Made by a program: the position numbers and the translations under genes. A DNA stretch of 64,000 nucleotides from Allomyces macrogynus ATCC 38327 (Eukaryota; Blastocladiomycota; Blastocladiomycetes; Blastocladiales; Blastocladiaceae). The notes beneath the pieces were generated by a model. That model saw nothing but the letters and a program-made list of their open reading frames with translations, had not been told where the DNA came from and did not search any database. Numbering within the stretch: position 1 is the stretch's first letter; every line of letters starts with the position of its first letter. Below are positions 1-64,000 of this stretch, one piece after another. Where the stretch lies: contig GG745355.1 in assembly GCA_000151295.1 (NCBI GenBank), positions 380,191 through 444,190 on the forward strand, in the 5' to 3' direction.

Positions 1-111
1 CTCGAGGAAAAGCACACGGCCGAGGGCAACTGGCGCGACTTGTGCTCCAAGGCTGTGCCGCAAATCAAGCGGCTCGACGGCCAGATTGTGATCAAGCCCG
101 ACGCCGAGTAG
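1..111 (+). CDS. DNAL1: Axonemal dynein light chain 1, C-terminal end (partial)
   Basis: The window opens inside an exon. Frame 1 reads 36 residues to a TAG at 109-111. The segment contains LEEKHTAEGNW, then a basic stretch, then LDGQ and VIK before an acidic end. This is the characteristic tail of the leucine-rich-repeat protein DNAL1/LC1, where the last LRR cap (NPLEEKH...NW) is followed by KLDGxxVIK. In the family the protein binds the outer-arm dynein heavy-chain motor head in cilia. Only the last exon or part of it is visible; the start lies outside the window. Its presence implies that the organism builds motile flagella. Recognition rests on a short stretch, but the motif order is very specific. 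Confidence 0.7.
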   Translation, partial: LEEKHTAEGNWRDLCSKAVPQIKRLDGQIVIKPDAE

Positions 112-353
112 GGAGGGAGCGGCCGGGTTGAGCTGAAGGGAGGGGCGTTGCTGATGTGAGGGGATTGGGGATTGGACTGATGAGCGTGAGCTGGCAAATC
201 TTTTTGGCTTCCCACCGTCTTTGCGCTTCTATATTGTCGTCACATCACAAAAGGCTTGTACACTCTTTTTGCACATCGCGGCCAGTGTATTGTCCGGAGA
301 CGAGTTGAGCGGTGACAGCGGCAGCGATAGGATTCTTGGATGGCCCAGAGCAG
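112..353. other. Intergenic, 3' side of DNAL1
   Basis: Holds the presumed 3' UTR of the dynein light chain gene. I see no coding sequence, RNA gene or repeat here. Confidence 0.5.
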
Positions 354-470
354 TTACCCGTGTGTCTTGGCCACTGCGAAATGCATGAACTGATACGATA
401 TTGCGGCCGTTCCTTGCGCCATCTTCATGAGCATCTCGCCCACCCAGGACAAGATCTCGGCACGATCCAT
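354..470 (-). pseudogene. EB1-like (calponin-homology) N-terminal remnant
   Basis: Reading leftward from an ATG at 470 gives 38 residues beginning MDRAEILSWVGEML, later containing AAISYQFM, then a stop at 354. The pattern R-x-E-I-L-x-W-V-x-E-x-L followed by A-A-x-Y-x-Q-F-M matches the start of the calponin-homology domain of EB1-family microtubule plus-end proteins. The spacer between the two motifs is shorter than in the family, and the rest of the domain is not found, so this is either a first exon or a decayed fragment. The PLV target site (481-485) lies 11 bp upstream of this ATG, so the virus sits in what would be its 5' leader. Low confidence because the match is short. Confidence 0.3.
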
Positions 471-480
471 GCAGGGTAAG

Positions 481-485
481 GGTGG
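481..485. repeat. Left target-site duplication (GGTGG)
   Basis: GGTGG directly precedes the first base of the element and recurs directly after its last base at 15494-15498. The flanking sixth bases do not match on either side, so the duplication is 5 bp. Confidence 0.8.
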
Positions 486-511
486 TGGCGCCGACCTCAG
501 GGTCGGCGCCA
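486..511. repeat. Left terminal hairpin
   Basis: A perfect 11-bp inverted repeat (486-496 with 501-511; arm TGGCGCCGACC) around the 4-nt loop TCAG lies at the extreme left end. The equivalent right-end hairpin has loop TCAA on the same strand, whereas a strict inverted repeat would give CTGA there. Confidence 0.85.
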
Positions 512-1158
512 CATGTGCCCTAGGACCCTGCCCTAGGTCCAACCCTAGGTCAAAATGCTGTCCTAGGTCCACGCCGCTCCAGGACCACCACCTCGATGAA
601 CCCCCACCGCGGCCACTTCGATTAATGGTTCTCAACATGCCCCTGTAAGCCTGGGGACCTGGACAGGAATTCTGGGACCTAGGTCCACGCCGGTCGGGGA
701 ATGGAATTCGGGGATATGTACCGCGAGCAAGTCTCAGAAAGGGTGCTGGGGATGGGTATACGGGGAATTGGGACCTAGGGATGTGTGCCTGGGACCTAGG
801 TCCACGCGCGGGCAGCGCAGCTGCCCTTGGGGCCAGGGGGTTCGGGGAATGCTTGGAGATGGGTTGGGAAGGTTTGTGGACACACTTGGGCGAACTATGT
901 CCAGGGTGTGTCCACTCCAAATGGCCTCCCAGATAGGTTTTGACACACTGGACACACTGGACAGGGTTGAAAAAATAGATGGCTATAGAAAAAGGGGGGA
1001 GAAGATGTGCACAATCTGCACACATCCCCCTTTTTTTTTATTTCTGAACATCAATTGAAGTGTGTCCAGTGTGTCCAGTGTGTCCATGGGTCTGGGCGGC
1101 CATTTAGAGTGGACACACCTGGACATAGTTTACCCAACTATGTCCACTGGACCTATTT
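486..1158. repeat. Left terminal inverted repeat
   Basis: This 673-bp segment is the reverse complement of 14820-15493 with only a handful of substitutions and a 1-bp length difference in an A/T run. The outer part carries seven CCTAGG palindromes (519, 532, 544, 562, 678, 774 and 795), mostly as GGACCTAGG or CCTAGGTCC. The inner part has tandem TGTCCAGTG units near 1055-1085 and on the opposite strand near 940-965. The open frames through it are repeat translations, not genes. Confidence 0.95.
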
Positions 1159-1166
1159 ACAAAGCT

Positions 1167-3488
1167 CTACTCACTGTCATCGTCTGAGAGGTCCATTGCC
1201 GCTGGACCACAATACTCGTACGAGGTAACCTTCCGCCCATCCACCACCTTGCGCTTCTGAATGAAAAGCTTGTCATCACCCCGCTTGGTCGTGTCCACGG
1301 CTTGAGTCAAGGATACCCCGAGGTGAGTGCTTGACACCACTTGGTGGCCTGGGAAACGTCTCTCGACATACTTCTGGTACATGGTGTAGATGTCCCTGCT
1401 GTCCATGACCTTCTCCACCTCCACGGCCCGGCCAGGCTCCATGAGGTTCCGCGGGAAGCCCCCATAGTCCACAAACTCCTTGATAAGCGCAGCAACAGGG
1501 TCAATGCAAGCTGCCGCCATGGCATCACAGTCCTCATTCTGTGGGAACTTGGACAGACGAATGCCCTTCAGGTCCAGGTTCATGATGTACGTGAAAATCT
1601 TGTTTGCGTTTGCCTTGACAAACTCGGCAAGCTGTTCAAAGTAATCCTCATCACAGTGGTGAATGTTTGAAACCTTGAGGCAAAACACTCGGTGACCGGT
1701 TGCTGTAAGCGGCAGAATTGCTTCGTTGTTCGAGTTAATCATGAAATTGTTCATGTTCTTGGCCACGTAGCGGCGCATGGACTTTTTGTTGATGAGAATC
1801 TTGTCGTCTGTGGTCATGTTCTTGAGCTTATCAAACATGGACCTGTGCTGCTTGAACCCCACTGCTGGCATCTCATCAAACAACACCAACGACTTGTTCT
1901 TGAGCTCTGAGTTGAACGTCTGCGCAAGGAACTGGTCTGCATTGTTCAGGGTCAGGCACAGCTCCTTTCCAAGCAGATGCTCAGACAACGTCTGGTAGAA
2001 GAACCCCTTGCCAGTCCCCTCGAGACCAGTGATGCAGAGGACCACCCCATTGGCTTTGCTCGACGTGAACAGTTCCTGCATCCATTTCAGGACATACGTG
2101 TACTCTGTCTCATGGTTGCTGCAAATGACTTGCAGAATGTAGTCGAGGTATGGTGCGACCTCATCCCGCTCCACATGGCAACCCAGATTGGTTGCAGCAA
2201 ACCCCGGGAAGGCATTGAAATGCTCAATGAAGCATTTCCCAGACTGCTCTCCCCACGTTGGCTTGTGGAAATCGAAAATCCGGGTCTTGACCTGTGGCAT
2301 GTACCAGCCAAGGAGGTGATGGATGGTCATACCAACCGTCTCGCCAGGAACATTGAGCAGCCAGGGGTCATGAATCGACGTGCGGAAATAGTACTTGCCC
2401 ACATACAAATCCTTTCGACAGAATTCGCCCATGTAGCACTTGAGCACCTCCTTGTAGCTTTCCTGGTCATCCTTGTCATTAAGACGACCAATGTGGTGTT
2501 CCACCTTGAATGCCCACTCCTGGTCGTACGATGGTTCCCTTTTCAAAACCTCTGCAACAAATGCCTTGGGGTCATCACAGTGGTCGGGAAAGTCCTTTTC
2601 CTGCAGCTTCGTTTGGTTATGCACAATCGGCTTCTCTGCCCACTTGACATCAAACCCAGTTTGCTGAACCGTGTGTTGATGCAGTTCCTCGAGAAGCTGC
2701 TCATTGACGCGTTCGCTTTTGACCAGCATCACGCCATCAAAGCAAAGGACACTTGGTGCAATGTCACGCTCACGGAAGAACTCAATCGCCTCCATCAGAA
2801 TGATGCTCTCCACTGCTTGGAACACATTTGCCATGACTGAGCCCTTGTTCACAACCGAGACAGAGCGTTCCTTTGAGAATTGAACAATGACCGGGTAATC
2901 GGCGGCAATCTGCGGGTACGCAACATTGTACAGCGTCTTGTGCATCTCCATGAGCTCTGGGTGAAGGCCTCGGGGTGGATGTTCACTAAAAATGACGCGC
3001 AGGAAATCGGACTTTTCCTTGAGCTTGTACTTGGACAGCGCCTCATCGCGATTCTCGAGGTACAGGTCCAGAGCCTTGCTGTTGAGGTTGTAAACCGACA
3101 AGATGGTCTTGAAAATGGATGGAGCGGCTGCCACCATGTCAATGTCCTGCAGCACACCCGCCGCCAGGGCACTCCGAAAGTCCTTCTTCATCCCCTGCAG
3201 AGAAGTACTGGTTGCATAGAGACGTCCAAAGCGCTTCTCTTGGTTCCGCTTCTTGTTTGTGAACGAGTAGACAGTCTCCTTGCCATCCCCATAGGACAGG
3301 TTGAATAGGCTGTGGTAGACCTTAAGCTGCTTCTTGATGTCCTGGGGAACACCCGAGTGCTTCTTGGTGAGGTCCTTGAGCACGTCCATGTTGACAAATT
3401 CATGGAGAATGACTTGGCGACTGTCATTCAGGAGCTTGTCAAGGCGGGTCATGGTTTCCTTGAGCTGGGGCGAGATTGTGTTCTGCAT
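1167..3488 (-). CDS. TV-Pol-like DNA polymerase fused to superfamily 3 helicase
   Basis: A 773-residue replication protein, read leftward from ATG 3488 and ending a few bases inside the left TIR boundary. The N-terminal half shows the motif series of the transposon-virus polymerase (TV-Pol) family: GRLYATSTSLQG at about 88-99, DIDMVAAAPS at 115-124 and CFDGVM at 249-254. The C-terminal half is a D5-like SF3 helicase with Walker A GLEGTGKG at 488-495, Walker B LVLFDEM at 534-540, a sensor segment NFMINSNNE at 581-589 and an arginine-bearing TGHR at 597-600. The same fusion is known in PLVs and virophages, where it is the main replication enzyme. The reading frame is intact. It is transcribed away from the zinc-ribbon gene at 3618, so 3489-3617 is a divergent control region. 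Very confident for the helicase, confident for TV-Pol. Confidence 0.9.
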   Translation of the reverse strand: MQNTISPQLKETMTRLDKLLNDSRQVILHEFVNMDVLKDLTKKHSGVPQDIKKQLKVYHSLFNLSYGDGKETVYSFTNKKRNQEKRFGRLYATSTSLQGMKKDFRSALAAGVLQDIDMVAAAPSIFKTILSVYNLNSKALDLYLENRDEALSKYKLKEKSDFLRVIFSEHPPRGLHPELMEMHKTLYNVAYPQIAADYPVIVQFSKERSVSVVNKGSVMANVFQAVESIILMEAIEFFRERDIAPSVLCFDGVMLVKSERVNEQLLEELHQHTVQQTGFDVKWAEKPIVHNQTKLQEKDFPDHCDDPKAFVAEVLKREPSYDQEWAFKVEHHIGRLNDKDDQESYKEVLKCYMGEFCRKDLYVGKYYFRTSIHDPWLLNVPGETVGMTIHHLLGWYMPQVKTRIFDFHKPTWGEQSGKCFIEHFNAFPGFAATNLGCHVERDEVAPYLDYILQVICSNHETEYTYVLKWMQELFTSSKANGVVLCITGLEGTGKGFFYQTLSEHLLGKELCLTLNNADQFLAQTFNSELKNKSLVLFDEMPAVGFKQHRSMFDKLKNMTTDDKILINKKSMRRYVAKNMNNFMINSNNEAILPLTATGHRVFCLKVSNIHHCDEDYFEQLAEFVKANANKIFTYIMNLDLKGIRLSKFPQNEDCDAMAAACIDPVAALIKEFVDYGGFPRNLMEPGRAVEVEKVMDSRDIYTMYQKYVERRFPGHQVVSSTHLGVSLTQAVDTTKRGDDKLFIQKRKVVDGRKVTSYEYCGPAAMDLSDDDSE

Positions 3489-3617
3489 TGTTCCTTACTT
3501 TTGGAATGAGAAAAAAAAAGAGGGGATATGCACGAGATTATATGCGTTTGAACGCATCGATAATCCAGTCGTGTTGCAAATTAAGTCCTGAAGTTTACAA
3601 ATTGGTACCAAGCAAAG
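3489..3617. promoter_or_regulatory. Divergent promoter region between replication gene and zinc-ribbon gene
   Basis: 129 bp between two outward-facing start codons. It holds an A-rich run (aaaaaaaa, about 3511-3518) and alternating AT stretches such as gattatatgcg. It must carry the start signals of both early-side genes; no single motif is decisive. Confidence 0.45.
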
Positions 3618-4334
3618 ATGGACGAAATCCGCCAATATACCAAGGAACTATTCTGGTGTGCAAAGCCTGGAAAGCAAAATCCACCCAAGTCACCAGAATG
3701 GCTTGTAGACCGGCTCTCTGCCTTGTTGGAGATGCCAGTGAGAGAGGTTGAGCTGAAAATACAGCTTCGAATCCTACTTCAAGGTTTTGAACACGTCGGG
3801 CACCACAAAAAACAGCCAGATGAGGATTTGACATGTCTTTGTGGAATTCATGTCAATGAAGTGTGGATTGTGGGGAATGGCCCAGTGAAAATTGGGATTG
3901 GGACAACATGCATTAACCGAATTGATGAAGCCATGGGTAAAAAGATTAACAAACTAATCAAAATACGTGAGCGGAAGACATTTGACTGTGTGCCATGTGG
4001 AAGGCGTCATCTGAAAACACAAGGATGTCCACTCAACAAGAAGCCTGTCCAGATTCAAACGCGAACCCCGAGTCCACCGCCAGCCTACTCTCTAATGCCC
4101 CCAGTAAAAACGTGTGTCAAATGCTCAAAACCAAATTCGACCAAGTACGCCACATGTCAGCCATGCATGCAGAAAGCAAAGCATTGCGCGACAAAAGGAT
4201 GCTCCAAACTCGTGTTCAAGGAGGGTCACCAGATTTGCTATCACTGCCACATTCAGGCGTCAGGTCCCACAAAACAGTGTCGCTGTGGCAAAATCATCAA
4301 GGCAACCTACAACAGTTGCTTCCTTTGTAAGTGA
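3618..4334 (+). CDS. Multi-zinc-ribbon viral protein
   Basis: A 238-residue protein starting at ATG 3618. The middle part has a CLCG motif (C73, C75) followed by GIGTTCI with C98, a pattern seen in small Cys-containing domains of large DNA viruses. C124, C127 and C137 follow. The C-terminal third has three C4-type clusters: C166/C169/C180/C183, C190/C195/C207/C210 and C221/C223/C234/C237. A proline-rich linker (about 149-163) separates the halves. Such arrays usually bind nucleic acid or protein partners. I do not recognise a named family. Placed between the polymerase-helicase and the recombinases, it could be a replication accessory or a transcription factor, but that is inference. Confidence 0.75.
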   Translation: MDEIRQYTKELFWCAKPGKQNPPKSPEWLVDRLSALLEMPVREVELKIQLRILLQGFEHVGHHKKQPDEDLTCLCGIHVNEVWIVGNGPVKIGIGTTCINRIDEAMGKKINKLIKIRERKTFDCVPCGRRHLKTQGCPLNKKPVQIQTRTPSPPPAYSLMPPVKTCVKCSKPNSTKYATCQPCMQKAKHCATKGCSKLVFKEGHQICYHCHIQASGPTKQCRCGKIIKATYNSCFLCK

Positions 4335-4350
4335 TTCTCAAACGCGTTTT

Positions 4351-4393
4351 GGACCTAGGATTTTTTTTCTTGTCCTAGGATAAACAAAAAAAC
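4351..4393 (+). promoter_or_regulatory. Promoter with T-run flanked by two CCTAGG palindromes
   Basis: CCTAGG occurs at 4354-4359 and 4374-4379, bracketing the T-run ATTTTTTTTCTTG (4360-4372), just before the A-rich leader and ATG 4394. The T-run matches that in front of the major capsid gene. CCTAGG is the word repeated seven times in each TIR, so one DNA-binding protein could recognise both places. Confidence 0.55.
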
Positions 4394-5542
4394 ATGGAAC
4401 AAATTCTTCAGCAGCTTCTCGAGGGTCAGGCTGTCATGCTGAACTGCATTGCCCAGCTTGAACGTGGTGTTACAGTCATGACACAATTCGTTGAACGATT
4501 CCAGACAGCCATGGGTGTGAAGGCCGAGGAACCACTTGAGGAACCACTTGAGGACCAGCCTGAGGAAGTTATCGAGCTGCCTGTTGCCGATTCGGAATCA
4601 GAGATTGTGATTCAGGAACACGAACCACTTGAGGAATTTGTGTTTGAACCGCTCCTCAAGGAGTACGTCCATGATGCCAATGACAAGCCGTGCGAAAAAG
4701 CCACCAAGAAGCGCCGTGAAAATTTGCTGACGTGGTTCAAGGGCAATGTGTCACAGATGAAGGGGAGTGAGGGGCTCGACATTGTCGCCGAATGGTCACG
4801 ACTATTCGACCTGATGAACGTGCGTCAGCTCAAGGACACGGCCGCTGCCTTGAACAGCATCAAGCTCTCTGGAAAACGTTTCTCGAACGTGGACATTGAG
4901 GACCTCCACCACCAGTGCCACGAATGGCGCAAAACCAAGGACAAGATGACCAGCGTGCTCAACGCAAAGAAGCCCCTGGTGGTGTCCCTCGACCAATGCA
5001 AAGCCTATGCTGCAACCGTCCCCGTCCAGCCACTGCCAGACGGTCTCTTGGCCATTTTCATTTCAGCTGCTGTGGGCCTGCAGTGCGACCCAGTGTACCT
5101 GACGTGTGCCAAGACCGAGGAGTACCCCTACCTCGAAGTCGAGGGTGAGCACCTCTGGATGCGCGGTCCGATTATGAGCGCAAAGGCCAAGGACAAGGGG
5201 TACAACATCAATGTGCTCATCGACCCAGCATTCGCCAGCCACATCACCGCCAGCGTCCAAGAGCGAGCCAAAACGGGTCAGAAATTCGTTTTCGCCGATT
5301 TGGTGGACAAGGACAAGGACAAGAGCTTTGACCGCTACTCCAGACTCATCCGCACAGTATCCCAGAGCATTCCGGAGCTGAACGGTGCAAGCACTGTCGA
5401 TTTCCGCAAGGCTCACGTGACCCACGACCTGGGCCTGTACAAGCGCAACGCCATGACCTATGAGGAGCTCAACGCCCGGTTCTCTGCACGTGGGCACAGT
5501 CTGGCCGTGCTGGACCATTACTACCACCCGGACGCGGAATAG
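4394..5542 (+). CDS. Tyrosine-recombinase-like protein with N-terminal coiled coil
   Basis: 382 residues. Positions 1-40 look like a coiled coil, followed by an acidic E/P-rich linker (about 44-85, with two PLEEPLE units) and a helical region. The C-terminal part resembles a tyrosine recombinase catalytic domain: DFRKAHVT with R338, then ARGHS with H368 and DHYY, where Y377 lies nine residues after H368, the usual His-to-Tyr spacing. In the segment that usually reads GLR, this protein has GLQ (228-230). The first catalytic arginine therefore seems to be missing, and the residue three before R338 is valine where His is common. It may be a degenerate or repurposed recombinase that binds but does not cut DNA. 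It is co-directional with the DDE integrase 22 bp downstream. Confidence 0.6.
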   Translation: MEQILQQLLEGQAVMLNCIAQLERGVTVMTQFVERFQTAMGVKAEEPLEEPLEDQPEEVIELPVADSESEIVIQEHEPLEEFVFEPLLKEYVHDANDKPCEKATKKRRENLLTWFKGNVSQMKGSEGLDIVAEWSRLFDLMNVRQLKDTAAALNSIKLSGKRFSNVDIEDLHHQCHEWRKTKDKMTSVLNAKKPLVVSLDQCKAYAATVPVQPLPDGLLAIFISAAVGLQCDPVYLTCAKTEEYPYLEVEGEHLWMRGPIMSAKAKDKGYNINVLIDPAFASHITASVQERAKTGQKFVFADLVDKDKDKSFDRYSRLIRTVSQSIPELNGASTVDFRKAHVTHDLGLYKRNAMTYEELNARFSARGHSLAVLDHYYHPDAE

Positions 5543-5564
5543 ATTTTGTTGAGTACTTGTAAAG

Positions 5565-6410
5565 ATGGCCAAGAAGCAGTCCAAGGAACAAGACCATAGC
5601 AACGACCCAAATCGCCAGCCGCTGAGTGGACCCCAGGAGCTATTCTTGAAACAGTTGTATTATGAACGGTTTCCAGGCGCAGGGTACCACGCTCTGTACG
5701 AGGCAGTTGTGCGTGAGGCGCCATCGACTCTCCCCCACATTTACTGCAACCAGGTTCGGGAATGGCTGAACACACAGGAGCTGTACCAGCACAACAAACA
5801 GCCCCCTCCCAAGCGCGACATTCGGCGCATCCAGGCCACCTCTGTTTCGCGCGTCTACCAGCTGGACCTCATCGACATGGGCAAAGACCGTGTGTGGAAG
5901 GGCTTTCACTATATTTTGAACGTGGTGGACGTGGCCAGTCGCAAGTTGTTCCTGGAGCCACTCAAGAAAAAGACACAGGACACAGTGTACCTCGCATTCA
6001 AGAAAATCGCCAAGCATGAGCACTTTGGCAACAAGCCGACCATCCACATGGACAATGGCGGTGAATTCGCTGCGTTGAAACGCGACCCGAGCATTCGATG
6101 TGTGCTGGGCAAGCCCCACGTACCCATGGGCCAGGGCATGGTCGAGTCGCTGAATAAACAGGTGCGGCGTTATGTCAACATGTACCTGCAGCAAGGCTAC
6201 AATGACTGGCCCATGGCTATCCCTCGCTTCCAGGACTCGTTGAACTCTTTGTCGCGGAGAGGCACTGGCAGTCTGTCGGCCAATGAGGCTCATGAGATGC
6301 CCAAGGAAGAGTCCAAGGTATATTTCGAGGAACTGAAAGCAAAACGAACGCGCAGCGACGACCCGCTCAATGACAATTTGCTGCCACTTGGTGCCACTGT
6401 GCGCTACTGA
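5565..6410 (+). CDS. Retroviral-type (rve) DDE integrase, catalytic part
   Basis: 281 residues from ATG 5565 to a TGA at 6408-6410. The N-terminal region resembles the helical domain of Polinton integrases. The catalytic core is clear: D101 in YQLDLIDM, D163 in HMDNGGEF and E194 in GMVESLNK. In this family the enzyme joins element ends to target DNA, giving a short duplication as seen here. The TGA falls at the beginning of the C-terminal DNA-binding domain (the LPLGATVRY segment). The same frame stays open for 434 further nucleotides and supplies the missing domain. The core would be made, but without its tail unless the stop is read through. This is the likely source of the TG...CA ends. 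Confidence 0.92.
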   Translation: MAKKQSKEQDHSNDPNRQPLSGPQELFLKQLYYERFPGAGYHALYEAVVREAPSTLPHIYCNQVREWLNTQELYQHNKQPPPKRDIRRIQATSVSRVYQLDLIDMGKDRVWKGFHYILNVVDVASRKLFLEPLKKKTQDTVYLAFKKIAKHEHFGNKPTIHMDNGGEFAALKRDPSIRCVLGKPHVPMGQGMVESLNKQVRRYVNMYLQQGYNDWPMAIPRFQDSLNSLSRRGTGSLSANEAHEMPKEESKVYFEELKAKRTRSDDPLNDNLLPLGATVRY

Positions 6411-6845
6411 TTGCCATACAAGACTCAGCTGGAGAAAAAGAACATGCCCACGTACAGTGCCACACTGCATACCATCGTTCAGCGTCGAAAAGGCACGGGC
6501 ATCAGCAGTCCTTCGTATAAAATTTCAGACATGCCTCGCTGGTACAATGCCAGCGATTTGCAGGTCATCAAAAAGGTCGAGGCGTATGAACGTGAGAAGC
6601 AGCCTGTGGTGCAGCGCGTCAAGAACACTTCGAATGTGGTCATGGTCCCAGCTGAGCAAGTGCTGAGGCGCTCAGAGCGTCTTTGCAACAAGCAGGCGCC
6701 AGAAGCAGCGCCAGTGGAGCCTGTCCCAGAGCCTGCCCCAGAGCCGGAAGAAGAAGAGCCATTCGTGCCACGTCGCTCAAAGCGTATCCAGAATAGGTTA
6801 GCGCAACAGGTAGAGACTCAGGGTAACATGAACGCCAACCGCTGA
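6411..6845 (+). pseudogene. Integrase C-terminal domain, separated by an in-frame TGA
   Basis: In the same frame as the integrase, directly after its TGA. The 144 residues have the pattern of the SH3-like C-terminal domain of Polinton integrases: a lysine-rich beta start, SATLHTIVQRR, SYKISDM, then a W/Y-containing segment and LQVIKKV. A tail with P/E repeats (about 95-122) and two RRS-[EK]-R basic motifs (near 83-86 and 125-128) may be a nuclear localisation or chromatin-targeting tail. There is no ATG at its start; the first codons are TTG CCA. It is either the second half of a nonsense-mutated gene or reached by readthrough. Its end overlaps the converging fibre gene by 48 bp. Confidence 0.7.
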
Positions 6846-7103
6846 CAGAGTGACATCACTCATCCAGTTGAAGCAGTAGGTGTGGGTCGAGTCAAGATAC
6901 ACTGGGGCTGATGCACTCATCCATGTATTGCCAGACTTGACGCTCTGGGCAGAGACCAGGGTGAGTGAACCGGGGAAATTCCCTGCTGTGCTGCTCGTGT
7001 AATCGTAGAGATATACGGTGGCATTGTGCTCAGCAGACGGATTGCTCGTGTACCAGCACAATGTGTTTGTCATGTACCATCCACTGGTTGAGACAGTGAA
7101 CAC
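6798..7103 (-). CDS. Fibre protein distal head, in shifted frame
   Basis: About 100 residues in another frame that directly continue the fibre protein encoded upstream. The segment starts FTVSTSGWY and is rich in T, S, Y and V with alternating hydrophobics, as expected of a beta-sandwich receptor-binding head. The two frames join near 7103 at a short C-run (G-run on the coding strand); one extra G would restore continuity with NASGTGG upstream. No good independent start signal is seen, so it is best read as the fibre C-terminus after a frameshift. Confidence 0.6.
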   Translation of the reverse strand: MFTVSTSGWYMTNTLCWYTSNPSAEHNATVYLYDYTSSTAGNFPGSLTLVSAQSVKSGNTWMSASAPVYLDSTHTYCFNWMSDVTLSAVGVHVTLSLYLLR

Positions 7104-8812
7104 CCACCAGTGCCGGACGCGTTAAACGCACCTGCAGGAACTGAGCTGTTGATGATGGCTGTCTGCATGTTTGTGCCAGTGAGTTTCACAAATGAGGTGG
7201 CTGTGAACGCAATGGGCGCCGAAGAGTTGAACATAATCTGGCCGTCGCGGAGGGTTGGAAGCATGCTCGCCTGCACCTGTCCCCATGTTGCTGCATGGTT
7301 GTTTGCCGTGGCATCTGAGCACTGAACCGTCCCGTTTACCTGCAGCTTCGAGGTCCCACTGGGAGCCGCTCCAATCGACATGTTCCCACCAGTACACACT
7401 TGGATACTGTTGCTGCTGCTCGTGTTCAATTCACCGTAACCATATGCGCGGTTGAAGGCCAAATTCATGAGCTTGGAGCCTGTGAGTGTTGTGAAATCAA
7501 TGTAACACATGCCGTTACTTCCACCACCATCGTTGCAGCGCATTTCAAAGCCTGCATTCCCGCTGTTATAGAGGTAAAGTCCTTGGGTGGTTGCCCAGTT
7601 GGCCCCGATGCTGCCAGAGACAACAAGCGCACCTGTTGTTGCACTGGTCGTGGCAGTGGTATCAGTGATGCGTGTCTGGCCACCAACCCACAAGGCTTTC
7701 CCAACACCCACCCCACCTGATACGACCAGGGCACCAGTCGACGAACTGGTACTGTCAGTGGTGTTGGTGAAAGTGTTTTGGTTTGCTGTGCTGACCATTC
7801 CAGCGGTCCCAGTGGCAATCAGCGAGTTGACTTGGGACAGGGGCGTCAGGTGGGTGCCCACAGTGGCTGTAGCACCACTGACATTCCCAGTTGCAACCAC
7901 ATTGCCGCCCACATACAGATTCTTTGCAACACCCGCCCCACCAGCCACTGTCAGTGCACCACTGCCAGAAGACACGCTGTCAGTCGTCAGAGTCAGTGCC
8001 ACGGCAGACGATGGGGTGAGAAAGCCCGTGGTGCCTGCTGAAATCAAGCCCTGAACTTGTGTGAGGGTTGGCACATGGGAGCCGGCGACAGCCGTGGCAG
8101 CTGTAAGGTTCCCTGTGACAGTGGCATTACCACCAATGTTGACGCTCTTTGCCACGCCCAGACCCCCCTGAATGACAACACCGCCCGTTGACATTGTGGT
8201 GCTCTCTGTCGTGTTGCCAAATGTGAATTGCTGGCCCAATCCAAGTGTTGACTGCGATAGTGTTCCGCTCACAATGGACCCATTCACAGACGACACCTTG
8301 GTGCTCACGTCTGGCAGATTGGCCAGCGGGACGGTCCCAGTCAGTTTTGTTGAGTTGAGACCTGAGATTTGCGTGTTGGAAACCTGGCCAATGAGCTTGG
8401 TAGCACTCAGACCAGTGAGACTTGTGTCGCCAAAGGTCCCTGTGACCTGCGATGAGGGGATGCTTGGGAGGACACTCAGAGGCAGCACGCCTGAAGTAAT
8501 TTTGGCCGCGTCCAGTGACACGACCTTTGCATTTGTAACCGAGGCGTCAGTCAGCCGTGAGCCATTCACAGTGGACAGCTTGGCGTCTGAAATACCACCA
8601 TCTTTCACAGACAGCTGGTTGTTGGCATTCACGGAAAAGGTGGCCGTGTCGTAAGCCAGACTCACATTGCCACCAGTGACTGTCAGGGGAGGGGTTGCCA
8701 CTGTGGATGCTGTGCCTGCCACTACATTGGCGATTGCTGTGGCCAATTCGGCGTCTGTGGCATACGAGCTATCATCCGCAATGAGCCCAAATACGTTTAG
8801 TGGAGTGTTCAT
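7070..8812 (-). CDS. Virion fibre/spike protein
   Basis: 580 residues from ATG 8812, Ser/Thr/Gly/Val-rich and almost free of cysteine. After a short N-terminal segment (likely capsid anchor) come slender repeat regions with T-G-x-V and L-x-x-L-P patterns. Then come several copies of a unit of the form STGALVVSGGVGV...LxVGG (about 206-232, 283-309, 357-379 and 392 onward), a repeat common in phage tail fibres and fibres of large algal viruses. Between repeats, LTQVQGLI and LSQVNSLI look like short helices. In this family such proteins form trimeric host-recognition fibres. It is the only long minus-strand gene in the right half and starts back-to-back with a small plus-strand gene. The last residues before the stop at 7070 are out of frame relative to the head at 6798-7103. 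Confidence 0.75.
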   Translation of the reverse strand: MNTPLNVFGLIADDSSYATDAELATAIANVVAGTASTVATPPLTVTGGNVSLAYDTATFSVNANNQLSVKDGGISDAKLSTVNGSRLTDASVTNAKVVSLDAAKITSGVLPLSVLPSIPSSQVTGTFGDTSLTGLSATKLIGQVSNTQISGLNSTKLTGTVPLANLPDVSTKVSSVNGSIVSGTLSQSTLGLGQQFTFGNTTESTTMSTGGVVIQGGLGVAKSVNIGGNATVTGNLTAATAVAGSHVPTLTQVQGLISAGTTGFLTPSSAVALTLTTDSVSSGSGALTVAGGAGVAKNLYVGGNVVATGNVSGATATVGTHLTPLSQVNSLIATGTAGMVSTANQNTFTNTTDSTSSSTGALVVSGGVGVGKALWVGGQTRITDTTATTSATTGALVVSGSIGANWATTQGLYLYNSGNAGFEMRCNDGGGSNGMCYIDFTTLTGSKLMNLAFNRAYGYGELNTSSSNSIQVCTGGNMSIGAAPSGTSKLQVNGTVQCSDATANNHAATWGQVQASMLPTLRDGQIMFNSSAPIAFTATSFVKLTGTNMQTAIINSSVPAGAFNASGTGGCSLSQPVDGT

Positions 8813-8844
8813 GTGGATTATTATATTCTATGCACAAAATTAAA
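8813..8844. promoter_or_regulatory. Short divergent promoter, fibre gene / small plus-strand gene
   Basis: Only 32 bp separate the fibre ATG (8812) from the ATG at 8845 (17 bp if the in-frame ATG at 8830 is used). It holds the AT-rich stretch attattatattcta at about 8817-8830. Any start elements for both genes must overlap here or lie inside coding DNA. Confidence 0.4.
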
Positions 8845-9120
8845 ATGAACAGCTTTGAAGAACAGTTTGAGACACTGGACGAGGTCGGTGAGTACCTTGG
8901 TCTGCCCAAAGCCTTCTACGACCTCGATGATGGGGCCAAGGAAGCCTACATTGACCGGTACATGAAGGAGAAGCAAAAGAAGCTGCGCCGGTACCAGTTT
9001 GTCAAGGACACCACAGACCAGGACCGTGCCTCCGCAGTCTGTGACCGAATGCGTCTCAAACTGAAAAACCGTGAATTGGAGCGGGAGAAGGCCCAATTAA
9101 AACTACTTCTTGGATTATAA
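8845..9120 (+). CDS. Small charged helical protein
   Basis: 91 residues from ATG 8845 (an in-frame ATG at 8830 adds five). It is highly charged: an acidic N-terminal half (FETLDEVGEYLGL) and a K/R/E-rich C-terminal half (about 45-88) predicted to be one long helix or coiled coil ending in LLLGL. No family recognised. Position in the capsid half and size suggest a scaffold or core protein, but that is inference only. Confidence 0.6.
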   Translation: MNSFEEQFETLDEVGEYLGLPKAFYDLDDGAKEAYIDRYMKEKQKKLRRYQFVKDTTDQDRASAVCDRMRLKLKNRELEREKAQLKLLLGL

Positions 9121-9180
9121 AGTTGAAAACGTGCTAGTTTGTAGCATCTATAAAGTTGAAAACGTGCTAGTTTGTAGCAT
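9116..9180 (+). repeat. 32-bp direct repeat, two copies
   Basis: Two identical 32-bp copies (9116-9147 and 9149-9180) starting TATAAAGTTGAAAACG, with a 33-bp period. The first overlaps the stop codon of the preceding gene. They lie in front of the next small gene, so they may be a duplicated promoter or regulatory site. Confidence 0.8.
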
Positions 9181-9264
9181 TCCAAAATTGTAAAATGTGG
9201 AACTTGCACAGTGCAATTCAGACAATTTAATTTTGTTGCTGAAAGATAAACATTCATTTTCAAC

Positions 9265-9504
9265 ATGGCACGCCAAAGTGGCACCAGAGGGCCGTGCAAA
9301 GATTCTGAGCCTCGCAAGGAACTCATCAGAAAAATCTTTCAACAGAACTCAGATGTCATTGTCCCTTACAACAACCCTGACAGGAAACTTGGTGCCGGTT
9401 ACCACATTATTAAGACAGGTAGGCACAGGTATCATGACTCGCTGTCCAGGGTCATCAAAGAACTTGTCGAGTACTTCAACTCAATTGACCGCAAACCACT
9501 TTGA
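9265..9504 (+). CDS. Small basic protein
   Basis: 79 residues from ATG 9265, beginning MARQSGTRG. It is rich in K/R, with a central GAGYHIIKTG segment and an amphipathic helix (SLSRVIKELVEYF) near the end. The following gene begins 12 bp downstream, suggesting co-transcription. The family is not recognised; DNA condensation or capsid-core binding is possible from charge alone. Confidence 0.55.
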   Translation: MARQSGTRGPCKDSEPRKELIRKIFQQNSDVIVPYNNPDRKLGAGYHIIKTGRHRYHDSLSRVIKELVEYFNSIDRKPL

Positions 9505-9516
9505 AGCAAAGAGGAC

Positions 9517-10917
9517 ATGGAGTTGCTCGACTCTGTGATGCGGGGCATAAACAAAATCAAACAACGCAGGCAGAAAACTGTCGAGGATGGCGGGGAAATT
9601 TCGGATTCGGATGAAGATGAAATGGATGTGGACAACAGGGCAAACGATGTTGAGCGGTCAGACGTTGAAATGTCAAGCGATGAGGAAGCGGGACCGTCCG
9701 GCACAAACCCCAACAGAGACATACAGTATCCTCCGCCAGATAACATGCGGGTGACGCGTGGACGTGCACAGCCTGAGATTGTCATTGAAGTGCCCCATCC
9801 AGATATGCAAATGGTGCCTGCTAACCACTCTCTCCCTCCCGTCGTTGCTCCACATGGGCAGATGGTACCTGTAGACCCCTCTCTCCCTCCCATCCTTGCT
9901 CGCCAAATGGCAGAGGAACCGCCCACTGCTCTTGTGCCTGTGCCGGACGATTATGAGCAAGCAGTATCAACCGCACGAAACAACAATGGTGTCGCCGGCC
10001 CAGTGGGTGCACACTGGAACCCAACAGTGGGTGGCAATCACCAGGCCGTCATGCTCGCACAGCAGAACAACACCCTGAACCAGCAGAACATCCAGAACAA
10101 CCTTACGCAGAACAATCTCACGCAGAACACACTCAACCAGCAGAACATCCAGAATATCCAGAACATCATTCAGACATACCCAGGCATCGAACCAGCACTC
10201 GCCACACTGTTCCAGGGCATCCAAGCCACTTTCCTCAATGTCAGTGAGCGCAACGATGCACTCCTGCAAGCCCTGAATGGCCTGGAAATGGAACTCAAGG
10301 CAGAGGGTGGGAACACTGCCCAGCTTGCAAGCCAGTACGTCCAAGAGCAGCTTGACCACTTTACAAGTGAGCAAACAGCGCAAAACTTTGAAAACAATCG
10401 CGAGATTAAGGACAACAAGGTGCGAATCAACAAGATTGGGCTCATTACAGAAGCACTCGCAGATGGGCAATCTTCAATGCAGGCAACGCTCGAGCAAGTC
10501 CCTGAACAGCTCTCGAGCCTCCCTGGTCGTGTCATTGACGCTCTCAACCAGTCAGCCAATAACCCCCTCAACAAGTTGTCAGGCATCCTTGAACAGGCGC
10601 AGAACACGGTGGAGGTCATTGGCGCCAATGGTGGGAGCCGTGGTGGTGAAGGAGATGGTGGTCCAGGTCTCCAGGAGCAGAAGATGATGAACGACATGCT
10701 CAAGCAAATTGCCAGTGCACTAAATAAGACCCCTCGCATGCCATGGGACGACAAGCCACGCACTGTCGACAACTACTTTGCCACTGTTCCCCGTTTCCGC
10801 AAGAACCCACGTGCGCCTTTCACAGTGCCAGCAAAGGTTGGGGCGCGTGTCATCAAACCACAGGGACCAAAGGTCTACTATGTCCCACAAGGCTTTGGTG
10901 GTGTCCAGGACAAATAA
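9517..10917 (+). CDS. Uncharacterised structural-type protein with N/Q repeats
   Basis: 466 residues. The N-terminal 60 are basic, then strongly acidic with SDSDEDEMDVD. A proline-rich region (about 68-148) follows and holds two PSLPP/HSLPP units spaced 17 residues apart. Then there is an Asn/Gln-rich block (about 180-222) built of NQQNIQN and NLTQN units, a long helical region (about 225-370), a glycine-rich hinge and a basic C-terminal segment with VPRFRKNPRAPF and KVYYVPQGFGG. No named family is recognised. Its place immediately before the packaging ATPase, and the basic tail, suggest an internal virion or core protein. The repeats could make it oligomeric. Confidence 0.65.
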   Translation: MELLDSVMRGINKIKQRRQKTVEDGGEISDSDEDEMDVDNRANDVERSDVEMSSDEEAGPSGTNPNRDIQYPPPDNMRVTRGRAQPEIVIEVPHPDMQMVPANHSLPPVVAPHGQMVPVDPSLPPILARQMAEEPPTALVPVPDDYEQAVSTARNNNGVAGPVGAHWNPTVGGNHQAVMLAQQNNTLNQQNIQNNLTQNNLTQNTLNQQNIQNIQNIIQTYPGIEPALATLFQGIQATFLNVSERNDALLQALNGLEMELKAEGGNTAQLASQYVQEQLDHFTSEQTAQNFENNREIKDNKVRINKIGLITEALADGQSSMQATLEQVPEQLSSLPGRVIDALNQSANNPLNKLSGILEQAQNTVEVIGANGGSRGGEGDGGPGLQEQKMMNDMLKQIASALNKTPRMPWDDKPRTVDNYFATVPRFRKNPRAPFTVPAKVGARVIKPQGPKVYYVPQGFGGVQDK

Positions 10918-10938
10918 TTTTCAGCATAAAGTATAACG

Positions 10939-11727
10939 ATGTTCACTGTGAAAGCACTTGACAACCAGGCCCATCGAGGGGGTCCCTATCTGGTCCCGAA
11001 GATACCAGCCACTGTGACCCTGCTTGGGCCCAAAGCAGCAGGGAAATCAACAGTCGCACTGAACATGATTTTGTCACCGCAGTGTTGGCGGCACTGTTTC
11101 TCTAAAATTTACGTGTTTTCGCCCACCTCACACCTTGACCCAAAGTGGCAGCAGCTTACTGAGACGCCTGTCCTCAAACACGACCCGAAAGCCCCCTACA
11201 ACCCAGAGCTGCTCGTCGTGTCACGCGACTCCTTTATTCATGAAATTGATGAAATGGAGACCAAATTAAAGGAAATCGCCATGCTCCAGGACCCGGAGAA
11301 GCGCGACTTCACCAAGCACCCTGGAAAAATTGACAACATGCTCATTGTGCTGGACGATATTGCAGGCACAAAGTTTGCCCGCTCACGCTTCCTGGACAGC
11401 TTCATTGCACTGTCACGCCATCAACACATTTCCATGATTATCTCAGTGCAGCTTTTCAAAGCCATTACCCCCCTGGCTCGAAACAACATGTCATATTACG
11501 TGCTATTCGAGACTTACAACAGAAGTGAACTGAGAACCATCTATGAAGCAATTGGAGGTTCCTTTACATGGGAAGAGTTTATTGAAGTGTGCAACCAAAT
11601 TTTCGAGAAACCGCATGCCACATTCAACTTCAACATGCAGAACGCAGGCCTCAGGTATCGTTACATCAATTCATTCCACTCCTTTATCATGCGAAAACAG
11701 CATCTGGATGAGGATGAGTACTCGTGA
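10939..11727 (+). CDS. DNA-packaging ATPase (FtsK/HerA, A32-like)
   Basis: 262 residues from ATG 10939. Walker A is GPKAAGKST (30-38), Walker B MLIVLDD (134-140), and a polar Q occurs in SVQLF (169-173) at the sensor position. Length and motif spacing fit the genome-packaging ATPases of Polintons, PLVs, virophages and NCLDVs, which drive DNA into the preformed capsid. It stands directly before the major capsid gene, the usual neighbourhood. The stop at 11725-11727 overlaps the beginning of the T-rich capsid promoter motif. Confidence 0.92.
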   Translation: MFTVKALDNQAHRGGPYLVPKIPATVTLLGPKAAGKSTVALNMILSPQCWRHCFSKIYVFSPTSHLDPKWQQLTETPVLKHDPKAPYNPELLVVSRDSFIHEIDEMETKLKEIAMLQDPEKRDFTKHPGKIDNMLIVLDDIAGTKFARSRFLDSFIALSRHQHISMIISVQLFKAITPLARNNMSYYVLFETYNRSELRTIYEAIGGSFTWEEFIEVCNQIFEKPHATFNFNMQNAGLRYRYINSFHSFIMRKQHLDEDEYS

Positions 11728-11762
11728 TTTTTTTTCTTGTGTCTTTTCTAAACCCCCTCAAC
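11727..11762 (+). promoter_or_regulatory. Major capsid gene promoter (T-run motif)
   Basis: ATTTTTTTTCTTGT at 11727-11740, followed by TTTTCTAAACCCCC and then ATG 11763. The first part is the same as the motif before the recombinase gene (4360-4372) and close to those before 13107 and 13384. Confidence 0.6.
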
Positions 11763-13076
11763 ATGACTTCACCCGTGACTAACTTTGCCAATGTCCTCCC
11801 GACGTCACTCGGCAAGGAGATGATTTACACTCCTCCCAAGCAGGCACCAGTTGCTGACCGCACGACCATCAAATTCCCGTGCACACAGGGTTCTGCATTC
11901 TCTGCATCTGGCAATGGTCTTGGTTCGACCATCCGTTTCCAGATTCCGGCTGTGAACAAGATTGTGGACTTGTCGGCTGGTGTGCGTTTTTCGTTCAAGG
12001 CCTTGACGTACAAGGACGCAGCATGCACCCAGCCCATGACAGCTGGTGCCCCAGAGACGTACTTTACCGAAGGTATCCACTCGTGTGTTCAACGCCTTCG
12101 TGTGCTTAGTTCCTCTGACCAGTTGCTTGAAGACATTGACGGGTATGGCTTACTTTCACAGATGTTGAGTGACGCCACTGTCCCATCCGCGCTCAAGACC
12201 ACAGTGCTGTCAATTGGCCAGGGCTATGGCGACCCTGTGCACCACTCGGGCTCAAACCGCCAGTTCATGTTCCCACTGCACTCTGCTCTCCTGACCCAGG
12301 ACCGCTGGCTCAACCTCAAGCACACTTCGGGCCTCATCATTGAAATTACGCTCGCTGAGCCCAAGGCTTGCATGATTAACACCACGGGCACAGTTGGTGG
12401 CTATGTGGTCAGTGAGCCATACCTTATGGTCGACACAGTGACCCCCCACGCTGCCCAGCTTGCTCAACTCGATGCTGCATGGGCCTCAGCTGGTGGCGTC
12501 ATGTTCACTGGTACCACGTGGGCACGCAAGACTCCTGCCTTTGTCACCCCCACAGGCTCGATTGTCGTGTCGGACCGTCACAGCATGCAGAAATGCATCC
12601 TTGCAGCATTCTGCACGCCCCAGTACCATGGCAAGGCCAACGTGGACCCCCTGGCTCGCGGTCTGCCCATCACGAGTTACCAAATCAAGAACGCCGATGA
12701 GATGGTCCAGCTGCGTCCCATTGACTGCACAGGCTATGCCCCAGAGGCCCTGCATGAGCTTGAGGTCTTTGCAAAGGGCCACACCGTTGGTGAACTGACA
12801 CCTGCCAAGTGGATTGACCGTGGCTATGTCTCAGGCGGCGCGTTTGTGCCACCTCAGGGTCAGTTCATCCTTGCACGCACCTTTGAGACCTCCTCCCTCA
12901 TCTCAGGTTCAGACAAGGCCAAGAAGTCGGGTGTCGACCTTGAGATTCTCACGACTGGTGACCCCTTCCCAGTTGACAACACCCTTGGCACTGTTGCCTA
13001 TCGCTGCGATGTCTTTGTTGGCTACGTGACCTCGATTTCCTTCAATGCTGACGGCTCAGTGGATGTCTTCAATTAA
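11763..13076 (+). CDS. Major capsid protein, double jelly-roll
   Basis: 437 residues from ATG 11763, chosen as the first ATG after the promoter motif. The strand pattern and key segments match double-jelly-roll capsid proteins of PLVs: an N-terminal strand-rich domain, a mid-protein segment with FMFPLHSALLTQDRWLNL followed by IIEITLAE (the end of jelly roll 1), then a second domain with CDVFVGYV strands at the end. In this group the protein forms trimers that build the icosahedral shell. The frame is fully open, with no lesion. It is flanked by the ATPase and two minor capsid-type genes in the same direction. Confidence 0.88.
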   Translation: MTSPVTNFANVLPTSLGKEMIYTPPKQAPVADRTTIKFPCTQGSAFSASGNGLGSTIRFQIPAVNKIVDLSAGVRFSFKALTYKDAACTQPMTAGAPETYFTEGIHSCVQRLRVLSSSDQLLEDIDGYGLLSQMLSDATVPSALKTTVLSIGQGYGDPVHHSGSNRQFMFPLHSALLTQDRWLNLKHTSGLIIEITLAEPKACMINTTGTVGGYVVSEPYLMVDTVTPHAAQLAQLDAAWASAGGVMFTGTTWARKTPAFVTPTGSIVVSDRHSMQKCILAAFCTPQYHGKANVDPLARGLPITSYQIKNADEMVQLRPIDCTGYAPEALHELEVFAKGHTVGELTPAKWIDRGYVSGGAFVPPQGQFILARTFETSSLISGSDKAKKSGVDLEILTTGDPFPVDNTLGTVAYRCDVFVGYVTSISFNADGSVDVFN

Positions 13077-13106
13077 TTTTCTTGTTAGATAGTTAAACCC
13101 CCTCCC
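13076..13106 (+). promoter_or_regulatory. Promoter of small capsid-block gene
   Basis: ATTTTCTTGTTAGATAGTTA at 13076-13095, then a CCCCCTCCC leader and ATG 13107. It shares TTTTCTTGT with the capsid promoter and AGATAG with the next one. Confidence 0.5.
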
Positions 13107-13361
13107 ATGAACATCCGCTCAATTTGGACCTCATTCAAGCTTGCCCTTGCAGCTTATGGGCATCACCTCATGAACAACTTCAAGAACATTACTTATGGTA
13201 TTCGTGAGGTAGCCCGTTTTGCAGCTGTCATTCCTCCACTGGCTGGTCCTGCTGCATTCGTGACCAGTGCCACCAACATTGCGGATGACATTTATGACCT
13301 CTTTGACGCATGGTCAGGTACAAGCCCCTCGGACAGTGGTGGAACAGCAGGAGGCGTGTAA
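13107..13361 (+). CDS. Small amphipathic/hydrophobic capsid-block protein
   Basis: 84 residues between the major and minor capsid genes. It begins with a basic amphipathic helix (MNIRSIWTSFKLALAAYGHH), has a hydrophobic mid-part rich in A, V, P and I (AAVIPPLAGPAAFV) and a Gly/Ser-rich end. Small proteins of this kind next to the capsid genes of PLVs and virophages may be membrane-active or minor capsid components, comparable in position and character to adenovirus pVI. No sequence family is assigned. Confidence 0.6.
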   Translation: MNIRSIWTSFKLALAAYGHHLMNNFKNITYGIREVARFAAVIPPLAGPAAFVTSATNIADDIYDLFDAWSGTSPSDSGGTAGGV

Positions 13362-13383
13362 ATTTTTTCTCAGATAGCTTTAA
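13362..13383 (+). promoter_or_regulatory. Promoter of penton gene
   Basis: ATTTTTTCTCAGATAGCTTT at 13362-13381 abuts ATG 13384. It shares the T-run and AGATAG with the motif before 13107. Confidence 0.5.
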
Positions 13384-14169
13384 ATGTCAGTCCCTCGCAT
13401 CAAATATATCACCGTGTGCTCCAAGGACCTGGAGAATGGGGTCTCATGGCGCCTCCCATGTGCCATCCAGACCCGGGGCATTCGAGTGGTCAGTGCCATG
13501 ATTCCCAACACATGGTACAACATCACTGAGACCAACAATATACTCTATATTCGTGCCAACTATAACTATAACTATTATGAGGGTGGTGTTATGGTGCCTG
13601 CTGCATATTACACTCCACAATCACTCTGCGACAAGCTCACAGAACTGCTCAACAACAACAATGCCGAATTTAACTGGAGGGGGACGTGGTCCGTGACCTG
13701 GAACTCGTCCACCGGTCGTGTCACCATCGCCAACAGTGACATGCACTTCCGTATTTGGCGCAACAAGCCAAATAGCATCCATCGAAATCTCGGATTTGGC
13801 ACTGAGCCTTGGTCGGACGATAGCGTGAATATTACTGGTATTGCCGGCTATTCAATAACTGGTGATTACGCCATCGGCCTAGCCCGCATTGAGACGATTC
13901 ACCTCAAGTCCAACCTCGGAACCATGTTGGCAGACTACACCCACTCGTCCTTCCCCAATGTTGGCTCACTCGTGGCGTCTTTCCATGTGCAGGGTGGTTG
14001 GGGTCAATCATTCGTATACCAGAACTCGTCCAGTGAATTCTTCAACTTTGATTCGAAAGCCATCACTGAGGAAGTCACGGAAATTGAGCTTGAACTGTGT
14101 GATGACAAGCTGCGACCCATCAACTTTAATGGCCACAACTGGACCATCCAGCTCGCGTTCCTGACCTAA
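13384..14169 (+). CDS. Minor capsid (penton) protein, single jelly-roll
   Basis: 261 residues. The N-terminal half has strands around YITVCSKD and GIRVVSAMIPNTWYNI, then the segment AAYYTPQSLCDKLTELLN, the 'G/A-x-Y-T-P-x-x-L' pattern followed by a TGRVTI strand that is conserved in penton proteins of Polintons and virophages. The C-terminus ends with LELCDDKLRPINFNGHNW and a hydrophobic strand (IQLAFLT), again typical. In this family pentamers occupy the capsid vertices. The frame is intact. Confidence 0.85.
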   Translation: MSVPRIKYITVCSKDLENGVSWRLPCAIQTRGIRVVSAMIPNTWYNITETNNILYIRANYNYNYYEGGVMVPAAYYTPQSLCDKLTELLNNNNAEFNWRGTWSVTWNSSTGRVTIANSDMHFRIWRNKPNSIHRNLGFGTEPWSDDSVNITGIAGYSITGDYAIGLARIETIHLKSNLGTMLADYTHSSFPNVGSLVASFHVQGGWGQSFVYQNSSSEFFNFDSKAITEEVTEIELELCDDKLRPINFNGHNWTIQLAFLT

Positions 14170-14199
14170 TGAAAATTTATTTTTGATTGTATATAGTAA

Positions 14200-14316
14200 A
14201 TGCTCGGCTTTGAAGTTGCGATTCTGTGCGTGAACATCGCCATCCTCCTGTCGCAGTTTGCCATCATTGGCTACAATGCCTGCCACAACAAGGGCCGCAA
14301 ATTTAATCGCGACTAA
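14200..14316 (+). CDS. 38-residue single-pass membrane peptide
   Basis: ATG 14200 to TAA 14314-14316. Residues 5-25 (EVAILCVNIAILLSQFAIIG) form one hydrophobic helix followed by a basic tail (NKGRKFNRD), so it would insert with the tail on one face. It is preceded by an AT-rich promoter-like stretch (atttatttttgattgtatatag), as for the other capsid-block genes. A small membrane protein in the late block suggests a role at a virion or host membrane; function is unknown. Confidence 0.55.
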   Translation: MLGFEVAILCVNIAILLSQFAIIGYNACHNKGRKFNRD

Positions 14317-14374
14317 GTCTAAACGCAAACGCACATGTGCCTCGTTTTTTTATTCAGACTCAAAGACAAAGGCA

Positions 14375-14536
14375 ATGAAGGTTCTCGGGACGTCAACTCA
14401 AAACCTCCACGGGCAGGAGCCAAAGACAGTGGAGCAACCACCCAGAACAACCAGCCAGAGAACCCGGCCAGTCTTTCCTACAGCAGTCCGCATACAGCTC
14501 AAGCCCAGCGAAGTCTACCGCCTATCCTTTAACTAA
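14375..14536 (+). CDS. Short basic protein of 53 residues
   Basis: ATG 14375 to TAA 14534-14536, preceded by a T-run (gtttttttattcag) like other late genes. It is rich in Q, P, T and R with no hydrophobic segment and ends in VYRLSFN. An overlapping frame from 14335 is also open for 65 residues but has weaker composition. Weak support beyond promoter and position. Confidence 0.35.
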   Translation: MKVLGTSTQNLHGQEPKTVEQPPRTTSQRTRPVFPTAVRIQLKPSEVYRLSFN

Positions 14537-14582
14537 CCGTGTCTCGCACACTGCACGGAAACCATTCGTGCAATGTGTATTT

Positions 14583-14780
14583 TCATTCATATCGTGGAGG
14601 TGGTGGAGGGTCATTTTCCTGGCGTGTCCAGTTGGAGCGGGCTACTACGACAATGGTTCCACAGACGTTGCAGAGGTACTCGACGTATATCACAAAGTTG
14701 GGCACGCGCGTGCACCATTTGGGTGGCACTGAACAGACACAGCTGACTGGCGTCTGGTTCATGGAGTTCATGGTGTTCAT
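14583..14780 (-). CDS. Possible small protein with PPxY motif
   Basis: 65 residues from ATG 14780, with two cysteine pairs (CVC near 14-16, CNVC near 37-40), a hydrophobic stretch around FVIYVEYL...TIVVVA and an end in PPPPPRYE, which contains a PPxY motif. It faces leftward just inside the right TIR, mirroring the position of the left-end gene. The plus strand is also open here (14539-14787), so either frame, or neither, may be used. Confidence 0.3.
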   Translation of the reverse strand: MNTMNSMNQTPVSCVCSVPPKWCTRVPNFVIYVEYLCNVCGTIVVVARSNWTRQENDPPPPPRYE

Positions 14781-14819
14781 GGTTTAGCACATGGCAAGAA
14801 AACTTTGGTGGCTGTCCGA

Positions 14820-15493
14820 AAATAGGTCCAGTGGACATAGTTGGGTAAACTATGTCCAGGTGTGTCCACTCTAAATGGCCGCCCAGACCCATGGACACAC
14901 TGGACACACTGGACACACTTCAATTGATGTTCAGAAAATATATAAAAAGGGGGATGTGTGCAGATTGTGCACATCTTCTCCCCCCTTTTTCTATAGCCAT
15001 CTATTTTTTCAACCCTGTCCAGTGTGTCCAGTGTGTCAAAACCTATCTGGGAGGCCATTTGGAGTGGACACACCCTGGACATAGTTCGCCCAAGTGTGTC
15101 CACAAACCTTCCCAACCCATCTCCAAGCATTCCCCGAACCCCCTGGCCCCAAGGGCAGCTGCGCTGCCCGCGCGTGGACCTAGGTCCCAGACACACATCC
15201 CTAGGTCCCAATTCCCCGTATACCCATCCCCAGCACCCTTTCTGAGACTTGCTCGTGGTACATATCCCCGAATTCCATTCCCCGACCGGCGTGGACCTAG
15301 GTCCCAGAATTCCTGTCCAGGTCCCCAGGCTTACAGGGGCATGTCGAGAACCATTAATCGAAGTGGCCGCGGTGGGGGTTCATCGAGGTGGTGGTCCTGG
15401 AGCGGCGTGGACCTAGGACAGCATTTTGACCTAGGGTTGGACCTAGGGCAGGGTCCTAGGGCACATGTGGCGCCGACCTCAAGGTCGGCGCCA
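14820..15493. repeat. Right terminal inverted repeat
   Basis: This 674-bp segment is the reverse complement of 486-1158. It carries the same seven CCTAGG words, the tandem TGTCCAGTG/ACTGGACAC units and a terminal 11-bp hairpin (15468-15478 with 15483-15493, loop TCAA). The few differences from the left copy include C/T substitutions near 15192, 15256 and 15343. Confidence 0.95.
15468..15493. repeat. Right terminal hairpin
   Basis: A perfect 11-bp stem with loop TCAA ends exactly at the last base of the element. The loop reads in the same direction as the left loop (TCAG) on the plus strand. Confidence 0.85.
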
Positions 15494-15498
15494 GGTGG
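15494..15498. repeat. Right target-site duplication (GGTGG)
   Basis: The same five bases as at 481-485, immediately after the terminal CA. Confidence 0.8.
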
Positions 15499-16006
15499 AG
15501 AACACATGATGATGCATCGGTGGCAGCAACTGATGTTCTCATTACATTTTGCATCCTGCTCACAACCTGCTTGCAGCCCGAAGGATCCATTGACCAACAA
15601 CAACCAGCAACCAGCGTCAGCTCCAGATAAATAATATTCCAAAAACCTGCCCTCGATCTCGACAATAAATACCAAGCAATTTGCTCGTTCGACTTGTGTG
15701 GACGAGGCTGCGCACTGGTATGCCCACACCACTCTCGCATGGTCATGCCATCGTCTACCTGTCATGAAACCGCTCGGCTTCGCGCTCCGTCTCGACGTTC
15801 TCGCTCTTTGGGGCACGTAAATTCTGAGAGTGCCATCTCTCAACGATGTGCTGATTCGGGACCGGCTTGGCAGTTTGGCATCGCTGCAGCGCTGGTGCCA
15901 TCAACGCCACTGGTGAGCATCGTTGTCAATGCTGTGGATCACTTCAGCAACCCGGTGATGCTGCACGACGTTGAGGCAACGATTCTCAAGCACTTCAACG
16001 ACCGGA
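15499..16006. other. Host flank right of the virus, no clear gene
   Basis: Contains short open frames without recognisable domains. Continuity with the EB1-like remnant left of the element cannot be shown from the sequence. Confidence 0.4.
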
Positions 16007-16168
16007 ACTGATGTCATTTCATACACGTCGCTCATCGAAGCGCATTTCCGGCTCGGAGATCCCATTCGCGCGCGTCGGATCATGCTCGATGTTCTTCCAC
16101 GCGCTGGAATCGCCTCCAATGCGAAATTGCGCAAAACGTTCGCGACTCATGCCCGTATTCACGGATTT
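16007..16168 (+). pseudogene. Pentatricopeptide-repeat (PPR) fragment
   Basis: One frame encodes a stretch with DVISYTSLIEAHFRLGDP, then IRARRIMLDVLPRAGIA, then a further helix. The pattern 'D-V-x-x-Y-x-x-L-I ... G-D-x-x-A-x-x' is that of a 35-residue PPR motif. Only one unit and part of a second are seen, and stops occur on both sides in all frames, so this looks like a relic of an organelle RNA-binding protein gene. Low to moderate confidence. Confidence 0.35.
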
Positions 16169-16479
16169 TCTGTGCTGTTCGGCGACCAAGATTTTTGGTC
16201 CAGGGCTTGCACGCTGATATTGTGTGAGCTGTCATGCAGATTGAATCGAAGCCTGGCTCATCAACTGCATCAAACGTATTCTCCAAGAGCTCGGCGTGTT
16301 CACATGGGTGACTGTTGCACGGGGTAAGATGTTTTTCGTCTGATTGCACCACGGTCGACAGGAACCTGGCTTGCACATTGAAGGAGTGGCTCTTGAGGCA
16401 GCACGCCACCATAAAGGAGTATGTGACGCACTACAAATGTGGTGCAACTGATGCCCCCATCTTGATCTGTGACGTACGT

Positions 16480-17060
16480 TGACACTATTCACCTGGTCCT
16501 GCTGTTCACATTTGATAATTTTCCCTCCATGTTGCAGCGACAGTTCCTCGAGCTCAACCATCAGATTGCAGGCCAATTCGCTGCTGTGGTCGTCGCCTCC
16601 AAGGACCTGCAGGCCAAGCTCTGTGCCAACTGTCAGTTGCTCATCAAGGATGCTATGGGCACAAGTTTTGGCTTCAGCCTCATATCTACCAACACAATGC
16701 TCACGTCTTTGCTGCAATAGAAGTGCTTTGCCAACAAGGGGACTGTGTGGATCAACAATCACCCGTTGCAGTGCAACATCATCAAGATTAGTGAATCAAG
16801 CGGTGATGAGAATGACCATACTGTGGCCAATGCTGCGCTGGTCCTCCACCCTGCACTTGCCAAGTTGCGGTCCGCCAGGAAGTCCTGGGCCCAGGCTGAT
16901 CTGAATGGTTCTGTGGCAATCATGCGCAAGATGTCTGAGACGGTGAAGGGAGCCATGGCTGAGATGAATATGTTGCTCGCTGAGATTCTGGCCAAGCAGG
17001 GCGAGTTCCTGGACATGGAGCTCGCTGAGCGCCATGAGCAATACAATGCAGGTGGGAACT
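16480..17060 (+). pseudogene. Unrecognised broken coding remnant
   Basis: Two adjoining open stretches around a TAG at 16717-16719. The first has a helical segment (RQFLELNHQIAGQFAAVV). The second has an A/L/K/E-rich region with a heptad-like run (KMSETVKGAMAEMNMLLAEI) that looks like coiled coil. It runs into the Harbinger remnant on the opposite strand. I cannot assign a family. Confidence 0.25.
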
Positions 17061-17099
17061 CGGTTCCAGGTATGCTGCACACCTTGCACGTACCTCTCC

Positions 17100-17895
17100 A
17101 TCGACAGCGGGTTAAACCCATAGAACTGCGAGGTCTCGTTGGGGTAAACACAGTCGTGGAGGTTTGTGAGCAGGACCACAACGTCAAAAATGGCCGTGAC
17201 AGGCGAGGTAAGAAGCTGGTGCGCGCGAAAGTAATCGAGCACTGTGAAGTTGTTGTCAAGGATCTCAAAGAACCACTTGACAATGACACAGACATGAGAC
17301 ATGGCTTCGTTAAACAGTTGGTGGTGGAGTGGCATTAGCTTGGGCGGGCCAGCATATGAGACATTGATCACGTCTGTATCTACATAACCCTTGTCATCAA
17401 CAACGACATAAGGAATGTCATCAGCGAACTGGGGGAGTTGCCGCAACTTTGGCTGATTCCCACAATCTCGCACAAGTCGTAGATCATCCGTGCAGCCAAC
17501 CTTGTTGTAACAATCAACCATGAGGCCGTTCGGCGGGGCAAAAGCGTGCAACAGGTTGTCATGTGGCCTGCACGTTCATTGAAACTTACCATCAACAAAA
17601 CAATGCAATTAGGCAAAGTGCTGGCTTGGTCCACAATGGCCTTGGAAAAATCAGCAAGAGTATTTTCATTAAGCTGGTTGGGATCAAGGGTCAAGGCATT
17701 GCGCCAGCGCTTGTGAATATCAAGAATAGTCTGGTTGAAGATGCGACTGAGCGTGGTTTGGTCGCGAGAAAAGAACCGCTCAAGGTCGAAAAAGCGCGTT
17801 GGAAATGCGAGCTGCTTGAGGACAATACACAAAGCTTTGAGACAGTCGACATGACCAACGTCATCCGCCCATACAACCATCCTCACACGCTTCAA
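17100..17895 (-). pseudogene. PIF/Harbinger-type DDE transposase remnant
   Basis: From right to left, one frame (17895 to about 17560) gives LAFPTRFFDLERFF and LSRIFNQTILDIHKRW, then a LADFSKAI segment: the N-terminal signature of HARBI1-like transposases. A second frame (about 17551 to 17140) gives a FAPPNGLMVDCYNK segment, VVVDDKGY (the family's D-x-GY block), FNEAMSHVCVIVKWFF and LLTNLHD (the family ends with a LHN-like motif). The two halves are joined by a frameshift near 17555. The normal catalytic E in the R-V-x-V-E-W block is replaced by K. The element is dead; its inverted repeats are not recognisable. Confidence 0.6.
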
Positions 17896-18150
17896 TGGCC
17901 TGGATCATCAAACCAAATAATTGCACCAGCTGCATCTGATGCAACTGAACGGCCTGCACGAGCTGCACCAAGCGGGCAATGTTTGGCGATGTTGGGTCGC
18001 TCAGCGTCCATGATGAGTTTGCAGGAAGAGAGACCTTTGTTCAATTCGTTCGGGTTGGCCTGCAAGAGATGTTGTGATGCGAGAGAACTTTGTTCAGTGA
18101 GCGTAAAACCTAACCTATCAGCCGGCCGGTTCAAGCCAGCTTGGTCGACA

Positions 18151-20464
18151 GACGCCGAAGTGAGGCGATCATGCAATGTCATGCATGCGTTTGCTCGTGC
18201 GTGCGACCTCTCGCTTCCATTGTCCCACCACACCAGCAAACCGTTGCCAAGAACACCGTCAGACTTGCTGCAGCTGCATCAACTCCTTCCACACCATGCT
18301 GGGCGCGCACTCCCAAGCCGTAACGCGCGGTCGCTCTCGATTGGACACGCTGCCAGACCAGGTCATCCACGATATTGCAGTCATTCTTCATGGCAAGGAC
18401 ACCGGGGCCGTTCTCCGTCTCGCTCTCGCCGCTTCAGGCCTATTTGCTCCGTGCCTCCGGTTTGCCATTGAACATGTCGATGTTCGACGTGACAACCCGT
18501 TTTCCAGTCGGATGTTGCGTCGATCGCACGCAAAGACGATCGAGTTGTCCAGCGAGTTGGTCAACAAGTTTGTGATGACCAAACACGCAACAGACGGCCG
18601 TGGCGTGCAGTGGATGCTGGTCCTTCCGTTTTGTGACATCGACCGCACATGCATTGCCACCTCCAGTGAGACGTGTCGCGTGTCGCGGAAATGGACTCTG
18701 TTGCCCTTGCCGCTGTCGCAGCTTCGCCAGTTTTATTTCGAGGACGCGGGGATGGGGCTGACGCGTCAGCAGGTTCCGCCCCAGTGTCGCGACCTGGTGC
18801 TTTCCGATGTGATTCCGTGGGTCACCATTGCGCTCCCAGAGTCCATCACGTCGTTGAAGTTGGCGCATGTTGTTGCGCCGACGTGGCCGGAAGAGAACTT
18901 TGGGGCCCTCCTGCCCCGCCTGCAAGCGCTGACCATTGACTCTCTGCAAAACGACGCGGATCACGCAGCCTTTGTCCGTTTGCTCGCACTTGTGCCATCC
19001 TCGCTGCGCTCCCTCACCCTGAAGTGGGATTTGAGCAGAGGAGACATAGTCTTGCCACGCACTGCCATGGACGCACTGGCGCAAGCCATCCAGCGACTCC
19101 CATCGCTGACCGAATTCCTTGTCAGCCGTTTCCGTTTTGCACTGCACCCATCTGTACTTGGATCATTGCCACGCGACGGGTTTCAGTCCTTGCGCTTGAG
19201 TGCAGCAGTCGTCACGGACATGGTCCATGCCCAACTTGCCGCCCTGGACCAGTGTGTTGCTCAGTGCCCTCGCATCGTCCAAAATTTCCGCCTGGTGATC
19301 AAGTTTCCTGTTGGATCGCATCTTCCTCCGGAACTGCACAGAATGGTCTCAAACCTCCCACTCGCAACGTATCGGCTGAAGGTGGACGTTCCATTGTGGG
19401 ACGCGACCATGGGTGCACATTTGCCGCTGGCCGTTCCCCTAAAGGAACTGATTCTTGGTTGCATGCCGATGCCCGGGCCATTCCGTGGATCGCCCTCTGC
19501 GGCGGTGGCTGCGCTTGCTCAGATTGTGTCGAGGCTGCCTGAGACGCTGACTCTCCTGCGTCTCAGCAAGTGGCCAATTGCGGGCACGGCCATCGCAGGC
19601 CTGCTTTCGCAACACATGCCGCCGCACCTGACACATCTTGCCCTGATGGAATGCGGACTGACGGACCAGGACCTGGCCCAACTCGCATGGCCTAGTCGAC
19701 TGCACACCCTTCATCTGCATGGGAATATGATATCCACGGGCCCCGTGGGGCTCCCCGCGCGGCTCCGGGTGCTCGAATTGAACTTGTGCTGGTATCTTGG
19801 CGATCAGGACGTTGCGTGGGTGCACGCGCTGCCGTGCCACTTGGAAACGCTGAATGTGCGCAGCACGCGTGTCGGCGACCAGTTTGCAGCAGCGTTGCTG
19901 ACTCGGATGTCAAGGCGTGATTCGAAACAGACGAAAGCCAGGTTGGCGGTGCTTATCGGCGATACCCGAGTGTCGGCCAAGGCCGAGAAACGGCTGGCTT
20001 CCAAGTTTTGGACGCAAGGGAGCTGGGCCGAGATGTGTGATGGAGTGTGAATCAGGCCAGCATCGCTGCCCTTGGCCAGGTTTCTGGGATTCGTGGAGAG
20101 CATCAACAACGTGATGGGGCGCGCAGACGTGTAAGATCGAGACGAATGAAATGGTCCATTGATTTGTGCCCATTTGGAGGCCACTTCTCCGTTGCGTTGC
20201 GGTCCATGACGCTATATCGCGCTGAATCGCTGCTCTGATCTTGGCGACGAGAACGTTGCATAGGTGGGCGGGCTGCCGCATAGTTTGGAGCCCCATGAAT
20301 GGTCATTGCAAGTCACCATTGGCGACCGGTTCGTGAGGGCGTCGCTGGCACGAATGCCCATCCATGCGCGGCCCGACTTGGAAAAGGGCTGGGCTGCGCG
20401 TCGAGGTCGTTGGGGCCCGCGTCTCAATCGATGCCATCGAGCGGCTGCCTCCAAGCTTTGGGCT
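18151..20464. repeat. Inverted segmental duplication, copy 1 (2,314 bp)
   Basis: Matches the reverse complement of 54993-57306 without any insertion or deletion: every homologous pair of positions sums to 75457. Only scattered substitutions separate the copies. It contains one full F-box/LRR gene plus about 145 bp of 5' and 414 bp of 3' flank. No transposase or terminal repeat is visible at the edges. Confidence 0.9.
18296..20050 (+). CDS. F-box-like / leucine-rich-repeat protein, copy 1
   Basis: 584 residues from ATG 18296, chosen because a diverged paralogue at 54.6 kb also starts with MLG at this point. The N-terminus has LDTLPDQVIHDIAVIL, followed by a helical, Ala/Leu-rich segment: an F-box-like domain. 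A basic/aromatic region follows (WMLVLPF, then CRVSRKWTLLPLPL, a block conserved in all family members here). The rest is irregular LRRs (LTSLKLAHV, LRSLTLKWDL, THLALMECGLTD, LHTLHLHGN, LRVLELNLCW, LETLNVRSTRVGDQF). Proteins of this build usually choose substrates for SCF ubiquitin ligases, but the target is unknown. The single open frame shows no intron. Confidence 0.7.
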   Translation: MLGAHSQAVTRGRSRLDTLPDQVIHDIAVILHGKDTGAVLRLALAASGLFAPCLRFAIEHVDVRRDNPFSSRMLRRSHAKTIELSSELVNKFVMTKHATDGRGVQWMLVLPFCDIDRTCIATSSETCRVSRKWTLLPLPLSQLRQFYFEDAGMGLTRQQVPPQCRDLVLSDVIPWVTIALPESITSLKLAHVVAPTWPEENFGALLPRLQALTIDSLQNDADHAAFVRLLALVPSSLRSLTLKWDLSRGDIVLPRTAMDALAQAIQRLPSLTEFLVSRFRFALHPSVLGSLPRDGFQSLRLSAAVVTDMVHAQLAALDQCVAQCPRIVQNFRLVIKFPVGSHLPPELHRMVSNLPLATYRLKVDVPLWDATMGAHLPLAVPLKELILGCMPMPGPFRGSPSAAVAALAQIVSRLPETLTLLRLSKWPIAGTAIAGLLSQHMPPHLTHLALMECGLTDQDLAQLAWPSRLHTLHLHGNMISTGPVGLPARLRVLELNLCWYLGDQDVAWVHALPCHLETLNVRSTRVGDQFAAALLTRMSRRDSKQTKARLAVLIGDTRVSAKAEKRLASKFWTQGSWAEMCDGV

Positions 20465-20585
20465 CCCTTCGGTTGCGATGTCTGCTGGAAAAGCAACAAC
20501 CTAACCTATGTGTCTCACAGCCCATTACGTCGCTAACGATGATGACACTCACCCCACCACTACCGATATTTGCCGTCACCACATG

Positions 20586-21070
20586 ATCTTACAGCGACCG
20601 TGGCGGTGACCAACACGACACAGCGCCCGTTACCCCAATAACGATTCCGACGTCCGCGGCCCCGATTGCTACCTCGACGCGCGCAGCGCAGCTCCATTTT
20701 CCGACCTCGGCGCCTGCGGCCACGTCTATTCGCCCTGCGCCCGTGGCCACAAAGTCGAAGTCGGCTCCCGCGGCCACGAGACCTCCCACAGCGCCCGCCG
20801 CTCCTTCTGCTCAATGGAAGACCATTACCAAGAACAGCGTCGGCACCGACAGCGGCATGTGGTACTCGTTCTGGACGGACAGTCCCGGGCACGCGTCGCT
20901 GTTCGTCGGTCCGGACGGGCAATACAAGACGACGTGGAATGGCGTCGGTGACGTTGTTGCTGGCAAGGGCTGGCCGACGGGCTCGTTCACGCGCGTCGTG
21001 GAGTACTCGTGCACGTTCAGCCCGCAGGGTTCTCACGAGGGCCCATATCTCGACCTGCGCTTGACCTGCT
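20586..21070 (+). pseudogene. GH11 endo-xylanase fragment with Ala/Pro/Thr linker
   Basis: After a linker rich in A, P, T and S (about 20600-20810), the frame has the N-terminal half of a glycoside hydrolase 11 fold: TITKNSVGTDSGMWYSFWTD, GPDGQYKTTWNGVGD and VAGKGWPTGS. These match the first strands of GH11 xylanases. The following part, with the catalytic glutamates (EYYIVE-type segment), is absent; similarity ends near 21060 after FSPQG. No start codon or signal peptide is found upstream, where the duplicated F-box segment ends 120 bp away. Probably a broken plant-cell-wall-degrading enzyme gene. Confidence 0.55.
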
Positions 21071-21498
21071 CCAACCTCTGCCTCGCTCGGCGATGCCATG
21101 ACAACGATGGATCACACGGTTTTGGCGCTGCCCAAAGATTCATAAGATACTGTGCTGTGTTTCGGACCCGGCCGTGCACGCTGATGTCGCGAGAGAAACC
21201 ACTAGTTGACGTCTTTTGCGTAGTTGTTCTTTGTCGTTGTGTTTTCACAGTTTCATGTTGACAAAGCAGTGTCGGCTGGGCTTGCGACGTGGTGCGACAA
21301 AGCATTACATTTTAATCTTTAGCCTGCGACACAAAGACCGCAAGTCTGTCCTTGCGCAATCAAAACAGCTGGAGAAAAGAGGGTGAGAACACATCAGCAC
21401 GCGACTGTCATCGCCACGACGGAACCGAATTCAACAAACTTCGACATTCTACCTGGGTGCAAAGCATCTCCCATCTCACAGGCAGCGCGGCTCAACTC

Positions 21499-24400
21499 TC
21501 ACGACACAATCCGCATCCTGCGGCACGCAGCGATCAAATGCTTGCACGCCTCGACTCCAATCTCGTCCGTCGGATCCACCCGCGTTTCCGCGACACGGGT
21601 CTGCAGGGCCAGAATCAGTGCGCGCGCGCGGTCCTGGTCCACTGTGGGTCGCGCCGACGGGCGGCCCGTCACGGTCGTCCCACGAGCCGAGTCGACGAAA
21701 ATCTCGCCGACGAGTGGTAGGACCACAGCCAGGTACAAATTCGACTGCGCTGTCGGGTTGGGTGACGCGAGCGTGTGCTCGACCCAGGAAACGAGGTCGG
21801 CGAACGGGAACGGGTTGTTTTCTGTGCCGAGGATGGAGAAAGCAAGTGAGCCCAGCGCCGCGTCCCACAAAACGAACCCTGAACAAGCCCCCACAGTCGT
21901 GGACGCACCTTGCGCGTCGCGCGCCATCATCGCATAGAACCCAATAAACCGCGCACGCTCTATCATCTCGCCCCTCTTCACCTCCCGTTCCACCCCCACT
22001 CCACACCCCGCGGGCGGCGGCACCAGTTCCGGCGCGCACCGCTCTAGCTCCCCCTTCAAAATCCCGCTCACCAGCGCGTCGCGGCGCGCGAGTAACAGAG
22101 CCAATTCTGCCAACATGAGCCTCTCTTCCTTGGTCCTCGCACGCTTGACGGCATCCAGAATGGCCTTGACGGCCACCGACGCCATGATGCGTTCCCAATT
22201 GTGCCGCGCGAGTTGCAGCGGGACCTTGGCCGTCTCCTGCGAGTACCCGTCAGCGAACTTGCGCAGGTCTTGTTGCGAGGGGCGCGACGACCGCAAGGCC
22301 TGCAGCTGCCGATCAAACCGGACAATGAATTGAGACCGCGCTTGCTGAACGGCCATCGCATCGCCATCACGCGCCGTGGCCGTCGCAGCCGGTGAGGTTG
22401 GTGATACGCGTACGGGCACCGCAGGCCGTGACGCAGGCAATGTTTGCGGGGGTGGCGCCATCGGGAACCTCGCAGGCGCGGCGACCGGCGACGACCACGC
22501 GGACGCCTCTGGCGCGTCCTCCATCGACATCAGATCGACTGCGGGCGCTGGCGCGGACCACGCGCTTGCCGAGTCGGTCCGGCGTGTGGGCGTCCACGGC
22601 GACGACGGCGTTGGATCCGTGGTCGGCGCTGGGTCGTCGGTCCACGACACGAGCGGCGCGGCGCTCGGGCCAGTGTTCGACGGACCGGCCGTGTCAGCAC
22701 GCGACCACGACGACGACGACCCGGCGGTGGCGCGAGGCCATTCGGAGCTGATTGGGCGTGAAGGCCAGCCACTCGTGAGCCCGAGACCGAGCCCAAGGAT
22801 GAGACCGGTGCCGCTGGAATGGGCCACGGAGGGTGCGTCGGGTACAGGCGGCGCAGCGATCGAAGGCGTCAAGGCCGGCGCCAAAAACCGTGCCATGCCG
22901 GGCGCGTTCCGCGCCAGCTGCGCGAGCTCGTACTGGAACGCGCACATCTCGCCAAACCGGTCCATAATCGCGTGCACGCGCGGTGACTCGAGCGCCGTGG
23001 CAATCACGTCTTGCATGGCGCCGCTGCGGTCAAATGACTTGAACAGGAATGTGAGCGGCGTGCCAAAATACTGGTTGGTCTCGGCTAGAAACGACAGCGG
23101 CTTTGTCAGCAATACCGGCATGCGTTCATGTCGCCCAACCACAACTACGTACTAAAGAAGGGTACGGTCGTCGCGACGTGCGCCCAGAGCCGGACATTGG
23201 CCGCCGTGTCAGGTCGCGAGTGCGCCGTCTTGGCGCTGCCGGGCGACTGGAGGGGCTGGATGCGCATGCTCAGCGTGACGCCCGCGAGCTGCGGGACTTG
23301 GTCGAGGAAGTGGGTCAGGGCGCCGTGCCTGAACTCGCCGTTGAAGATCATCATGGCCGTGAGCAGCTGCGCGAGGTACTCGAAGCGCGGGTCGTCGGCT
23401 GTTGTCGACACGAGCATGCGCTAAAGACGGATAACAATGAGGCCTTGGACAGAAACATGACAACCGAGAGGCCGGTTCATAGCAACGCACCGCCATCTTG
23501 CCCGCGACAACGCGCCCAACAAACCACACTTGCGCGCTCGGGTCGTCGTCGTCTCCTCCATCCTCAGCATCCAAAATCTCCTTGATCAGCTCGCATCCGG
23601 CCGTAATCGCGCGTCGCAACCACATGAACGACGGCGCGACCGTATCGACGTGCGCCTTCAAGAACCCGCGCACCACCGTCTCCGTCTTGCTCGACCACGC
23701 CACGTGCCGACGCTCCTCCCACTGCTCGACCATTGACTCGTACAGATCCTGCACCTTGGTTGTGGACTTGCTCGGCTGCACGGCCACGTCGCGCACATTG
23801 CTCACCGGCCACGTGTCCTTGCGGCACAAGATCGGCCACGGGGCCACGGGCAGTGCTGCGAGCTGAGCCGAGACCGACTGGCCCGTATCGCGCTTGATCT
23901 TGTAGAGCTCCGTCCGCGGCGGCGCCTCGAGCGCAGCAAGCGGGTCGACCAGGTCAATGACGCCAAAGGACGCGTCGAGCACGGCTTCGCGGTCGGCAGG
24001 ACTGCACGACTGGACCGCCGCACGCGCCGCTTGAATCAGAGCGCCAGTTCGCGCGCGGTCCCACCGGAACAGCGTGTCTCCGCCGAGGAGTACGGCCCAG
24101 GTGATGGCAACGGGTGAGGTGCCGCGCGGGTCGGCGATGGCGCGGTCGAGCCAGTGGTACACGGCGACAGCGCCGGAGACGGGCAGGGGCGTGCGCGCGG
24201 GCGGGTAGACCATCAGGAGCGCCCAGAAAGCGACCAGGTTGGCCTGCGCCTTGTCGCCCGTGAAACTCGGCAAATTGTTCGTGGCTCCAGTCCCAAACAG
24301 CCGCTCGAGCGACGGCTCGACCTGGGCCAACACTGTGACTACTGCGGCGGCAAGGCCCGCGGGGCCCTTGTTGACGACGCGAGTCGCGAGATGCGCTGCG

Positions 24401-26181
24401 GCCTTGCCAAACGTCGGCGCCTTGGCGACGGCGTGTACGATCGCGTTGGCGCACTCCCACACGACGAGCCGACCGCCGTCAGGGTGGTCGTCGCCGTACT
24501 GATAAACGTGCCGCTCAAGCTTGGCCCAGTCGAGTTTGTCGATTTTCCGCACCGACGGGTCCGTCCCAAGGACCGAGTCGACGACTTTGCGCGCCGCATC
24601 GCGATCTTCGGACAAGTGCGTCCACTCGCGCACGAGCTGCGCCATGTCGGCCTTGAGTGCGTTGAGTTGGGCGGGCAGCACGTGGTCGGAAGGACGCGAT
24701 GACGGTGCCGCGGCGGCTGTCACGGGCGGCGCCATGGGCATGCCCGCAGCCGACGGGAGCGGAACGGGCGCTGCGGTTGTTGTGCCCGGGTCCGGGAAGA
24801 GACTGTCGCCCGGATCGTTTCGAGTTGCTGTCGTCGTGGCCGGCGGGCCCGACGCCGAGAAATCGCGTAAATTGTCTCCGCCACGCTCTCGGGTCGTCGC
24901 AGTACCAAACAAGCGGTCCTCGACGTCGCCGTCGATCTGGTCCCATGACGACGACACCAACGGACGCGCATTGCCTGTGGTCGACCGCACCGCGCCTTGC
25001 CACAAGTCCGAAAAGCACGACTGCGGGACGGCTGGCTGCGCGGGCTCGGCGGGTGACGCCAGCGGCGGGATGCCACCGCCGTCGGACCCGTAAGTCGACC
25101 CTGGGCTGTCAAACAGGCCCGCGAGAGAGTGTATATCCTTGGCGTCGTCGGCAGACACGACTCGCGGCCCATCTTCATCGTGCACAGAACCGGGTGGGCT
25201 GAAGAGCGGCTGGTCGCGCGTCCTCGCGGACCACGCGCGGTCCTTGGTCACGGGTGCAGCGGACGTGGGTGCAGTTGGCGACCCGAGCGCTGAGACGACC
25301 GCCGCGAGCTCACGGCACACGCTGTCGAGAACTTGTGCGTGGTTGGGCGACAGCCCCTGCTTGATAGCAGATGCCGGCACCTCGCACAGCTCGTCGAGGT
25401 CGCGCGCAGCTGCATCGGCATCGCCAAACCCCGGAATCGCGTCCCACAGCGACGACGTGCGTGAAGAGGGCGTGGTCGCTGCGCGATCGCCGCGCTGCAA
25501 CAACAGGTACCGCAGACACGTGGCCGCGAGCAGCTCGAGGTCGGCCAAGCGTTCTGTCGTGCCGGGAGTATCTGGAGCGCGCCGGAGTGCGGAAATGTGC
25601 GCGAGAACGGTGCGCATGGCGGCAAGCATGCGCGTGAGGACCGCATCGTCGTTGTCGGTACAGCGGACAGTTCCAGAACAAGCGCTCGCATGCTCTCTCG
25701 ATCGCGGCACAGCATGTTGAGTTGACGACGGTTCGGGCGCGACTGCGGGCACGGAAAAGACGGGGTCGATACCACACCAGTCTAACACAGGAAAGATGAG
25801 AACTTTGTCATCTCCACATCGTTTCTCCACATCGACATTGCCGTTCATCATCGCTGCTGATGCGCAGAGAAGTTCGTGCACATGTAGAGACAGCGACGCG
25901 CACCGTTCGACCTGCTCGTCCATCCTGGCGGATCCATGGTGTTTGGAGCTCGTTGCTGAGCGATACTTTGCAGAACACTTCCAGCTGGGCGGGGCAACGC
26001 TGGGCGGGTCAATAGTGATGCTGGCGATGAGATGCTCGAGTTGTTGATGCTCGAGTTGCACAAAGTATCGTCGCAGTGCTTGTTGCGTGAGAGTGGTGGT
26101 GGAGAGCAGCAGTTGAAGCGGCAGCAAGAGCGAGAGTTTGTCGCGCTGGTATGCACGTGCGGAACAACGCAGAGCGGCCAT
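21499..26181 (-). CDS. Large uncharacterised protein, at least three exons
   Basis: Three long, in-phase minus-strand segments separated by short introns: 26181 to about 23500 (ends ...VGRVVAGKMA before a GTGCGTTG donor), about 23420 to 23150 (MLVSTTADDPRFEYLAQLL onward to TVPFFS) and 23142 to 21499. Together they make a protein of over 1,500 residues. The first part has a long Ser/Pro/Asp-rich disordered region. From about 24650 it is helical and Ala/Leu-rich with repeated helix pairs, suggesting an alpha-solenoid. A further disordered linker follows (about 22800-22400), then another helical domain. An alternative start is the MDEQVERC methionine near 25923. I do not recognise the family. 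Confidence 0.55.
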
Positions 26182-27579
26182 GCTGCGGACAAGGCATGGA
26201 CACGACTGGCCTCACAACACATCAAGCACACTACACGGCATGCAGCACAAACAATTCATATTCAAGACTCTTTGCCAATAAATTGCGTGGACGCCGCAGC
26301 GGAAAGACAATGGAGGATGCAAGCTGGACTGCGGCAAGGCCTGCACGACTTCGTCAAGACCTCCTTGGACAACACGCTGCTCCAATGGAAAAAAGACCAG
26401 GTGCGGAAGTCGCTTGATGAGCCGCGCAAGCGAGGGAAGCGCGGGGCACAGAATGGCTTGGCTCAGTGTGGTAGGCAACGCTAGCGCTGCAATCGAGCTG
26501 GGAATATGGTCGAAAAGTATCTCCTACGGCCGCCAAACATCTGTGTCACTGTCATCCCATGAGGTTTCAAACATCTCGTCCAAACGCAACCGACGGAGGC
26601 CACACGGCAGATTCGACCAGGTGGAAGAGGTGGAGCGAAGCGCTTCAAAATTTAAACGGCCCCGCGCCCTTCTTCAGTCTGGTACTGTCCCCTTCCAGCG
26701 CGCTCCAGTTGTCAACAAGGGAGAATTCTTTGCTCCTGTGCGCCCAAGCCTCCCCGACTGGGTTTCCAAGGAGCACTTTTGGAATCTTTTGCCTTTTTAA
26801 CACCCATGCTTGAGGATGCGCCGTCATGTCCGTTTGATAAGTATGGGAGACGATGTTTATTCTGGGCAATGCTCCACCATCCGCGTCTTCCACGTCAGAA
26901 ATGGTGGGCGAGCAAGGGCGAGCAAGATCTCACTATCGGCGAGGCAGTTGCGTTGCCCGCCTCCAGCGGCAAAGTCCAAAACTCACAACAGCCTTCATTG
27001 ACTACGTTTCTTCCTCCAAGGATCTACATTTCGTCTTGCAATCAAGTGCCTCCGCTCATACCAGTTCGACAAGAGGTTGCGCTCTGACGCTTTTCGTCCC
27101 AACGTCCAGCTCCGCAGCACACGTCAAGAGGCCAAAACGCATCACGGGCAGCGTCATTGTGAACATTGTCGATGTGGGCGCCGTGGACGCGGCCGTGCGC
27201 CGTATCACGAAGATGGTTCGTTGGATCAATGCTGCGCGAGCGCTGGGAGATGCCGCACCGCAACAAGTCGATCAGCTTCTGCAGCAGTCGGTCCGTGTGG
27301 AAGTGCAGTCAGTACGCAGCACGCGCGGCGGCGGAAGCGGTGCGTGCTGTAGTGCTGCAGGGTGGTGATTCAAGCTGGTCGAAAGCTGTTTGCGAGATTG
27401 ATAAGTCGGCTCAAATTTGTGGACAGAGTTGGCGATGCGATGGGTGCCTTGAACCTTCAATATATTGATCCGGTAAATGGTCGAAAAGAAATCCAAAAGT
27501 GTCCTTGCGCATTGCAGCATCAACGTGGAGATGTGACGAACGCTGGCCATGCTTCAATCGCGGCATCTTCATCTCGCCT
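26182..27579. other. Gene-poor interval
   Basis: About 1.4 kb between the large uncharacterised gene and the next F-box/LRR gene. Short open frames occur on both strands but none has a recognisable domain, and the AT content is higher than in the genes around. Promoters of the minus-strand gene at 21499-26181 should lie at its left edge. Nothing else is supported. Confidence 0.4.
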
Positions 27580-29430
27580 CTAGTTGTCCAAGACAACCCC
27601 AATCACGGTGAATAGCGCCTCAATCACGTCCAACGACATGTCCGTGTCACAAACGTCCACTTGACGCAACTTGGGCATCCGTTGCTGCTCCACGGACTCG
27701 CACAACGCCATGCCTACACGATCACTCACGCACGTCTCGCCCAAGCTCAGCACCTCGAGTGCCGACGGAAGTTCGGCGATCCACGTCTCCGTATCGCTGA
27801 GGCTGCCATTGGCGCTCAGGTCGAGTTCCTTCAGCCGGTGGGGCAAGCGTTTTGGGCCCGTGGTCAGGCCATTGCCCTTGAGATCAAGGCGGCGCAAGGT
27901 CGACGGCCACACGAATTGCTCCAAGTCGGCGCAGGTCAAATGACAACCCATCAGCGACAATGACCTGATGTGCGGCGGCAAGTGCTGAGCCAGCGCGGCC
28001 AAGGCGGGCGTGCCGTCACCAATCGGCCAAGAATTGAGCGCCAGGTCCGCGAGTGTGGCTGGGATCCGTGGAGCAATGGCGGCGAGTGCACCCACCGGGT
28101 CCGCGGACCGGTCAATATTTGGTTCGCTCTCGAGGGATAGCGACCAGAGTGGCGGGATGAGCGGGAGAGAGGCGCCAATAACCGCGTCCCAGGATGGAAG
28201 CGAGACAGACAGTTGTCTCGTTGCAAGGGGGAATCGGGCAACAATGGAGTGCAAGCTGGTGGCATCAGCACGTCGACCATAGTGCCATGACCGTTGCATC
28301 ATCCAGGAAAACGATTCGACGGTTGTTGGGAACCCGGCAACAAGCCGTGCAAGCGCGGCCGCGTTCTCAGGACGGCCGGATCCGCCACGTTGCAGCACCA
28401 GGTCCAGGTACTGCATACCAGTTCTTGGCAGCGAAGCGAAGGTTGCAGGATCCCACTCCGAAAATTGGTCGCACCCACTGATCGATAGGCCGGATAGGCC
28501 AGGCGCGCGCACAATGAGTCGCGCAAGGGCTGCCACGATGGGTGCGAGCAATGTGCCCGACGAAAACGACATGTCCAAGAATCGCAACGTGGTAGGAACG
28601 TGATTGAGAAGCGCAGCAAGAGCGAGTTCGTTGGATTTACCCAGCGCGGAAGTACCCATGGTCAAGGCCCGAAGTGTACGCGGGAGGTGGTCAAAGGCAT
28701 CAGGGACAACAGTTGGGTCTGGGAGCACAGCGTCAAATGCAAAATCGAGCCGGTCGAGCGACCGTGGCAGGTCCAAAGTGTGCAATGGAACGTTACCGCT
28801 CAGTACCAAACGCTGGCAGAACGACGGGATGGTATGCAACCGAGGGATCGCTAGCAAGTCATAACCATAGCAGCTGCCGTCTCGGCCCCCAGCTTGGGCA
28901 AAATTCATGTGGAAATGGGCAATCATGCGAAATGGAACTGGAAGCAGCGACCATCGCCGAGACGCTGGAACCGTCCGAAACGAGGGATTCATCTCATCGA
29001 AGTGGTTGAGATAGTCCATATTCGACGCGCCAAAGCTCATATCAACTTTGGCGTCGCCCTGCGCCCTCTGCACGAGCGCTCGCTCGCTGCTGCGCAATGG
29101 CAGCACCAGGTACCATTGGTCAATCTCCCTGTCGTAAATGAGCTTGCCGATGCTAGACGGCGTCAGCTTGACCACATCCGCTTGATTCGGGTCACGCCGA
29201 GGCACACTGGCATCAGCGAAAAACGCCATGGTCGAGCGAATCGCGACGCGGATGCACGGTGCGTAAAAGACCGGAGCTGCAAGGGCAAGGTGCAGGAGTG
29301 CGTGATTCTGCTTGCACTCGGACTCGGACGAGGCCAGGACACGGGCCAGGTGGTCGAGGACAATACTGGGCAGCTGCTGAAGCATTGGTGCTGGGCCCGT
29401 CGGCGAGTGCAAGGTCGTTATGTTGCTCAT
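27580..29430 (-). CDS. F-box-like / LRR protein, diverged paralogue
   Basis: 616 residues from ATG 29430. It has the same layout as the 18.3-kb gene: LQQLPSIVLDHLARVL (F-box-like), an Ala/Leu-rich helix, WYLVLPLR, then RTVPASRRWSLLPVPF, then LRRs (LRALTMGTSAL, LRFLDMSFSS, LSGLSISGCDQF, IRSLSLMGCHLTCADLEQF, LRRLDLKGNGLTTGP, LKELDLSANG). The conserved C-terminal order 'W-P-I-G ... G-C-x-L-T ... F-V-W-P-S-x-L-R' is also present in the broken copies to the right. The frame is intact, so probably functional; the substrate is unknown. Confidence 0.7.
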   Translation of the reverse strand: MSNITTLHSPTGPAPMLQQLPSIVLDHLARVLASSESECKQNHALLHLALAAPVFYAPCIRVAIRSTMAFFADASVPRRDPNQADVVKLTPSSIGKLIYDREIDQWYLVLPLRSSERALVQRAQGDAKVDMSFGASNMDYLNHFDEMNPSFRTVPASRRWSLLPVPFRMIAHFHMNFAQAGGRDGSCYGYDLLAIPRLHTIPSFCQRLVLSGNVPLHTLDLPRSLDRLDFAFDAVLPDPTVVPDAFDHLPRTLRALTMGTSALGKSNELALAALLNHVPTTLRFLDMSFSSGTLLAPIVAALARLIVRAPGLSGLSISGCDQFSEWDPATFASLPRTGMQYLDLVLQRGGSGRPENAAALARLVAGFPTTVESFSWMMQRSWHYGRRADATSLHSIVARFPLATRQLSVSLPSWDAVIGASLPLIPPLWSLSLESEPNIDRSADPVGALAAIAPRIPATLADLALNSWPIGDGTPALAALAQHLPPHIRSLSLMGCHLTCADLEQFVWPSTLRRLDLKGNGLTTGPKRLPHRLKELDLSANGSLSDTETWIAELPSALEVLSLGETCVSDRVGMALCESVEQQRMPKLRQVDVCDTDMSLDVIEALFTVIGVVLDN

Positions 29431-30006
29431 GGTTACAGAAGAATGCGTGTAGTGCGCAACGCCGGGTCGTTGCTGTCAATCGGCCGCGGCGGGAGATGAG
29501 CACAACTCATAAAAATGTTTGGAGCCTCCTGCGTGTTCTGCGTCAAACCGAACTCTGCAATTTACAACGAGAACAAAGCGAGAAGCTTTGACACCTCAAA
29601 CACGGTCAAAGCACGACATTTCGTCCTCACGGCGCTAGTAAAGCATGGTTGCGCGTCAGAAACAAGGATGAGAGGTGGAAGCACCTCGGAGGAGAGCCCA
29701 GTCTTCGCATAGCTGACACATTTGCCTGCCTGCAGTACAGGCAGGTCCATGATGGTGTCAGCAATCTGCTGTCGTTCTCTGCTGGGCAAGAAGAACAGAA
29801 CAAACTTTTGATTGTGGTCCCAAGTCGGTCCGTATCGACGATTGTTCATTGCAGACAACAATTCCTTGGTCAAGGAAGGTCGAGAGTCAACAAAACGAGC
29901 ACCCAGGGACGCCCGTTACCTGCATAAACTATGAAGTCACGAACCCAACGACCGGCCTAATCATCGACCCATTTCTCTATCTGTTTAACAATGCAAAACG
30001 CGCGGC
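29431..30006. other. Intergenic between F-box/LRR copies
   Basis: No coding similarity recognised on either strand; it likely holds the 5' control region of the gene ending at 29430. Confidence 0.4.
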
Positions 30007-31170
30007 TCAACTCTGTATCCCTTCCGAATTTCGTCCAAAGGCACGCAGCCGCAACCCGTTTCCAACCCGTGTCATGCCACGCGTCAGCATCCGCGCCAGT
30101 AGAGATATCGCCACCTCGTCCCCAGCAGCAAAATAGTTGCTCAGATCCAGCATCTCGAGTCCGCGCGGGAGCGCGTACACCCAATCAGCAAACTGGCCGT
30201 CAACACCGCAGTTGCTCATGTCAAAGAGATAGAGCCGCTCAGGTGGATCAATCGGCCCCTGGTTCAGGTCGCTGTTTTCAGGCAGAGCAAGTCGGCGTGA
30301 ACTCGACGGCCAGCAAAAGCGCGCCAGGTCACTGTTGGTCAAGAGAGAGCGTCGGAGGGTCAGCAACATGAGACGCAAGGGAAGGTAGTTCACAAGAAGC
30401 GGCACGATTGTCTTTGTCCCGATGGAGCCCGCCCAGGTACAGCTCCGTCAGGGAAAGCGGCAGCCGTGGCACAAGCGCAGCAAGCGCCGCTACGCCCGCG
30501 TTAGGACCATGAGACATAAGCTCAAGCGACAGGGACTGCAGAGTCGGTGCCAGTGGAAGGCGCGCGCCCGTGGCAACATTCCATACCGGAATAGCGACTT
30601 GAAGCGACTTGATCGCTCGAGGGAGGCGCGACACCAACAGCGGCAGCGAAGAAACATGGGGCTGATCCATTTCCAGAACCGTCAGGCCAAATGTCTCCAT
30701 CTCGGCTGGGAAATGCAGCGCGAGTCGTTCCAATCCGGCAAGCTCGTGGTCAGGGTCCTGCAGGTTCGAGTCAGGTTGCGGAATCCCGTTCGTGGAGGTG
30801 CTGCAAACACAGTCTCGCTCAGCTGCGAAGGCAGGAAAAAGTAGATGCCAAGCCTGACCAGGGCTGGGACCCGTGGAATGAGCTGCGCGAGGACGGCGAG
30901 GATCGAGCGACGATCCCTGACCGAGTCTAGACCAAGTTCGAGCGACCGCAGTGTCATGGGAGCGTGCGCGAGGAAGTGGGAGAGACTCGCCGTTCATGCT
31001 AGCCTGACATGGCCAAACAGAGAGGTGTCGAAGACTGGGGGGCAGGGCCCAGAAGATGCGGTGGGCTTGAGAAGAGGTGGGGGCAACAGCATGGGACAGG
31101 CTGAGCTTTACGAGAGTGTCCGGGAGCTCAATCATCTCCCATGGAACCTTGCGGCGAAATTCCAGTTCGA
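30007..31170 (-). pseudogene. F-box/LRR paralogue, middle and C-terminal part (broken)
   Basis: Lies directly left of the next copy with no F-box of its own. From about 31170 leftward come IELPDTLVKLSLSHAVAPT, then after frame changes RLALHFPAEMETF, LQSLSLELMSHGPNAG and LTELYLGG. The 30405-30007 frame gives the C-terminal repeats (LDLSNYFAAGDEVAISLLARML). At least two frameshifts are needed to follow the family order. Likely a decayed tandem copy. Confidence 0.5.
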
Positions 31171-32040
31171 TACACTGTGTGGGAACGAGTTGACGAGCCC
31201 CGTCGATCGTACGTCCTTGAAAATCGAAGCGTCGAAGCTAGACGTTCGGGACGGTGACACTTCCAGATTGTGAAGCACGCCGACTGGACCGACCGTTAAC
31301 TCGTTGCTCGCCAATTGAAGCATGCGTAGCGATCGCGGCCACATGAAATGTGAGACATCGGCATCAGTCAGGCCACATTCAGAGAGAGCCAAAGAAACAA
31401 TGATGCGGGGCAAGTGCCACGCCAATCTTGAAGCGTCAGGCGTCCCGCCAATCGGCCAACCGGAGAGCCACAAGCTCAACAAAGTCGTCGGCAGCCGTGG
31501 GATTGCCGCAAACGCGGCAACCTCCCTTGCATTTAGCGAATGGTCCCAGGGATCATCGCGGCGCCAATCCGCCGCACTGAGCGACAGCGGCTTGAGAGTG
31601 GGTTCAAGCGCGAGTTGGCGGCCCATAGCTTCGTCCGAAGTCGGAAGATCACTCAAAAACTGCGAGTGGGTTACGCGTGGCAGCTGAGAAATGAGACGCT
31701 GCAACTCGGGCGTTGGATGAGACACCAGCAGAGACTGGATGTCACCGCCAGTTGTGGACTTGGTCGGGTGACAGTTTCCAATTGTTAAAGCGTGCAGAGC
31801 AAACTTGTCCGACCGTGACGATCGGCGCACGAGCTGGTAAATAAAAGGGCTCGTCACAGGGAGGCAGCTGTGGAGAGCGACGTGGACGCATGGCGCGTAA
31901 AGAGTTGGGGCGGCAAGCGCGAGAGACATCACCGAGGGTCGATCGGCCCATTCCAAGAATTCAGCAATGCGGCGCACAACGAGGTCTGGCGGGGCGTCGA
32001 GTTGGCTGCTTGCCACAATGCGGCCGGTTGTGGCCATCAT
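31132..32040 (-). CDS. F-box-like / LRR protein, shortened copy (possibly pseudogene)
   Basis: 302 residues from ATG 32040. It has the F-box-like start (LDAPPDLVVRRIAEFL) and the Ala/Leu helix, but jumps after about 100 residues to the C-terminal repeat block (LWLSGWPIGGTPD, LALSECGLTDADVSHFMWPRSL, LQLASNELTVGPVG). The whole middle LRR region of the family is missing. The last 20 residues (NSFPHSVSNW) correspond to the mid-protein block of the next copy, so the frame crosses a fusion of two paralogues. It could make a short protein or be non-functional. Confidence 0.4.
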   Translation of the reverse strand: MMATTGRIVASSQLDAPPDLVVRRIAEFLEWADRPSVMSLALAAPTLYAPCVHVALHSCLPVTSPFIYQLVRRSSRSDKFALHALTIGNCHPTKSTTGGDIQSLLVSHPTPELQRLISQLPRVTHSQFLSDLPTSDEAMGRQLALEPTLKPLSLSAADWRRDDPWDHSLNAREVAAFAAIPRLPTTLLSLWLSGWPIGGTPDASRLAWHLPRIIVSLALSECGLTDADVSHFMWPRSLRMLQLASNELTVGPVGVLHNLEVSPSRTSSFDASIFKDVRSTGLVNSFPHSVSNWNFAARFHGR

Positions 32041-32464
32041 GGTGCTGTGGATTGGGAGTGTGGATCAGTGGTGTAGCGCCTGCAGCCAATGGTCGCGTTG
32101 TGAACGGTCACGAAGCGATGGAACGACTCTTTCCACTTGCCTGTCTTCACTCCTTCAATGTCATCACTCCTTCAAATATCCGGTCCGTACGCTTTGATCT
32201 CAATGGGCAAGCAGCACGTACACCTTTTGAGCACTCGAGTCTCAGTTGAGCGCTCTTGATTCATGTCAGAGGCGCTCGTGCTTTGCGAAGGCTGTGAAGT
32301 GTGGTGAAGTACTCCTGGCATCGGCAGCAAGAGAATAGACCTGTGAAGTGCACTGATTGCGGAATGCATGCTCTGGTGGCCGGTTTTGAAGAACGACGTC
32401 AACAAATTCGATTCTGATTTCATGTTCCTGAAAGCAACTCTTCAACACTCCTCCTGCATGACCA

Positions 32465-34381
32465 TCAAGCCAATCCCTCCATGGTCCGTGCGACGCCCAG
32501 CATGACAGCCCGAAGTTGAGCAGCAGCCATCTCTGACACGCTTGTCTCAACGACGTTGGTCCCCAACCGCATCGTCGATGAATTGCGCGCCAGGAGCGCC
32601 ACGGAGAACTGGTCACCAACCGTGTTGCAAGCCAACCTGATCGACTTCAGCGACTTGGTCGGGAGCTCGTCCACCTACTGGACGTGGTCGTCGCCGAGTC
32701 GGCGGCAGCAGCTCAGAATCAACACTTCCAGTTTCCGGGGCAAACCGACTGGGCCCATCGTCAAGTCATTGACATCCAAATCGAGTCTGTAGCGAGCGGG
32801 GCCAGACGAAATGAGCGATGTCGGCATCAGTAAGGCCGCATCCAGTGAGCGTCAGGGAAACAATGGTGTGGGGCAAGTAGTGTGCCAAGCTTGCAGCGGC
32901 AGGCGTCCCGCCAATCGGCCAACCTCACAGTAACAGGTCCAGCAATGTCGTCGGCAGCCGTGGAAAGATTTCCACAAATGCAAGTCATCCCAGGGATCAT
33001 TGCACCGCCAATGCGAAGCAGTCATCGACAGCGACTTGAACGTGGTTGCAAGTGGGAGTTTCTTGCCAATGGCTTCGTCCCATATCGGGAATCACTCAGG
33101 AAAAGTGTGGGTCGGACGTGGCAGCCGAGAGAAGAGACCATGCAAAACTCGGGTGTTGGACGAGACATCAACACATCGCAAGACGGGAAATACAAAGTCA
33201 GGTTTTCCACTACCCGGGGACATGCGGTGACAATATTCTTCAGAGCAGCCAGATCATGGAGGAATGTGATGGCTGACATCAGACGAGCTTGAATTTCAGA
33301 ATCTTGAACCCAGCTTGCGGCAGGGCCAAGAACATGGACGGTTCGAGCAGAGTTGAGATGCAACGCCAAATGCACAACGTGGTCAGATGCGGGAGACGCC
33401 CGAAAAGACGCTCCAATGCGGTAACAACTGAGGGTGGAGCTGTGGCAGGCAAGTGGACTTCAAGTAACTGCAAGGACCATGGAGCCGAGACGAGCAGCCG
33501 AGTAAGGGTCGTGCCATGCTCATCATCCCCTTTCAGTTCGTTAATCGAGAGACGTATCAGCGCGGGCGGCAAGGCATTACAGCCGCGCGAACAAACGCGC
33601 GGAGGCAGCATCACGGGGTTGTACGAATATTCGGGCGTCCTGAGCGACAGTGGAAACTCGATGTGGTTCCAAGCAACATCACCACACAGAGTAAGCTTTT
33701 TACACCGAGGGGACCTGGTCGAGCGCCGTTCCAATCCCCTTGTCCTTGAGATCATAGGAGCGAAGCTGGGACCAGGCTACGACGCGCAAGCAGTTTCTTC
33801 ATTCATTGCTAACATTCAACTAAGGCTGACAAGAGCCCAAGATCTCAAGCTGTAACCTGGCTTTGACATGATAGTCTGCTTGACAGCAATGCGAGGATGT
33901 GAAACATTTTTACAGAAGCATGAGCATTTTTGGGCAATCTTGGCAACTCCTGGCCTGGAATGGAACTTATCAGATCAGACACGAGAGATAGTCCATTTCT
34001 GCGATACTGCCTTGACCCACTCAGGATTCGGACGGCTGACTGCAGATGCGAGGCACTGGTAGCAGGCTCCAATTGCGAGAAACGCCGTCGTCAGTTCCAA
34101 ATCCTTGTCGCGGCAAGATATTCAGGATCCTGTGATACTCGTCTCGAAAAGGCAGCAAGAAATGCCACTGGATCCCGCGGCCCGTCGCGGCCTTGGTTGG
34201 GATAAAGCCGCCTTGTTAGGCGCATACAGCGAGACATTGTCCGACCGGGACGATCGGCGCACGAGAGTTTGGAAGGCAGACGGACCCTCCCGTTGCGGAT
34301 GGCGACGTGGATGCATGTTGCGTAAAGACTCGGTGCAGCAAGCGCGAGATACATCAACGCAAGGAGGTCAATCCGCTCCAA
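32465..34381 (-). pseudogene. Decayed F-box/LRR copy
   Basis: Starts with LLALMYLALAAPSLYATCIHV at 34381-34300 (the helix that follows the F-box in other copies). Isolated family blocks follow: KLTLCGDVAWNHIEFPLSL near 33690, LPHLTTLCIWRCISTLLEPS near 33380, ACPRVVENLTLYF near 33210, and a C-terminal piece with LACNTVGDQFSVALLAR near 32630. Each lies in a different frame with stops between, so no protein can be made. Confidence 0.5.
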
Positions 34382-34973
34382 ACATTCGGCACTAGCGAGG
34401 TTGCGCAGTCTGGTGTCCGGTGGTCTGCTTCATATTAAATATTCCCAACCTCTCTGGCGCACTTGGGTCTGGAATATGATGTAGCGGCAGCATGCGCAAA
34501 AATTGTCCACCAATTTTAACGGCATCACATGGGACGGTTTGAGCAGTTTGATGTTTGAGAGAGCAAACTTCATCGACATCGACCGCATCCACCACACGAT
34601 ATGCCCAAGCAAGAAATTGCCGTTCCCTGCTGCAACAAAATTGCCGCTTTGTATCAGGATTGCCATGTAAGCTCTGTGCAGCAGCGTGAATGAGAAATGA
34701 ACGTGGTGCTGCTTGGCGAAAATCGAAGATTTCGGAAAAGTGCTGGCAAGAGGGCTGTCGGAAGTGTTCCAACACCGTACCGCATGGCGACCTGACCTCG
34801 CCGCGGGTCGCGCCTGTTTCGTGGTGGACGCGCATTCCACAATGCTTGGCACGCGGCAAGTCTTCCAACCCCACCCTTGCAACCCATTGGCCTGACCGTT
34901 GCTGACACGATGGTCCGCTGCAATCCATCCAACGCCAATCATATCCGCATTGCTTCTCTCCACATAACCCCAC
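34382..34973. other. Intergenic between F-box relic and dehydrogenase gene
   Basis: Several overlapping short frames, none with recognisable domains. Confidence 0.4.
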
Positions 34974-36800
34974 TCACTCCTCGTCGACCATCCCCTCCCC
35001 TTGCGCGTACCGCACCCAATCGTCCCCATGCACCAACCCGGCAATGATCTTGGCGCCGCGGTGGCCCCAAATCGGGTGCGGCTCCTTCATGCGCGCATCG
35101 GCCTCGCGCAAAGCAATCGCCTGCGTCGTATCGCGGGCGACGGTCGCTGTGCGCAGGACACGCAGCGTCGTGTTGTAGATCGACTGCTCCCAGTCGTACC
35201 CGAGGTGGCGGAGCAGCAGGTCGTCGTCGGGCACGATGTAACCCGCGGCCTCGTCGGCGCAGTGCACGATGCCCATGCGGTTCACGAGGAAGTCGGGCAC
35301 GTAGATGATGCCACGCGCGGAAAGGGCGTCGGCGGTGATCTTGACGTCTGCAGGGAGGACGTGCGAAGGATTTCGGTCAGTCACCTGCTCAGGGCAAGAA
35401 ACCCGACCATTCGCAAAAACGTACCCAAGAGCTGGTTGTTGGCCGCGCCGCACACGATCTTAGCCTGGATCTTGGGCACTGTCTCGGCATTCAGGCCCCC
35501 GCCCGTCGCGCACGGGCACACGGCATCGACGCCCGGCATCGTGAGTACCATATGGTCGCCGCGCGGCACACTCACAAACTCGACGCGGTCCGCCGGGTAC
35601 GCCTTGACGCGATCGATCCCGGGCAAAATCTTCTCCACCTCAACGTGCGCGACCACCACCTTCTTCACGCCTGCGAGATGCACCAGGTCGTGCACGAGAT
35701 TCGACCCGACGTGCCCAAAGCCCTGCACGAGCACCGTCGCCTTGCGCAGCAACTCGGGCCCCATCTTCGCGTCCATGCCGCTCTGCTCGGCCAAGAACGT
35801 GAACGCGGCCTCGAGCCCGCGCAGGACGCCGCGCGCCGTGGGCGGTGCTGGACTGCCGGACCCGCCGAGCGAGCGCGGGATCGTGGTCGCGAACCGCGTA
35901 CGCGAGTAGAGGTGGATCATGTCGGGCCGGTTGACGCCGGCGTCGCCGGCGGTCACGAAGCAGCCCTTGAGCTGCGTGATAAACTCGCCGTATTCCTCGA
36001 ACACGATCTGCCGCGCGGTCGCGTCGTCAGTGGAGGAAAGGCCGGTACCGGAGTTGCGCGCCATGCAGCCCTTGGCGCCGCCCCACCAGATGCCGGCTAG
36101 ATGCGCGCGGGAACTGTGGGTGAGATCAAATGGAAGAAATGGATCGTGAACGCTGGCGCAGCGTACCGAGAGCCGTCTTCTGGGCCATGCCACGCGACAG
36201 GCGCAGACCGTCGCGGAAAAGTGATTCTGGCGAAGAGCAAGGAGCGGTGAGCCGATTTACAATGGTGCCAAGACGAACGGCACGATCTTACCAACTGTGT
36301 CATAGATGCAATGGCGCACACCACCCGCGCCAGGACCGCGAACCGTGTTATAGACAAACGCGCTCTGAACAACACGGCGCAAAACATCTCCAATCAGCAT
36401 CGATGCATTCTTCCACTCTGAAAAAACACGACCACCGGCCACGCACCATCAACACGCGACTCTTGCGGCCGACCGACACGAAGATCCCTTCGTGCTTGTC
36501 AAAATCGCGCCCGGCTAGCATGTCTTCCTCGAGCCACGGGATCAAGTTGACAACGGCCGCGTGCGACGCGTAAAACTGGCCCTGGCCAACACGCGCAGGC
36601 ATGAACACGCCTGCGTCACGCGCAAGACCCACCGGGCCGCTGACTGCAGGGTGGTACGTGATCGAAAAGGCCCAGATGTTGCGTGCAAGAAGCGCGGCCA
36701 CAATCGCGTCGGGAGTTTGCTTCATGAACGCGGCCGCGGTCGGGAACAGCGGCTCAGCGGGTGAGATCGTCGGGGCCGCAGCGGTGGTAGTGGTGGTCAT
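34974..36800 (-). CDS. Glu/Leu/Phe/Val dehydrogenase family protein (several exons)
   Basis: ATG 36800. The first exon holds a helical N-terminus and HEGIFVSVGRKSR. The second has GPGAGGVRHCIYDTVG. The next has DGLRLSRGMAQKTAL, spliced to AGIWWGGAKGCMARN: the substrate-binding and catalytic lysine region of the GLFV family (L-x-x-G-M-x-x-K-x-A ... GGAKG). The long exon to about 35425 carries the NAD-binding fold (VLVQGFGHVG, CPCATGG) and CGAANNQLL. The final exon gives RGIIYVPDFLVNRMG and ends with a Glu-rich tail. These enzymes reversibly deaminate amino acids using NAD(P). The sequence cannot tell whether the substrate is leucine/valine-like or glutamate. Exon junctions are approximate; the first intron is unusually short or mis-set. 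Confidence 0.85.
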
Positions 36801-37184
36801 GGTGCTGAGGTCGTGATGCGGGTTCGCGTTTGGTGTAGATGCAGGAGGAGAGCGCCTGCGCTGTCTCAAACAACAAGCGGAGAGAAAGGAAAAGTCGCGG
36901 ACAGCCGGCCCGATTTCCTTCAGTTTGCCGCCCATCGCGGCGAACAACACCAACGCTTGCCCGAGAAACAAGGACGATCCATTTGAATTTATTATTTGCA
37001 GCAAGTGCGAGCGCCCATCGTCGCTTGGCTCGGTCATTTGTCGGCGTCGTGACTGAAGGTGGCGGCGGGCAGTGCAGTTGGGGCTGGACACGTCCACGCC
37101 AGAGCCAATGATTCAGATACCCGTGATCGTGACCAGCACCACGTCAGCCACTTCAGCAGCTTTTCGTTCCTCGCCGCTTGCAAA
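36801..37184. promoter_or_regulatory. Divergent interval between dehydrogenase and TFB5
   Basis: 384 bp between outward-facing starts. Likely carries both promoters; no consensus element is decisive. Confidence 0.35.
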
Positions 37185-37725
37185 ATGCCCAAGACGCAGC
37201 CCGGCATCCTCTTGGAATGGTGAGTTGCTGCATGCAACTGCTGTCTTGATGGGCATGACGGTGGTGGCGGGGCGCGGCCCGCTGTTTAAATCAGCTGAAC
37301 TGACCTGACTGATTGTCAACTCAACGTTGTGATGGCAGCGACTCGACGGTCAAGCACGTTCGCGCTCACTCTTGCGCTTCTCTTGCTTCTCATCCCGCTC
37401 AACACGTTCAACCCGAATTTAGATCGTGCTGATGCTCAATGAGCGTCGCGAGCAGGAGCGGCCCGGGTACCCCGGCTTTGTGCTCGAGGACCTCGACGAC
37501 ACGCACCTGTTCCTGGTAGGGTCCGACGATGTCCTTCGTGACGTTCGCTCCACCATCAACGCGCAGCTCGACGAGTCGCGCAAGCCGCGGTCGATGAAGG
37601 ACCCGCAGGCGGCCGCACGGCTCCGTGGTCGTGGGCGTGGCCGGGGTGATGGCCGACAATTTGTAAATACAGGATTCATAAATGTTTGCCAAGCGTGCGA
37701 TGAGGTGAGCGACCACGACAGATAG
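37185..37725 (+). CDS. TFB5: TFIIH subunit TFB5/TTDA
   Basis: Three exons: 37185-37219, 37339-37357 and 37423-37725, with GT-AG introns. Joined, they give the short family start (KTQPGILLEC, DSTVKH, IVLMLNE) and the hallmark FVLEDLDDTHLFLV, ending in a helix (LRDVRSTINAQLDE). This is the smallest TFIIH subunit (GTF2H5 in animals), which stabilises the XPB/XPD core in nucleotide excision repair and transcription. Homologues are about 70 residues. Here a 50-residue tail with GRGRGRG follows, which could be a local extension or an unspliced stretch. It converges on the ChaC gene 23 bp away. Confidence 0.82.
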
Positions 37726-37748
37726 AGAGATACAATACTTCATGTCAG

Positions 37749-38944
37749 TTAGCTCAAACTGCCGTTGCTGGCGGCTGCCGAGCGTGCATCCGCATTGGCG
37801 TGACCACTCTCCTTGGCCCGTCGCAATGACAGAACGCGCTCCTCGAGCTCGTACAGGTGGTGGTCGACGGCTTCTGGCGCCAGCTCGTGCATGGCGCGCG
37901 CCAGGTTGAGCAGGTACTCGTCGTTGGGGCCCGACGGGCCTAGCGTGACAATGGTCAGCAATTCTTCTCCATAGAATGCGCGCACGTCACCACAAATTGA
38001 CGCACCCTTGGCGGTCGCAATCTGCTGCGCAAGCTCGGTCAGCGGCTTGTACCCGTGAAACGACGAGTTTTTGGTCGTGCCGATGAAGCAAATGGCCTGG
38101 AAAACAGTGGAGAGCAATGAGGTGAGGATTGATGAATCACTCCGTCCACTGGCGGGAGAGTGGGCGCACCTTGGAAATGATCGGCTCCTTGTCGGTCTGG
38201 TGCTGGAAAATGTCGACGAGGTGCTCTGTGTAGCCGTCCTACAAACCATCGTCAGTGTGAGCTTTCGGCACGTCGTCTGCACGGCAAAAGCATGAGCGCT
38301 CGTACTTTTTCGCGGTGCCTGAGGTGTGCGAGCACCTCGTCCACCTGCTCATCGGGCAAACGGTACGCCATTCCCCACGTCACACAATCTTCGGGCGCGC
38401 GATGCTACAGGAGGCGACAAACGGCCCAACGACAATGTCACGAAAATGGTCGACTTGCAACGAAAGTCGTGGGAGACGTCAACACGCACTTCGTCCTTCA
38501 TTTCCTTCCACTCGTCAAGCGGAATCAGCGTCACGACACGACCGGGTGCGCCAGGAACGCCGCGATGGTCGTGACTCCCTAGAGGTGAGAGTTCCAACTC
38601 GTGAGCAACGACGATCAAGGGGCAATTCGGACCATGCTGCGTGCGTACCTTGCCAAAACCGGCGGACGAAGCCTTGAGCGTGATTCGCATCGCGATGCGC
38701 ACGTACGACAAGGTGAGCATGATACGGAGCAATCGCACTTGCGCATCGACGGTAACCACGACGGGAATATATACCTCTGATCAGACCCGGTACGCTAAAT
38801 ACGGTCGAAAGAGGACTGGATGAGCACAGTGCCGTGGGCATGACAGGTAACGCGCAACCAAACGAACCGGTCGACGACGGGGAAGTCGACCTTCCAGATC
38901 AGACTGCCGTAACCGAAAATCCACACGCCAGGTTTGCCGGCCAT
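37749..38944 (-). CDS. ChaC-type gamma-glutamylcyclotransferase
   Basis: About six exons from ATG 38944. The start reads VWIFGYGSLIW, the signature substrate-binding loop. Then come AQGFVRRFWQ, SHDHRGVPGAPGRVVTLIPLDE, AYRLPDEQVDEVLAHL, GYTEHLVDIFQ and CFIGTTKNSSFHG. The last exon carries LGPSGPNDEYLLNLARAM and HHLYELEERV. The order matches glutathione-specific gamma-glutamylcyclotransferases, which break glutathione into 5-oxoproline and Cys-Gly in the cytosol. The short C-terminal Ala/Ser tail is not conserved. Introns are 50-80 bp with GT-AG ends. Confidence 0.85.
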
Positions 38945-39944
38945 GACGGTTGGGCCGATCGGTGTTGATGCAGATAGAGCGCGACGAGCGATTGTGACGC
39001 TGGAATGATCCGGTTGGGGAGGGTGGACAGTGTCACCGACACTGCACTGCTACTGCTGAAATGCGTCGGTTGCGGTCTGTTTGGGGCTGGTTGAGCGACG
39101 GCGATCCGGTCTATCTCAGGTTCTTGATGCTCGCCGGGTTTATCTGTCAGCCGGGTCTCGCTTCGTGCTGCTGGCGGTCGCGGTCCTCGGAGAGTCGACG
39201 GCGGCCAAAATTGAATGATTATCGCAGCGGTCTGAAGAGCAATTTCGTCGTCCTGAGATGGTCGAGATGACGCCTCGACGTGGGTGGATGTGCTTGGCCG
39301 CAAGGCGCAGGATGATCGGGTGGCTCAGCACGCAACCGCGTGTTGATGCAACTGACGTGATACTCACCTGACCAATTCTACCGCACGCGATCTTTTCGAA
39401 GATCGCGATTCCGCTCGCGTTTCCTCTGGCCAGGAGGGCCAGGAAGACCGCAACCAGTGCAGCGCATGCATGGTGCGCAAGGATTGGATGCGCTCTGGCC
39501 GGCCTGGCAGCGGTCCCTCACGCCGACTTGTGCCGAGCACTTCTGATGCCAGTTCATGGCGAGGCTGACGAGCCGCGCACGGGGGTTCGATTGCTTGACA
39601 GAAATGGTCTCGTCAGTGCGCGTTTCGTCCAGACAGAGAGAGACCCAACAGTCGGTTCCGATGCCCATTTACGCCTTACTACACATCGCGGTTCTGCTTT
39701 CCCGACAAGATTAGCGCATTGCCTCGTCAGTGGGTTAGCGCGTCGCCTTGTCAGATGGGGTTGCTCGACCGAGCTGTACGTTGCAATCCCACCAGAAGTG
39801 CCATCTGGATTCATCTCCCGCGCACCGCGCAAGTTCATAATGGGACCAAAACGAGCATGTTGCACGAGAGGGCGGAACCGGCCCTCTGCACCTCCTCGAC
39901 CAAGCACCGCTCAAGGACCTCGTTGGACTGCCACCATGAGGAAG
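38945..39944. other. Gene-poor interval between ChaC and PEX10
   Basis: About 1 kb. Open frames on both strands (for example 39528-40091) are compositionally odd and have no family signature. The right part overlaps the 3' end of PEX10. Confidence 0.45.
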
Positions 39945-41135
39945 CTAGTATCTCACGCAGATCAGGTCGCGGTGGAAGCACGGCGTGCGGCACAACGGGC
40001 ACTCGGGCTAGTGGAACATCGATTGTCAGTTCAGTTCACTCCGCACGCACCTTTCCGGTCTGCACGACTTCGATCCGCACCTTCTCTTTGAGCCACTCGC
40101 ACACACAGGACCAGCAAAACAAGTGCCCGCAGGGACCCGCCGTTGACACGTCGCGCGGACACATGCACAGCACGCAGTCCCCCGTGCTTTCGTAAGGCAA
40201 CACCGTCGTCGTCACCGCCGACGCGACTTTTTCTTCGCCCTGCGGCAATGGCGCAGAGTCGTCGAGCACGGCCTTGGCCACGGCGCGGCCGCGGCGCCAT
40301 GCGCGCCACGCTCGCCATGCGGCAAGCCCGCCGGTGGTCAGGATCTGGACGAGCAGGAGTCGGCCGAGCGGCGCATACGAGAAATTGGCTTGCTCGTCGG
40401 TGGGTTTCGTGAGGGAGAGCTATGCGATGCATGATCAGGTCAGGTGAATAGCGTGAAGACGCGGTTTCCCGTATCGGAACTGGAACGCACATATCGGATC
40501 CCGCTGATGCGCTTGGCGAGCGTGTAGTAGGCGCCCGTGAAGTAGAACACGGCCAGGTGCAGCGGTAGCAGCGACGAAACGGCCGACGCGAGGTGCGCAC
40601 GCTTGGTACCGGGCGGTGCGCCCGCAAGCCAGTGCTGCAGGAACGCCGGGAGGACGGATTGCGACAGGACGAACAGGAGCCGGCGCTATTTATTTGATCT
40701 CCACATCAGACCTGCACTCCAACCATCCACAAAGCCGCGCTAGTGACAACGTACCCATCGCGCTGGCACCGAGCTCGCATCCGCCGTTGTCGGGACAATA
40801 TCGCAGTACTCTTCACCCAGTGTCGACTGGCCCAGACCCGTCGTCAGTGCGTAGTAGAGAGTCGATGCGGCAATGCCGAGGTACTTGCTCAACCGCGCGT
40901 ACTCGCGCGAACCAAGCGTCGACGCGACCACCTCGGCCATGGAATTGCGCAGCATCACGACATAGTAGTCGTCCTTTTGCGCGGCGCGGATCACGTCGGG
41001 CGGCGTGGCGAGCGGGAAGCGCGCGAGGGCCGCGGACGGTGGTGGTGGTGCGCCGGCCGCGGGCGTGGTGGTGCTGGCGGCAGTGCCTGGTGCACTTGCT
41101 GGCGGGCTGCTGGGATTTGCTACTGGTGTGCTCAT
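39945..41135 (-). CDS. PEX10: Peroxin-10, peroxisomal RING E3 ubiquitin ligase
   Basis: ATG 41135. The first exon has a proline-rich start, then RFPLATPPDVIRAAQKDDYY, LGIAASTLYYALTT and TLGEEYCDI, the conserved N-terminus of PEX10. The next has LPLHLAVFYFTGAYYTLAKR with GIRYV, membrane-associated and typical. The third has ESTGDCVLCMCPRD and CGHLFCWSCVCEWLKEK, the first part of the RING. The last exon, after a CTAG acceptor at about 40007, gives PECPLCRTPCF and stops at 39945. The RING finger is thus split by an intron. With PEX2 and PEX12 it forms the ligase that recycles the import receptor PEX5. Confidence 0.9.
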
Positions 41136-41520
41136 TGGTGTTGGTGTTGGTGCAGCTGTCGATAATCAAGCGTGGTGAACAAATGAGGGAATGGGGTGAA
41201 TGAATGGAGAGAAGGCCGAGCCGGTCGAGCCGAGCGACAATAACCAAGTCCAAAGGAGTGATGGGTGTGGCAGGCCACCGACACGGTCACGTCGCGTCGC
41301 GCCAAAATCGTCTTGTCCAAGCGCGAGCAGGTCGCGACGATCTCCAGCGCCACGACCTTTACTCGCGGCAAGTTGCTCGATTGGCCCGCATTCGCGAGAA
41401 TAGCTGCCGAATCAGCAATTTACCCAGCAACCACGCTGCGATCCCCGCGCCCGCCGGTCGACAGCCCAGCCACGCTTCGACAACACGTCGGATCAGCACA
41501 AGCAAGTTCAGCGACATCAA
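41136..41520. promoter_or_regulatory. Divergent interval between PEX10 and VMA5
   Basis: 385 bp between two outward-reading starts (41135 and 41521); likely promoter region for both. Confidence 0.35.
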
Positions 41521-43403
41521 GATGGGCAACTACTGGCTCATTTCCGTCCCGTCGGCCGGGTCCACCAAGCAGGAGAAGCTCAACCTCGTCAAGGCCGCGC
41601 TCGCCGAGCATGGCGCCGCGCCGCTCGCCGACGTGGCACCGTTTGTGATCCCGGACCTCAAGGTCGGCACGCTCGACTCGCTCGTGCTCCTGTCGGACGA
41701 TTTGGCCAAAGTCGACACGGTTGCTGAGGCCTCGGTCAACAAGCTCATTGATACGATGAAGATGCTGCTCAACAACGACACGAACCAGGTGCAGTCGACG
41801 CTCGTTGTGCACGACAGTACGCGACGATTTTGAACGAGAATGCGGATGCATTCGCGGGGTTCTCACTCGTGCTCTCTCCACCGCGCAGAGTCGCCTGACG
41901 CGTACGTCAAGGCGTTTTCCTGGAACACGATGAAGTACCGCGTCGACAAGCCGCTGCGCGAGACGGTCGAGGCCATCCAGCAGGTACAGCGCAACTCCAC
42001 CGCTTCCTCCCAGCTGGTTGCCAATTTCTCATAACCCACATATCAATTCAGGAAGTCAGCCACGTCGACACGATGATGAAGACGCGTCTGAGCACGTACA
42101 ACCAATGCAAGGCCAACTTGATTGCGCTCGACCGCAAAATGATGTACGTGTGACCCTGGCACGCAAACGATTTGGGATCGGTGCAGCGCTGACGAATATA
42201 TCGGTAGGGGCAACCTCGCCGTGCGGTCCTTGGTCGACGTTGTGAAAAAGGAGCACTTTGTCCTCGATTCCGAGTACCTGACGACGCTTCTCATCGCGGT
42301 GCCTCGGTACGCTCGCTGATTCTCGTGGGCAGGAGCTTGGACGAGTGCTAACGACCAACCGCAATCTAGGAACTCGTACAAGCTGGTGGCAAGAGTCGTA
42401 CGGAGCGGCTCACGCCCATTGGGCGGTGCCCGCGATCCAGCCAGTNNNNNNNNNNNNNNNNNNNNNNNNNNNNNNNNNNNNNNNNNNNNNNNNNNNNNNN
42501 NNNNNNNNNNNNNNNNNNNNNNNNNNNNNNNNNNNNNNNNNNNNNCATCACTAGTAGTCTAGCCAGCAACTACGCCCCCTACTTGCGATCGTGTCTGCTG
42601 AGACTCACGACTCCTTCGACGAGCACCCTTCCACTAACTGACCCTACTACCTCTGCTAACAGATCTCCGTAGCGGTATCGGTCAATAGATGTTTTTGAGG
42701 TTCAGGTGTGAGGCTGGCGATGGATCCTATAATAACACCTTCTCGCTCATTACGGCACCTTCCCGCCACTTTCTTTCCTCGACGCGTCTCAGCTTTAGCC
42801 AGGTTCCGGTGCCAGACTTTGTCCCCGACCTTCCCAGAATTGTTCCGATCCCACCGATGACCCTGCATACTTGTTTTCGTTCCCCTCGCCCTTATCCCGT
42901 CTAATATTTCCTCAGCCTTTCGTGTGCTGCGTGAGCACAAGTTCAACGAAAAAGACCTCGAGAACAGCCGCAAGCAGCGCGCCGACCTGATGGCCATGGA
43001 AAAAGAACAGTGGGTGGGCATCCCCCCCCCCCCTCCCCCTCTTCCCCCTCTCCCCCCTGCCCGCGCAACTCACCACGGCCGGTGCTGACAGAGCCAACTG
43101 CTGCGCCTGACCAAGACCAACTTTGGCGAAATTTTCTCGTGCTGGCTGCACATCAAGGCCATTCGCATCTTTGTCGAGTCGGTCCTGCGGCACGGCTTGC
43201 CGCCAGACTTTATGTCGGCCGTGATCGAGCCGCGGCACAAGCAGGAGAAGAAGGTGCGTGACCAGCTGAACGCGCTGTTTGGCGAACACCGTGGCAAGCG
43301 CGATAAGCAGCTCGAGCAGGAGTTTGAGGAAATGAGTTTGCTCGCGGGAGTGGAGAAGGAGTTTTACGCGTATGTCAACTTCCCTCTCGCGTTCCAGATT
43401 TGA
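41521..43403 (+). CDS. VMA5: V-ATPase V1 subunit C (broken by an assembly gap)
   Basis: At least seven exons. Exon 1 starts [14 protein letters not shown] and has [18 protein letters not shown], the signature of subunit C. Then come [20 protein letters not shown], a segment with [35 protein letters not shown] and the start of an exon near 42371. The 100-N gap (42446-42545) removes the following conserved part. After it come [15 protein letters not shown] and [20 protein letters not shown], then [16 protein letters not shown], and a stop at 43401. This subunit clamps the stalk and controls reversible V1-Vo assembly. In the exon before the gap one extra base disturbs the frame, probably a sequencing error. 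Bases 42546-42900 show no family match. Confidence 0.85.
42446..42545. other. Assembly gap of 100 N
   Basis: Exactly 100 undetermined bases inside VMA5; the size is conventional, so the real distance is unknown. Confidence 0.98.
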
Positions 43404-43512
43404 GCGGGACGTTGGCAGGGGGATGGCGGGATGGAAGTTCAGTTGGGTGAGAGCGCTTTTTGGTGGAGCCGACGGCATGAATGCACCATGATGTTTTCGC
43501 TTCAAATGGTGA

Positions 43513-44999
43513 TCAAGAATCTGTTTCATTAAATTCGGATCCCGGCACCGCAAAGTACTGGTACTCGCCCGGGACGTGCCACAACCGGAATGAATGGTCG
43601 GCGGCTACCTCCTCGACGCGCACCTCCTCGTCCAGCGCCGCAAGACGGAACTGCCGCTGCCCCGAGCACGTCGCCCACCACCCATCGCGCACCGCACAGC
43701 ACGCGACCAAATCTTCGTGCCGCACCACCACCTGTCGCGCCGTCCCCGTCGCCAAATCCGTCACATGCACCTCGTTCCCTTTCGACCCAGCTGCCGCCAT
43801 CACCACGTTGTGCCAATCCGCAACGACACTCGACCGCATAGTCGTCTTCCCGCCGCGCTCGTACGTCCACACGGTCCGCAACATCCGCAAATCAAGACAA
43901 TGTACAGTCCCGTCTTCGCGGTGCGACGAGAGCATGTAGTGTCCCGACGGATCAAACGCCAACTGCGTCGCGGGCGGCAAGCCGCGGAGAATGTGCACGC
44001 ACTCGTGCGTGCCCTGCGTGTACAGTGCAATTGTGCGCGCGTACGACGCCGCGGCAACCGCGCGGTAGGTCGCGTTCGTGCACAGGCTCGACAGGATGCC
44101 CTTTTGCCCGTTCTTGCTGCGGCGAGTCGCGGACGTGGACACGCGGACCATCGAGTCGCGCCCGGGGCGGGTCACGTCGAACGTCGCAAACCACCCGTCA
44201 AACCCGGCGTACAGGTGGGTTCCGTCGGTGTTGAATGCGAGGGAGGTCGCGCCAACGATTTCGTCGACGTGGTTGGTCGGGACGTAAGTGCACCGCGACA
44301 CGCCGGTGGACGCGTCGATCAGGTGGATGGGGTGGTGCGGGGTGGAGACGGCGTAGACGTTGCTAATCGGGTCGAGGCGCGATTGGAAAGGGTACCAGGC
44401 CACGTCGTAGATGGGTTCGGCAAAGGGGACAATCGCCGTGGGGGTGAACCTGTGGGTCATGGGCTGCCGCGGTTGGGATTAGACGGTTCCTGCGCGAGTG
44501 GACAGGTGGAGAATGACGGGTACCTTGCGTCGGAAGCGGACGTGTCCGTGGTTGACGGGAAATCCCATTGCCGGACGCATCGGTCGTTGTTGACGGTCAG
44601 GAGCGTCGTGGCGTCGGGCGACCTGAGCGTGCAGATGCAGGGGCCGGGTCAGCTCGGTATGCTGTGCGAGGAACATGGATTTTGCGTCAAGAGTTTAGGG
44701 TACCATGCAATCCATCGAAAGTAATTGTCGTGCGACTTCACGGCTTTACAGCGGCTGGCGAGCGGCCCGGCGCGGAACAGGCACTGCGCCGGTTGAGCAT
44801 GGTCGGAGACGTAGCACGGAATGTACTGAGCTGCATCGGCTGTCGTTGCTTGCTGGTCGTGGGCCGGTGTTGAGACAGATTGATCAGGAGGTTCGACGTT
44901 GGCGCTTGCTTGGCCGAGACGTTCGTGATCGGCATCAATGTCGGAGCCCATGGCCAAGGAGCCCTCGATCAGGTCCGATTCCGGGTCGTTGCCGTTCAT
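43513..44999 (-). CDS. WRAP53/TCAB1-like WD40 protein
   Basis: Three exons. The first (ATG 44999) is acidic and ends in NYFRWIAW. The second continues with SPDATTLLTVNNDRCVRQWD. The third (from about 44470) has PIYDVAWYPFQSRLDP, STPHHPIHLIDASTG, NHVDEIVGATSLAFNTDG, LYAGFD and RPGRDSMVRVST, then further WD40 blades ending near 43513. The 'Y-D-x-x-W-Y-P ... P-I-H-L-x-D-A-x-T-G ... N-H-x-D-E' order is specific to WRAP53/TCAB1, which binds scaRNAs and telomerase RNA in animals. In a fungus it would hint at Cajal-body-like RNP handling; the role is inferred from family. It converges on VMA5. Confidence 0.8.
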
Positions 45000-45252
45000 T
45001 TTGCATGTGGTATTTCGTCTCTTGGATCCCCGCGAGGCAGGGTTAAATAATCTGCAGCTGTGAAGTGAAGGAGTGCCAGCAGCGAGTCTGAAGAGAGGTT
45101 TGATATTTTTGCCATGCAACTGTGTCACTATCTATCTGCATTTGAGTCAACGAAGCTCACTGCTGCCCGACTTCGTCGCCATCGTCGCCTCCCTCATCCC
45201 CTCGCTGCATTTCTCGGTCTCTGCTCTCCGCCAACTCCGCTGCAACCCCCGC

Positions 45253-46414
45253 ATGGGCATCATGACGATCACGGCCACCGAGACCCGCGCTGAGCGCACC
45301 GACCGCGCTTCGCGCCAAATCGGCCAGCTTCTGCTGCAGGGCTGGGTACGGCTCCTAATGTGGACCCGGCCTGCTTTCCCAACTGCACCATGACCATGAC
45401 GCTCACGCTCAATGCTCCGACTAGACCATGCTCAACGAGACGTGCCTGACCCCAAATTGCGGCTGCGTGATCATGGGCTCGCGGGACGGGTCGCGCAAGA
45501 CGTGTGTTCTGTGCGGTGACGTGAACGCGGCGCCCGCCCCCATGCCCAACGGGGTTCAGCTTCGTGACGTGGAAGAGGAAGAGATTGCCGCACTCGTTGA
45601 CCGCGAGGCATCCCGCCTCCGCGCGCGGATCCAGGACGACGAGAGCGAGGTGCGGGAGCTTGCACACGCGCCTGCCGCCGCGCTTGTTCGCGCTGCGCCG
45701 GCGCAGCAGGACCCGAGCGCGCTCATGGGAACGCTGATGCTGCAGGGTTGGACGATGCTCGGCGACGTGTGCGGCGCGTGCAACCAGGTTCGTTTCATGA
45801 TTTGCAGTCGTCGTGGTGCAAGCCGTCGCTCACGATGTGGTCCGGCTTTTTAGGTCCCGCTTATGCGCAAAAACGCCGAGCTCCGGTGCGTCGCGTGCGG
45901 TCCGATCCGCATCGCCGCATTATCCGCTGGAGCGGCCACTGCACCCGCTGGGCCCACGACGCGTGCTGCCGCCCCTGCGCCCGCAGCTGCTCCTGCGCCC
46001 GCTCCGTCCACGGCCCGCGCAGCTCCGACCTCCTCCACGGCGGTCCCTCAACCCACCGCAGCACCTGCCTCCACCGCTCCCGCCACCGCTGCGCCAAGCT
46101 CATTTTCGACCACCTACATTTCGGCCTTCCCCGGTCTCGACCACACGGTCAACGTCGCACACGACCGAATCCGCGTTATGACCGACATGCTCGCACAAAC
46201 CACCGACCCGCGCACGATTCTCGACACCACCTCCGCCATTCGCGTCCTCATGGACCTCGTCTCCGCGACGCGCACGCACCAGCAGTTCTACTTTGTCTCG
46301 GCCCCGCCACCCGTGCCTGTGCAGTTTGCGCCGTACGGGGTCACGCCGATGGGAACGGCGGCGTATGCACCGGCGCCGGCGGCGCGCGGGACCGCGGCAG
46401 AACAGCGGCAGTGA
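45253..46414 (+). CDS. ZNRD2: ZNRD2 (p27 autoantigen-type zinc-ribbon) protein
   Basis: Exons 45253-45345, 45425-45787 and 45854-46414, with GT-AG introns. The family core occurs twice: QIGQLLLQGW joined to TMLNETCLTPNCGC and TCVLCGDV, and again MGTLMLQGWTMLGDVCGACN joined to VPLMR, then LRCVACG. Each has the L-x-x-G-W-T-M-L followed by CxxC pairs of the Auto_anti-p27 domain (SSSCA1/ZNRD2). Both introns fall in or beside the domain, the second exactly after CGACNQ. A long Ala/Pro-rich linker (about 45920-46080) and a C-terminal helical region follow. Family proteins are linked to microtubule and centrosome functions; here the role is inferred. Confidence 0.8.
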
Positions 46415-46536
46415 TGCGTCGTGAGTGGCATGGTGTGCAGAGAGCATGGATGTGTATATTGTGAATGAATGCATGCATGGACATGATTTGTGGATTTCTT
46501 CCTTGGCGCCCAACGCGCCGCTTTTGCTTCCCTCTT

Positions 46537-48596
46537 TTACGCCGACTGGTCAAACAGCGCAATGAACACAAACCACCCGAGCACCATCAGCGCCGTCATC
46601 ACGCCGAGATTGAACCGGCCCCACCACCGCTGCCTTGCCGTGCCCACCACCACCGGGGTCGACGGCCGTGGCGGCGGCGTCGCATCCATACGCCGTGCGG
46701 CAGTCGTAGGGTTAGGGCGCACGCCCGCCGACGACTCGGTCAGCGCACCGGCCTGCTGGCACTCGAGGCACCCGCCGGGCGGACACGTCGACGACGAGGG
46801 CGGCGGCGGCGGCGGCGGTCTCCGCGACGCCGGCGTGACCGCGTTCTCGATGTCCGGCACGGGCGAGTGCACGCGGTCGTCGGTGTCGCGCAGAAGGGCT
46901 GTTCTCTCGTCCACACGATTCGGGTCCCGTTCTTGTGCGAGCAGCACTTTCCGCCGCTCCGCGTCGGCTGCCAGGATCCCGCACGAGTACACGCGGTCTA
47001 ACACGCCCATAACGACCGAAAGTGCGATCCCCGCGACCGACACGATAATCAGCAACACGAGCGGCGGGTCGTACGATCCGGCCTGGTCCTGCAACCAGCC
47101 CAGCACCGGGTCCATGATCGTCGACGCGACGTTCGTCATCGTCTTGTAAATGCCCAACGCGGTGCCAATCGCCTCCGGCCCAATCAGCAAGCCGACCGAC
47201 GAGACCATGGCCACGGGCCCAAACGTGAGCGACAGGCTGAACAGGACGAGCGCAACGTACGGCGGCCAGTTGGTGATCCACAGGAGCAAAAACGCGGCGA
47301 GGAGCGCGACCGCCGCGAGTAACGTGATGAGCGGCCGTTGCCCGCGCGCGTCGAGAAAGTACCCGAGGAACGGGGCGACAATGATCGGTAGGAACTGGCC
47401 GAGCGAGGCGTTGAACGCGGCCAACGTCTCAGGCTGGTGGAACCGGTCGGCGATCAGTTCCGGCGAGATATGCAGGAACGACGTCCACGTGGAGCCCATG
47501 GCGAACGACAGCCACGCAACGACCCAGAACGCCGGCGGGAACGTATACACCGTGCCGAGCCGGAACTGATTCTTGCGCTTGAGTGCGGCCAGTTCCTCGT
47601 CGTCGTAAATGCCCGCATCGCCGGCAACCGCGCCAGAGGCATTTTGCGCACGCGTTTCGTCGCGGAACCGGCGCATGCCCAGGACGTAGACGACATCGAC
47701 GAGCCACGAGACCAGGCACAGGCCAAACGCCGTCCAGATGCTGTACCCGTACCACCCGGTTGCGTTCTTGATGGGTACGGTCACGAGCATTGACAGGAAC
47801 GAGGCAAGTCGCGAAGTCGCGATTTGCACTCCGACAACGATCGCGAGCGCCGACCCGCGGAACCAGTGGGCCAAAATCGTGTGCTGCACGGTGATGATGG
47901 TCATGCTGCCGAGCCCGTAGAGCAGTCGGCCAAGCACCATCACGGCAAAGCTCTGCCAGTGCGCCGAGAGGGCCACGAGCAGGCCACCAGTCATGATGAG
48001 CGTGCACGAGACGATAGAGCCGTTCGAGACGCCAAAGACGTCGATGAACCGCCCGCCGATTGCGGGGACGATCGTGTTGACGAGACTCACGGCCGCTTGC
48101 AGGACGCCGTATTGCTGTCCTCAGATGAAGCGAGCAGCGTCAGGGATCTGTGCGCGCGGGTGGGTGGAGAAATCGGATCGTGTGCGTACCGCATTGTTGA
48201 TGCCGAGATCTGCCTTGAGCGTCGACTTGAGCGCGCTCAAGACGTGCGCCGAGTAGTGGCTGCCAAACCCGAGCAGTAGCGTGCACCCAAACGCAAACAG
48301 TTTCCATGCGAGCGGGGCCTGTCCAAGCCGGAACACGGGCCGAATGGTGAAACATGTGTCACAATGAGAAACAGAGCAGGTCTTGAACCAAACGCTCAGC
48401 GTACATTCTCGCGCTGTTGCTGTGCGCACCGCTGAAGGTCCGTCAACCGCTCCTGGTCGTCTTGCGACATGCGCGGGTGGCGAGAAGATGAGGACGACGA
48501 GGTCAACGACGCGGAATCATGGTCTTGGCCACCGTCAGCGGCTGGGACCGGCGCGTACTGGGCGCGGTCGGCGTGGGTTGCGCCTTTCTTGCCCAT
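46537..48596 (-). CDS. Major facilitator superfamily transporter (MFSD1-like)
   Basis: ATG 48596 opens an exon with a Ser-rich cytosolic start. The second exon has FRLGQAPLAWKLFAFGCTLLLG, spliced near 48189. The long last exon (about 48120 to 46537) carries the remaining membrane helices, for example LIMTGGLLVALSAHWQ and SFAVMVLGRLLYGLG, with LGYFLDARGQRPLI between the two halves (the usual D-x-x-G-R-R loop). There are about 12 helices in all, then a Pro-rich loop with CPPGGCLEC and a final hydrophobic segment. The gene resembles MFSD1-type lysosomal transporters, but the substrate is not readable from sequence. It converges on ZNRD2. Confidence 0.75.
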
Positions 48597-49268
48597 GGCG
48601 CGGGTTGGCGGTCGTGCAGCGACGTGGCGAGCGGCTCGGCGGGTGGAGAAGGCGAGGGCACGTCTGGTGCGCGCGCTTGAACGAGACGGAGAGCGGGAGC
48701 GTCACGTCGTGGCCGATACTTGATGGGTGCTGGTCAGGGTTGCCGATGAGGTCGTTGCTGGCAGAGAAGGGACGACGCTGGGCGTTCCAGGGATCTTGCA
48801 GGGTCGAGCAGACAGATCAGCAGCAGGGACTCTCCGCTGCGGACAGAAGGGCCGCGTCGTTGTGTCGAGGACAGCTTGATGCAGTGACTGATTGGGCATG
48901 GAGCGTGGGGGGGGGGGGGGGTGAGGACCAACATTCCAGCGTGGCGCCCATTGAACCAAGTTATCTGATCAACACTCTCGCGTGGCGACACCGGGAATCG
49001 AACCTGGGCCCCCAGTGTCCCCTTGGGCCGTTGGAAACACCATGACGTGGGCGCACATGACAGGATCACTTTTCATTTCGACTTCAGTCTTTGCGCGGCT
49101 CACGATTTGCTCCACGATTAACCATCTGGCTGGAGCACGTCGGCATTCCGCGCCCCGGAGTGCCGCTTCAAGTCCATGACCGCATGTGCAGCTGGCAGTT
49201 ACTTTAGTCCAAGCATCACGAGCGCTCGTCATTCCCTGCTGCCGGTCTTTGATTCCAAGTGATCGACC
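48597..49268. other. Intergenic with G-tract and tRNA-like 3' half
   Basis: Contains a 15-G run (48907-48921). At about 48984-49010, minus strand, there is a tRNA-like T-arm: GGTTCGATTCC, the consensus pol III B-box, followed by a would-be acceptor strand TGTCGCC and then A. No matching 5' half (GGCGACA) is found within 150 bp upstream on that strand, so it is not called as a tRNA. Confidence 0.4.
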
Positions 49269-52200
49269 ATGGCCGGCGGCCCGCACCCTGCGGTGGCAGC
49301 GAGTGCGGCTGGGCTAGGCGCTGAGGGCGGCGGTACTTGGACCATGGCGACGACCGGTGCACCAGCAACAGGCCCCGCGCCGTCGTACACAGCCGTCCTC
49401 GACCTCAAGAGCGACGCCTACGCGCAAAAGATCAATGTGCTCATGGACAAGGCGCTCTCCCGGTTCGAGCGCGAAATGAACCTGACGTAGTTCAAGGACC
49501 TGATGCGCGTTTTCCAGGAGGTGCGATGGCGCGATGGTGCGAATGAACTTGGGTGGGCCACTCGAGGGGGTCTGTGATGCTGACTCGTGTTCGGACAGAA
49601 AGCGTCGCGTGGCGGCAGATTGACGATTGAAGAGTTCAAGCAAGAGTTTCCCAAGATCCTGCAAAAGGAAAAGAGCGAGGACCAGGTCCGTCGCTCTTCT
49701 CCACCGCTCCACGCATCCCCGCGTCCGCTGCTCACCACCAGCGCACGACGTAGATCACGCTCATGCTCATGCGCATCGGGATCCGCGGCGACTGCGTGAC
49801 GTGGGACGCGTTCAGCAACTTCATGCTGTTGCACACGCAGGAGCAGTCCAAGCAAATGTAGTCGGAGGAGCAGGAGACAATGCTCTTCACGCCGGCGACG
49901 CGGCTCACGTTCGGCAAGCCGCAGACGACTCCGCACAAGGAAATGATTGGCAACCTGACCTACCTGCCGGCGCACCTGCGGTTCGTGACTATGTCGTGCG
50001 ACGCGACGGTGTGCTGCTGGTCTGAGCAGTATATGTTGCAGCGGTGCTTCACGTCGGCCATGTATGTGCTTGCTTGTCCTCTTCACTCTGCGCCTAGGCT
50101 GATCTGACGCGTTTCATTCCGCTAGCAAGAGCAAGGGCGCACCGGGCTCAGGCGACCAGGACGTGACGCCGCAGGCACTGCAGAGCCAGGAACTGCAGCT
50201 GCTGCACCCGAAACAGACGTGGATTTCCGATTTCGTCTTCATGCCGATATGAGAAATTGGATTCTCGCGACCGACACGCACGATTTCAGTTTCCACGACT
50301 ACGCGACGCTGCAGCCGCAGTGCAAGGTCAAGCTGCCGATCAACGTCATGTGCATGGACTACTGGCGCGGACCCGCGACGGACGCCGGCGACGGTCCTGG
50401 CGGTGGTGGGTCGCCAGCTGCGCAGCCGCACAACCAGTCCGTGCACGACGGCATGCTCTTGTTCGGCGACGACCAGGGCGACGTGTCAGTGTGGACGTTT
50501 GATTCGGAGGCGACCTTTGATCCGAATTCGCAAATGATGCTGGCCGCAGCCAAGGGCAAGATTGTCACGCTCGACCAGAAGAAGGTGTTCACAGTCGCCG
50601 TGCGCCGGCGGCTGCACAACGATTGGGTCACGCGCATCAAGTGCTTTCACGAGTTTCGGTGCTTTTTCTCGGTGTCGCCCGACGCCAAGGACTCGCTCGT
50701 ATGCGGCAGCGTCAACACCAAGAAGTGGATGTTCACATCGGCATCGGTCAACAAGGGGGGTCACGGCGTTTGCCGTATGCAGGTTCCCGGTCGCGCTCAT
50801 CACGGGTCCGTGCAATTCGACCAATCAACGCGCGCAGGCCTTCCACCGTTTCGCGTATTCGACTTTCCTTCACTTCTCCGGTCGGCGCCGACCGCAAAGT
50901 GCGCATTTGGAACCCGCGCCGCATCACCGACCCGCGCAAGCGTCGATGAAAGGCCACGCGGTGCCGATCATTGACGTGCAGGTGCAGCAAGCATTCGGGT
51001 ACCGCATCACGCTCAGCATGGACAAGGTGATCAAGGTCTGGGACATTCGGCGCATGTCGTGCCTGCAGACGCTGCAGCCGACCGAAGCTTTGCACCGGCC
51101 CGGCAATATGCTCAGTTTTATCCAGGTCGTGACGACGACCAAGGGCGCCGTGCGCCTGTTTGACGGCAGCAATCTCGTCGTCGAGTATGTCATGGACCAG
51201 TCGAGCGCGCGGCAGGTCACGCCGCACGTGCACCCGATCCGGTTGGTCATGTGCAAGATGATGGTGTCGCTGTGTGAAGGGAGCGTTGTGCAAGTGTGGG
51301 TGCGTGCTCTCAAGACGAGTTGCTGCGGTCATCGTGCCTTCACGACTCACGCTCAACCGCCGATTCTAGGAAGTCAACAACGGCGCGCCGACGTTCAAGC
51401 TTGACGATACGCAGCTGCCAAAGGACATTACGTGCATCGGGCTCGACGAGTACTCGGGTTGCCATTTCATGATGATCGGCAGTACGTTTCATTTCGCGGC
51501 GGCCTTAACCCGCTCGTCATGACGCTCACCACCTCGCCATTTCATAGCGGACGACGGCACCATCCTGCTCTCGTCGATCGAGGGGCACGTCATGTGCACC
51601 ATGAAGTACCCCAACCCGGTCGAAGTCACGTTGGTCTGGCACGTCGACGCACCCGAAGACCGCTTCTTCGTTGCCGGCGGGTGGCAGTGCCGGCTTTACG
51701 TCTACGCCGGCGAGAGCAAGTTTGAGGCGACGCAAATGCACCGGACCGAGATCTGGACCAACCCAGCGCTCGACGCGAGCCTCGAAACACTCAGCCCCAC
51801 GGCCGTGCGGAAAGACGATGTCATGGCCATGGTACTTGTCGCGCCGCACTTTCTCGTCTACAGCACGTTCCGCGGTGAGATTTACGTGCGCACCATGGCG
51901 GGCGTGCACGTCGGCCGCATGACCGCCGCGAATTACGGCCAGATCCCGGCGTGGAACCGGTCGATTGATAAGCTCGTCGTCTTGCGCGCGCCTGAGGTGG
52001 GTGCGGGCGGGACGCTGCACCAGGTCGGTGCTGGGTCCGCGTCGCTCGAGGATATGGCAAAGCTCGGGCTTACCGCGTCGGAAATGAGCCTGCTCACGTC
52101 GGGCCCGGGGCGCGATACCGGGCCCGTCGCGCACCTGGCCAGCTGCGGCATGGACGGCATGATCCGGTTCTGGACCCTCTCGTCGCTCACGCAAGTTGGG

Positions 52201-53087
52201 TGCGTCGACGGCCATGGCGCATCGACCATGTGCACGGTCGCGGTCGCGAGCCTGCCGCGCGGCGGGAGAAAGGCCAAGCAGGTCACAAGCACGGCGTTGT
52301 TCCTGACGGGCGACACGGCCGGGAACGTGACGTTGTGGAGCGTGGCGGATATCGCGGACCCGGTCGTGGTGGTCAAGTGGCAAGCGCACGTCAAGCCCGT
52401 CACGAGAATTGAAACGTTCCCGAACCCGCGCCTCGATCCGCACCGACGAGGACGACTGGATTCTCCCCGATCACACATGACGCTGCGCGCGTCGAGTGGG
52501 CGACCGCGGACGTGGCCACGGGTGCGGCCGACGGCAATTTGCGGTGCTGGACGTTGCTCGGCGAGTACGTTGGCTGTTTCGGCCAGCCCGTCCCGTGGGA
52601 CCTCAAGTCGCGCGCGACTTGGCGCCATCCAAACAAACCGCACGACGTGACGGAAATGGTGCGGCCTGCGGAACTGCGCCGTGTCGCGACTCTCGAGGGC
52701 GGTGGAGTCGCTGCACGTGCGCGCGCCAAGTGGGGCAAGCATGCGCGCGCACAGACCGGGCAGCGGCTCGCTGATGCGGATGCGGCACCGACCGACTTGC
52801 TCGATGCGCTGTTCGCGTCGTTCCAGTCGGCGAAATCGTCCATGGCGTCGCTGTTCCCGGACGAGGACGAGGGACGCGCGTCGCGCGCGCCGACTGCTGC
52901 GACGCGCAAGAGTTCGGCGGCCGAGAGGGTAAGGACGACCGCGGCGAGTAAGCCGTCGACGCCAGCAGCGCGTGTGCGTACGCCCGCGACCCCATCGGCG
53001 CGCGCACAAGCAGCCGGGTACGCCGCAGCGACCCCGCGCCGGTTCGCGCAAGAGCATCAGTTCACGGCTGTGCGTGCCAGGGGCTAG
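49269..53087 (+). pseudogene. EF-hand/WD40 protein of the WDR49/WDR64 type, with several disruptions
   Basis: From ATG 49269. The N-terminal EF-hand-like pair is seen as GGRLTIEEFKQEFPKIL and ITLMLMRIGI, then DCVTWDAFSNFML, spread over short exons. WD40 blades follow (NLTYLPAHLRFVTMSCDATV, VGADRKVRIWNP, GHAVPIIDVQVQ, MDKVIKVWDIRR, GCHFMMIGS, GNVTLWSVAD). The C-terminal block has GEYVGCFGQP with W, then a low-complexity tail. This architecture matches WDR49/WDR64-type ciliary proteins. Disruptions: in-frame TAGs at 49488 and 49859; frame changes near 50250, 50880, 50935 and 52440-52470. The protein-level match continues across each. Either recently inactivated or damaged by sequencing errors near the assembly gap region. 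Confidence 0.65.
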
Positions 53088-54329
53088 CGGCCAGCGCTCG
53101 GTGCTCCTGCGGCTGCGTCGCGCACCGCACGCGTCCGAATTGGCGTGTCGCTGGGCACTCGCTGAACGTAAGGTCGTCGTCGGGTGCGACCGCCGCCGCA
53201 GGAGCGGGCGCATTGGACGTGGACCGCGTGTTCCACATGCTTCCGGACTGTGCGCTTGAGTCGGTCAGTTGGCCGCAGTTACCAGGCAAGCGGCCGCCAA
53301 TGTCGGGCGGGGCTGGCGATGGGTCGGTCAGCGGGCGGCCGGCGTGTGACGATGGCCGCAACCGCACTCGTGCTGCCGTCGCTGGGTGGAGCTAGTGGAA
53401 GGGGTGGAGGAGGCGGTGGAGGTGGAGGTGGACGGAGGCCGTCGATAGTTGTGCGGACGGCGGTGGGAAGCACGCGCACTTGCTGGGTCGTCGACGTCGA
53501 ATACTTTGGCGAGATGAGGGTGCAGGACTGGATACAGCTGGCAATACACATTTAGACATGGGAAACGAATCTTGGAGGTAGGCACTGCATAACACGACGT
53601 ACACACACGAACAGCTCATGACCAGAACATCGAACGCAACATGAGACAAGGACCGATCGCGTCGACGAGCTTGCTCACCACCTATTCCACGCCAACCTTG
53701 GTGCACGTCCGAAGAAGTATCACTCCCGAAGCACGAGTTTGCATCAGTCCCAGCAGTTCCGCGTGCGCGTGGACATGCGGGCCAAGATCCACAGCCATGC
53801 TGAGCGTGCCACCCTCACGCTGTTCGAGGCAACCGAAGACCCCATCATGTCTACTCCTGGCAGGCTTCACCTGCGCGACCGCGGAAACGCTAACTGTGTG
53901 GTTGTATTAGCTGTCCTATGTTCGGGGGCTATCACTGACAACGTGGCGGGATTGGTTGTTGAGTGTTCTGAGTTTGTGGTCGTTGAAAACACGGATGCCT
54001 TGGTTCAATTGTCTCGTTTTCTCACAGGTCTGCAGATTGTCAGCCAGAGAACGTTTACAGCTAGAGACGTAACTAGGCACACAGCGCAAGCATCAAGTTA
54101 TTCAAGGAACATATCTTCGGTGCTAGAATCCAAAGACTTGACCATTCCCTGCTCGGCAGTTGTGATAGTACGAAACGTGCTCTTCCTTCCTTCCATTGTG
54201 GACATGACAGTTTTGTGCACACTTGTCAGTCCGCAGCGCGAAATCCACGGAAAGAACCGTGGCGACACTGGTGCAAAAATGAAAAGTGAAGCAAAGCAAA
54301 CGTCCGTCAGCTGAAGCAACGGGCAAACA
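53088..54329. other. Gene-poor interval
   Basis: About 1.2 kb. A proline-codon-rich run (GGAGGTGGAGG-type on plus, near 53400-53435) is a simple repeat. No coding family is recognised; the right part has lower GC. Confidence 0.4.
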
Positions 54330-54640
54330 AGTCGCGAAACTAGTCCATGGAACTGCCCCGCAAAGTACTCGGTCACGGCACTACGGTGGGACTTGCCGAT
54401 GCGCCCGTCCGACCATCGATCTTCCCAGTACAATCGGCACAGCTGCATCATCAGTGGCACGGGTAACAAGGTCCACTGGCGAGACACGCGGCAAGTCTTG
54501 TCACCACTGGTCGAGATGCTTTTGCGGCTGAGGTCGCGAAACGGCATCACCAGAAACCATTGAACACCCAATGTCGTGCAAGACTGGATCAGGAAGCGTG
54601 TCCAGAGCGCGACCGCGTATTGTGTCTTGGTGGTGTGCCC
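54330..54640 (-). pseudogene. N-terminal fragment of an F-box/LRR copy
   Basis: From 54640 leftward: GRALDTLPDPVLHDIG, then after a frame change MGVQWFLVMPFRD and CRVSRQWTLLPVPL, the first third of the family. The segment between them is deleted and the rest is absent. Lies just left of the complete duplicated copy in the same orientation. Confidence 0.6.
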
Positions 54641-54992
54641 AGCATGGCGCCAAGATGATGGTTATGCGAGTTGTCTGTGGTGAAGATTGATCGCAGCCAA
54701 TGGAGAGAGAATGGAAGTTGGGAGTCATAACAACTAGCAGCCAAAGAAATGGCATGGCTGACAGCTTGTGTTCTGACAATGCACAGGCCGATCCCTTCAC
54801 AACGCACCAGCGCCAAGCTTGACATGGGATGCTGGGAGCCAACTCTCACATCGCATGGTTAGCACGGCTGCAACGAATGCTTGCAGGGAAGGACCTCGGG
54901 GACAAGAAAGAGCCGTTCTTCGGAAAAAGAATGAGGAAAGGAGATAGCTTGAACACCAGCGCTTCAGGTCGCCCAACTCTGTTCTCCTGCAT

Positions 54993-57306
54993 AGCCCAAA
55001 GCTTGGAGGCAGCCGCTCGATGGCATCGATTGAGACGCGGGCCCCAACGACCTCGACGCGCAGCCCAGCCCCTTTCCAAGTCGGGCCGCGCATGGATGGG
55101 CATTCGTGCCAGCGACGCCCTCACGAACCGGTCGCCAATGGTGACTTGCAATGACCATTCATGGGGCTCCAAACTATGCGGCAGCCCGCCCACCTATGCA
55201 ACGTTCTCGTCGCCAAGATCAGAGCAGCGATTCAGCGCGATACAGCGTCATGGACCGCAACGCAACGGAGAAGTGGCCTCCAAATGGGCACAAATCAATG
55301 GACCATTTCATTCGTCTCGATCTTACACGTCTGCGCGCCCCATCACGTTGTTGATGCTCTCCACGAATCCCAGAAACCTGGCCAAGGGCAGCGATGCTGG
55401 CCTGATTCACACTCCATCACACATCTCGGCCCAGCTCCCTTGCGTCCAAAACTTGGAAGCCAGCCGTTTCTCGGCCTTGGCCGACACTCGGGTATCGCCG
55501 ATAAGCACCGCCAACCTGGCTTTCGTCTGTTTCGAATCACGCCTTGACATCCGAGTCAGCAACGCTGCTGCAAACTGGTCGCCGACACGCGTGCTGCGCA
55601 CATTCAGCGTTTCCAAGTGGCACGGCAGCGCGTGCACCCACGCAACGTCCTGATCGCCAAGATACCAGCACAAGTTCAATTCGAGCACCCGGAGCCGCGC
55701 GGGGAGCCCCACGGGGCCCGTGGATATCATATTCCCATGCAGATGAAGGGTGTGCAGTCGACTAGGCCATGCGAGTTGGGCCAGGTCCTGGTCCGTCAGT
55801 CCGCATTCCATCAGGGCAAGATGTGTCAGGTGCGGCGGCATGTGTTGCGAAAGCAGGCCTGCGATGGCCGTGCCCGCAATTGGCCACTTGCTGAGACGCA
55901 GGAGAGTCAGCGTCTCAGGCAGCCTCGACACAATCTGAGCAAGCGCAGCCACCGCCGCAGAGGGCGATCCACGGAATGGCCCGGGCATCGGCATGCAACC
56001 AAGAATCAGTTCCTTTAGGGGAACGGCCAGCGGCAAATGTGCACCCATGGTCGCGTCCCACAATGGAACGTCCACCTTCAGCCGATACGTTGCGAGTGGG
56101 AGGTTTGAGACCATTCTGTGCAGTTCCGGAGGAAGATGCGATCCAACAGGAAACTTGATCACCAGGCGGAAATTTTGGACGATGCGAGGGCACTGAGCAA
56201 CGCACTGGTCCAGGGCGGCAAGTTGGGCATGGACCATGTCCGTGACGACTGCTGCACTCAAGCGCAAGGACTGAAACCCGTCGCGTGGCAATGATCCAAG
56301 TACAGATGGGTGCAGTGCAAAACGGAAACGGCTGACAAGGAATTCGGTCAGCGATGGGAGTCGCTGGATGGCTTGCGCCAGTGCGTCCATGGCAGTGCGT
56401 GGCAAGACTATGTCTCCTCTGCTCAAATCCCACTTCAGGGTGAGGGAGCGCAGCGAGGATGGCACAAGTGCGAGCAAACGGACAAAGGCTGCGTGATCCG
56501 CGTCGTTTTGCAGAGAGTCAATGGTCAGCGCTTGCAGGCGGGGCGGGAGGGCCCCAAAGTTCTCTTCCGGCCACGTCGGCGCAACAACATGCGCCAACTT
56601 CAACGACGTGATGGACTCTGGGAGCGCAATGGTGACCCACGGAATCACATCGGAAAGCACCAGGTCGCGACACCGGGGCGGAACCTGCTGACGCGTCAGC
56701 CCCATCCCCGCGTCCTCGAAATAAAACTGGCGAAGCTGCGACAGCGGCAAGGGCAACAGAGTCCATTTCCGCGACACGCGACACGTCTCGCTGGAGGTGG
56801 CAATGCATGTGCGGTCGATGTCACGAAACGGAAGGACCAGCATCCACTGCACGCCACGGCCGTCTGTTGCGTGTTTGGTCATCACAAACTTGTTGACCAA
56901 CTCGCTGGACAACTCGATCGTCTTTGCGTGCGATCGACGCAACATCCGACTGGAAAACGGGTTGTCACGTCGAACATCGACATGTTCAATGGCAAACCGG
57001 AGGCACGGAGCAAATAGGCCTGAAGCGGCGAGAGCGAGACGGAGAACGGCCCCGGTGTCCTTGCCATGAAGAATGACTGCAATGTCGTGGATGACCTGGT
57101 CTGGCAGCGTGTCCAATCGAGAGCGACCGCGCGTTACGGCTTGGGAGTGCGCGCCCAGCATGGTGTGGAAGGAGTTGATGCAGCTGCAGCAAGTCTGACG
57201 TTGTTCTTGGCAACGGTTTGCTGGTGTGGAGGGACAATGGAAGTGAGAGGTCGCACGCACGAGCAAACGCATGCATGACGTTGCATGATCGCCTCACTTC
57301 GGTGTC
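54993..57306. repeat. Inverted segmental duplication, copy 2 (2,314 bp)
   Basis: Reverse complement of 18151-20464 with identical length and few substitutions. The match stops abruptly at both edges (after 'agcccaaagc' on the left, after 'cggtgtc' on the right). Confidence 0.9.
55407..57161 (-). CDS. F-box-like / LRR protein, copy 2
   Basis: 584 residues from ATG 57161, the exact mirror of the 18296 start. Nearly identical to copy 1, with a few amino-acid changes: LPFRDIDRT for LPFCDIDRT, PPRCRDL for PPQCRDL, and GALPPRLQ for GALLPRLQ. All three changes are missense and there is no stop or indel, so both copies may be expressed. In the third pair, copy 2 has P where copy 1 has L. Confidence 0.7.
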   Translation of the reverse strand: MLGAHSQAVTRGRSRLDTLPDQVIHDIAVILHGKDTGAVLRLALAASGLFAPCLRFAIEHVDVRRDNPFSSRMLRRSHAKTIELSSELVNKFVMTKHATDGRGVQWMLVLPFRDIDRTCIATSSETCRVSRKWTLLPLPLSQLRQFYFEDAGMGLTRQQVPPRCRDLVLSDVIPWVTIALPESITSLKLAHVVAPTWPEENFGALPPRLQALTIDSLQNDADHAAFVRLLALVPSSLRSLTLKWDLSRGDIVLPRTAMDALAQAIQRLPSLTEFLVSRFRFALHPSVLGSLPRDGFQSLRLSAAVVTDMVHAQLAALDQCVAQCPRIVQNFRLVIKFPVGSHLPPELHRMVSNLPLATYRLKVDVPLWDATMGAHLPLAVPLKELILGCMPMPGPFRGSPSAAVAALAQIVSRLPETLTLLRLSKWPIAGTAIAGLLSQHMPPHLTHLALMECGLTDQDLAQLAWPSRLHTLHLHGNMISTGPVGLPARLRVLELNLCWYLGDQDVAWVHALPCHLETLNVRSTRVGDQFAAALLTRMSRRDSKQTKARLAVLIGDTRVSAKAEKRLASKFWTQGSWAEMCDGV

Positions 57307-58104
57307 CAATGTGGCAAGCTTATTTTTGTATGCGCTCCTCGCTCCGCTCCCGTTGCACTCAACGCTGCAAAAAAGTGGCAGAACCAGCGTGCGTGAATGT
57401 CACGCAGAATTGGGTCGGGCAGCGTGTCGAGCGTGCGGCCGTGCGCCACGGTTAGGTGGTGCGTGGCCATCATCTTGCCGAGGTGCTGTTGCCGCGAGTC
57501 TGATGCTGTTGCTGGCAGAAATCAATGTTGGGGGGGGGGGGGGGGGAGGGAGTTATGCTGATGGCTGAGCACGCCTCGCTTCAGCAGGATTGAAACGTCC
57601 TAAAACGGGAAAATGAGAAATCAATGAGTTCCTTGGGGGATGAGGTAGACCGGAACCCAAGGGGTCTCCGGGGCCACGTGATTGTCTTGGAATATTGGTC
57701 GCGCTCCACGTGGACGTCAAATCAAAATGCTTATGAACCGAAGAAAGGACGTGAAGGGACGGCCATGTCGACGACCTGTCCACCAATGTGTTGACGTGTA
57801 TGGCTCGTTGCGCCAGCGAAGACCGAGGCAAACGATATCAGGTGCGTGATTTCAGGTGTGGGCTATTGAAACAGGTTGCTCGATCAAGGCTAGGCGCGCG
57901 AATATATTGGTTGTGTGCGCGGGGGGAAGAGTGCAATGACGAGAAAATCAACTTCAGAAAACAGAACAGGAAGAGCAGAACTGAGCGCGTCGGGTGCAGG
58001 AGTCGAGCGCGACGTGGTCCGTCGCGGGTGGAGCGAAAAGTCGCGGCTGGCCGTGCTCAACGAGGCGAGGAGAGAGGGGCCACACCCACCTCTTCTCACC
58101 GCAC
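57307..58104. other. Gene-poor interval with 17-G tract
   Basis: Contains a run of 17 G at 57530-57546 and otherwise no recognisable coding sequence. The 3' end of the Zn2Cys6 gene lies at its right edge. Confidence 0.45.
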
Positions 58105-59763
58105 TCACCCACCCCATTGTGCCGCTGCGGACCCACCCGCAGCGGCGCGTGGTATTGGAGGTTCCGTCGGCGCCGCAAGCGAGACCGATTCCGGTGGTGG
58201 CGGCGGGGAGCAAGTAGCGGACGCCGTGCCAGCACGCTTGCGGCGCTTGGCCGCGGGTGCCGGCGTCGGGGTCGATGACGACGACGCGAGTTGCCGCTTG
58301 GGGATATAGTCGACGCACGTGTCGGCGCGACCGAGCCGCACGCACCGCGCGCACGGGCGCAAGCCGGGGCATGCGACGTGGCTCGCGCGACAGTGCACGC
58401 ATGAGATGGGTTTCTTGGGGGGCGCCGTGGGTGCGGAGGGAAGTGTAGCGGCGGCGAGCTGATGATGCTGGGTGGCCGCGGGCGCGTGCTGGGCGAGCGT
58501 TGGGTGCTGGACGATCGTCGGATGCTGCACAATCGTCGGGTGCGGCACGGTAATTGGGCTGGTCGGGTGCTGCATCGTCGGATGCGGCCCGATCGCCGCG
58601 CGCTGCACCGGCACTACCGGCGCGGTCACATACGTCGGCCGCGCCGGCGTCGTCGCACCGGGCCAGTACACCGCGTAGGGCGTCGGGAACCGCAGCGGCG
58701 GTGGAGGCGGCGGCGCCATCGGCCGCGGGAGAACCGGCCTGAGTACTTTCCCGCCAATCACGCGCGGGCCTGCGGGCACGGTCTGCGCGGGCGGGCTCGG
58801 TGTAGGGGTCGGAGGCAAAACGGGCGGTACTGTGATCAGCGGGAACGGCGCCGAGGGCGGCGTGTACCCAGAGATCGGTCCGCCGCCCGCGCGGTGGTGC
58901 GCGTAGCTGCTGGCCGAGTTGGCAGCGAGGTGTCGCAGCGACATGAGTGCCGAAATGGTGATGCGCGGCGCGGGAGCGGGTATCGACGGCGTGATCGTTG
59001 AAGTGGGCGCGGTTGGGGCCGTTGCGGTTGGTGGCGGCGACGCGACAGGAACTGTCGATACAGGAGGCACCACGGGGACGGAATTCGTGTTCCCCGTCGC
59101 GATCGAGCCGGGAGCGGCCTGCACGGCCGGTTGCGCCGCGGCGACAGCGACCGACTTGTGGAACTGCGGAGTGCCCGTGCGCTGCGGAGCCGCAGCAAAC
59201 GTCGGCACCGGCGTGGCGACCTCGACATGGCCCGCGTTGGTGCAGTCGGAGTGCCACGAGACGGTATCGGCGCGCGCGTCCAGACTTGCTTGGTCATCGC
59301 TGCGCGCGTTGTTCATGGTCATGCCCGCCGCCGCCGCCGACTCATCCAATTTAGGTTCTGTCGCGTTCGTGCCAATGCCAGACCCCGCGCCTGAGGTCGT
59401 GGGCGACACCAGCGATGTCGTGGTCGGTTGGGCGTCGAGCAAGAGCAGCGCGAGATCCGGGCATACCAAGTCGAGTCCCGCGAGGTCGGCCGCGTCGAGC
59501 CGGCGCGTCGCCGATGCGGTCGATGGCGATGAGAGCTCGAGCGGTGGGGTCGCGAGGTAATCTGGGCGTAAAGCAGCATCGGCGGGCGGAAACGCGGCGA
59601 GCGGGCCGGTTGCAAGCCAAGCGTCCAGGTCGACGAGGGCGCCCGCGTCCATGGCAGCAGCGTTGCGAGCGTCGTGACCAGGCTGGTCATGGTCATGGTC
59701 ATGGCGAGTATGGTCGTCGAGCTCGGCGAGTAAAAGCGCCAGCGGGTCGTCACCGGCGAACAT
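58105..59763 (-). CDS. Zn2Cys6 (Gal4-type) transcription factor with C-terminal zinc cluster
   Basis: 552 residues from ATG 59763 (MFAGDDPLALLLAELDD). A long low-complexity region, rich in P, T, A and Q/H, occupies most of the protein, including TIVQHPT/HPTI repeats near the middle. The zinc cluster reads CVHCRASHVACPGLRPCARC with a further C before VDY, followed by a basic KRQ and AAKRRKRA. Spacing C-x2-C-x6-C-x5-C-x2-C-x8-C fits the fungal binuclear cluster. In most family members it lies N-terminal, but here it is near residue 455-490. No target gene can be inferred. One open frame with no intron seen. Confidence 0.75.
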   Translation of the reverse strand: MFAGDDPLALLLAELDDHTRHDHDHDQPGHDARNAAAMDAGALVDLDAWLATGPLAAFPPADAALRPDYLATPPLELSSPSTASATRRLDAADLAGLDLVCPDLALLLLDAQPTTTSLVSPTTSGAGSGIGTNATEPKLDESAAAAGMTMNNARSDDQASLDARADTVSWHSDCTNAGHVEVATPVPTFAAAPQRTGTPQFHKSVAVAAAQPAVQAAPGSIATGNTNSVPVVPPVSTVPVASPPPTATAPTAPTSTITPSIPAPAPRITISALMSLRHLAANSASSYAHHRAGGGPISGYTPPSAPFPLITVPPVLPPTPTPSPPAQTVPAGPRVIGGKVLRPVLPRPMAPPPPPPLRFPTPYAVYWPGATTPARPTYVTAPVVPVQRAAIGPHPTMQHPTSPITVPHPTIVQHPTIVQHPTLAQHAPAATQHHQLAAATLPSAPTAPPKKPISCVHCRASHVACPGLRPCARCVRLGRADTCVDYIPKRQLASSSSTPTPAPAAKRRKRAGTASATCSPPPPPESVSLAAPTEPPIPRAAAGGSAAAQWGG

Positions 59764-60599
59764 GGTGGCGGCGCGGGGCAGGAAGCGAGCGGGCGGCAAT
59801 CATCCAGGAGGGCAGCGTGCAGAGCAGCAGCGGCAGCGGGAAGCGTGGCGAGCGTGCGGGCTATGTAGTGGCGGCCGGGGCGTGCGGAGAGATGTGGGGG
59901 AGAGTTGCCGACTGTCGATCGCTCTTGTGGAGAGGCAGAGTGGCGTGGTGTGCTGCTTTGACTCCATCCACTTTTTGACTCGAATCCAACTCAAGCAAGC
60001 ACGTCGCCAAGTGCATTTCGTTTTCATTTGGCTTCCACAAAATGAATGTACTTCATTGCGTCTCTGCTGGCGCGGCGAGCATCGTTCAGCATCGTCCCCA
60101 CGAAAGAATGCAGCGGAATGGCCAATCATCCTGCGCGGCGGCCCGGAGCCCTCATGAGCACCATCATTAGACCTCACGGCCGTTCCTTTGCATCGGGTAA
60201 GACGACGGCAGCGATGGGAAGTAATGGGAAGTAAATATTGCCGGCCGCGCGTTCTGGCGTCGCGGCGAGAGGAAAGTGAGGAAACTGAGATAACTGGAAC
60301 TTGGAGCGACGGCCGGTTTGGTCGTGATCACTCCATCCTGTTGCCTCGCAACCAGTCGCACGCTTGCACGTGACCCTGTCAACACTGGCCACCGCCGCTC
60401 GCGATTTCCACGCTCGAGTTGCCTGGGTTCCTCCAGCAGCAACGACAGCAACAGCGTTCGTGCAGTTCACGACGAGACACGCCGCAGGTCGACCCGATAT
60501 CCACGCCCTGACCCGCTTCCAGCCGTGCCGCCCGACCCTGGCTCCATATTCCTTCCGCACCGCCTTTGATCCCGTCGAACCTATCGCCAATCCGCCACC
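59764..60599. other. Divergent interval between Zn2Cys6 factor and MAK16
   Basis: About 830 bp between outward-reading starts. No gene is recognised inside; likely promoters of both neighbours. Confidence 0.4.
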
Positions 60600-61812
60600 A
60601 TGCAGCACGACGACACGATCTGGGCCGTCATCAACAACAACTTTTGCTCCTACAAGCTCAAGTATGTCGCCGCCGGCCGCGCCGTCGCCGCCCCTTCGCG
60701 CCTCACGCTGACCCGCCATCCGCCGGCCATGAACTAGGACCGTGACGCAAAACTTTTGCCGCAACGACTACAACGTCACCGGTCTGTGCAACCGGCAATC
60801 GTGCCCGCTCGCCAACTCGCGGTACGCGACGATTCGCGAGGTCGATGGCGTGTCGTACCTCTACATGAAGACGGTCGAGCGCGCGCACACGCCTGCGAAA
60901 CTGTGGGAGCGCGTCAAGTTGTCGAAAAACTACACGACTGCGCTCGAGCAGATTGATGCGGAATTGCAGTTTTGGCCGGGCCACTTGAAGCACCGGTGCA
61001 AGCAGCGCTTGACCAAGATCACGCAGTACTTGCTGCGTATGCGCAAGTTGAAGCTCAAGACCAACCAGTACGCGGTCGCTGTCTTTGCGGCTTCGATTGC
61101 GATGGATTGGGGTCACTGACACATCGTCGTTGCTCGCCACCTAGGACCAAGCTCGTGCCCATTAGCAAAAAGATTGACCGCCGTGAACTGCGCCGCGAGG
61201 CGAAGGCCGAGGCCGCCGCGCGACTCGACAAGGCGATTGCCGCTGAACTCGTGGAACGGCTCAAGGCCGGCAGTTACGACGACGTGATCTTGAACGCGCG
61301 CGAGTCGGTCTGGAAAAAGGTCTTGGAATCCGACAAGGTCGAGGTTGAGGAGGACCAGTCCGAGTCCGAGGACGACGAGGCCGAAGAGTATATCGAGGAC
61401 GAGGACGAGGACGAGGAAATGGCCGAGCGCGAAATGGTGGAAATGTCCGACTTTGAGTCGGATATGGAGGATCTGATGGCACGTTGACCGCGGTGGGTGG
61501 GTTGGGTTTGCCGCGGGTTGGGATTGACGGCTGCGGTTTGAATTTGTGTAGGACGACGACAGCGACGACGACGGCGCGAGCGACGACGGCCGCGACGAGG
61601 ACGAGAGTGACGAGGAGAGCGACGATAGCGACGACGACGACGATGAGGGCGAGGAGGAGCCCGTGCGGCCACCGAGCAAGAAGCGCGCGGCGCCAGCACC
61701 GTCCAAGAAGGCGGCAAGCAAGAAGCGGCGAGGCGGCAAGGGTGGGCGCGGCCACGTCGAGGTCGAGTACGAGCACGTCGGCCCGGCACGCGCCATGGAG
61801 ACGTCATGGTAA
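60600..61812 (+). CDS. MAK16: MAK16, 60S ribosome biogenesis protein
   Basis: Four exons: 60600-60661 ([20 protein letters not shown]), from 60738 ([49 protein letters not shown] and LEQID, then [16 protein letters not shown]), from about 61145 ([33 protein letters not shown], then a Glu/Asp-rich region) and from about 61553 (acidic tail, KKR clusters, HVEVEYEH). The block order is that of MAK16, required for pre-60S assembly and 25S rRNA maturation in the nucleolus. Length and exon phase are consistent. Introns are 60-80 bp. Confidence 0.92.
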
Positions 61813-62173
61813 CGAGGTGGGTCGGTGTCGCGTCGTTTGGTTTTCGCTTTGCGTTTGTTTTGTTTCGTTGACCGGTTCGGGTGGGGTGGGTGAGATTTGC
61901 GGATTTCGCACCGGTAGCCGTGTCCCGTTGGCTGCCGGTTTGTGTACATGGGACGTTAAAATCGGGTGATTCTCGCGTGAACAACTTGAAGCGAGAACCA
62001 GCGACAGCGAAAGCACAGGAGGAGAGAAGAGCCTTCGGTTTGCCAACCAGAATACTCCGAAGCGACCGTTGGCCCTTGAAAGCCAACTGCCGAGATCGCG
62101 AAACGACTCGAACGATGCCAGACGATCGCACACCAAAAAGACTTGTATACCACGATCACTACAACCCTCAACA
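61813..62173. other. Convergent interval between MAK16 and LSM4
   Basis: 3' UTR space of two convergent genes; no feature recognised. Confidence 0.4.
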
Positions 62174-62852
62174 TCATGCCTTCGCCTGCGGTGCCGGCGC
62201 CGGCGGCTGCTGTTGCTGCTGTTGCGGCGCCTGCTGCTGCTGTTGCTGGTTTTGCTGGTGGTGCCCGTACGGCCGACGGCCACCCGCGCCGCCACCACGC
62301 CCACCACCACCACCGCCGCGGTGGAACCCGGGCCCACCGCGACCGCGACCGCGGAAATTGTTGCGGTTCTGCATCGCCCTGTTCTGGCGCTCCTCGTTGA
62401 CGAGGTCGAGGACCTACGGAGGCGCAATAACGCGTCGTGGGTCAGTTGCGGTCCGTCGCAGCGCGAAGTGGTGGGGAGGTGAGCGCACCTCGTCGGGGAT
62501 GTGCAGGTACTTGATCGAGTGGCCGCGGATGTAGCACTCGGGCAGTTTCCAGAACCGGTCGCCCTCCTACACTCACGCAGTTGCGGGGTCAGGAAAGCGA
62601 GCGGAACTTGCAGTGAGCGCGTGCGGAGCACGTACCGCCGACGTGCAAATCACGTCGCGCAGGATCAGGTTCATGAAGTTGTCGCAGCTGACGAGGTGGC
62701 CGTTGTAGGACTCGCCGCTCTTGATCTCGACGCGCTAGTTGGACACGCACGGACGTGATCAGTCGCGGTTCGTGAACAGATGGGCCGGGCGACGCGACGT
62801 GGCATACCATCGGCTTGCCGACGCCTGCGTTGACGAGAGAGAGCGGGAACAT
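62174..62852 (-). CDS. LSM4: LSM4, U6 snRNP / mRNA-decay Sm-like protein
   Basis: Starts at ATG 62852 ([15 protein letters not shown]), spliced to [20 protein letters not shown] and RDVICTS, then [20 protein letters not shown] and HIPDE, then [17 protein letters not shown] Gly/Arg-rich tail ([20 protein letters not shown]) and a Gln-rich end (QNQQQQQQ) follow. Sm1 and Sm2 motifs and the CYIRG segment are as in LSM4, a subunit of the Lsm2-8 ring on U6 snRNA and the Lsm1-7 ring on deadenylated mRNA. The Gln-rich C-terminus resembles the yeast LSM4 prion-like region that supports P-body assembly; that function is inferred. Confidence 0.9.
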
Positions 62853-63326
62853 CGTGGTTGCTGGGTTGGTTGGTCGTGCAGGCAGAGTCACGAAATGGTC
62901 GCCGAGTCGTGACGGGCGGTGGCTGAGCGAGCGCGGGGCGGAACAGGCTCAATGCTGTTGTTCGAGTCGGCTGGACAGGATTGCAGCAAGTTGCGCGTCG
63001 GGGTCGGGTACGGGCGAGATGTTATCCACGGAGACGTCGCTGTCGGCAAGGTCGTTGACGTTTGAGGTTGAGCCAGCCCACGTCAGAGGCAAGCGCTGGC
63101 CAACAGTTCTGACAGGCGCGTTGCTGCTGCTGCACGGCGACGACTTCCGCTTCCTGTCCAGCGCTCCGAGGTGCAGCACAGCGATTTGGAGCAGCACCAG
63201 CGAATCTACCGGGTGGACTTGGACCAGCAGAACAGCGCGATACTTGTCGGGAAACGAGAGCCAGTTCAAGCGACGACCAGCTCCATCGCGAGATTCGCCA
63301 CCACGCCTTCGAATCGAACTTACGCC
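62853..63326. other. Divergent interval between LSM4 and the MFS gene
   Basis: 474 bp between outward-facing starts; nothing else recognised. Confidence 0.4.
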
Positions 63327-64000
63327 ATGGGCCGGATTGCTGACGCGTCGGCCGTGCAAGACGGCAAAGCTCGCCAGCGCGCCGTGTTCACGAACGGGTC
63401 GGCCAGTACCACCATGCCCACGGTCGGCACGACAGACGACGCCGCAGAGACAGCGTTTGCGCCTACGGACACGAACCGGCTCCTTGCCCAATCCGGGCCG
63501 GACATGCAGCAGGAGCTCTTCGGCGTGCCCGCGCGGTGGTGGCGCGTCGCGCGGTCGTTCTTGTGCACCATGTACCTGCTCATGGGCGCCGGCATCATCT
63601 ATCTGTTCTCGTCGTACGGAACACAATTGCGCGACCGGTTCGGGTACTCGCAGCTGCAAGTGTCGATGGTCGCGTCGTCAGCCAACTTGGGGCTCTATTT
63701 GTCAGGGCCCGGTGTCGGGTGCGTGTGTTCTTGTCGCGGCCGACCGCAAAATGCAATTGGATGGAGAATTGACCGGGCGGGGATTGAATAGCTGGCTGAT
63801 TGATCGCTACGGTCCGCGGCCTGTCGCCATTGTGGGCTCGCTGATGATGTTTTTCGGGTTCCTGGCCGTCTCGACCGCCGTCAACACGGAGGGCATCATG
63901 TTTCCGGCGTGGCTCCTGTGCGGCCTCTACTTTTTTGTTGGAAGCGGTAAGCCGTGCATCTCCTTGCTCTACAGCATGCCAATTGCCGCTCACTCGCCTT
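63327..64000 (+). CDS. MFS transporter, Nodulin-like/MCH1 type (partial, 3' end outside)
   Basis: From ATG 63327. A cytosolic N-terminus of about 70 residues precedes the first helix (CTMYLLMGAGIIYLFSSYG), then QLRDRFGYSQLQVSMVASSA, ending at the donor 63719. The second exon starts at 63792 (WLIDRYGPRPVAIVGSLMM, LAVSTAV, WLLCGLYFFVGSG) and ends at the donor 63947. 'LYLSGPGVGW-x-x-D-R-Y-G-P-R' is the usual motif A of this group. The substrate is not clear. The gene runs off the window edge. Confidence 0.8.

Follow-up and report, generated by a model that had tools for sequence, protein, structure and literature searches.

How Polinton-like viruses (PLVs) without a protein-primed polymerase copy the ends of their DNA is, to our knowledge, an open question. 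It is raised here by a unit of 15,008 bp at positions 486-15493 of a 64,000-nucleotide stretch of Allomyces macrogynus DNA (contig GG745355.1), referred to as the window. Terminal palindromes that keep their fold while their letters shift, inverted loops and clean target duplications offer a testable answer for one host.

The element and its relatives in Allomyces

The unit is bounded by 673-bp terminal inverted repeats (TIRs) that, aligned as one, are 98.81% identical, with 8 mismatches in 673 and one gap column (arms 486-1043/14936-15493, 99%; 1026-1158/14820-14952, 96%). Mapping of the TIRs and of GGTGG shows that the boundaries proposed in an earlier note on this DNA are exact to the base, and the target duplications it claimed are present (Table 1). 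Each flank has a single match in the assembly, in which no empty insertion site was found. An assembly join is very unlikely, since the same end type recurs in 14 further two-ended elements of the genome, among them a short element and one whose ends sit on separate contigs; 13 of the 14 have an exact 5-bp duplication. Including the unit itself, the duplication is exact in 14 of 15 two-ended elements; C55 is without a matching one. Chance was rejected as an explanation of the unit.

Table 1. Features of the unit (positions in the window) and sites of lone palindromes elsewhere in the genome.
Feature	Position	Strand	Remarks
Target site duplication, left	481-485		GGTGG
Left TIR	486-1158	+	
Left terminal palindrome	486-511	+	11-nt arms, 4-nt loop TCAG
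Inner palindrome, inner edge of left TIR	1120-1146		arm TGGACATAGTT, loop TACCC, geometry as terminal one
Replication protein, 773 aa	1167-3488	-	C-terminal DUF5906/phage-primase type helicase domain; no family assigned to N-terminal part
Cys-rich protein, 238 aa	3618-4334	+	no family match
382-aa protein	4394-5542	+	no convincing family match
rve-type integrase, 281 aa	5565-6410	+	rve, E 2.1e-8
Fibre protein, last part	6798-7103	-	different frame
Fibre-like protein, main part	7070-8812	-	Av_adeno_fibre, E 3.4e-5
466-aa protein, upstream of ATPase	9517-10917	+	no convincing family match
Genome-packaging ATPase, A32 type	10939-11727	+	Pox_A32, E 6.6e-9
Major capsid protein, 437 aa	11763-13076	+	predicted double jelly roll
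Penton/minor capsid candidate, 261 aa	13384-14169	+	DUF5901, E 3.3e-6
Right TIR	14820-15493	-	
Inner palindrome, inner edge of right TIR	14832-14858		
Right terminal palindrome	15468-15493	-	11-nt arms, loop TTGA
Target site duplication, right	15494-15498		GGTGG
Lone palindrome	C38:328006		
Lone palindrome	C44:473240		
Lone palindrome	C27:139127		
Lone palindrome	C26:56441		

Capsid, ATPase, helicase, TIRs and a size within the ~14-40 kb of PLVs support the unit as an endogenous PLV of Allomyces, as the earlier note had read it. The replication protein matches Pfam DUF5906 (E 4.9e-18) and a phrog DNA primase (E 2.1e-23), and its helicase part matches the PDB primase 6k9c (E 7.1e-22); a match to the P4-type primase C-terminus (E 1.3e-8) lies below the curated cut-off of that family. 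This primase-type helicase, which we take to belong to superfamily 3, stands in place of polymerase B, as is characteristic of PLVs. Polintons/Mavericks have an rve integrase, A32-type ATPase, double-jelly-roll capsid and TIRs like the unit, but also DNA polymerase B; in the unit, the rve integrase expected of a Polinton sensu stricto is present, whereas the 10 ORFs scanned gave no match to the polymerase B family at E 0.1. The integrase matches retroviral integrase cores (best E 2.8e-5), and its open frame runs to 417 aa without stops in two other copies. The A32-type packaging ATPase, a further PLV hallmark, occurs in 11 of 11 members and matches STIV B204 at E 0.011. For the major capsid protein a double jelly roll is predicted; its profile retrieved only weak, unrelated-looking matches from PDB sequences (best E 0.0056). 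For the penton candidate, DUF5901 was the sole family match, with none in NCBIfam or phrog. A Ulp1-type maturation protease gave no match in the ORFs scanned, several of which are without a family. The fibre gene is split, its last part forming a separate 107-aa open frame; a stop-free frame of 676 aa is present in 4 of 13 other rows (C58, C42, C61:244463 and C57), and one of 733 aa in the lineage B element C67. This copy is thus damaged, and to call the unit complete, as had been done, is too strong.

The further copies whose existence the earlier note had left to be checked are many, and their capsid sequences fall into at least five lineages. Many are decayed, with frames interrupted by stops. 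The TIRs of the unit are near-identical as claimed, but are not the youngest in the genome: C59 has no mismatch in 640 TIR bases read and C73 one in 1125. Capsid dN/dS lies at 0.06-0.24 in the pairs that could be computed, 14 out of 17. The capsid genes of lineage B have diverged to dS 1.2-1.5 (dN/dS 0.06-0.07), yet the TIRs of C59 are identical and those of C67 99.8% identical (544 aligned, 23 gap columns), which argues for repeated entry of diverged viruses.

Capsid, ATPase and DNA helicase genes of A. macrogynus have been reported as integrated viruses (Bellas and Sommaruga, 2021; PMC7805220), probably from the same genome and elements, and a "D5 primase-helicase" of this species, which may in fact be the PLV protein, is given in PMC5294986. 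As far as the available text of PMC7805220 goes, PLVs in A. macrogynus are already known and the ends are the new part: it treats PLVs of Allomyces and Spizellomyces punctatus, gives no ends, duplications or copy numbers for Allomyces, and its main text contains neither "palindrom" nor "hairpin". It reports a chitinase in 52% of the S. punctatus PLV group, whereas none of 10 ORFs of our unit matched one. According to the accessible text, protist PLVs (Bellas, 2023; PMC10120064, a survey that left out Fungi) and cryptophyte PLVs (PMC12220804) are ~14-40 kb long with TIRs and a primase-helicase, and show short target duplications, intragenomic expansion and, in some, an rve integrase, as here; neither word stem occurs in the main texts of these two papers. 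Among the openly accessible journal papers listed, judged by title and start of abstract, none deals with palindromes or hairpins at the termini of PLVs or polintons. Where hairpins are mentioned in the main texts searched for these words, they belong to the genome ends of giant viruses, to polyadenylation signals of virophages and to the title of one reference.

Terminal palindromes

In all lineages whose end could be placed (A-E, G and type H) the element terminates in a TG...CA palindrome of 25-27 bp, in which the arms measure 11 nt and the loop 3-5 nt; those of B, C, D, E, G and H have this geometry in common and differ in their letters. The arms vary in sequence between lineages and between copies, yet they remain complementary. 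One palindrome without TG...CA was seen in lineage F (C66), and a lineage-D element at C41:186k has none with an arm of at least 9. At the left end of C42, and on the right in C65 (lineage C) and C56 (D), all or part of the terminal sequence is masked as N. Neighbouring DNA (48.5 kb) contains no palindrome with an arm of at least 10 and a loop of at most 5, and two with an arm of 9. With three arm pairs left free, the palindrome pattern was found at 17 places, all 17 complementary at the free pairs, against 0 for the backward control. The right loop of the unit, TTGA, reads as the inverted left loop TCAG plus one further change. Inversion of the loop between both ends is seen in C58, C65 (D), C62 (H) and, with one further change, C48, while C61a, C72, C74 and C24/C51 carry the same loop at both ends.

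Covariation of the arms was assessed on 31 A-type ends (28 distinct rows). Paired cells made up 94.8% (84.0 +/- 1.2 when shuffled), 26 cells were changed on both sides (8.6 +/- 2.2) and the covariation score was 0.293 (0.111 +/- 0.016), values reached by none of 500 shuffles, which ignore relatedness among the ends. The remaining two of the five measures fell within the shuffles (pairs with both-side changes, 470/500; further pair types, 116/500). Slid structures gave at most 51.6% paired and at most 5 cells changed on both sides. A MAFFT alignment of palindromes across lineages was misaligned and kept out of the counts. Three lineage B elements have one and the same palindrome sequence although their capsids differ at dS above 1, so that in this lineage the letters themselves seem to be under constraint.

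A terminal palindrome is absent from five of the 36 outer ends inspected in A-type elements, and these five were left out of the set (C57 left, C64 right, C61:995k right, C61:1234416 and C75:53501). The first three start at or adjoining an internal TG near TIR position 31, and C57 is flanked by the exact duplication GATGG; integration can therefore proceed without the palindrome. That would agree with a function in replication but is no proof of one.

Replication, integration and alternative readings

We consider it reasonably probable that the unit is an endogenous PLV with TG...CA junctions made by its rve integrase, that the linear virus DNA has hairpin ends used in replication, and that such viruses have repeatedly entered the genome, with some copies lost again. 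The integrase would link the host DNA to the TG...CA termini and so produce the 5-bp duplication, compared with the 6 bp given as typical for rve integrases of this kind in the literature accessible to us. Outside the chromosome the virus DNA would be linear, and the palindrome at each end could fold back on itself to give a hairpin whose stem is 11 bp long. From the palindromes we infer that these ends serve replication, which might proceed by self-primed or hairpin-telomere copying with the virus helicase protein and a virus or host polymerase. Under such copying the arms would stay complementary even as their sequence drifts, and the loop would come out inverted in about half of the cases. 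Entry of divergent viruses would have occurred repeatedly, older copies would decay, and the loss of some elements would leave one palindrome within the target duplication.

Parvoviruses replicate by a rolling hairpin and carry terminal palindromes in both orientations (flip/flop). The Allomyces PLVs are similar in having terminal palindromes in two orientations which, judged from their sequence, should be able to fold; parvoviruses are an unrelated type of virus, and the palindrome here is far shorter. Family and PDB searches of the scanned ORFs, several of which are without a family, identified neither a nickase nor a telomere resolvase, and no domain that is clearly a DNA polymerase. More tentatively, and short of an even chance, Allomyces PLVs in general may be dsDNA viruses with hairpin-forming ends that are constant in geometry (a stem of 11 bp, a loop of 3-5 nt) and largely free in sequence, which replicate through the hairpins, integrate by rve at TG...CA and exit by recombination between the palindromes, leaving a 26-bp scar.

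An ordinary PLV provirus could instead carry the palindrome as a mere binding site of a dimeric protein, either the integrase or a replication initiator. rve integrases need TG...CA ends, and TG/CA termini occur in every lineage read; the invariance of the palindromes across three full B elements points the same way. However, the compensated arm changes in A and between lineages would be odd for sequence recognition, in some elements the loop is inverted as a whole, and C57 was integrated with an exact duplication although one of its ends has no palindrome; we regard a simple binding site as unlikely. Somewhat less likely again is a PLV-derived transposon that has lost particle formation and whose spread is confined to the nucleus. 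The decayed copies and the split fibre would suit it, and mating between strains could have spread it, but the purifying selection on the capsid genes would be expected only where particles are of importance, and B copies whose TIRs are nearly identical had diverged to dS above 1 beforehand.

Lone palindromes

Lone 26-bp B palindromes lie inside exact 5-bp duplications in 4 of 4 cases (background 142 of 48,464 positions) and look like scars of lost elements. As the palindrome is its own complement, its two copies in an element double as direct repeats, and recombination between them would leave such a scar. Solo LTRs arise in this way, one repeat being left after recombination between the ends of a retroelement, and the lone palindromes resemble them in that a single terminal repeat persists within a target duplication once the body has gone; unlike a solo LTR, the remnant is 26 bp long and a direct repeat only through being palindromic. 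That the integrase inserted short palindromic DNA at these four sites would account for just 26 bp being present within exact duplications, but recombination between palindromic ends gives exactly the same product, as in solo LTRs, and we think the insertion of short DNA improbable.

A palindrome of fixed geometry, as in the proposed scars and element ends, could mark ends or past insertions where the capsid genes have diverged too far to be picked up by searches. Such a marker would be useful because capsid searches find few relatives, with 3 matches in 5.8 billion proteins (word-based pre-selection, 6,714 and 8,000 candidates). Scans of IMG/VR with the capsid (single sequence and alignment), the ATPase alignment, the lineage-G capsid candidate, the replication-protein alignment and the penton yielded no confirmed locus. 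The protein collection gave one capsid relative at 42% and eight distant matches to the helicase.

Terminal palindromes and their covariation

The new feature of the Allomyces Polinton-like viruses (PLVs) is a terminal palindrome, found in every lineage with a placeable end. Every placed end carries a palindrome of 25-27 bp, beginning with TG and closing with CA, with 11-nt arms and a 3-5-nt loop. One arm is shorter by one base in C41, a lineage A element, and the palindrome is absent from 5 of 36 A outer ends inspected.

End palindromes and capsid stretches by lineage or end type (stretches are pieces rather than elements, and counts are lower bounds)
Type	End palindrome	Capsid stretches	Capsid identity
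A	TGGCGCCGACC and variants	27, window's own included	100% down to 70% (decayed pieces)
B	TGCGTATGCCC	3	68-69%
C	TGTCCTATACC	1	51%
D	TGTCGTATACC	4	27-30%
E	TGGCGCTGCCC	1	32%
G	TGACGCATACC		
H	TGTCCCATACC		

The arms show compensatory changes. Among 31 A ends (28 distinct), 94.8% of cells are paired, double changes number 26 and the covariation score is 0.293; none of 500 shuffles, which take no account of relatedness, reached any of these values. Two further measures on the A ends did not rise above the shuffles. C41 and one mis-cut row aside, all but one of the remaining arm mismatches are C/T or G/A, as would be expected from decay after insertion. A pattern leaving three arm pairs free found 17 places, many of them related copies and thus not independent events, and all 17 were complementary in those pairs (control, 0). 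Palindromes with an arm of at least 10 and a loop of at most 5 were not found in 48.5 kb of neighbouring DNA; the window's element has four, one pair terminal and the other at the inner edges of the TIRs. In each TIR the inner part forms a large but imperfect palindrome containing 9-bp iterated units (TGTCCAGTG); it closes with a perfect palindrome that shares the geometry of the terminal one. This inner part may represent an origin of replication or a terminus from an earlier state.

Loop orientation, integration and proposed loss

The loop is inverted between the two ends in C58, C65 (D) and C62 (H), and in the window's element (C48) with one further change; it is unchanged in C61a, C72, C74 and C24/C51, the other seven elements being uninformative (six, with a symmetric loop or, for C41, otherwise) or ambiguous (C55). 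With positions picked after inspection, 3 of 8 TIR mismatches fall in the 4-bp loop of the window's element (binomial p 1.1e-5) and 3 of 15 in the 5 bp of the C58 loop (p 1.8e-4). Inversion of the palindrome, comparable to that in the rolling-hairpin replication of parvoviruses, accounts for this pattern in one step, and we infer that the palindromes form hairpins used in replication.

An exact 5-bp duplication flanks 14 of 15 elements with both ends palindromic, including C24/C51, whose ends lie on different contigs; because palindrome type and duplication served to pair these ends, the match there is not independent. One end of C57 lies at an internal TG, TIR position 31, yet the duplication (GATGG) is exact; C64 likewise uses an internal TG near position 31, with flanks CGCAC/CACAC. 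Integration therefore does not require the palindrome, an indication that it serves some other role. At 3,160 bp the E-type element C53:365336-368495 cannot hold all the genes of a full element and is probably non-autonomous; a palindrome stands at either end, and the duplication, CGTGT, is exact.

The ten B-type palindrome places comprise six from three full elements and four lone ones, each of the latter enclosed by an exact 5-bp duplication (background 0.3%); these lone palindromes look like the remains of elements lost by recombination. No lone site was recognised among ten A places, all of which coincide with TIR matches, or among eight E-type places read.

Lineages, selection and lifestyle

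The capsid query matched 36 stretches in the ATCC 38327 genome, the ATPase 36, the integrase 29, the replication protein 38 and the penton 28, all lower bounds. Lineage G (C55:981k) is based on an ATPase at 25-26% and a putative capsid candidate; H (C62) denotes a type of palindrome, close to which the replication protein matches in part. Modules are mixed in C74, C57 and C72, with capsids at 98%, 93% and 92% (second C72 piece, 87%) vs replication proteins at 59-60%, which we read as module exchange between lineages. Read by eye, the lineage A capsid copies L014 and L016-L018 depart from the window copy at many residues by R>C/H, T>M and P>L changes, suggesting that methylated CpG sites have decayed in older copies.

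For the capsid, the 14 of 17 pairs that gave a value have dN/dS of 0.06-0.24. The B elements differ mutually at dS 1.2-1.5, yet TIR identity inside an element, measured in two of them, is 100% over the 640 bases read in one and 99.8% in the other, where 544 bases aligned with 23 gap columns. Their divergence thus preceded insertion, and this favours viruses that replicate and evolve away from these loci, rather than copying inside the genome.

State of the window's element

In a protein collection search the capsid matched Allomyces arbusculus (94%), A. macrogynus ATCC 38327 (82%) and one further protein (42%), and 12 of 20 replication-protein matches were from Allomyces (A. macrogynus and A. 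javanicus). The A. macrogynus matches have identities that parallel those seen in the genome of the window. A passage in Bellas and Sommaruga (2021, PMC7805220) records that A. macrogynus carries MCP, ATPase and helicase genes of integrated viruses, so PLVs in this species were already known.

The earlier note described a complete PLV with a full morphogenesis set. The element is real, a somewhat damaged provirus of known kind; its fibre is not intact, the gene being split between frames with its last part in an open frame of 107 aa, and the frame runs to 676 aa uninterrupted in four other lineage A copies. For the integrase, an open frame of 285 aa in the window's element compares with one of 417 aa, free of stops, in C61:1239323 and C57.

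Features within the window's element
Feature	Window position	Observation
Inner TIR	876-1147, 14831-15104	imperfect palindrome, iterated units
Integrase region	5565-6845	after the frame and one stop, 144-aa basic stretch in same frame
Tandem repeat	9116-9181	two 33-bp copies, 97% identical, separating two gene blocks
Small frame	14200-14316	38 aa, hydrophobic stretch (read by eye), directly behind penton candidate; may be a small membrane protein
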